This document shows positions 1-27,673 of a stretch of 27,673 nucleotides of DNA, one piece after another. Position numbers and translations under genes: made by a program. The DNA comes from a virus. The stretch covers positions 1-27,673 of the IMG/VR virus record IMGVR_UViG_3300021364_000134. The stretch is one strand, 5' to 3'. The notes beneath the pieces were generated by a model that saw only the letters and a list, made by a program, of their open reading frames with translations, ran no database searches and was not told where the DNA came from. The first letter of the stretch is position 1, and every line of letters starts with the position of its first letter.

Positions 1-95
1 GCAATAAGAGCATCCAATTTTTCATTAGTTTGCTCCGATGCAGCCGCTATCTTAGATAACGGATCCATTAAGTCTTTAAGAGTTACTGCTGCCAT
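1..95 (-). CDS. N-terminal fragment of a tail protein, possibly the tape measure
   Basis: Only the first 31 codons are inside the window; the gene runs off the left edge. It starts at ATG (95-93) and begins MAAVTLKDLMDPLSKIAAAS, a soluble, helix-forming, Ala/Lys-rich start. It lies 13 nt downstream of the gp51-like frame. In tailed phages the tape measure gene usually follows the tail assembly chaperone genes, and in T4 the hub genes 27-28-29 follow gene 51. A tape measure or hub protein is therefore the best guess from position. The fragment is too short to identify from its own sequence. Confidence 0.5.
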   Translation of the reverse strand, partial: MAAVTLKDLMDPLSKIAAASEQTNEKLDALI

Positions 96-108
96 TCAGT
101 TTATTTAT

Positions 109-342
109 TTAAAACTTAGGCATGCTTATTTTAGGTAGTGAAGGAGTTTTGTATTGACCCATGTTTTTCTTCATAGACCTTTGCATGCTGTCCGTATTAT
201 ATTTATCCGAATAGGATTGATTATTTCTGGACTCCTCATCATTCCTATCCTTCAAAATATCATTAAACATTTCTAAAGTATACTCATACTCATAGAAAGG
301 CAGCAAATCCAGCTCAGACGGCTGGAGATGCAACTTTTCCAA
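109..342 (-). CDS. gp51-like tail/baseplate hub assembly protein (TTG start or +1 frameshift product)
   Basis: This is a 77-residue reading if translation begins at TTG 342-340. The frame is open much further upstream, to 516, but there it lies antiphase inside the gp26-like gene and its composition is not protein-like. The convincing part begins around LHLQPSELDLLPFYEYEY. A short helix followed by a 'LPFYEYE' core is typical of small tail assembly chaperone C-terminal modules, and gene 51 follows gene 26 in T4. The C-terminal third is Asn/Ser/Lys-rich. There is no ATG near the start. Either the TTG is used (a weak AAGG/AAGAG lies 8-12 nt upstream), or ribosomes enter by a +1 shift at CTT-TAA (364-359) and add 83 residues to the gp26-like protein. 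The call rests on position and a short motif. Confidence 0.5.
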   Translation of the reverse strand: MEKLHLQPSELDLLPFYEYEYTLEMFNDILKDRNDEESRNNQSYSDKYNTDSMQRSMKKNMGQYKTPSLPKISMPKF

Positions 343-358
343 TAATAGAACTCTTACC

Positions 359-1363
359 TTAAAGAAGTTCAGAAGTGATATCTTGAACAATAAAGAGAGC
401 TTTGATCCCGCCGGGAAAGGAAAGCGGAACGGCGACCTCCGCACCGCAACTTTGACATGGAAAAGTAAACTCAGGTTTAACTCCAATTTTCGCTTTTTCA
501 ACCAGTCTGTATACAAGTGAATACTTACCAGCGTTCCAACCTTGGAAATTTGTTATTGCAGAAAAGACTTCATTATCATTGAAACCTCTCCACTCTCTCT
601 GTACATAAGGAAGGATAGCTAATGAAGACTTATCCCAACTTTTTCCTTCTTCTTCACGTTTTCTAATCCAACCAGTTACAGCTCTCATAACACCGATTGT
701 TGGTGGTGCTAATGTAATCTCACCGTGGTTTTTGGTTGGGATAGTATAACATTTATTTTGATGATCATAATACTTTTCTAATAATTCATCTTGATCATTA
801 AACTGTAAATTATTAGTTTTAAGTTCCATAGACTCTTGAGATTTACATGTTCCTGATGGGCAAGATTTTTTACCAACTGGCATCATTAATTTATTCTCAC
901 CGTTTTTGAATGTAAGTTCTCTAATAGATAAGATTACATAAATTCTATCTTCTTCAAGAATATCTCTATAAGATCCTCTTTGGTTACCGTACATTATTTT
1001 TGTACAATTTACAAGAATAGAATTTAATTTTTCATCTACATCCATTATATCATCTTCATTCAATGTAGAGAATTCTCTTATTTCACCAACCCTTGCGGCT
1101 CTAATATGAATTTCTAAATCTTCTCTGTAAAATTTACCAGCAGATGGTAAATTTCCTAAATCTAATTTAATATATCCGGCCAATGACTGAATCCTTTTTA
1201 TCTCAGGATCATCTGGTGAAGTCATACCCATACCTTTAGTTGGATCTACCTTACCTAATTCTTTGATTGTGCCATCCTCGTTTTTCTTTACCGTAGCCTC
1301 CGTATCTTGTATACCTTCAGCTGCTTCAAACTCTTTTTTGATATTGTCTTCGTGACTGCTCAT
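359..1363 (-). CDS. 26: gp26-like baseplate hub/tail assembly protein (T4_baseplate family)
   Basis: A 334-residue protein; T4 gp26 is 208. The family layout is visible: an 'NLPSAGKFY' segment near residues 71-79, then an 'IRAARVGEIREFSTLNEDD' stretch (87-105) that matches the usual IR-x-A/T-x-x-E motif. Next is a region with C168 and C173, and a C-terminal C303-x2-C306 pair followed by a short hydrophobic tail. The Cys pairs suggest metal binding. T4-family gp26 acts in hub/tail initiation and may be an assembly factor, not a stable virion part. It starts at ATG two nt after the stop of the GIY-YIG gene, so the two are probably co-transcribed. The last codons are CTT CTT then TAA G, a potential +1 frameshift site into the gp51-like frame. 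Confidence 0.75.
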   Translation of the reverse strand: MSSHEDNIKKEFEAAEGIQDTEATVKKNEDGTIKELGKVDPTKGMGMTSPDDPEIKRIQSLAGYIKLDLGNLPSAGKFYREDLEIHIRAARVGEIREFSTLNEDDIMDVDEKLNSILVNCTKIMYGNQRGSYRDILEEDRIYVILSIRELTFKNGENKLMMPVGKKSCPSGTCKSQESMELKTNNLQFNDQDELLEKYYDHQNKCYTIPTKNHGEITLAPPTIGVMRAVTGWIRKREEEGKSWDKSSLAILPYVQREWRGFNDNEVFSAITNFQGWNAGKYSLVYRLVEKAKIGVKPEFTFPCQSCGAEVAVPLSFPGGIKALFIVQDITSELL

Positions 1364-1365
1364 AA

Positions 1366-1836
1366 TTACTTAGTTTTTATTAATTGTTTTTCTGGTGCTG
1401 TTTCTTCTACAATATGCTCAACTATTAATTGTCTAACATATCTTGATACAGGCATCGGTTTTGTTTTTGTTTCCATTGATTTTTGAATGATGATAGTATT
1501 TAAATTGTCTTCATCTTCTGGAGTTAATAAGACTTGTAGTTTTTTTGTAAGTCTCTTTTTTTGTGGGATCATTTCTTGAACACTTTCATTATAACCATAC
1601 TTAGGATTATCTGCTTTGAATTTTTTTATCCAAAATTCTAATCTATCCATAATATGACCTAATGATTCATCTTGTTCAAATTCTTCTAATGTAGTTTTGG
1701 TAAAAGATCTTGTTCCAAAATCTCTAACGGCTCTCTTAATGTATTTTCCTGTTCCTAAGTTATTAGGATTGTCATTAACAGAATAGCCTACATAAACTTT
1801 CCCATCTGTCTGGTTTTCTACTTTAAATATGGTCAT
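1366..1836 (-). CDS. GIY-YIG nuclease with C-terminal ribbon-helix-helix-like domain
   Basis: A 156-residue protein. The N-terminal half is a diverged GIY-YIG domain: 'IFKVEN' (3-8) as the GIY strand, 'VYVGYS' (14-19) as the YIG strand, R38 in 'VRDFG', and 'RLEFWI' (65-70) with E67 in the place of the catalytic glutamate, followed by 'YGYN'. The C-terminal part (about 99-142), with 'LQVLLTPEDEDNL' then 'SRYVRQLIVEHI', resembles a CopG/MobC-type ribbon-helix-helix DNA-binding fold. This is the architecture of a free-standing phage homing-type endonuclease. It is inserted between the tail tube gene and the gp26-like gene, after a terminator and behind its own late-type box. The first tyrosines are replaced by F and V, so activity is not certain. 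Confidence 0.75.
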   Translation of the reverse strand: MTIFKVENQTDGKVYVGYSVNDNPNNLGTGKYIKRAVRDFGTRSFTKTTLEEFEQDESLGHIMDRLEFWIKKFKADNPKYGYNESVQEMIPQKKRLTKKLQVLLTPEDEDNLNTIIIQKSMETKTKPMPVSRYVRQLIVEHIVEETAPEKQLIKTK

Positions 1837-1871
1837 GTGTTTATAACAATTTTTAGATTATGTATTCTATA

Positions 1872-1881
1872 TTATATATTA
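1872..1881 (-). promoter_or_regulatory. late-promoter-like box for the GIY-YIG/gp26 unit
   Basis: The minus strand reads TAATATATAA, 36 nt upstream of the GIY-YIG start and about 11 nt beyond the terminator of the tail tube gene. It is one of nine near-identical boxes in the window. Confidence 0.5.
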
Positions 1882-1892
1882 GGGTAGTGACA

Positions 1893-1919
1893 AAAAAACT
1901 GGCCCTAAGGCCAGTTTTT
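1893..1919 (-). terminator. Rho-independent terminator after the tail tube gene
   Basis: On the minus strand an A-run and AAACTGGCC, loop TTAG, then GGCCAGTTT followed by a T-run. The stem is a perfect palindrome with U-tracts on both sides, so it could work in both directions. It lies about 17 nt after the gp19 stop codon. Confidence 0.85.
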
Positions 1920-1936
1920 CTAAAAATATTTATGGA

Positions 1937-2497
1937 TTAAGCTCCAGCTCCAACATTTTCTTCAACCCAGTGATCACAACGGTAAGTCATTGATAATTCA
2001 GCAGGATCAGGAGTTTCATAACTTAATTCATCTACAAAATCAGGTTGTCCTGTTGGGAATACATCTTTACAAGTAATCTTTCTGAAAATATCACCTGCTC
2101 TGTTGTATTGTACAATAATCATACTTCCAACATAATCCTTCTTTAATCCCATTTCACCAGTTAATGGATCATAGATTAATTTGTACCAATTACGGAACGT
2201 GTTGTAAATGTAGTTTTCATTTGCTTCATTCAGGTTTAAACTGAAATTAATTGTGAGATCCAAGAATGTTTGTCCTGGCATACTTGCAAATGAACGGTCA
2301 GCAAATTTGTATTTCTGACCTACTGCATCTACAGAAGGGTTAAGGTTATTTAAACCTCCAATAGTTTTAACCTGCTCCAAAATCAATCCTGTATTATCAC
2401 CTAGTGGACTAAATACAGTCACCTCAAAAAGGTTAGGTTGGATAGGTTCATATCTCTGACTGCTAGCCGTTGATTGTGTATAATGTGGTAGTGGCAT
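1937..2497 (-). CDS. 19: tail tube protein gp19
   Basis: A 186-residue protein; T4 gp19 is 163. It forms the stacked hexameric rings of the inner tail tube. The sequence has the expected pattern: an N-terminal 'QPNLFEVTVFSP' strand, a middle region with 'FNLNLNEANENYIYN'-type content leading to 'FRNWYKLIYDPLTGEMGLKKDYVGS', and a C-terminal 'ITCKDVFPTG' strand near 'ELSMTYRCDHW'. Such T4 tube-family motifs (NW-x-x-L-YDP-x-TG and the K-x-V-FPT turn) are distinctive. It starts at ATG, lies directly downstream of the sheath gene as in T4, has its own late-type box and is closed by a strong terminator. Confidence 0.9.
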   Translation of the reverse strand: MPLPHYTQSTASSQRYEPIQPNLFEVTVFSPLGDNTGLILEQVKTIGGLNNLNPSVDAVGQKYKFADRSFASMPGQTFLDLTINFSLNLNEANENYIYNTFRNWYKLIYDPLTGEMGLKKDYVGSMIIVQYNRAGDIFRKITCKDVFPTGQPDFVDELSYETPDPAELSMTYRCDHWVEENVGAGA

Positions 2498-2513
2498 AAC
2501 TTATCTTATTTTT

Positions 2514-2523
2514 TTATATATTC
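2514..2523 (-). promoter_or_regulatory. late-promoter-like box before the tail tube gene
   Basis: The minus strand reads GAATATATAA, 17 nt upstream of the gp19 ATG in the short gap after the sheath gene. A run of seven A follows it. Confidence 0.55.
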
Positions 2524-2535
2524 ATCTTTCTTTTC

Positions 2536-5500
2536 TTATTGGAAATTACCTGAGCTTATTGCACCTGTCTTAAGAATTGTAGTTCTTTGGACGAGTATTT
2601 CCATTCCTCTAACTGGCTCAATATAAGTATCTAAGATACCAACATTTTGATCAATAACTTCTGGCGGGTTATTTGTTTCATCCATAATGTTTCTGTAGTC
2701 ATAAACTCCATCATCATTTTGAACAGTTGCCAGGAAGTTATCAGCAAGAGTTTTAATTTCCAACCTAGTTTGAGCTGTGTTAAATTCAAACAGATAGTTT
2801 TTAAGAATTGCTTCTATACCATCTTGGATGTAAATTACAACCTCTCTAACATTAATTGAGCTTAATGCAGATTTTGTAGTTTGCTGAGCAGTTTTGTTAG
2901 CAAAGATTGTTGGACCAGTTCCACTTTGGAATACAATTGGATTCAATCCAAATGGTTCTAAGTATTCTCTGTCCTCTTTTCCAAGATTTAATTCTAAGCC
3001 TACAACTCCAGTTCCACCTACAACACCTCTACGAACACCTGCCACTAATGACCATGGTAAAGCATTTTCATACTTTGCAATAAAGTTATTAGAAACATAA
3101 CATGCTGGTGGTACATTTATATTCTTTCCTAAATCTCTCACCGTAATGAAAGGGTAGTAGAATGCGCCGAAGCTTGCACCTTGTGTTTGAGATGGTAACG
3201 AGTATCTAACTGTTGGATTCTTACTAAGATCTCCACCAGTAGAAATAAATCTAGAGGAAAGAGTTCCAGTTGCATCCAAGAATGTAGGATCTGTATTATT
3301 TTTAAAGTCCTTAGCCGAAGGTGCATTAATTATTGCAAATGCATTCTTTCTAGTTTGACAAAGGTTTGTATAAATTGCTTTAGATCCACTTTCAATACCG
3401 TTTCCGAAAGTATCTACGACATATCTAAAGTTAATAGTTTCTCTATCAGTTAATGCTTTAAACAGATTAGTTCCGTTAAGAGTACCGTTTAATATAGCAT
3501 TTTGTCTTTCGTTAGTTCCATTAGGTACATGTTTAGTGTTATCTAATTTAAATCCATCTAATGTAAAGATATTTAAGTAATCAACCCATGCATCTATCGG
3601 ATAGTATAACTCCACCTTTTTAACAGAACCTGCAGTAGAAATTGAAATTTCACTTTGAGTAGTTACTAATAAGGCAGTTTTACCTGCAGGGATTGTACTG
3701 TAGCTAGAATTAGTTAATCCTCCTTGTACAACATTTATTCTTGTTAACCTTGAATGAGGAACTGAAGCAGATCCTTCAAAGTGTACTAAGTAATTACCTA
3801 CAATTACATCAGCAGCATCAGGGTTAGCAGCATCAATTAATACTTGGTTAGGCTTTAATGCCGGTTCTGTAATAGAATCTGCAAGTATATCAATTGAAAC
3901 GTTATTTGCACCTTTCAGTGTTTGGATACCTAAAATATTAGCACCGTATGCAACAGCATCAGAGTTTAAGAAAACACCTGCACCATCCAAAGTGAATTGA
4001 GCATGTGGTGTTAAGTTAGTAAATGCATCTTCCTCATATGCAATAACCTGGACTACTGGTATATTATAAGCAGGGTCAGAGATTGCAATTTTATTAAGGG
4101 CAGCAGTAGGAACTCCTGTATGAATCCACCCATAATCTAAAGCATTAAATACCAAGAACGAAGTATATTGAGTTCCACTATCTAAGTATACTACCTCATC
4201 ACCATCAGTAAGAGTACCGTTAGAGAATTGGCTGTATAATGTAGATCCATAAGAACCTATAATACCTGCAGTTGGATTAGCTAAAGGATTTTCATCAACT
4301 ACGAATCCAAAATCACTTTCATTAATATATGTATATGTTGCAGCAGTAGAATCAAAATCAGATACTGTAATACCACCTACATTAGAAAGTAATAATGTAA
4401 CAGTATTACCAACGACTTGGTGGGATGTTACAGGAACATATGTACCGGCCACCCCTGCTAATAAATAAGTACCTACTACAGAAGAAGTATTTGCAGTCAT
4501 TCCAACGAATGCGTCATATAATGCATCTCCAGTAGATCCTTGTACTTGTATTTGAATCTCTCCACTTGAAACATTAGTAACAGAAATCAATTCTGATGTT
4601 TGTGTTACTGTGTTAGGTGTGGTTGCAGCTCTTGAGTAACTTAAATCAGAAACAATAGCCCCACTATAAGATAAGAAGTTAACATCATCCTGAAGTGAAG
4701 TTGCTTGAGTGTATTCTAAGTTATGACCGATTAAATCAAGTCCACCGGCAACACCGTCAATTAAAAAGTCTCCGCTAAATAAATCTTCATTAACAGTTAC
4801 AAATAAACCAGTAGAAGCAGTATCAGCATTAACAACTTTTTCTACGAAAAGGTTATTACCGATAAGATCTACGAAATCAGGAATTAAAGATGCAGTATAA
4901 GTTGCAATTACATTAACTTCTGATTCATTAAAGAATTCAGCAATTTTTGTATCAGTTGCATCAGAATCAAATATTCTTCTTTGTAATCCTTGTGTTTTGT
5001 CAAAGTATGTTTGGAATATTGGATCCGCTACAAATCTTTCATAAGGTGTAGCAGAACTAAAGTCTCCACCAAAGTTTCCATCAATTACAAAAATATCAAT
5101 CATAAAGTCAGATACTAAACTGTCTTTATCCAAGAAACCTGGAACATTAGCAGATCCGTACCATTCTTCAACAGTTACATTAAAACCTGCAGTATTAGCA
5201 GCTGATGCTTTTCTTGCAATTACAGAGATAGGATTTTGTCCTAAGTTTACCATATCTAATAAATCATTAGTTGTAGTAGAACTTAATACGTTTCTGTTTG
5301 CGCCTACATTATCTAGAAATGCGTCAGAATCTGGATAGAAGAATTTATCTCTGTTGTAAAATTTTTGATATTCTCCTAATGCGCCTGCATTGTTTTGTGC
5401 TTCTGGTGTTGCAGCAGTACCAAACTTAATGTATTCTACTTGGTCATCAGAATCTAAGTTAAGAAGATTAAGAGCTAAAATAGGTCCTCTTTCCAATGCT

Positions 5501-5742
5501 GCTAAACAGCTTCTGTGGAAAAATGAATCCTTTCTCTCCATGTTTCTGTCAATGTCGCCATATACTTGCTTAAAGAATGCCGTATCTGGTACAAATACAG
5601 GAGTATTGAAAGGTCCTGTTTTAGAGAAACCTACAATTAATCTTGTCTGATTCGCAGGAATACTAACTACTTGAGATTTGTCAAATTCAAATCTGTATGT
5701 TCCTGCAGCTTTAATCGAAGCGATTTTCGGATCTAGTGCCAT
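2536..5742 (-). CDS. 18: tail sheath protein gp18, greatly enlarged
   Basis: A 1068-residue contractile tail sheath subunit; T4 gp18 is 659. The N-terminus (about 20-100) has the sheath start 'IPANQTRLIVGFSKTGPFNTP' and 'FKQVYGDI'. The C-terminal 300 residues hold the conserved core: 'FRYVVDTFG', 'VPPACYVSNN', 'ALPWSLVAGVRRG' and 'VREVVIYIQDGIEAILKNYLFE', ending with a long strand-rich tail used for subunit linkage. The extra material lies roughly between residues 130 and 690. It is rich in Ser, Thr, Gly, Ala, Val and Asn, like beta-sandwich surface domains. The gene follows gp17 and precedes gp19, the T4 order. It starts at ATG after an A-rich leader without a Shine-Dalgarno sequence. Confidence 0.93.
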   Translation of the reverse strand: MALDPKIASIKAAGTYRFEFDKSQVVSIPANQTRLIVGFSKTGPFNTPVFVPDTAFFKQVYGDIDRNMERKDSFFHRSCLAALERGPILALNLLNLDSDDQVEYIKFGTAATPEAQNNAGALGEYQKFYNRDKFFYPDSDAFLDNVGANRNVLSSTTTNDLLDMVNLGQNPISVIARKASAANTAGFNVTVEEWYGSANVPGFLDKDSLVSDFMIDIFVIDGNFGGDFSSATPYERFVADPIFQTYFDKTQGLQRRIFDSDATDTKIAEFFNESEVNVIATYTASLIPDFVDLIGNNLFVEKVVNADTASTGLFVTVNEDLFSGDFLIDGVAGGLDLIGHNLEYTQATSLQDDVNFLSYSGAIVSDLSYSRAATTPNTVTQTSELISVTNVSSGEIQIQVQGSTGDALYDAFVGMTANTSSVVGTYLLAGVAGTYVPVTSHQVVGNTVTLLLSNVGGITVSDFDSTAATYTYINESDFGFVVDENPLANPTAGIIGSYGSTLYSQFSNGTLTDGDEVVYLDSGTQYTSFLVFNALDYGWIHTGVPTAALNKIAISDPAYNIPVVQVIAYEEDAFTNLTPHAQFTLDGAGVFLNSDAVAYGANILGIQTLKGANNVSIDILADSITEPALKPNQVLIDAANPDAADVIVGNYLVHFEGSASVPHSRLTRINVVQGGLTNSSYSTIPAGKTALLVTTQSEISISTAGSVKKVELYYPIDAWVDYLNIFTLDGFKLDNTKHVPNGTNERQNAILNGTLNGTNLFKALTDRETINFRYVVDTFGNGIESGSKAIYTNLCQTRKNAFAIINAPSAKDFKNNTDPTFLDATGTLSSRFISTGGDLSKNPTVRYSLPSQTQGASFGAFYYPFITVRDLGKNINVPPACYVSNNFIAKYENALPWSLVAGVRRGVVGGTGVVGLELNLGKEDREYLEPFGLNPIVFQSGTGPTIFANKTAQQTTKSALSSINVREVVIYIQDGIEAILKNYLFEFNTAQTRLEIKTLADNFLATVQNDDGVYDYRNIMDETNNPPEVIDQNVGILDTYIEPVRGMEILVQRTTILKTGAISSGNFQ

Positions 5743-5770
5743 CTTATATTATTTTTTTTATTTGCTTTTT

Positions 5771-5780
5771 TTATATATCC
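5771..5780 (-). promoter_or_regulatory. late-promoter-like box before the tail sheath gene
   Basis: The minus strand reads GGATATATAA, 29 nt upstream of the gp18 ATG. It differs from the common form by one base and is followed by A-runs up to the start codon. Confidence 0.5.
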
Positions 5781-5796
5781 AACAACCTGTAACTTT

Positions 5797-7614
5797 TTAT
5801 ACCAGGTCATAGATATCATAATTGAGATTTCCTCCCTTAGCATCTTGTTCAAGAATAGCATCAATCTTGTCTTGAACGCTTTGGTCTGCCTCATCATGAA
5901 TCTCTTCAGCAAAATCAGAAAAATCTAATGTAAAGAAGAATTCAGAACTATTTATACAAGTCATTATTAAATCATCATGACCTAATTGACCTGCATAACT
6001 TCCATTCGGCATTTTACCAAATGTAGCTGCTTCATATACAGTTTGTTTATCTTTTAGTATGATTCTATTTTGTGTAATGTATTTTTTAAAGTTTTGACAA
6101 AATATAGGTTTATTATCTTTTTTAACCTTTAGACCGAATTGTTTAGTACGAGCATCTATTCTATGTTTAAATTTAACCACGGCCTCTTCATCAAAATCAT
6201 TTCTTTGTGGAAATACTGTTTCCATTCTTTTTATCAATTCACCACCAAACATATTCCATTCAATTATCATTTTTACATTTTCCGAATAAAATACATCATA
6301 TGCTAAAATATAAAGAGATTTAGCAAATTCCTCAATAGTATGATCGTTGCTTCTAAATCTTCCTATTTGTCTTATTCTATAAAAATCAACAAAACTACCA
6401 GGTGATGTAACTTTAGTCCAATCTTTTTCATCCATTAACTCCACCTTAAAAATATTAACAATAGAATAATCACCACCTGTACCTTCTGCTATATCAACAG
6501 AGAATACCCAATAATTTGAATCTTCTTGGCAGTCTTCTATGTTAAAATTAGGATCCCATAATAAACCATCATATTCTACTTGCTCATCTTCAAACTCTAC
6601 CATTTCACGATGTACAAATTCTAATTCACCCTCTTTTAATTTTTTAAGACTATCAGCTCCTAATAATAATGAAGAACTTGCAATGAATTGATTTCCGTAC
6701 TGTCTATTGAAAGCTTCTTCACTTCCTAAGTTAGCAACCTCTTGCCTCATCCAAGCCTCGTCTCTCCCTGGTACATCCCACCAATCAACTCTAAATGGTG
6801 TATATTCACTCAACCCAGATTCGGCTGCTGAATAAATGTCATAAAATTTATTGAACCCATTAGGTGTACTTGTAATAATAACTTTTGAGTTAGATGAAGC
6901 AGATACCGTTGGGTACACGTTTTCATAAAAAGTTTCTACAAAGTTTTGAGGTATGTGCGCAAACTCATCCATGAATAGTAAGTGAATGGTAAAACCGATT
7001 GCCGCCTTCTTTGTAGTTGTTTGGCCAATAATTCTACACCCATTATCAAACTTGGAATTAAATACATCCCATTTAAGAACACCCGGTTTTAAAAAGAAAG
7101 GTAAATGTTCTAGTATAGTTTTTCCTTTATCGATAATCTCTCTTGTGGTTGCACCTTTATTTGAAAGTACTAATGCATTTTTATCAAAATTGAAAAGAAC
7201 ATACCATGCAATAAAAATTGAAGAACATATTGTTTTACCAACTTGCCTACTTGCTAAACATATATTAAATCTCTCTGCTTGAAATTGCCTTAACATTTCT
7301 TCTTGGTAAGGTCTTAATTGAATAGTCTGTAAACCATGATCGGTCATTACAGTACAATAAGTATTTGCAAAGTAAACAATATCTGTTGCACACTTTTTTA
7401 TTTCCTTGATTTCATGAGGAGTATAATTAAAAACAATATTACCTTTTCTAAGATTAGGATTACCTTCATAGAATGGTGTTGCTTTAGGTTTATAACCTTC
7501 TTCTAAAGCAAGCATAAGTTGTTCAACACCTTCACTCGTCCATGAAAATGCCTGTTCAGCCTTTCCTATACTAAAATCAAATCCGGCACTAGGTGCTTGT
7601 GGTTTCTGTGGCAT
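5797..7614 (-). CDS. 17: terminase large subunit gp17
   Basis: A 605-residue DNA packaging motor; T4 gp17 is 610. The N-terminal ATPase has Walker A 'SRQVGKT' (122-128), Walker B 'LLFMDE' (212-217) and the coupling motif 'TSTPNG' (248-253). The C-terminal RNase H-fold nuclease has D374 in 'FSVDIAEGTGGD', E452 in 'IIEWNMFGGE' and D547/D548 in 'LGHDDLIM', which correspond to the T4 metal-binding acids. It pumps DNA into the prohead through the portal and cuts the concatemer. The start overlaps the end of the GroES-like gene by 26 nt and gp16 lies just before that, so the three are one translational unit. All catalytic residues appear intact. Confidence 0.96.
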   Translation of the reverse strand: MPQKPQAPSAGFDFSIGKAEQAFSWTSEGVEQLMLALEEGYKPKATPFYEGNPNLRKGNIVFNYTPHEIKEIKKCATDIVYFANTYCTVMTDHGLQTIQLRPYQEEMLRQFQAERFNICLASRQVGKTICSSIFIAWYVLFNFDKNALVLSNKGATTREIIDKGKTILEHLPFFLKPGVLKWDVFNSKFDNGCRIIGQTTTKKAAIGFTIHLLFMDEFAHIPQNFVETFYENVYPTVSASSNSKVIITSTPNGFNKFYDIYSAAESGLSEYTPFRVDWWDVPGRDEAWMRQEVANLGSEEAFNRQYGNQFIASSSLLLGADSLKKLKEGELEFVHREMVEFEDEQVEYDGLLWDPNFNIEDCQEDSNYWVFSVDIAEGTGGDYSIVNIFKVELMDEKDWTKVTSPGSFVDFYRIRQIGRFRSNDHTIEEFAKSLYILAYDVFYSENVKMIIEWNMFGGELIKRMETVFPQRNDFDEEAVVKFKHRIDARTKQFGLKVKKDNKPIFCQNFKKYITQNRIILKDKQTVYEAATFGKMPNGSYAGQLGHDDLIMTCINSSEFFFTLDFSDFAEEIHDEADQSVQDKIDAILEQDAKGGNLNYDIYDLV

Positions 7615-7873
7615 TTTCTTCTATGACGGCTAAAACGTGATTTATATGTAAGATTTCAAATTTATCTCCATCTAAAGTATATTCAGTTCCTTTGCCTATT
7701 GTTTTTATTATCTTATCACCTTTTTTAATTTCTAATCCATCGGCTGCTTCAATAACTAATGCCTTACGATTATACTTTTCTTCAGGGATCCACAATCCAC
7801 TTTCAGTTTTTGTTTCTTGTGTTATTTCTTGAGTAAGAATGTAATCATTCTTCATCTTCATTTTCATCGACAT
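7589..7873 (-). CDS. GroES-like co-chaperonin (Cpn10 family; functional analogue of T4 gp31)
   Basis: A 94-residue protein, the normal size for Cpn10. The mobile loop is readable at residues 21-36 (TKTESGLWIPEEKYNR), with 'LWI' (27-29) in the place of the hydrophobic tripeptide that docks on GroEL. It is followed by 'ALVIEAADGLEIKKGD' (short roof hairpin), 'GTEYTLDGDKFEILH' and the family-typical end 'HVLAVIEEN'. In T4, gp31 replaces GroES so that the host chaperonin can fold gp23; a similar role here is inference. The start is uncertain because M1, M3, M5 and M7 all fit; the family alignment would tolerate any. It overlaps the end of gp16 by 29 nt and the start of gp17 by 26 nt. Confidence 0.85.
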   Translation of the reverse strand: MSMKMKMKNDYILTQEITQETKTESGLWIPEEKYNRKALVIEAADGLEIKKGDKIIKTIGKGTEYTLDGDKFEILHINHVLAVIEENATETTST

Positions 7874-8453
7874 CTTGTATATCTTCTTCGTTAATTGTTT
7901 CTTGTAATGCTCTCATCAAATCTTTAGTACCTCTAGATTTAACTCCTGATGATTTACTTCTACTATCACCTTCAGGGCTACCATGATAAACATCGATATC
8001 TCTTGAAGTCTTTTTAGCATTTTCTTCAATGGCAACCATGTACATTGTTTGGCTTTTAATAATATCTAAAAGAGTTCTTTGTAAATCACTAAGTACTTCA
8101 AACATTCTAGGCGATACATCACCTTCATTTATTGTGTCCATTAAAGTAGAAATAGCAATTTCACTATTTTCCATTTGTCTAATAAGCATACCTAATGCAT
8201 ATTCATCTAATTGTGCCTTAGCTTGAATATATTCATGTTCAGCAATAATTTCTTCACTTAAATAAAACTTAAGTAAACTATTCATTACCTTTTTAGCTTT
8301 ACCTTTAGCCTTAGTAAGAGCGACTGCCTGTGTACCTTCAGCTCTAACTTTAGGTAGTTGTGGAGTATCACTTAATCCAGGAACCTCATCAGGTAAGTCG
8401 CTAAGCAGATCTCCAATACTATCTCTGAATTGATCTTTTGAGTTTTCTTCCAT
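7845..8453 (-). CDS. 16: terminase small subunit gp16
   Basis: A 202-residue protein; T4 gp16 is 164. It is all-helical, with a central coiled-coil region (about 85-150) containing 'EYALGMLIRQMENSEIAIST' and the family-typical 'SPRMFEVLSDLQRTLLDI' followed by 'KSQTMYMVAIEENAKK'. T4-like small terminases share this SPR-x-(F/Y)-EV-x-x-x-L-x-x-TL-x-D block. The subunit forms rings that regulate gp17 and help select DNA for packaging. The N-terminus is acidic and the C-terminal tail is very acidic. Position upstream of gp17 agrees with T4, with a co-chaperonin gene placed between them. Confidence 0.85.
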   Translation of the reverse strand: MEENSKDQFRDSIGDLLSDLPDEVPGLSDTPQLPKVRAEGTQAVALTKAKGKAKKVMNSLLKFYLSEEIIAEHEYIQAKAQLDEYALGMLIRQMENSEIAISTLMDTINEGDVSPRMFEVLSDLQRTLLDIIKSQTMYMVAIEENAKKTSRDIDVYHGSPEGDSRSKSSGVKSRGTKDLMRALQETINEEDIQDVDENEDEE

Positions 8454-8468
8454 TAATACTAATTTGTA

Positions 8469-8478
8469 TTATATATTC
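8469..8478 (-). promoter_or_regulatory. late-promoter-like box before the terminase unit
   Basis: The minus strand reads GAATATATAA, 16 nt upstream of the gp16 ATG and just after the stop of the 652-residue gene. Confidence 0.55.
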
Positions 8479-8482
8479 CAAG

Positions 8483-10441
8483 TTAACGGGCATCAGAAAC
8501 TGTCTGAAGTAACAGTTCTGGTGAAGCATTATCTAATAATAAACTTAAATGAGTATCTTTAACAACGTACTGACTAAGTATTAATGTTTGTAATTCTTCC
8601 TCTATAGGTTTTTTCCAAATCCTAATATTTGTTAAATCTGTTTGGCTACCTAAAAGTTTCCAACTTAAATCATTAATTACATCAACTTCCGTGTATGTTT
8701 TAGATTCAAAGAATATTCTATTAAGCTTAGCAGTTCTACTAGGATTAATTGCCCCAGAAGTTTCAGGAGTATTATAAACATATAGGCTTAATTGTTTAGA
8801 TGTTGAGTTTAAATTGATAACAAATGCATACCACTCATCTTTTAAGAATGATTGTGTCATCTTCCATTTGTAATACTTATCATTTATTTTCATAATAAAC
8901 CAATTAGGAGTATATGTTAATGATACAAATTGTGTAGGAGGTAATAATGAATTTTCATATACCATAAAATTATTAGAAGCTTCTTTATTAAACTTAGGAG
9001 AGCCGGTTACGGTTACATTATCTACATAAGCTTCATCTAATGTAATTGAATTTCCATCTATTTTAATTATCTTAGCAATACCGTTATATGATTGTGTACC
9101 ACTTATTGAAACCCAATCACCTACTCTTAATGCTTGCCCAAACTCAGGAAGTCCTCCTGTATTAAATTTCACCTTTCCATTATCATCTACTATTGACAAG
9201 ATTAAAACATTATTTCCTATAGGAGTTTTATATTGAGGTCTTGCCCAGAATGTAAATGCTCTATCATCAGTTTTAGACCACCCTTGATTATATCTGTATT
9301 CTATTGCCTCTTCAGCAGTTCTCATAGAATCTAATTCATAATGATACTTTGAAATGATTGTCCATTCATTATAAACATTTTCTTCTTTTATGATTAATTT
9401 CTTATCTAAGATTCTTCTTACATAATCATTACATAAACTTCCGATAGTGTTATACTGATTAGGTTTTCTTACATCTTCAAATTCATCATTTCTTTCTTCT
9501 TCAAATTTATCTACATCAGATACTAAAGCCTTAGTATCAGTTTCTGCATTTTTACCTGCAGTAGTGTTATCAAAACCAACTGCGGTTCTCTGTTGATAAG
9601 GAACAAGACTTACTCTCCAATAAGAACCTGCATAAAGAAAATCATCAGCCTCAGCTATTGCATCAATTTCATACATTCTATTCATATACTGCTTAAAATA
9701 TAAATAGTCTCTCATTTCAGGTTTAGCACCTAAACCAAACACTGCCTCAAATGCTGATTTTACAATATGAACTTCAAATTGAACAGGGAAGTCCATCATC
9801 AAAGGATTAAATTGAATCTCTCTAGTAGGAAGCTCATTATCAGGAATAAGAATTTTAACTTCTGCTTCCGATATTACATTAAATAAAGAATATTCTTTAA
9901 GGATTACATCTCTGCTTCTTTGGTCTGCTTTTGTCTTAAAGTAATCAACACAGAAACCAAATAAGTTAGAGGTAACCGCTGATAGTTGATCGTACATGGC
10001 AGATGCCCTACTTAAATCATAAGGATTCCATCCTTCGCCACAACAGTCTACTACTAAATTAGGTACACCTACACAACCTTCAGCTCCACACTCAATTTGA
10101 GGTACTCTACAAATTACCCCACCGTCTGTTACTAATTCTAATGCAATAGATTCAAATTCCAATGTGCCATCGCCCACCTGTTCATACCTATATTGTATCC
10201 AAAATGGTTTATTTGGATCTAATAATAAAGCCTCTAGATTCGCATTTGTAAGGGTGATATAATCAGAATAGGTGACACCATCAGTACCCCACCTAAATTG
10301 TTTATTGAAGTAAACACCGGTATTTTCACCTTTAGTAACATCAGCATATCCTATCACCTCAACAACGTCTTTGTAAGGTTCTTGTAAGCTGATTAATATA
10401 GCATCGCCATTGGCATTTGTCGTTGTTCCGTTAACTGCCAT
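8483..10441 (-). CDS. large virion protein, possibly neck (gp14-like) with a LamG-like C-terminus
   Basis: A 652-residue protein that I do not firmly recognise. The N-terminus begins MAVNGTTTNANGD and continues in beta-rich sequence up to a Cys-rich patch (about 111-134, with CRVPQIECGAEGC and VDCCGEGW). The middle contains 'NRMYEIDAIAEADDFLYAGSYWRVSLVPY' spread over about 250-280, a pattern that reminds me of T4-like neck protein gp14. The C-terminal ~200 residues ('EWYAFVINLNSTSKQLSLYVYN' region, then 'LTNIRIWKKPIEEE') look like a LamG/concanavalin-type jelly roll, often carbohydrate-binding. It lies just upstream of gp16, where T4 keeps its neck genes 13-14-15. The virion assignment is likely; the exact role is inference. 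Confidence 0.5.
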   Translation of the reverse strand: MAVNGTTTNANGDAILISLQEPYKDVVEVIGYADVTKGENTGVYFNKQFRWGTDGVTYSDYITLTNANLEALLLDPNKPFWIQYRYEQVGDGTLEFESIALELVTDGGVICRVPQIECGAEGCVGVPNLVVDCCGEGWNPYDLSRASAMYDQLSAVTSNLFGFCVDYFKTKADQRSRDVILKEYSLFNVISEAEVKILIPDNELPTREIQFNPLMMDFPVQFEVHIVKSAFEAVFGLGAKPEMRDYLYFKQYMNRMYEIDAIAEADDFLYAGSYWRVSLVPYQQRTAVGFDNTTAGKNAETDTKALVSDVDKFEEERNDEFEDVRKPNQYNTIGSLCNDYVRRILDKKLIIKEENVYNEWTIISKYHYELDSMRTAEEAIEYRYNQGWSKTDDRAFTFWARPQYKTPIGNNVLILSIVDDNGKVKFNTGGLPEFGQALRVGDWVSISGTQSYNGIAKIIKIDGNSITLDEAYVDNVTVTGSPKFNKEASNNFMVYENSLLPPTQFVSLTYTPNWFIMKINDKYYKWKMTQSFLKDEWYAFVINLNSTSKQLSLYVYNTPETSGAINPSRTAKLNRIFFESKTYTEVDVINDLSWKLLGSQTDLTNIRIWKKPIEEELQTLILSQYVVKDTHLSLLLDNASPELLLQTVSDAR

Positions 10442-10444
10442 TTA

Positions 10445-10711
10445 TTAAGAATTTATTTGTTGGTCTTCTGATTTTGTATTACCAGGTACCTTTCCCCAGA
10501 TTTTATCTGCAGAAGCTAAACCTAATCCACCTAAACATATTACTGCAACTGATTGTACAATTGTAGGTTCTACTGGTTGATGGGTAAATAAGTTAATGAA
10601 TAATGCCGCACATAATGAAAGGCCTGCAACTATTCCAATAAATCTTTTTGATGAAGGTGTACCTTTTTCGTCTCTCAGAAGTCCACTGACCCAATTAATT
10701 ATCTTTTTCAT
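10445..10711 (-). CDS. small two-helix membrane protein, holin-like
   Basis: An 88-residue protein from ATG 10711-10709. The frame also has a TTG two codons earlier, less likely. After an amphipathic basic start (MKKIINWVSGLLRDEKG) come 'GTPSSKRFIG', a first hydrophobic helix 'IVAGLSLCAALFINLF' and a second one 'VQSVAVICLGGLGLASADKI'. The tail is short and polar. The 'G-T-P-S-S-K-R-F-I/V-G' head followed by two membrane segments is common in small phage membrane proteins often annotated as holins. No endolysin or spanin is seen beside it, so lysis function is unproven. It lies 3 nt upstream of the 652-residue gene. Confidence 0.55.
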   Translation of the reverse strand: MKKIINWVSGLLRDEKGTPSSKRFIGIVAGLSLCAALFINLFTHQPVEPTIVQSVAVICLGGLGLASADKIWGKVPGNTKSEDQQINS

Positions 10712-10728
10712 ATACAAACATTATTTGT

Positions 10729-10738
10729 TTATATATTC
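10729..10738 (-). promoter_or_regulatory. late-promoter-like box before the holin-like gene
   Basis: The minus strand reads GAATATATAA, 18 nt upstream of the chosen ATG. It overlaps the region just after the stop of the preceding 221-residue gene. Confidence 0.55.
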
Positions 10739-10740
10739 CA

Positions 10741-11406
10741 TCAATAAGGTGTATAGTCAGTTTTTACTATTAGGATAGGATCATCCTCTTCTAGTTTAGG
10801 ATCAATATGATCTAATATACCAAATGCATTTAATTTACCTTCAGCTTCCATTGAGGCTAAGATATCCATTATTGCGCTGGCTTTCATGTAAAAATAAGGT
10901 TTTCTTTCAAGGTACTTATTTTTCATAATTCTAAAATTGATCAAAGTTTTATTGAATTGATCTAACTCTTCTCTGCTTAAAAGTTGTGTTAAATCAAAAA
11001 TACCTTCAACAATGCTAAAGTGAAAACTAAGTACATGAGCACCAGATTCGCCTTTTACTAATCTTGTATATTTTTTATCATCGTTAACTCTAAATGTTAA
11101 GAACTCTAAGTTTTCTAACCTTTTAAAAATTGACCATAAAAAGTATACTGAATTAGGCTTAATAGAAGGGTTAGGAACAAAACCAAATTCTTCGGCTTTA
11201 GATATTTGAGCTCTTATTCTCTTACTGGTTTTTACTGCATTAATAAATGAAGATTTCTTAACAGTAAATTCACCATCTATTTTGGAAAGGTTTTTACACT
11301 CTTTCTTTACTCTACTTATGATAATACTATCAAAGTAATCGTACTTAAATAATGTGAAGGATATGTGAGTAGGTATTCCTAACTCAAAAGTATTATCAAT
11401 TAACAT
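10741..11406 (-). CDS. uncharacterised protein of the replication region
   Basis: A 221-residue protein from ATG 11406-11404; a GTG lies directly before it. I do not recognise the family. It begins MLIDNTFELGIPTHISFTLF and is a mixed alpha/beta soluble protein with a basic stretch (about 50-75, KKSSFINAVKTSKRIRAQISK), a middle beta-rich part ('YFLWSIFKRLENLEFLTFRV') and helices in 'LSREELDQFNKTLINFRIMKN'. The C-terminus is acidic (DPKLEEDDPILIV). It overlaps the preceding 138-residue gene by 11 nt, so the two are translationally coupled and lie in the stretch after the FEN exonuclease. It does not match RegA, gp59 or gp33 as I know them. Confidence 0.6.
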   Translation of the reverse strand: MLIDNTFELGIPTHISFTLFKYDYFDSIIISRVKKECKNLSKIDGEFTVKKSSFINAVKTSKRIRAQISKAEEFGFVPNPSIKPNSVYFLWSIFKRLENLEFLTFRVNDDKKYTRLVKGESGAHVLSFHFSIVEGIFDLTQLLSREELDQFNKTLINFRIMKNKYLERKPYFYMKASAIMDILASMEAEGKLNAFGILDHIDPKLEEDDPILIVKTDYTPY

Positions 11407-11812
11407 CACTGCCCATTTGTTTTTCTAATTTATCTATCGAAGATTGAACTTGTAATGGGTCGTGTTTTAGTGCTTCTTTATATTCTCTTTCTCCAATTTC
11501 ATTAAATTTCATATAAAGTTCTAATGCCTTAGGATTAGGATTCCATTCCTTTGCTTTTTGTTTTGCAGACTTTTTTACTTTAGTGTAAATAAAACCTGGA
11601 ACTCTATTAAACTTAGATGAAACTAAACGCCATGCTTCGGCCTGGCCAACTGGATCTATTTTAAGAGTATTAAAAAGATTAGCTTGAATAGGAAACTTAA
11701 TACTCATAAATCTATTTGTCATAAATGAATTCCTAGACTTATCATAATTAGTTACCTTGTCCCAATGTTCATCTTTACCGAAAAGAACTTTGATATAATC
11801 AAATAATTTCAT
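11396..11812 (-). CDS. possible clamp loader small subunit (gp62-like), tentative
   Basis: A 138-residue protein. It begins MKLFDYIKVLFGKDEHWDKV, then 'NSFMTNRFMSIKFPIQANLFN' split over residues 28-48. This resembles the pattern 'F-(I/V)-x-NR-x-(L/M)-S-x-F-x-x-x-x-x-x-AN' that I associate with short gp62 proteins of T4-like phages. The remainder is helical and basic (YTKVKKSAKQKAKEW) and ends in an acidic helix. gp62 pairs with gp44 to load the sliding clamp and is adjacent to it in T4. Here it is two genes downstream of gp44. A T4-type late box sequence (TATAAATA) lies 13 nt upstream. T4 gp62 is 187 residues, so the match is weak. Confidence 0.45.
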   Translation of the reverse strand: MKLFDYIKVLFGKDEHWDKVTNYDKSRNSFMTNRFMSIKFPIQANLFNTLKIDPVGQAEAWRLVSSKFNRVPGFIYTKVKKSAKQKAKEWNPNPKALELYMKFNEIGEREYKEALKHDPLQVQSSIDKLEKQMGSDVN

Positions 11813-11824
11813 TGATTTATTTTA

Positions 11825-11832
11825 TATTTATA
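11825..11832 (-). promoter_or_regulatory. exact T4 late box TATAAATA upstream of the 138-residue gene
   Basis: The minus strand reads CATATAAATATAAAAT. The 8-base T4 late promoter consensus is present 13 nt from the ATG. In this A+T-rich intergenic DNA a chance match is quite possible. Confidence 0.3.
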
Positions 11833-11852
11833 TGAAGAAACAAATAGATTGT

Positions 11853-13079
11853 TTAAAATATCTTATCTTGCTTTTTTGTACCTTTAATGAAAGACATATC
11901 ATTTGAATCGTCTGAATCATCATCTTTAAAAAATGATGCCTTAAAAGAACTATCAGTTTCTTTTGAATATTCAGTACCTTCCAAAATGGATTTCATTGTA
12001 GAAATTTTCTTAAGTTGTAAACCTTTAAGATTCATTTTTGATTCTACTGATTTAAACATTTCATCAAGGATACCTTCTGGGATAGATTCAGCGGCAAGAA
12101 CCATAAGGTTTACATTAGACTTAATATTAGAAATAATCTGCTCACGGCTCATATGTTTAGCATTCATAACTCTAACAGTCATATTAGCCAAATCAGTAAC
12201 ATACTCATCATTATAAAGATACATATGAGAAAGATGACCATGTTTTTCTTTAAACTCTGCAATAATAGCAGTTGCCTTTTTCTCACTAATACCGTATCTA
12301 CGATTCTTTAATGTATAGTAATATGCAGGTGGTACATTATCACCAGCATCACCAGTAAGAACTTTACGGAAACGAAAATCTTCAGGGTCAACTTCAATAA
12401 TAGATGCCTTTTTCTTACTAATCAATTCCTTAAGTAATTTTTTAGCTTGTGCCTCTGGTGAAACAGAAGTTTTGAGTACATCAAAAATATCATCAGATGC
12501 CTCTGATACTTCTTCAGTATTCATCCATTCAGAAAAACCTTGGTAAGTATATAATTTCTTATGAGCAGGCGAAAACAGAATAGTATGAGTATTATTGTTT
12601 TTACTCTTATCTACTAATTGAACAAGGTCTCTATCACCAGTAAACATAATTACTGATTTGTCATTAGCAAGAGATTCAGTATTCCATGCATACATAAGAT
12701 CATCACCTTCGGCACCATCAATTTTAGAAATGATAACACCTTGCTTAGATAAAATGGAAATAAAATCAGAAGTAGCCTTTGAGAAATTATCCCAGTTAAT
12801 GTTACTGTCTTGTTTACGATTACCTTTATAGTCAGCCTCAGGATAAAAATCCTTTCTCCACGATCTTGAATCTACGGTCCATACGACCCTATCAATAAGA
12901 CCTTCAAATAATCTAATTTGGTATGCAAAGTCAGTAGCCAATTTTTTAACAAATGCCTGGACATCCTCGTCAGTACCTAATAGACCTTTCTTTTTAGATC
13001 TGCTTGGTATTACATATAAGGTTCTAAACAAGAAATAATTTCCGTCAATGACAAATGTATGTCTGCCGGTTTTTTTCAT
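11853..13079 (-). CDS. rnh: RNase H/FEN-family 5'-3' exonuclease (T4 Rnh-like)
   Basis: A 408-residue protein; T4 RNase H is 305. It removes RNA primers and flaps from lagging-strand fragments. Metal-binding acids of the FEN fold are visible: D12 in 'VIDGNYFLFR', D70 in 'VVWTVDSRSWR', the E124-x-D126-D127 group in 'DGAEGDDLMYA', D149 and D151 in 'FTGDRDLVQLV', and D244/D247 in 'LTGDAGDNVPP', the helix-three-turn-helix entry. The basic arch around 'RKDFYPEADYKGNRKQD' fits the DNA-binding helical arch. The C-terminal extension of about 60 residues is Ser/Asp/Lys-rich and may hold a partner-binding site. It lies in the gp44 unit. Confidence 0.9.
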   Translation of the reverse strand: MKKTGRHTFVIDGNYFLFRTLYVIPSRSKKKGLLGTDEDVQAFVKKLATDFAYQIRLFEGLIDRVVWTVDSRSWRKDFYPEADYKGNRKQDSNINWDNFSKATSDFISILSKQGVIISKIDGAEGDDLMYAWNTESLANDKSVIMFTGDRDLVQLVDKSKNNNTHTILFSPAHKKLYTYQGFSEWMNTEEVSEASDDIFDVLKTSVSPEAQAKKLLKELISKKKASIIEVDPEDFRFRKVLTGDAGDNVPPAYYYTLKNRRYGISEKKATAIIAEFKEKHGHLSHMYLYNDEYVTDLANMTVRVMNAKHMSREQIISNIKSNVNLMVLAAESIPEGILDEMFKSVESKMNLKGLQLKKISTMKSILEGTEYSKETDSSFKASFFKDDDSDDSNDMSFIKGTKKQDKIF

Positions 13080-13109
13080 ATTGTGTGTATTTTATTTAAA
13101 TATAACAAG

Positions 13110-13274
13110 TTATAGTTTAGATTGAAAGTTATCATCCATAAATTTATTTTCTAATTCAATAGAATTTAAATCAGGATATTCTGTCTTCAGCCAATTAAAC
13201 CTTCTAACCGCGTCTCCTAATGAATAATTATTAGGATATTCTTTTATAAGTAATTCTAAAAATTCTGGTGTCAT
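13110..13274 (-). CDS. small conserved-looking ORF coupled to gp44
   Basis: A 54-residue frame between gp44 and the exonuclease gene. It starts at an ATG that overlaps the gp44 TGA (ATGA, 13274-13271). The protein begins MTPEFLELLIKEYPNNYSLG, continues 'DAVRRFNWLKTEYPDLNS' and ends NFQSKL. It is a compact helical sequence with repeated 'EYP' turns and normal codon use for the region. The four-base stop-start overlap is a strong sign of translational coupling. I do not know its function. It is too short to be gp62. Confidence 0.7.
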   Translation of the reverse strand: MTPEFLELLIKEYPNNYSLGDAVRRFNWLKTEYPDLNSIELENKFMDDNFQSKL

Positions 13275-14233
13275 GCTTCATTTACTATTGATTGCAGTTC
13301 ATAAATACAGGCAAGCATTGATACTGCAGGATCAATTACTAATTGCCTTTGTGATTGATATTTGGCAACAGTTACAATAATCTGTGGGATGAATTGTGTA
13401 TATGATTGCCTATCTTGTTTTATAAAATCTATAAATTCAGCACCTAAAGAAGAAAGCACATCATCAGTTCGATTTGCATAATTAGATAACATATATTGAT
13501 AATTTTTTACTGGATCTGTTCCATCAATTACCAAATCATAAATATCTTTGTAAACCGAACTAAACTTTTTAATATCTTCAACACCTACAGTTTCTAAACC
13601 TTGTGATTTAAATCCTTGTAAAGTATTTAACATATTTCTTAAATCAGGAAACTTTCTTTTAACTAATTCAACGGCTGCATGTTTATCAATACCAATACCT
13701 TCATCTTTACATATTTGAAGAACTCTCATTATGTATCCTTTCATAATTTCAGTTTCCTCGTCTTTAGTAAAATCAAAATCAATCATTTCAAATCTTGATT
13801 GGATAGGATCTGGTACTTTATTAATGTAATTACATGTTGCAATAAATCTTGCATTAACATTAAATTGATCCATTGTTGCCCTAAGAGCTTTAAAGAACTG
13901 GTCAGATACACCATCAATCTCATCGAGAATAATTACCTTCATTTTTCCTGGCTCATCCATAATAGAACGATTTGCACAAAAGTCAGTAATACGATTTCTT
14001 ACAATATCTACTGATGTATCTGTTGATGCATTAATATACAGATAAGGATGTTTAAAATGTTTCACTAATGCTTTAGCAGCCGATGTTTTACCAGTACCAG
14101 GACTACCATGTAAAAGCAAATGTTGGTAAACACCTTTACTTAATTTATCACCTACTCTCTTTGGAGTAATCAGATCATCTAATGATTGTGGTCTATACTT
14201 CTCAGTTAAAAGTATGTTTTGAATGTTCTTCAT
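13271..14233 (-). CDS. 44: sliding clamp loader ATPase gp44
   Basis: A 320-residue AAA+ ATPase; T4 gp44 is 319. The motifs are complete: 'EKYRPQSLDDL' near the N-terminus, Walker A 'GSPGTGKT' (43-50), Walker B 'IILDEIDG' (101-108), sensor 1 'ATCNY' (132-136) and the arginine finger 'SRF' (146-148). Four copies with a gp62 subunit load the gp45 clamp on DNA. In T4 the clamp is also needed for gp55-dependent late transcription, which makes the gp55-like gene in the same window relevant. It is the first minus-strand gene after the divergent plus-strand gene. Confidence 0.95.
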   Translation of the reverse strand: MKNIQNILLTEKYRPQSLDDLITPKRVGDKLSKGVYQHLLLHGSPGTGKTSAAKALVKHFKHPYLYINASTDTSVDIVRNRITDFCANRSIMDEPGKMKVIILDEIDGVSDQFFKALRATMDQFNVNARFIATCNYINKVPDPIQSRFEMIDFDFTKDEETEIMKGYIMRVLQICKDEGIGIDKHAAVELVKRKFPDLRNMLNTLQGFKSQGLETVGVEDIKKFSSVYKDIYDLVIDGTDPVKNYQYMLSNYANRTDDVLSSLGAEFIDFIKQDRQSYTQFIPQIIVTVAKYQSQRQLVIDPAVSMLACIYELQSIVNEA

Positions 14234-14306
14234 AAATTTAGATAGATTTATTTTTATATGTAAAAATATGATAAGGTTTCAATGAAATAAATAAAAAAAA
14301 TCTACC
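14234..14306. promoter_or_regulatory. divergent intergenic region between gp44 and the plus-strand gene
   Basis: 73 nt of very A+T-rich DNA that must drive gp44 leftward and the sialyltransferase-like gene rightward. The minus strand holds CATATAAAAATAAATC; the plus strand has TATATGTAAAAATATGATAAG. Neither contains the common GAATATATAA box, so early or middle promoters are plausible. No clear -35 element is visible. Confidence 0.35.
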
Positions 14307-15101
14307 ATGAGGAGATCCAGAAAAATCAGAAAGGTTGTAAAAATTGAGCCTGTTACAATTGACTCTCAAAATCAACCTAGTATGATAAGAAAGGGACAAG
14401 TTTCAAAAAGAAGTAATTTGGTAAAAGTTCCAGCATCTCGTACTCAAGTATATAGACAAAATACCAAACCTAAACCTTATGTAACACCTAAACATTTTAA
14501 AAATGTAGAGCCTATTTGGAGTGGTGAAACTGTTTATCTTATCGGTGGCGGCCCTTCTTTAAAGGGGTTTGAATGGAATAAGCTAAGAGGTAAAAAAACA
14601 ATTGCAATTAATAAAGCAATTAAGTTTTGGCCAGAGGCAGATGCAATGTATTGGACAGACGGTAGAATATGGACATGGTTAGAAAAAGAAATACAAGACT
14701 ATAAAGGTTTAAAGTTTACTATTAGACCTAAACCTTATCCATCAGATGTACATATACTTAGAAGAGGTATTAAATTTGGATTAGAAAAGGCAAAGAATAC
14801 AATTGCTCATGGTAATAATAGTGGATATGCAGCTATTAATTTAGCCATTCATTTAGGTGCTAAAAGAATTATCTTATTAGGTTATGATATGGGAAATGAT
14901 GGAAAGAGCAGTCACTTCCATGATGGATATCCAACTAACGCGACAAGTGAAAAGATTTACAAAGATCAGTTTTTACCAGGGTTTGATGTTTTAAGAGATT
15001 GTTTAAAAGGAACTGGTATACAAATATTTAATGCATGCCCAACAAGTAAACTAAAAACTTTTAAAAGAATATCGATTGAGGAAGCATTAGCGTTTAGATG
15101 A
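14307..15101 (+). CDS. Rossmann-like sialyltransferase/DUF115-type protein
   Basis: A 264-residue protein and the only plus-strand gene. After a 60-residue basic, disordered N-terminus come 'VYLIGGGPSLKGFEWNKLRGK' (nucleotide-binding strand-loop, GGGPSL at 80-85), 'TIAINKAI', 'ADAMYWTDGR', then 'GNNSGYAAINLAIHLG' (169-184), 'IILLGYDM' (189-195), 'HFHDG' and a C-terminal 'IQIFNACPTSKL'. This order matches the GT42 sialyltransferase/DUF115 (MptE-like) fold: GxGPSL, TSG-x-x-x-x-x-A-x-x-LG, GxD and a CPNS-like end. It may modify surface sugars or a phage structure; the substrate is unknown. Its 3' end overlaps the convergent zinc-ribbon gene by 15 nt. Confidence 0.65.
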   Translation: MRRSRKIRKVVKIEPVTIDSQNQPSMIRKGQVSKRSNLVKVPASRTQVYRQNTKPKPYVTPKHFKNVEPIWSGETVYLIGGGPSLKGFEWNKLRGKKTIAINKAIKFWPEADAMYWTDGRIWTWLEKEIQDYKGLKFTIRPKPYPSDVHILRRGIKFGLEKAKNTIAHGNNSGYAAINLAIHLGAKRIILLGYDMGNDGKSSHFHDGYPTNATSEKIYKDQFLPGFDVLRDCLKGTGIQIFNACPTSKLKTFKRISIEEALAFR

Positions 15102-15578
15102 TCGGCGGACATACGTCATAAACTCCCTCTGCTCCCCTTTTAGAAGAGATCTACAGTGTTTGTTAAATTTAATGGACGAATCTATTATTCTTTGATCCAC
15201 TCTTTTATTCCTTGAGTTATGTGCCTCTGAGCATTTTTTACAAACAAAGTTTTCCACCTTTTTAGAATCCATTCTTGATTTAATTTCTACTTTACATATT
15301 CCACAATTCCAATCTATTAAATCTGAATCTTTTTCTAATTCTTTAATGTTTGTAAAGGTTTCTCTAAAAGGATTCCAAAGTATACGGTTAGGATTTTTTT
15401 CATGCTCATTCATATCCTCAACTTTAAAGATAACCTCAAATGCCTGAGTATCAGAATCCAACCATTTAAGATAATTATTTTCTATCATAAATCGTTGCTT
15501 CAAAGGAGGCAGATTCTCCAATAGAATACCATGCCTCCTTTTATACCATCCAAAGTTTATCTTACGGACTTTATACAT
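15087..15578 (-). CDS. zinc-ribbon protein of unknown function
   Basis: A 163-residue protein with one clear feature: C92-x2-C95 (NCGIC) and C113-x2-C116 (VCKKC), 17 residues apart, the spacing of a zinc ribbon. The N-terminus is basic with aromatic residues (VRKINFGWYKRRHG), and the end is basic (VRRSSKR), which suggests nucleic acid binding. It overlaps the end of the coiled-coil gene upstream by 8 nt and is therefore coupled to it. I do not recognise the family. An HNH-type nuclease would also carry such Cys pairs, but the HNH histidines are not evident. Confidence 0.6.
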   Translation of the reverse strand: MYKVRKINFGWYKRRHGILLENLPPLKQRFMIENNYLKWLDSDTQAFEVIFKVEDMNEHEKNPNRILWNPFRETFTNIKELEKDSDLIDWNCGICKVEIKSRMDSKKVENFVCKKCSEAHNSRNKRVDQRIIDSSIKFNKHCRSLLKGEQREFMTYVRRSSKR

Positions 15579-16665
15579 TCTTCATTAACCTTCTAAACTT
15601 TTCAGAAACAGATTCTTCAAGCGGTTGAAATGATTCTTTAGGTTTTGATAAATTTGCTAATTGCTTTTTAGCATCAGCTTCCTTTTTCTTAAGTTCAGCA
15701 ATGTCTTCTTTACTATCTTCAATTGCCTTTTGTAATTTTTGAACCTGTTCTTCAGAACCTCTACCAGTTTTTAAATCTCTTTTAGCTTGTTCCAAATCTT
15801 TAACGGCTTTATTCATAGTAGTTCTTTCAGCTTCTATGTTATCGTTAAATGCTTTAATATCAGCTTCCAATTTTGCACCAGGATCATCAGGAGTTTTATC
15901 AAGATCTTGAATCTTTTTCATTACTTCTCCAATGTCATTACCAAGACCTTGTACTAATTCACTATTACCTTCAGCTTTAGCCTTTTTCTGTTGTGCTTGT
16001 TTAAATTTAATTTCAGCTTGCAGTTTAGCCTTTTCATCATCACCATCTTTAACTGCATCATATGCTGCCTTTGCTTTATCTACTTCTTTTTGTGCATCTT
16101 CCACAGCTTTCTTTTTAGCATCACCTTGCGGATCTTCATTTTTACCAACATCATCTACATCCTGGGTAGCTGGTTCATTCTTTTGTTGTGGCTCATCCTT
16201 TGCGGTAGATTCATAATCTTTAAGATCATTTTGAGCATCAGCGGCTCTTTTGTTAAGTTTTTGAATTCTAACTTTTAATTGTTTAGTTTCTTCGGCATCT
16301 GCTGCTTTAAGTGCAGTTTCAGCTGCAGCTACATTTGCTTTAGTTGTTGCTAATGTTACCACCGTCTTAAGACCATCTGTTGTAGCCAAATCTTTCATTC
16401 TTTGACTAACAGAAGCTGCTTTATCTTTAAGTGCCTGGTTCTTTGCAGCATTAGCAGCCTTAAGAGTATCCATTGCTTTTTTATCAATGTTACCTTTAGA
16501 TGCTTGCTTCTTCTTTTCAAAATCAACGTTATTTAAAGCCTGTTGTACTTTAGCCTGTTGATATTTCTTAGCATTATTTTTAATCTTTATAAATTTAACA
16601 GGACTACCTAACGCAGCTCCAATATTTTCGTTTACAAATTCATCGTATGATTTTACTTTTCTCAT
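15571..16665 (-). CDS. Ala/Lys-rich coiled-coil head-associated protein
   Basis: A 364-residue, almost wholly helical protein, very rich in Ala, Lys, Glu, Asp and Gln, with long heptad-like tracts (about 60-160, 185-235 and 260-345). It starts MRKVKSYDEFVNENIGAALG and ends EESVSEKFRRLMKNV. A central polar linker (about 150-180, DEPQQKNEPATQDVDD) separates two coiled-coil halves. It follows the capsid gene directly, after a terminator and a late-type box. The composition is like T4 prohead core or internal proteins. Segments such as 'FVNEN' resemble prohead protease sites (L/I-x-E). A core or internal head role is inference. Confidence 0.55.
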   Translation of the reverse strand: MRKVKSYDEFVNENIGAALGSPVKFIKIKNNAKKYQQAKVQQALNNVDFEKKKQASKGNIDKKAMDTLKAANAAKNQALKDKAASVSQRMKDLATTDGLKTVVTLATTKANVAAAETALKAADAEETKQLKVRIQKLNKRAADAQNDLKDYESTAKDEPQQKNEPATQDVDDVGKNEDPQGDAKKKAVEDAQKEVDKAKAAYDAVKDGDDEKAKLQAEIKFKQAQQKKAKAEGNSELVQGLGNDIGEVMKKIQDLDKTPDDPGAKLEADIKAFNDNIEAERTTMNKAVKDLEQAKRDLKTGRGSEEQVQKLQKAIEDSKEDIAELKKKEADAKKQLANLSKPKESFQPLEESVSEKFRRLMKNV

Positions 16666-16682
16666 CTCTATATTTGATTTTT

Positions 16683-16692
16683 TTATATATTA
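16683..16692 (-). promoter_or_regulatory. late-promoter-like box before the coiled-coil gene
   Basis: The minus strand reads TAATATATAA, 18 nt upstream of the ATG and about 18 nt beyond the capsid gene terminator stem. Confidence 0.55.
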
Positions 16693-16700
16693 GAGTTAAC

Positions 16701-16735
16701 AAAACAAAAAAGGTCCGCCTTTCGGCGAACCTTTC
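16701..16735 (-). terminator. Rho-independent terminator after the major capsid gene
   Basis: On the minus strand: AGGTTCGCC, a GAAA tetraloop, GGCGGACCT with one G-T pair, then TTTTTGTTTT. The GNRA loop and the U-tract make a strong intrinsic terminator. It isolates the capsid mRNA from the genes downstream. Confidence 0.88.
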
Positions 16736-16762
16736 TTAAAGTATTTATATACCTAAATAGAA

Positions 16763-18514
16763 TTAGATGATATCTACACCAGTTCCGAATGCGAAACCTA
16801 ATGTGTAGTACATAGTCTCTGGGTGGAATCCAGCATCTACTAAAGCGAATCTAGATTTAACCGCGATTTTAGGAGCCATAGTTCCTTCTGCGATTGTCTC
16901 AACAGATTCAGCCATTAAGTAAGGCATGAATACTAAACCAGGAGAGTTACCATCACCTTTTCTACCTACTGCAACTCTGTAGTCAGTCCAAGCCATGTTT
17001 GGATCAACATAAATAGTTACACCAGCCAAAGCACCGATTGGGTAAAGAGAACCACCAGCTTGGTTGATTGTATTAGAAAGTGGGTAAGGTACGAAACCTG
17101 CGATATCCTGAAGTGCCGTAGCAATTTCTCCAGAACATACTGCGAAAGTAGCAGGACCTCTTCTTCCTCTTGTTGCGATCAAGTTAGATGCAGCAAGAAT
17201 TTTAGTATACAGTCTTCTTTGTAATGAACCTTGAGTTTCACCACCTGATCCAACTAAAGTATCAGCTGTAGTCAACGTGATATCAGTATTAGCACCATTA
17301 CCTGGTCCTAAGTTGATAGTAGTCGTAGCAGCACCAGCAGTTACATATGAAGCAGATAAGTTTAATCCGTCAACAGCATTTACATTATTTGCATTTTGAG
17401 CTCCATTTCTGAAGATTCTATCCAAGATGTATTTGTTAATAGACTGAGTTAACTCATTCACCAATACAGCTTCTACTTGAGCAACTGCATCGATACCGAA
17501 TTGCTTAAGGTCTTGAACTTGTTCTCTAGTCACAGCAGCCGCAACTTGGTAAGTTTTAGCAGCAACAGACTTGTTGAATAAGCTTAATCCCATGATGTTA
17601 TCTGGAGTAGCCTCACCAACACCTCTTTGGTATGGATCAGTACTGTCGATAGACTCAGTAAATGTAGGAGCACCTGCTAATGGGTTGTTAGCTTCAAACG
17701 CATTACCAGAGAAACCAGGAATGTGGTCTTCTAAAGCTTTAACGTATTCAGCAGCACCACTCCAAGAACCAGCAACATCACCAGTTCTAGCGATAAGAGC
17801 ATCATAGAAGTCTACACCGTTAGCAACAGCTTCGTAGATAGCCTCGTAACCTTCTTCGCCTTGAGCAAAGTTAGAAGTTACTGCGCCGTTATCTAAAGTA
17901 CCGTTACCTCTTACACGGAAGATTGAGTAACCGTCAATTCTAGATTTTCCAACGAAAGTTAATTCGTAAGATGCAGCTTGGTTACCTGTTCTTGCAGCAG
18001 AAGATGCATAGATAATATCATCTACAGCTAAAGCAGCAACACCAGATGCCATTGACAATGGAGCTTTAATTAATAAAGGAGCAGAATCGGTAACTTTACC
18101 ACCAGCATCTGTTACTCTACCTCCACCGTATACAAAGTCTAAGTAAGTAAGAACTCCCATAGGACCTTGCATTGGTACAACAGGTACTAAGTCTAAACCT
18201 ACAGTCTGAGCAGCAACCTGCATAGCAAGTGGCAACAGAGAGAATGGTCTATCTCCAGAACCTGGAGTCATACCGTTGTTGAAGTTGTTCATTGTAGTAG
18301 GATCGCTTGGGAAAGCCACTGCGTTCATACCTTGAACATTCATGTTAGGATTTAAGTGTACAGTATTATATACACTCTCATTAAGGTTGTGGTAGTGGCA
18401 GTACTTAGACATCCAAGATAACTTAGACTTTTCAGTGATACCAGTAGCCTCCTCAATGATAGGGCCCCAGGTCTTTTGAACCTCAGCCTCGTTGATTAAT
18501 TGATTTGCGTACAT
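16763..18514 (-). CDS. 23: major capsid protein gp23
   Basis: A 583-residue HK97-fold capsid protein; T4 gp23 is 521. The conserved start 'INEAEVQKTWGPIIEEATGI' and the block 'RPFSLLPLAMQVAAQTVGLDLVPVVPM' followed by 'GPMGVLTYLDFVYGG' are characteristic of gp23. So is the C-terminal 'YRVAVGRKGDG' with 'KSRFALVDAGFHPETMYY'. In T4 the N-terminal about 65 residues are removed by gp21 at an L/I-x-E site; here 'LNE' at 44-46 is a candidate. The leader is A-rich (GCAAAAAATAAAATACTAAA) without a Shine-Dalgarno sequence, and the usual box is absent. The gene follows the protease-scaffold gene as in T4. Confidence 0.95.
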   Translation of the reverse strand: MYANQLINEAEVQKTWGPIIEEATGITEKSKLSWMSKYCHYHNLNESVYNTVHLNPNMNVQGMNAVAFPSDPTTMNNFNNGMTPGSGDRPFSLLPLAMQVAAQTVGLDLVPVVPMQGPMGVLTYLDFVYGGGRVTDAGGKVTDSAPLLIKAPLSMASGVAALAVDDIIYASSAARTGNQAASYELTFVGKSRIDGYSIFRVRGNGTLDNGAVTSNFAQGEEGYEAIYEAVANGVDFYDALIARTGDVAGSWSGAAEYVKALEDHIPGFSGNAFEANNPLAGAPTFTESIDSTDPYQRGVGEATPDNIMGLSLFNKSVAAKTYQVAAAVTREQVQDLKQFGIDAVAQVEAVLVNELTQSINKYILDRIFRNGAQNANNVNAVDGLNLSASYVTAGAATTTINLGPGNGANTDITLTTADTLVGSGGETQGSLQRRLYTKILAASNLIATRGRRGPATFAVCSGEIATALQDIAGFVPYPLSNTINQAGGSLYPIGALAGVTIYVDPNMAWTDYRVAVGRKGDGNSPGLVFMPYLMAESVETIAEGTMAPKIAVKSRFALVDAGFHPETMYYTLGFAFGTGVDII

Positions 18515-18593
18515 TTTAGTATTTTATTTTTTGCACTTTTTGTATAATCTATCTTTAGTTCTTTGCTTCTTAACTATAAGATTGAATTTCTTT

Positions 18594-19799
18594 TTATTTC
18601 CCTAAATTAAATTTAACTCTGTTGATAAGATCCGCAGCAAAAGATTCATTCACTAATGGCTCTTCTGTATTTGCAGCTTCAGCAGCAGTTTTACTTTCAT
18701 TAATAGATTCTGTTACAATTTGAGTATCTCTAAGATCTCTTGTTGACCAGAAGTTATTAATTCCGTATTGATTATTTACAGGGTGGAATTTAGATTCCGC
18801 GATGATTTGAGCCTGGCGAGCTTCAGAGAGACTATCCCATTTAGCTTTAAATTTCTCAGGCATATCATCAATTATATTTAATTCTCTTTTCTTTTCAATG
18901 AAATTAGATTCCCAAATATTTTCTGCTTGGATAGTAGACATAATTGGTTGAGCATTCATTGACTCTACAATTGCAGTTTGCTTTTCTTCGGATAAAGAAT
19001 TGAATTCATTCTTTTTGGCCTCTCCTAAGAAATTCATAAAATGCATTTCAGATACATTTTTAGTTTCTGCAGCAGCAATTAATTTATCTAATTTTTCAGA
19101 GATAGAATCTTTGTAATCTTTACCTTCGTGTTTCTTACCACAAGATTCATACATTTCTTTCATTCTTGCCTTATCACAACCAGGATACTTTTCACAAACT
19201 TGTTCGTATGTCATTCCTTCATCAACCATTTTTTGCATTTCTTCCATAGTTGGCATTGCACCTTCTTTATACATTCCTTCATTAAGAACTTCTCCTTCAA
19301 CAGAATTTAAGTTTTCTGCAATGTATTCAGAATATTTAATACTCTTTTCAAGTCCTTCACCAAGGTATTCAGAATAAGCAATGTTTTGATCAACCTTTTC
19401 AGCTACATATTCAGAATAATCAATGCTCTTTTCTAAGTTTTCAGCAACATAGTTAGAATATTGAATTCCTTTGTCAGCCATTTCAGCTACATGCTCAGCA
19501 TATTGAATACTTCCATCAAGTTCTTCAGCTAAGTAAGACGCGTAGTCTTTAATTGAATTTACATTCTCTGCTAAGTAATCAGAGTATGAAATGTTTTTAT
19601 CTAGATTCTCAGATAAGTATTCAGCATAATCAGTAACCTGATTTACTTTTTCTGCAATATGCTCAGAATACTTAATAAGTTTTTCAATCACCTCATCATT
19701 ATTAGAATTGGCCGATTCTTTAACGTTACTTAGAACTCCGGATACATATTCAGTATACTTTTGAAAATCTTCAACAGTTACAAAATTATTATTTTCCAT
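18594..19799 (-). CDS. possible separate scaffold protein from an internal in-frame start
   Basis: A 401-residue product if translation starts at ATG 19799-19797 (MENNNFVTVEDFQKY) inside the protease-scaffold gene. The start sits exactly at the end of the disordered linker and follows an A-rich stretch, AAAAAAGATCTAACG, similar to leaders of other genes here. Protease genes with nested in-frame scaffold starts are known, such as lambda C/Nu3. A scaffold needs to be made in excess over the protease, which such a start would give. This is inferred, not shown. Confidence 0.4.
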   Translation of the reverse strand: MENNNFVTVEDFQKYTEYVSGVLSNVKESANSNNDEVIEKLIKYSEHIAEKVNQVTDYAEYLSENLDKNISYSDYLAENVNSIKDYASYLAEELDGSIQYAEHVAEMADKGIQYSNYVAENLEKSIDYSEYVAEKVDQNIAYSEYLGEGLEKSIKYSEYIAENLNSVEGEVLNEGMYKEGAMPTMEEMQKMVDEGMTYEQVCEKYPGCDKARMKEMYESCGKKHEGKDYKDSISEKLDKLIAAAETKNVSEMHFMNFLGEAKKNEFNSLSEEKQTAIVESMNAQPIMSTIQAENIWESNFIEKKRELNIIDDMPEKFKAKWDSLSEARQAQIIAESKFHPVNNQYGINNFWSTRDLRDTQIVTESINESKTAAEAANTEEPLVNESFAADLINRVKFNLGK

Positions 19800-20384
19800 C
19801 GTTAGATCTTTTTTATTATCGGTGTTATTTTCAGTTTCTTCCATTTCGTATATTAATAATGTATCATCATTACTAAAACCAAAAGATTCGTTTACTCTTG
19901 ATAACTCAGCATTTTCAAAGCCAGGATCTGCAACCAAGTCGTAAGTAAAGAATTTTTTAATCTTAACTTTACCATTCTCATCTACCGTACCGGCAGCTCT
20001 ACTTGAGATATGTAAAGGGATACCATCTTTGATAAGAGCTTGTGCTTCTTTACCTTTAGATGTATTTAATAATCTAATCTTACCAATAACTTGCTTTTTT
20101 GTTGGATCATAATCTAATGATTCTACTACGTGAGATACATTAGCCAAACTAACATCAAAATCTTTAGGATGGTCTAACTCACCTAAAAGCTTATTGGTTT
20201 TAACTTTTTCTTGTAATTCGTTAATGTGAGGCATTACTTCTTTTTCCTCATAAATTCTGTTATTCTTGTTACGAACACCAAACTCTGTAAACACGCCTTC
20301 TAATACAACCGAACCGTCCTCGCCGGTGGATATATCTAGGTTTGATTTCGCTCTCTCAAGAATCAATAATTTTTTTCCTGACAT
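18594..20384 (-). CDS. 21: prohead protease gp21 fused to scaffold (gp22-like)
   Basis: A 596-residue protein; T4 gp21 is 212 and gp22 is 269. Residues 1-165 are the S77-type protease: 'GVFTEFGVRNKNNRIYEEKEV', H72 in 'GELDHPKD', S127/S128 in 'HISSRAAGT', and 'FTYDLVADPGF' (147-155). An Asn/Asp/Thr-rich linker (about 170-195) leads to an acidic helical scaffold with nine 14-residue repeats (239-364). The rest (365-596) is Glu/Lys/Met-rich. The pentapeptide VNESF occurs at 164-168, at the protease-linker border, and again at 578-582; it looks like a maturation site (L/I/V-x-E). An in-frame ATG at residue 196 may start a separate scaffold protein. Confidence 0.88.
   Translation of the reverse strand: MSGKKLLILERAKSNLDISTGEDGSVVLEGVFTEFGVRNKNNRIYEEKEVMPHINELQEKVKTNKLLGELDHPKDFDVSLANVSHVVESLDYDPTKKQVIGKIRLLNTSKGKEAQALIKDGIPLHISSRAAGTVDENGKVKIKKFFTYDLVADPGFENAELSRVNESFGFSNDDTLLIYEMEETENNTDNKKDLTMENNNFVTVEDFQKYTEYVSGVLSNVKESANSNNDEVIEKLIKYSEHIAEKVNQVTDYAEYLSENLDKNISYSDYLAENVNSIKDYASYLAEELDGSIQYAEHVAEMADKGIQYSNYVAENLEKSIDYSEYVAEKVDQNIAYSEYLGEGLEKSIKYSEYIAENLNSVEGEVLNEGMYKEGAMPTMEEMQKMVDEGMTYEQVCEKYPGCDKARMKEMYESCGKKHEGKDYKDSISEKLDKLIAAAETKNVSEMHFMNFLGEAKKNEFNSLSEEKQTAIVESMNAQPIMSTIQAENIWESNFIEKKRELNIIDDMPEKFKAKWDSLSEARQAQIIAESKFHPVNNQYGINNFWSTRDLRDTQIVTESINESKTAAEAANTEEPLVNESFAADLINRVKFNLGK
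19293..19670 (-). repeat. nine tandem 14-residue (42-bp) repeats in the scaffold
   Basis: Tyrosines at residues 239, 253, 267, 281, 295, 309, 323, 337 and 351 of the fusion protein are exactly 14 apart. The consensus unit is Y-S-E-Y-(I/V/L)-A-E-x-(L/V)-(D/E)-K-(S/N)-I-x. Repeats differ at the nucleotide level, so the protein pattern is better kept than the DNA. A related 'YTEYVSGVLSN' occurs earlier, at residue 210. Confidence 0.92.
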
Positions 20385-20403
20385 TTTCTACTAGTTATTT
20401 GAT

Positions 20404-20413
20404 TTATATATTA
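20404..20413 (-). promoter_or_regulatory. late-promoter-like box before the protease-scaffold gene
   Basis: The minus strand reads TAATATATAA, 20 nt upstream of the ATG in the gap after the portal gene. Confidence 0.55.
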
Positions 20414-20430
20414 CAATCTTTGTAAACTTT

Positions 20431-22080
20431 TTATCCAAGACCTGCCAATGGATCCTCATCAGCGGCACCTTCTTTCTTCTCTGGTTTAAAATCGGCCTTA
20501 TCGGCTCCTAAAAGGATCTTTTCAATATCCTCTTCCGTATAACCTTCTTCCTCTAATTCGGTTCTTTCTTTGGCTCTCTGGTTGGCCTTAAGATCTTCTC
20601 TAGTAAATCCTCCGTATCTCTTAACAAGGAATCCTAAATCGAAGTATGGAATTTCCTCCATTTCCGCAGTCATTGTACTTAATTGAGTTTTAAGGTTACC
20701 TATGAAGTCAACTCGTTTTGTTTGTAATTCCATTTCTTTCATTTCTTCGAATACATTATCCTTAACAAAGTTAAGTCCTAAACCGGCTTTAAAGGCAACA
20801 TCATTTTTTAATTCTGGGTGATTAAGACACATTTGAATATACATAGGCTTTACTAAGATTTCCTGGAATATAGATCTTAATCTATTAATAAATTTAGAAA
20901 ACTTAATTTCATCCCTCATCATACCACTTGCATCCATTTCATAGGTATTACCACCTTCTTTATCAAATCTTGAGAATGGAATTTTAGAAGCCATTTTTAA
21001 TCTATCAGCAAAATACTTAAGAGATTCAGTATCGCCTAAGTCAGGACCATCTCCACCAATTGTACTAATTTCTGGTGATTCACCATCTTTAGAAGGTAAC
21101 CAATATTCTTTATTGAATGGCATCATTGGTTTACCGTTTGTAACAATTTCACCGCTCTCGTAATTAAAATCAACGATCTCCCTGTATGAATTCATTAATT
21201 GAGCCAATGATTGTTTTGCTCTTGTTTTAGATTTACCACCTACTGGGATAATAAACTGGGTTTTAAATGAAGCATTAGAAACGGCCCAAATAATTCTGGT
21301 TGTTTCCATGATTCTTAAAAGGTTAAAAGATCTTATTAGTCTTTCAACGTATGATATTCTCATTGGTGAATTTACCTGAGAATATGAAATGTAAATTATT
21401 TGAGAATCATAAAGCTTCCTTTCTTTTGCACCTTGTCCTTTATATTGTACCCATTGTTTTTTACCGGTATCAGTATCAATGCCTGGCATCAAGGAAATAG
21501 GATCCAATTCTTTAAATCCTATAATCTCGGTTTGTTTATCATTGTAAACTATTTCAAAGGCAAGGAATCCATCTACTAACCATTTTCTAAAATAATTCCA
21601 TGGCTGTACTGCATCATTAAATCCAAAGTAATTGTAAATATTATTGTATACATCACCTATCTCATCTTCAATAGAACTTGCAATATGACCATTAAAATCA
21701 GCATATGCCATATAGTTACTTTCATCAAATACAATTGACTCATCTGTGATTACATCTAAGATATCTTCTATTTCATCTTGTACTGCATACTGCCTAAGTT
21801 GATCTCTCTTTCTTTCATAATCCCTATCAAAGATAGAAATATTTTTCTTAAGTGTTGTATCTGTTAAAGAAAGTGCAGCAAATGCGCCATACATATCATC
21901 GGCATCTGAGCCCATAGGATTAAATGTATAACCCATTTGATTTTCAGTAAAACCAACTGCACGAGAATTACGAATGATCATATCATCATATGCCATTCCT
22001 AAATTAGAAAGATCCTTTAAAATTTTTCTAACTGGATTACCTGTACTTAGTGGTCCTCTTCTATCAGTAAAACCTGCCAT
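20431..22080 (-). CDS. 20: portal protein gp20
   Basis: A 549-residue portal vertex protein; T4 gp20 is 524. Typical blocks: 'RDQLRQYAVQDEIEDILDVITDESIVFD' (family signature in the N-terminal clip/stem region), 'KWLVDGFLAFEIVYND', 'IIGFKELDPISLMPG', 'YISYSQVNSPMRISYVERLIRSFNLLRIMET' and 'IPVGGKSKTRAKQSL', then 'DEIKFSKFINRLRSIF'. Twelve copies form the ring for DNA passage, prohead initiation and neck attachment. The C-terminus is acidic and Lys-rich and ends DPLAGLG. It precedes the protease gene as in T4, but the gap genes 67 and 68 of T4 are not present under recognisable form. Confidence 0.95.
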   Translation of the reverse strand: MAGFTDRRGPLSTGNPVRKILKDLSNLGMAYDDMIIRNSRAVGFTENQMGYTFNPMGSDADDMYGAFAALSLTDTTLKKNISIFDRDYERKRDQLRQYAVQDEIEDILDVITDESIVFDESNYMAYADFNGHIASSIEDEIGDVYNNIYNYFGFNDAVQPWNYFRKWLVDGFLAFEIVYNDKQTEIIGFKELDPISLMPGIDTDTGKKQWVQYKGQGAKERKLYDSQIIYISYSQVNSPMRISYVERLIRSFNLLRIMETTRIIWAVSNASFKTQFIIPVGGKSKTRAKQSLAQLMNSYREIVDFNYESGEIVTNGKPMMPFNKEYWLPSKDGESPEISTIGGDGPDLGDTESLKYFADRLKMASKIPFSRFDKEGGNTYEMDASGMMRDEIKFSKFINRLRSIFQEILVKPMYIQMCLNHPELKNDVAFKAGLGLNFVKDNVFEEMKEMELQTKRVDFIGNLKTQLSTMTAEMEEIPYFDLGFLVKRYGGFTREDLKANQRAKERTELEEEGYTEEDIEKILLGADKADFKPEKKEGAADEDPLAGLG

Positions 22081-22100
22081 ATTGTTTTATCTTTTATTGT

Positions 22101-22110
22101 TTATATATTC
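22101..22110 (-). promoter_or_regulatory. late-promoter-like box before the portal gene
   Basis: The minus strand reads GAATATATAA, 21 nt upstream of the portal ATG. Its last three bases, TAA, are the stop codon of the preceding 191-residue gene. Confidence 0.55.
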
Positions 22111-22676
22111 TTGTAATATAATGCTTGTGCCTCATTTATGTTTCCTCCAAAGAAATGGTTTTGATTATTGACGGCACCTATATACCAATCATCATAACCT
22201 AACATTCTCGGTTTCTTAATTCTATCTATTCTATATTGCCTAACTGCATAAGTAAGATTATATTTTCTTCCTAATGATACTTTTAAATTATCATAAGTAA
22301 ATTCCTTTAATCTAGTTTGCATATCAGGATTACCTGGTGAGTTATTAATCTGAGTTGATATAACACTCTTAAAGGATCTTACTACATCAGAAAGAAAAGG
22401 TATTCTTGCTTCATATGGGATGTAATGCAGATTAACGGCTAACTGATGATTATCTATACTTTTACCTAAACCTAATACTATAGGATATGTATCATAGAAA
22501 GTTTCGTCTGGAGTAAAATACTCAAAGGAATACATTTTACCATTTTCCAATTCACCCTTTGCGGTACTTCCTATATTTTTTAAATCTATATCAGACTGTT
22601 TAGATGCACCACTTCTACCCTTATAATCTGCAAGGTAAATATCTAAGTCTTCTTGAAATGATCCTACTATTGCCAT
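22101..22676 (-). CDS. uncharacterised T4-like protein next to gp4
   Basis: A 191-residue protein. It holds 'GKMYSFEYFTPDETFYDTYPIVLGLG' (about 46-71), then 'LAVNLHYIPYEARIPFLSDV', a pattern (short beta strands, 'YPxVLxxG', 'NLHYIP') that I have seen in small proteins of T4-like phages, but I cannot name it securely. The C-terminal half is basic ('RKYNLTYAVRQYRIDRIKKPRM') with a 'GYDDWYIGAV' end. It is coupled to gp4 by a TAATG overlap. T4 gene 53 follows gene 4, but this sequence does not look like gp53. A head-completion or DNA end-binding role would fit the context. Confidence 0.6.
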   Translation of the reverse strand: MAIVGSFQEDLDIYLADYKGRSGASKQSDIDLKNIGSTAKGELENGKMYSFEYFTPDETFYDTYPIVLGLGKSIDNHQLAVNLHYIPYEARIPFLSDVVRSFKSVISTQINNSPGNPDMQTRLKEFTYDNLKVSLGRKYNLTYAVRQYRIDRIKKPRMLGYDDWYIGAVNNQNHFFGGNINEAQALYYKNI

Positions 22677-23152
22677 TAGAATAATTTAGAGTCTTCAGTT
22701 AAAAGCATTACTTTAAAATTTCGCTGTTTAGCAGCTTTATTTAATGCTTCGGTTTTACAAAGGTTTCTAACATATGTTTCATATCCATATTGAAAGTTTT
22801 TCATAGCCTTTGCGGTTTTTCTTTTAGGTGCTTTTGGCTTTTGGAGTTGTGCCTTTGGTTTTATTTCAACTACATACTCTTCAAATATACCATCCTTATC
22901 CATCTTAACATAAAAATCTGGATAATAATTATGAAACTTTTTGTCTAACACATTAAAGTACTTTATAGAAAACGGTTCAGATATCCATTTTACTACTTCT
23001 TCATTATGATCGCACCAATGACAAAATTTTCTTTCCCAGCTGCTTCTGTATATAATAGGACCTGGTCCCATATACTTTTCAGGATTATGAGGTTTATAGT
23101 ACCCTTGTTTAAATCCTGACTTTGCAGTTGGTTTTATTTTCTTTATACTCAT
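22676..23152 (-). CDS. 4: head completion nuclease gp4 (gp50/gp4 family)
   Basis: A 158-residue protein; T4 gp4 is 150. The family core is clear: 'YRSSWERKFCHWCDHNEEVVKWISEP' (about 35-60), followed by 'IKYFNVLDKKFHNYYPDF' and 'EEYVVEIKPKAQLQKPK'. The E...PDF...E-I-K set is a PD-(D/E)xK-like nuclease core. In T4 gp4 completes filled heads before tail joining. It is coupled upstream to the late sigma gene and downstream to the 191-residue gene by TAATG overlaps. Confidence 0.88.
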   Translation of the reverse strand: MSIKKIKPTAKSGFKQGYYKPHNPEKYMGPGPIIYRSSWERKFCHWCDHNEEVVKWISEPFSIKYFNVLDKKFHNYYPDFYVKMDKDGIFEEYVVEIKPKAQLQKPKAPKRKTAKAMKNFQYGYETYVRNLCKTEALNKAAKQRNFKVMLLTEDSKLF

Positions 23153-23517
23153 TAAATTGTATAGATACCGTCACTGTCTGCGCTTCCGTTAATTGATACA
23201 GTTCCAGCATATTTCTTTGGATGTAATTTATTCCATCCTTTTGCAAATCCTCTTTTACAAATTTCAGTAAAATATGCAAATGCGTTAGTACTTTTCTCTG
23301 GATTAAAATTTCTCCAATATCTATAAAGATCCATATAAGCATAAGCTATACAGTCATCTCTATCATCTGGATTTGCATATGATAATTTTCTTGAACATTT
23401 ATCTGCTAATAGCATTAGGAATTCTAATGCCTTTGGTGTTAATTCATCTTGCTCTTGAGATAGGATTATCTGCTCAAGCAAGTCTCTATTGTTTAGGTAA
23501 TTTCTCTTTCTAGCCAT
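23152..23517 (-). CDS. 55: late transcription sigma factor gp55-like
   Basis: A 121-residue protein from ATG 23517-23515; T4 gp55 is 185. The signature is a sigma region 2 helix pair: 'YANPDDRDDCIAYAYMDLYRYWRNFNPEKS' (about 47-76) followed by 'NAFAYFTEICKRGFAKGWNKLHPK'. In T4-like phages this protein binds host RNA polymerase and recognises the short late promoter box with gp33 and the sliding clamp. The frame extends 10 codons further to a TTG at 23547, but that stretch is the TATATAATAATAAATAAAAC leader itself and abuts a terminator, so it is unlikely to be coding. No obvious hydrophobic clamp-binding tail is seen; it ends DSDGIYTI. Confidence 0.82.
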   Translation of the reverse strand: MARKRNYLNNRDLLEQIILSQEQDELTPKALEFLMLLADKCSRKLSYANPDDRDDCIAYAYMDLYRYWRNFNPEKSTNAFAYFTEICKRGFAKGWNKLHPKKYAGTVSINGSADSDGIYTI

Positions 23518-23547
23518 CCCATAAGTTTTATTTATTATTATATACAA

Positions 23548-23584
23548 AAAAAGCCGATAGTTTATTTTCTAACTACCGGCTTTT
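23548..23584 (-). terminator. Rho-independent terminator after the 690-residue gene
   Basis: The minus strand reads AAAGCCGGTAGTT, an A+T-rich loop, then AACTATCGGCTTT with one G-T pair, followed by TTTT. The stem is about 13 bp. It ends directly at the leader of the gp55-like gene. Confidence 0.85.
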
Positions 23585-23599
23585 AGATTGTGGGTATAA

Positions 23600-25672
23600 T
23601 TAAATCTTAACGTTAAGTTGACCTTTAGGGCAAATTGTTTCTTTACCGGATTTGTAATCTATACAAGTTAATTGATCATTATCGCCAAGAGAAGTATAGT
23701 CTTCAGCACTTACATAAACTTCTTGTCCTTTTCTAAGACCGTTTCCGCTTTTATTTACTTCAGCTTCAACGTATCCATCGTCTAGGTATTCTTTACGACT
23801 TTTTTTTTCTGTTACTGATTCGTCTTTTTCATCTTCATCCTCATAATCTTCACCGTCGTGAGTTTTAGATTTATCTCCTTTATTTCCGCCTAATACAACT
23901 CTGTCATATTTTTCGTTTTTTGCAGATTCATCTTTCTCATCTTCTTCTTCATAATCTTCTCCTTTATGAGTTTTAGATTTATCACCTTTATTTCCACCTA
24001 GTACAACTCTGTCATAAGTTTCTTGTAAAGATTTTTCGAATTTAGAAATTTCATCTTCTAATAAATTCATTGCTTCAGTAAGTTCTTCAGTTTCACCAAG
24101 CTTATCAATAGCTTCCTTAACTTTAGCCTTCTTTTCTTCTAAGAAAGAAATCTTATCAGAAATTTCAGATCTTTCCTTTTCTACTTTAGCAGCTTCATCA
24201 TTTTCAGCAATAAGTCTTTCAGAAAGAATTGGGCTAGCATCGTAGTTAATAAATTCTTTTACTAACTTAACGGTTTCAGTTGCAGATTCTACTAATACCA
24301 TTTCATTTAGGTGCATTGCAGAATTAACCTTATTTACATAGATACCTTCCTGTACTCCAATAAGAGTTAAGAATAAGTTTGTAAATTCAGTTGATGTAAT
24401 GTTTGTGAAGTTATCCATTTCAGCAAGAAGATCAATAGATTCAAAGAACTTACATACATTATCAATTTTCCATTGGTTTCTGTAACCAAAGAAGTTGTTA
24501 ACCATTAAAGCTTCTTTTACTTCAATAATACTTGCATTTGATAAATCAACAGTACCAAGCTTAAGTGTACCTTCAGTTAAATTGTATTCTAAAGTTTTAC
24601 CACTTTCACCGAAAGTAACTAATGTACCGTTCATATTTTTAAACATTCCTAAACCTTCTAATACATCGAAGAACCTAGAATCTTTAACCTCCGTTTCAGT
24701 AATGGTTTTTCCATTAAAGATATAGTTCTTACCGTGTAAGTGGAATGTTAATCCTTCCTCTGATTCTAAAACTGGTGAAAGAATAGTAGAAATAGTTCCA
24801 CCACCATTTGCAGTAGCTTTATTATCTTCAGCTTTCATTTCATTTAAAATTGCTTTACAATCCATTGACCATGGATTCTTAGCAGCAAGAGCAGAGAATT
24901 TAGATTTAATAGTATCAGAAGATTCTGAAAGTAAACCTTCTAAATCATTAACAAGACCTTCATATAATTTACCTCTTTGTGTTTTTGTTCTCTCAATAGC
25001 TTCAGAAATTCTGAATGTCCATTTTGCATCAGTAAAAGCACCAGTGATATAAGATCTTAATTCTTTAATTGGGTTCAACCAATCAGAAGAAGCCAAGTTT
25101 CTGTGAAGTTCTTTTGCAATGTTAAACTTAAGAGTAGGATTAACACTGTTTTCAATTTCTTCACTGATTACTTCAGTTTCTTCATTTTTAAATCTCATAG
25201 GGAAAGCCTTAAGAGATTCTTCTAAAATGTGAAGTGCAGTTTTAGCAGAATAAGAAACTCTGGATTCATCAGAATTCATTTCCTTTAAGGCTTCAATGCT
25301 CTTCATAACATTTTCATGCAGTTCGGCAAGTGTAAAGTTCATTTTGTTATGATTTTTTTGTTTATTATTATTTTCTGTAATTGTATTTCCTTTAAAGGCA
25401 TTAATAGCACTCATTCCTAGTTGTTGAGGTATACCCATTCCAACTAAAATTGCAAGTACTTGTGAATCTGTCATAGGTCCACTTTCAACAACCTTACCGT
25501 TTTTACCATCAAGCTTTGTTTTACCACTTTGACTAAATAATACACCAACAATATCAATTAACTGTTGATTAGGTGCATTAAGGTAGGGTGCATCAGTATT
25601 TACACCATATTGACGGTCAATTGATCCGTTCATGTAAACCTGAGTTTGGCCTTCTTTAATAACTTTTTCCAT
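23600..25672 (-). CDS. large unrecognised, probably virion-associated protein
   Basis: A 690-residue protein that I do not recognise. The N-terminal 95 residues form a module with 'QLIDIVGVLFSQSG' and 'DSQVLAILVGMGIPQQLGMSAI'. An Asn/Lys linker (NNNKQKNHNK, 101-110) then precedes a helical region from M111 (MNFTLAELHENVMKSIEALK). The middle mixes helices and beta strands ('LTFHLHGKNYIFNGKTITE'). A coiled coil (about 500-560) is followed by two acidic 31-residue repeats and a C-terminal small beta domain ('GLRKGQEVYVSAEDY', 'QLTCIDYKSGKE'). It has its own late-type box and terminator, so it is probably abundant. A head-internal or capsid-associated role is inference. Confidence 0.55.
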   Translation of the reverse strand: MEKVIKEGQTQVYMNGSIDRQYGVNTDAPYLNAPNQQLIDIVGVLFSQSGKTKLDGKNGKVVESGPMTDSQVLAILVGMGIPQQLGMSAINAFKGNTITENNNKQKNHNKMNFTLAELHENVMKSIEALKEMNSDESRVSYSAKTALHILEESLKAFPMRFKNEETEVISEEIENSVNPTLKFNIAKELHRNLASSDWLNPIKELRSYITGAFTDAKWTFRISEAIERTKTQRGKLYEGLVNDLEGLLSESSDTIKSKFSALAAKNPWSMDCKAILNEMKAEDNKATANGGGTISTILSPVLESEEGLTFHLHGKNYIFNGKTITETEVKDSRFFDVLEGLGMFKNMNGTLVTFGESGKTLEYNLTEGTLKLGTVDLSNASIIEVKEALMVNNFFGYRNQWKIDNVCKFFESIDLLAEMDNFTNITSTEFTNLFLTLIGVQEGIYVNKVNSAMHLNEMVLVESATETVKLVKEFINYDASPILSERLIAENDEAAKVEKERSEISDKISFLEEKKAKVKEAIDKLGETEELTEAMNLLEDEISKFEKSLQETYDRVVLGGNKGDKSKTHKGEDYEEEDEKDESAKNEKYDRVVLGGNKGDKSKTHDGEDYEDEDEKDESVTEKKSRKEYLDDGYVEAEVNKSGNGLRKGQEVYVSAEDYTSLGDNDQLTCIDYKSGKETICPKGQLNVKI
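23816..24016 (-). repeat. two 93-bp direct repeats coding an acidic 31-residue tract
   Basis: Copies lie at 24016-23924 and 23908-23816 with 15 nt between them. Each codes YDRVVLGGNKGDKSKTH, then (K/D)GEDYE(E/D)EDEKDES. The copies differ at scattered, mostly third-codon positions. Confidence 0.9.
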
Positions 25673-25692
25673 ATTATAGAATTTGATTTGTT

Positions 25693-25702
25693 TTATATAT
25701 TC
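25693..25702 (-). promoter_or_regulatory. late-promoter-like box before the 690-residue gene
   Basis: The minus strand reads GAATATATAA, 21 nt upstream of the ATG, just after the stop of the gp15-like gene. Confidence 0.55.
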
Positions 25703-25719
25703 TAAGATCTTAGAGTTAA

Positions 25720-26676
25720 TTATCCTTCATCATTATTTGCATTCCTATAACTCTTACTCTCTGTAGTTTCCTTTTTCTTAGGCGCAGAATCTATTTCACG
25801 TTCGTCATAAGGTCCACCTGTTTGAACTTTACTAGGATCATTATATGAAAGATTACTAAGCATAGATTGATCTGGTGCCTTTAATATATTTTCATCAGTA
25901 AATTTAAACTTCTGAAATACTCCACCAAAGTAAATTCCTATTTGACCATCGGCACCACATCTAAACTGACCAACACCAACTGCATCTGGATTATTCTTAA
26001 TAGCTTCTCTAGTTATAAAATCTATTTCAGGTAAAAGAATACCACTTTCAAACACTGGCATAAATGATCTTAATTCCATATCAAAAGTAACTTGGAATTC
26101 TTTTTTATCATTAAGGCCCCACTCAAATAATCTTTCTTGTGAATAATCTTCAGGTACACTTACACTAGCCTGCACTCTCATCATTCCTAAATCACAGCTA
26201 AACAAAGTACCTTTATATAACTTACTCATTACAGCTTCACTAACCTTTAACATTTCTAAATTATTAGAACATACTAAAGTTACGCTAAAGCCCATTGTTA
26301 TAGGTAAGAAATTTGTTTCTAATGAAAAGGTTTTTAATACCCCGTCCCATTCTCTTACAAATTCAGCTCTTGTAAATTTATTTGTTTGAGAATCAGAATT
26401 AATGGATAAAGAATTCATTTGTACAATGCCTCTAGGTACAACTTCATAGTCACCAATTGCCTTACCTTCAGCTTCGGTATCAAACATAAAATTATCTAAA
26501 AGAAATCTTTCATTACCTGAAATGGAATAATAAAAAGGAACAGGAATTTTTTTAAGGGTATCTTCATCTATTTGATTGTAATAGTAAACCTTATCTTTTA
26601 ATTCGGCTAACATTGATACTACCAAATATCTTAAAATAGTATTGTCCTTATTGTATTCCTGGTTATAGGCGCTCAT
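25720..26676 (-). CDS. 15: tail terminator/sheath stabiliser gp15-like
   Basis: A 318-residue protein; T4 gp15 is 272. The layout agrees with gp15: an N-terminal 'TILRYLVVSMLAELKDKVYYY' strand-helix, then 'KKIPVPFYYSISGNERFLLDN' (T4 has 'IRVPITYASKEHFM' at this place), 'VPRGIVQMNSLSIN', 'PITMGFSVTLVCSNNLEMLKVSEAVM' and 'KKEFQVTFDMELRSFMPV', ending in a polar tail. gp15 caps the tail tube and sheath at the neck and joins the tail to the head. In T4 it is next to gp14 and gp16, whereas here it sits between gp46 and an unknown gene. A TATAAATTA sequence lies in its 25-nt leader. Confidence 0.68.
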   Translation of the reverse strand: MSAYNQEYNKDNTILRYLVVSMLAELKDKVYYYNQIDEDTLKKIPVPFYYSISGNERFLLDNFMFDTEAEGKAIGDYEVVPRGIVQMNSLSINSDSQTNKFTRAEFVREWDGVLKTFSLETNFLPITMGFSVTLVCSNNLEMLKVSEAVMSKLYKGTLFSCDLGMMRVQASVSVPEDYSQERLFEWGLNDKKEFQVTFDMELRSFMPVFESGILLPEIDFITREAIKNNPDAVGVGQFRCGADGQIGIYFGGVFQKFKFTDENILKAPDQSMLSNLSYNDPSKVQTGGPYDEREIDSAPKKKETTESKSYRNANNDEG

Positions 26677-26701
26677 TCATTGAAATTAATTTATAGTTTA
26701 T

Positions 26702-27673
26702 TTATCCAATAGATTCAATGTTAAATTCACTAAAGCCTGCATCTTTAGTAATTTCAATCTTTTTGTCAAAATATTCACTTGGTAATACCGTATGGTTGAT
26801 AACAAAGGTATTAAGGCCTATATCTTGTATTGTATTATGAAGTATGTTAATTATATGGTATACACCATCAGAGTCAATAGAAGAGAAGATTTCATCAAGG
26901 AATAGAATATTAAGAGAAGGGAACCTAACCTTAATCATTTTCATTAATGCCATGATAATTACAAAATCAACTTTCTTCTTTTCACCAGTGCTTAATGTCT
27001 TAGGACTAATTTCAGATCCTAAGTGATGAAGAGAACAGTAAAACTTTTCGTTAAATCGAATACCAAAAGGAATACCCATTTCACGGCCCATTAAAAGAAT
27101 ATGATTATTAAATGATGGAAGAATAGATCTTACTGCCAAATTCTTTATACCATCTTCACCCATAATATTTTCTAATATTGTCAAATAGTAATCCTCACCT
27201 TCACTTTTTAACTTACCTTCATTTTTATCAACCTTCTTATCTGTGAATTCTTTTACTAATTGTTTAAGATGTGAAGATGAATCTGACTCATCCTTATCAG
27301 CTAATTCAATCAGCTTATCTTTAATACCTTCCATCTGGGTTTCTAACTGACCTATCTTAACATGGATCTTTCTTCCTTTCTGTCTAAGATCAGCTAAATC
27401 AGTTTCAGCTTTTTCTGCCTCCTCTTTAATTGTATTCCATTCAGTAAAAAGAGAATCTAATTTTTCTTCCTTCTCCTTTTTAATATCTAAATGAAAATCT
27501 GAATTAAGAGGAGCTGTACATGTTGGGCATGTATTATTTTCATATAACTTAAGTTCCTTCTTAACAGTATTAATCTTGGTATTAAGAGTAGACTTTTTAT
27601 TATTCTTTTGACGAGACTCAGTATCTAATGATTCTAATTTAGACTTAGTTGATTCTGTAATTTCTAAAAGTTT
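26702..27673 (-). CDS. 46: recombination endonuclease subunit gp46 (SbcC/Rad50-like), C-terminal part
   Basis: The frame is open to the right edge, so the gene starts outside the window; 323 C-terminal residues are present. They include a coiled coil with the zinc hook C-P-T-C at 27529-27518, a second coiled-coil arm, 'LSTGEKKKVDFVII' (ABC signature) and Walker B 'LNILFLDEIFSSID'. A 'VINHTVL' switch follows near the end. With gp47 this ATPase resects DNA ends for recombination-dependent replication and degrades host DNA. The ATG at 27334 is internal and should not be taken as the start. The next gene downstream is gp15-like, after a 25-nt gap. Confidence 0.93.
   Translation of the reverse strand, partial: KLLEITESTKSKLESLDTESRQKNNKKSTLNTKINTVKKELKLYENNTCPTCTAPLNSDFHLDIKKEKEEKLDSLFTEWNTIKEEAEKAETDLADLRQKGRKIHVKIGQLETQMEGIKDKLIELADKDESDSSSHLKQLVKEFTDKKVDKNEGKLKSEGEDYYLTILENIMGEDGIKNLAVRSILPSFNNHILLMGREMGIPFGIRFNEKFYCSLHHLGSEISPKTLSTGEKKKVDFVIIMALMKMIKVRFPSLNILFLDEIFSSIDSDGVYHIINILHNTIQDIGLNTFVINHTVLPSEYFDKKIEITKDAGFSEFNIESIG

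Follow-up and report, generated by a model that had tools for sequence, protein, structure and literature searches.

A probable T4-type late promoter with a changed base at -9 in a phage lineage, and gp55 as its likely reader

A short box upstream of nine genes in the virus record IMGVR_UViG_3300021364_000134 is, on the strength of its position, strand and conservation, very likely the promoter from which this phage lineage transcribes its late genes. We analysed positions 1 to 27,673 of the record (27,673 nucleotides), referred to here as the window. The initial annotation had listed nine nearly identical minus-strand 10-mers between 1872 and 25702 and read them as a diverged T4-type late promoter served by gp55. 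All nine are present at those coordinates, and a single 8-bp box, a strand bias and conservation at the nine genes support the promoter reading. The identity of the gp55-like gene was confirmed by HMM and fold, and we consider it highly probable that its product reads the box. The host RNA polymerase core carrying gp55 would open the DNA at [G/T][A/G]ATATATAA, with late transcripts predicted to begin some 6 bases past the box, as in the T4 type; the reading of the box by gp55, activation by the clamp and the transcript start sites are steps that we infer. The gp55 gene itself would be switched on from a bipartite promoter, termed class M here, and this explanation as a whole also appears highly probable to us.

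The late box in the window and its relatives

The word KAATATATAA occurs in eight exact copies in the window, all on the gene strand and none on the opposite strand, while 100 dinucleotide shuffles gave a mean of 1.02 and a maximum of 4 for both strands together. The ninth site, at 5780-5771, is the variant GGATATATAA. The count proposed in the initial annotation found the window box enriched over shuffles and its exact copies confined to the gene strand, and its frequency in coding DNA and on the other strand, two of the results named as able to overturn a late promoter, left that reading standing. Box and start codon are separated by 11 to 35 bases, close to the 12-36 nt reported previously; the shortest spacing belongs to the TTG start of the 90-aa ORF, which has an in-frame ATG at 17 bases. 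Downstream of the box A is preferred at several positions, giving the A+T-rich segment typical of T4 late promoters. Upstream no column recurs in all five sequences compared, and hence there is no conserved -35, with a weak T 12-13 bases from the box in four of the five (0.5-1.2 bits, 6-11 sites each). A separate entropy analysis of the ortholog upstreams was aligned on the core itself and omitted two sequences without it, so that its figure for the core is partly by construction.

A megablast of the window (bases 1-25000) against phages gave no match. A sigma-70 promoter scan of part of the window returned 71 sites against 83.1 expected and was set aside, and the scan for terminator-like sites, with 5 found against 7.0 expected from shuffles, was not above chance. 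Two boxes lie directly after terminator-like hairpins, one from the scan and one (1916-1892) recognised by eye outside the scan list.

The genes behind the boxes had been described as mainly structural. PHROGs bear this out only in part, identifying four of the nine as such (tail tube, sheath, head maturation protease and portal); one is a homing endonuclease and four have no PHROG match. A place before late, structural genes agrees with the T4 type, though the major capsid gene has no box of its own in the window, and nor do the terminase, head closure and baseplate-like genes. The statement that no replication gene has a box is correct for the clamp loader and for the RNaseH-like exonuclease; the start of the SbcC-like gene lies beyond the window. 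In G001 eight further genes follow a box, and PHROGs assign a known function to none of them.

Among IMG/VR relatives the nine genes have 231 distinct upstream sequences, of which 220 contain the core [A/T/G]ATATATA, compared with 0 of 343 from fifteen other genes, counts that are not independent since the orthologs are related. Orthologs were dropped if the alignment started after residue 4 or fewer than 70 upstream bases were available, and ten distant loci (L009-L018) were left out of the box count. The core precedes every ortholog of the tail sheath (29/29, exact AATATATAA in 3), the 202-aa gene (25/25, exact in 14), the 90-aa gene (12/12), the 364-aa gene (19/19), the head maturation protease (28/28), the portal (26/26) and the 690-aa gene (22/22). 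For the homing endonuclease the core with T at -9 is found in 28 of 30 distinct upstreams, and for the tail tube T stands at -9 in 31 of 40, the remaining nine having A (NATAAATA). Clamp loader orthologs have no core (0/15), nor does the major capsid gene in this clade (0/29 ortholog upstreams); in the more distant LR756500 the major capsid gene has a box. All copies of the box in ten long relative contigs, 85 of 85, lie on one strand. Four relative contigs have 92-96% of their DNA covered by ORFs, and there the centre of gene-strand RATATATAA falls outside called ORFs in 35 of 55 copies and within 40 bases of an ORF's end, on the inside, in a further 10; in G001 nine of the 20 gene-strand copies are inside called ORFs, five of these nine in the last 40 bases.

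Table 1. Positions of the proposed promoter elements and associated features in the window
Feature	Position	Strand	Context or basis
Late box TAATATATAA	1872..1881	-	before homing endonuclease gene (1366-1836)
Late box GAATATATAA	2514..2523	-	before tail tube (1937-2497)
Late box variant GGATATATAA	5771..5780	-	before tail sheath (2536-5742)
Late box GAATATATAA	8469..8478	-	before 202-aa gene, then GroES and terminase genes
Late box GAATATATAA	10729..10738	-	before 90-aa gene
Class M-like promoter of 138-aa gene, AAAC-N16-CATATAAA	11827..11854	-	sequence
Class E element TTGTTATATTTA	13097..13108	-	before RNaseH-like exonuclease; sequence
Clamp loader (gp44-like)	13271..14233	-	no late box; phrog_168 E 1e-70
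Class M promoter of clamp loader, AAAC-N15-CATATAA	14254..14279	-	sequence
Possible late box AATAAATA	14286..14293	+	before plus-strand sialyltransferase-like gene; 10/10 orthologs
Late box TAATATATAA	16683..16692	-	before 364-aa gene, just after terminator-like site
Terminator-like site	16705..16738	-	directly upstream of late box; terminator scan, itself not above chance
Major capsid protein	16763..18514	-	no late box of its own; phrog_138 E 2e-32
Late box TAATATATAA	20404..20413	-	before head maturation protease
Late box GAATATATAA	22101..22110	-	before portal; overlaps last codons and stop codon of preceding gene
gp55, late sigma factor, 121 aa from ATG	23152..23517	-	phrog_234, HMM, fold
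Class M promoter of gp55, AAAC-N15-TATATAA	23538..23563	-	sequence
Terminator-like hairpin, then T run	23552..23581	-	read from sequence, outside terminator scan; similar in relatives
Late box GAATATATAA	25693..25702	-	before 690-aa gene
Possible late box, T4 spelling, GATAAATA	26699..26706	-	before 318-aa gene; 16/16 orthologs

gp55 and the base at -9

The window gp55 matches phrog_234 with E 7e-15 when the ORF is taken from an upstream TTG, and a clade HMM of gp55 matches T4 gp55. Its AF2 model consists of four helices and a disordered tail, with T4 gp55 (7d7c_F) as the best PDB match; the gp55 tail of this lineage ends in GIYTI. Late transcription in T4 involves gp55, the coactivator gp33 and the sliding clamp gp45 as activator, and is the model for activation by the replication clamp. 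A PCNA-type sliding-clamp fold is present in a 249-aa protein of the relatives; the clamp profile PF02916 matched 0 of 10 records, but the control genomes, too, all stayed below the cut-off.

The T4 box TATAAATA lies at -13 to -6 and the lineage core AATATATA occupies the same span. With AATATATA at eight of the nine sites and GATATATA at one, six of the eight bases are as in T4, and variation at -13 is tolerated in the T4 type. The main change is from A to T at -9, and the nine orthologous tube promoters with A at this position fix the alignment to the T4 box. Upstream of genes WATAAATA was seen 26 times in T4 (0.9 expected) and 10 times in a cyanophage (0.2 expected), and by the same procedure WATACATA was seen 48 times in PAU (0.7 expected) and 25 times in PTm1 (1.6 expected); phage PAU has mostly C at -9. 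One qualification of the late-promoter reading is that the T4-spelled NATAAATA is about equally enriched upstream of genes in the relatives (12, 7, 8 and 11 copies in four lineage contigs, against 9, 8, 7 and 7 of NATATATA). It also occurs in 49 of the 343 non-box upstreams (g138 21, the 318-aa gene 16, the sialyltransferase 10, RNaseH 2). Some of these copies lie within a class M promoter or in an A-rich leader, and others may be late boxes in T4 spelling. The possible box at 26699..26706 overlaps a stop codon, and coding constraint may explain part of its conservation.

Seven pocket residues of T4 gp55 are named in PMC7892883, N13, L54, R57, F86, H95, Y97 and T99. In the alignment N13, F86, Y97 and T99 are identical in the window gp55, with L54, R57 and H95 replaced by C, K and F; the residues touching -12 and -8 are conserved and H95, which is at -9, is F. 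We rejected H95 to F as the cause of the change at -9, as the gp55 of cyanophage S-H9-2 has F with A at -9. Residue 94 is P in the phages whose leading base at -9 is A (T4, S-H9-2 and Lak-B5), and A or L in those with C or T in the lead (PAU, PTm1, the window and LR756500). MA9V-1, also with P, goes against this rule, its counts at -9 being 15 for C and 11 for A. Our hypothesis is that residue 94 may track the -9 base somewhat better than residue 95 among these few and related phages. T4 and cyanophages have A at -9, PAU and PTm1 have C and this lineage has T, a series in which the gp55 surface touching the base may have drifted along.

Class M promoters, the second sigma factor and other readings of the box

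A second qualification is that replication genes and gp55 carry a different promoter absent from the initial annotation, the bipartite class M element, AAAC-N15-YATATAA, which in eight further contigs is divided between the strands 57 to 3. An element of this type precedes gp55 in 5 of 5 genomes among those listed. In the window the AAAC of the gp55 promoter shares bases with the terminator-like hairpin at 23552..23581, and the promoter may be set within the terminator of the preceding gene. The relatives encode a second sigma factor with Sigma70_r2 and r4, and ATTATATTTATA lies upstream of its gene at all 14 loci examined of 16 found. Sigma-like matches extend far outside the Bacteroidota phages (115 records), so the second sigma is itself not new. 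As a protein with regions 2 and 4 it is the most likely reader of class M, an assignment that we favour moderately. Searches for MotA (PF09114) and AsiA (PF09010), the pair behind the T4 middle mode, found neither in 10 relatives, five of them fragments, with T4 found as the positive control.

Taken together, the promoter words and the sigma factors suggest a relay from host sigma to phage sigma to gp55, its early step being the weakest. A host-like early promoter would make the phage sigma, which would read AAAC-N15-YATATAA ahead of gp55 as well as of the clamp and replication genes, and gp55 would then read the late box with its drifted -9. In G001 the strict host form TTG-N0..2-TAnnTTTG shows no enrichment, occurring 8 times against 7.0 expected, with 3 copies on the opposite strand. 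Whether this is a T4-like lineage, probably of Bacteroidota phages, in which a sigma relay goes with drift of -9 alongside the gp55 contact surface, we regard as evenly balanced.

Could the second sigma, instead of gp55, read the late box? Both sigmas are present in the relatives, and an AAAC at class M spacing precedes some boxes, as at the protease box of some relatives. However, region 4 predicts the need for a -35 element, which is lacking at late boxes and present in class M, and gp55, modelled as four helices and a disordered tail, retains the residues that in T4 touch -12 and -8, making this reading improbable. Slightly less credible again is a host-type promoter read by a host sigma factor. 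The box is an A+T-rich -10-like element, but it has neither TTTG nor a recurring -35 column, and Bacteroidota sigmaA promoters are given as TTTG or TAnnTTTG in excerpts of PMC6847099. We infer Bacteroidota as the host phylum of this phage.

A role as a translation or mRNA signal, such as the A-rich leader of Bacteroidota genes, which have no Shine-Dalgarno sequence, is more doubtful still. In relative contigs the strongest enrichment upstream of genes is that of A-rich words, but a box-to-start distance varying from 11 to 35 bases fits this poorly, fifteen other genes without the box must be translated too, and two window boxes adjoin terminator-like hairpins. A phage-encoded RNA polymerase, as in the giant phage AR9, could be considered for the reason that AR9 early promoters (AAATATATATTAT) contain the same letters, within the consensus AAATATATATTAT-(6N)-G given in part of PMC5312081. 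It is very improbable, as the beta subunit of a multisubunit polymerase (PF00562) was found in 0 of 11 records, five of them fragments, and in 14 of 14 controls; the T7-type polymerase profile PF00940 gave no match in the records, yet no control rang either. Chance words can practically be dismissed: the A+T-rich background (31-39% G+C) makes one-mismatch copies common, with 30 besides the eight exact ones, but shuffles, a reversed-word control, strand bias and orthologous conservation already contradict this.

Comparison with known systems

A late promoter read by gp55 has its closest counterpart in T4, which shares the 8-bp box in the -10 place, the lack of a -35, the A+T-rich downstream segment, the late genes, gp55 and the clamp fold, here found in relatives. 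The lineage differs in having T at -9 in most boxes and mostly A at -13, with -14 often G or T and -5 often A, and in that MotA and AsiA were not found in its relatives. The cyanomyovirus late promoter, NATAAATA in S-PM2 and Syn9 according to excerpts of PMC2984593, likewise has a variable -13, late genes and gp55, but A at -9, in contrast to T at most boxes here. The second-sigma HMM found no match in 160 of the 187 kb of S-H9-2. Aeromonas phage Aeh1 is also a T4-like phage with an altered late box, reported in parts of PMC1524935 and PMC2988020 as CTAAATA with the change at -12/-13 and not at -9. A natural series of late boxes with a one-base difference and matching gp55 sequences makes recognition of -9 directly testable.

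The 'group 2' jumbo phages, as described in part of PMC7824862, share a T4-type replication and capsid set, sigma factors of their own and no RNA polymerase; those portions of the paper contain no promoter words for the extra sigma. Moraphages, which excerpts of PMC12619734 describe as large and aquatic, with predicted Bacteroidota hosts and a sigma among the shared genes, are likened here by these traits alone, the excerpts giving no promoters. If the relay is true, MotA and AsiA would be only one way for T4-like phages to pass from early to late genes, and three promoter words could sort the genes of uncultured large phages of the lineage as early, middle and late from sequence alone. In the SPO1-type cascade successive phage sigmas redirect the host RNA polymerase; here the last sigma would instead be a T4-type gp55 and the middle one a protein with regions 2 and 4.

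The late box in the window and its relatives

All nine boxes of the initial annotation are present at the positions claimed for them. Eight are exact matches to KAATATATAA, without exception on the minus strand, which encodes nearly all genes (shuffled sequences gave 1.02, both strands together), and the ninth is a variant; RATATATAA occurs nine times on the gene strand and never on the other. Boxes stand 11 to 35 bases before the start codon, against 12-36 nt proposed. Of the downstream genes, described as mainly structural, PHROGs assign four to such roles (portal, head maturation protease, tail tube and tail sheath); one encodes a homing endonuclease, which we take to be of the GIY-YIG type, and the remaining four have no PHROG match. 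Among 29 distinct sequences of relatives, 22 have an inverted repeat, GGAAT..ATTCC, ahead of the major capsid gene.

Conservation was examined in the 70-base stretch upstream of every ortholog of 24 window genes in IMG/VR relatives (the best 80 of 307 portal relatives and the best 80 of 186 sheath relatives), with identical sequences counted once and ten distant loci excluded. Of the 231 distinct upstreams of the nine genes, 220 have the core [A/T/G]ATATATA at a distance of 8 to 47 bases from the start; none of the 343 upstreams of the fifteen others has it. The eleven upstreams that lack it are two homing endonuclease and nine tube sequences, the latter carrying NATAAATA instead. Column entropy, in an alignment made on the core and hence low there partly by construction, was 0.00 to 0.10 bit in the core; the flanks gave 0.23 to 1.32 on the upstream side and 0.09 to 0.72 on the downstream side. 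All 85 core copies in ten long relative contigs lie on one strand (reversed word, 19), a set in which G001 to G003, and G004 with G010, resemble near-duplicates by the spacing of copies; in eight further contigs KRATATATAA splits 95 to 2 by strand (reversed word, 26). An 8-mer scan of G001 placed ATATATAA seventh, after A-rich leader words, with occurrences in 15/187 upstream regions, 0 on their opposite strand, and 2/1364 inside genes.

The count inside and outside coding DNA that the initial annotation had called for was made in relatives G001, G004, G005 and G009. RATATATAA occurs 20, 10, 11 and 14 times on the gene strand and never on the other, and most copies lie outside ORFs: the centre is outside called ORFs for 11, 6, 9 and 9, another 5, 3, 1 and 1 fall in an ORF's last 40 bases, and 14, 8, 10 and 9 lie no more than 60 bases ahead of a called start. 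G001 has eight extra genes behind a box, of which seven have no PHROG match and one matches a family of unknown function; since none is thereby given a known function, they are putative late genes.

A separate observation concerns the N-terminus MK.I..F..F, found in 9/187 G001 genes against 0/879 internal methionines, and in 1/89, 1/77 and 1/60 genes of G004, G005 and G009. Three of the nine G001 genes have a late box. The pattern is reminiscent of the T4 capsid targeting sequence, and because of this likeness its bearers may be packaged proteins.

Positions of individual features in the window and in the relative G001 (L numbers, loci)
Feature	Location	Strand	Assignment or remark
Ninth late box	window 5780-5771	minus	GGATATATAA
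Stretch before major capsid gene	window 18515-18593		no late box; GGAAT..ATTCC absent
gp55, 121 aa	window 23517-23152	minus	phrog_234, E 7e-15
Terminator-like hairpin after 690-aa gene	window 23552-23581		shares bases with AAAC of gp55 promoter
Sialyltransferase-like gene	window 14307-15101	plus	phrog_4603; own AATAAATA box; sole plus-strand gene in gene list used
N-terminus similar to MK.I..F..F	window 15571-16665
MK.I..F..F genes	G001: 45843, 79153, 82574, 94824, 95546, 95995, 96565, 100417, 120771
Second sigma factor, 189 aa	L179:6559-7128 (G001)		phrog_351, E 1e-40; Sigma70_r2 + r4
249-aa PCNA-fold protein	L180:4742-5491 (G001); also L198-L260		predicted fold

Class M promoters and the second sigma factor

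Replication genes carry a bipartite element, class M. Ten intergenic CATATAAA in G001 have A, A, A and C at -19 to -16 in 10, 10, 9 and 9 cases, with AAAC-N15 in nine and N16 in one, before UvsX. Besides UvsX, the genes behind them encode a MazG-like enzyme, both DNA polymerase halves, clamp loader, topoisomerase II, thymidylate kinase, a dehydrogenase, a phrog_1644 'minor coat protein' and a thioredoxin-domain protein. AAAC-N15-YATATAA occurs 18 times on the gene strand of G001, two inside genes and two coincident with late boxes, and 0 times on the other (expected 0.6). The counts are 6, 5, 5 and 2 versus 0 in G004, G009, G005 and the window, and 57 to 3 by strand in eight contigs outside the discovery set (reversed word, 10). 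The element precedes gp55 in all five genomes listed, its AAAC sitting, as read from the sequences, in a terminator-like hairpin. Class M or M-like sequence also lies upstream of a 249-aa gene in many of the relatives listed. Its product has no PHROG match and no Pfam match over cut-off, and its model (pLDDT 85.6) has a PCNA-type sliding-clamp fold (Foldseek E 1.4e-10, TM 0.64). In G001 this gene lies ahead of the C-terminal half of the split DNA polymerase.

In addition to gp55, the T4-like phage G001 encodes a factor of the sigma70 type that has both region 2 and region 4. ATTATATTTATA precedes this second sigma gene in 14 of 14 loci examined (16 found); it is like the Bacteroidota element TAnnTTTG (PMC6847099), with the last G replaced by A. 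TTGTTATATTT / TTGTATTANATTTATA occurs eight times on the gene strand of G001 and 0 times on the other (expected 0.1). Because a strict form of the host-type word shows no enrichment there (8 on the gene strand and 3 on the other, expected 7.0), 'host-like' denotes resemblance only. The second-sigma HMM matches Lak-B5, PTm1 and MA9V-1, and PAU weakly (E 2e-5); it has no match in T4 or in the parts of S-H9-2 and LR756500 searched, and LR756500 gave a tblastn match outside the part covered. Sigma-like matches are also present in other phages, Synechococcus phages included, with 115 records in all. MotA and AsiA were found in 0/10 relatives (T4 positive), and an RNA polymerase beta subunit in 0/11 records (controls 14/14).

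gp55 and the reading of the motif

The motif of the window is very probably a late promoter, and most likely it is read by gp55. Sigma70_r2 scores 19.3 bits in the window gp55, under the curated cut-off of 24, and the clade HMM matches T4 gp55 in a test set of three sequences. The first PDB match to the AlphaFold model (pLDDT 78, disordered tail) is 7d7c_F, which is T4 gp55 within an open promoter complex, at E 0.0047, probability 1.00, TM 0.71 by query and rmsd 10.4; no PDB match reached E 0.001. The C-terminal end GIYTI, in 21/21 aligned sequences, lies at the place of the T4 clamp-binding motif and is a putative clamp contact. The promoter classes are best explained by a putative relay, drawn from sequence, from host sigma to phage sigma to gp55. 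The weak points of the late-promoter reading are the capsid gene without a box, NATAAATA in 49/343 upstreams of other genes, and AAAC at class M distance from the protease box of some relatives. NATAAATA at the 138-aa gene g138 lies inside a class M element; at the 318-aa and sialyltransferase genes it perhaps marks real T4-spelled boxes. The open-access literature searched yielded no description of this late box, of PAU or Lak promoters, or of a T4-like sigma relay.

Comparison with T4-type late promoters

The window is a virus record of 27,673 bases. Its portal shares 63% identity with the portal of LR756500, an uncultured 462-kb phage, and next closest are other huge phages, namely Sphingomonas phage PAU, the Lak phages that infect Prevotella, and Tenacibaculum phage PTm1. 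Since Prevotella and Tenacibaculum are Bacteroidota, a Bacteroidota host is likely; the recorded host of PAU, Sphingomonas, lies outside this group.

Late-like words upstream of genes, as seen; expected from coding DNA; other strand (window lineage: seen in G001, G004, G005, G009; expected, 0.0 to 0.4; other strand, 0 to 4)
Phage	WATAAATA	WATACATA	WATATATA
T4	26; 0.9; 8
S-H9-2	10; 0.2; 0
PAU (L279-L289)	11; 0.6; 3	48; 0.7; 0
PTm1	16; 3.3; 7	25; 1.6; 6
MA9V-1	11; 0.5; 3	15; 0.5; 2
LR756500	16; 3.6; 3		25; 0.9; 10
Lak-B5	81; 7.1; 22		47; 16.9; 31
Window lineage	12, 7, 8, 11		9, 8, 7, 7

WATACATA is a strong promoter candidate for PAU. No column recurs as a -35 element before the late box; T recurs weakly at a distance of 12 to 13 bases ahead of it. 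The T4 late consensus is TATAAATA at -13 to -6, most relatives having A or T at -13 (PMC1524935, PMC2988020), and the cyanophage late promoter is NATAAATA (PMC2984593). Beyond the tolerated -13, AATATATA differs from the T4 consensus at -9, and nine of the orthologous tube promoters, which have A at this position, give a direct view of the alignment to the T4 box. PMC7892883 describes Y97 of T4 gp55 stacking with A-12, N13 and H95 touching A-9, and T99 binding A-8. In our alignment the window gp55 has N, Y, T and F at T4 N13, Y97, T99 and F86, and C, K and F at L54, R57 and H95. Phenylalanine at 95 was rejected as the sole explanation of the change at -9, as the S-H9-2 gp55 also has F95 and its word has A at -9. 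WATATATA and WATAAATA are both enriched in the window lineage; therefore T at -9 is the mark of the nine orthologous promoters, not of every late-like word in the lineage.
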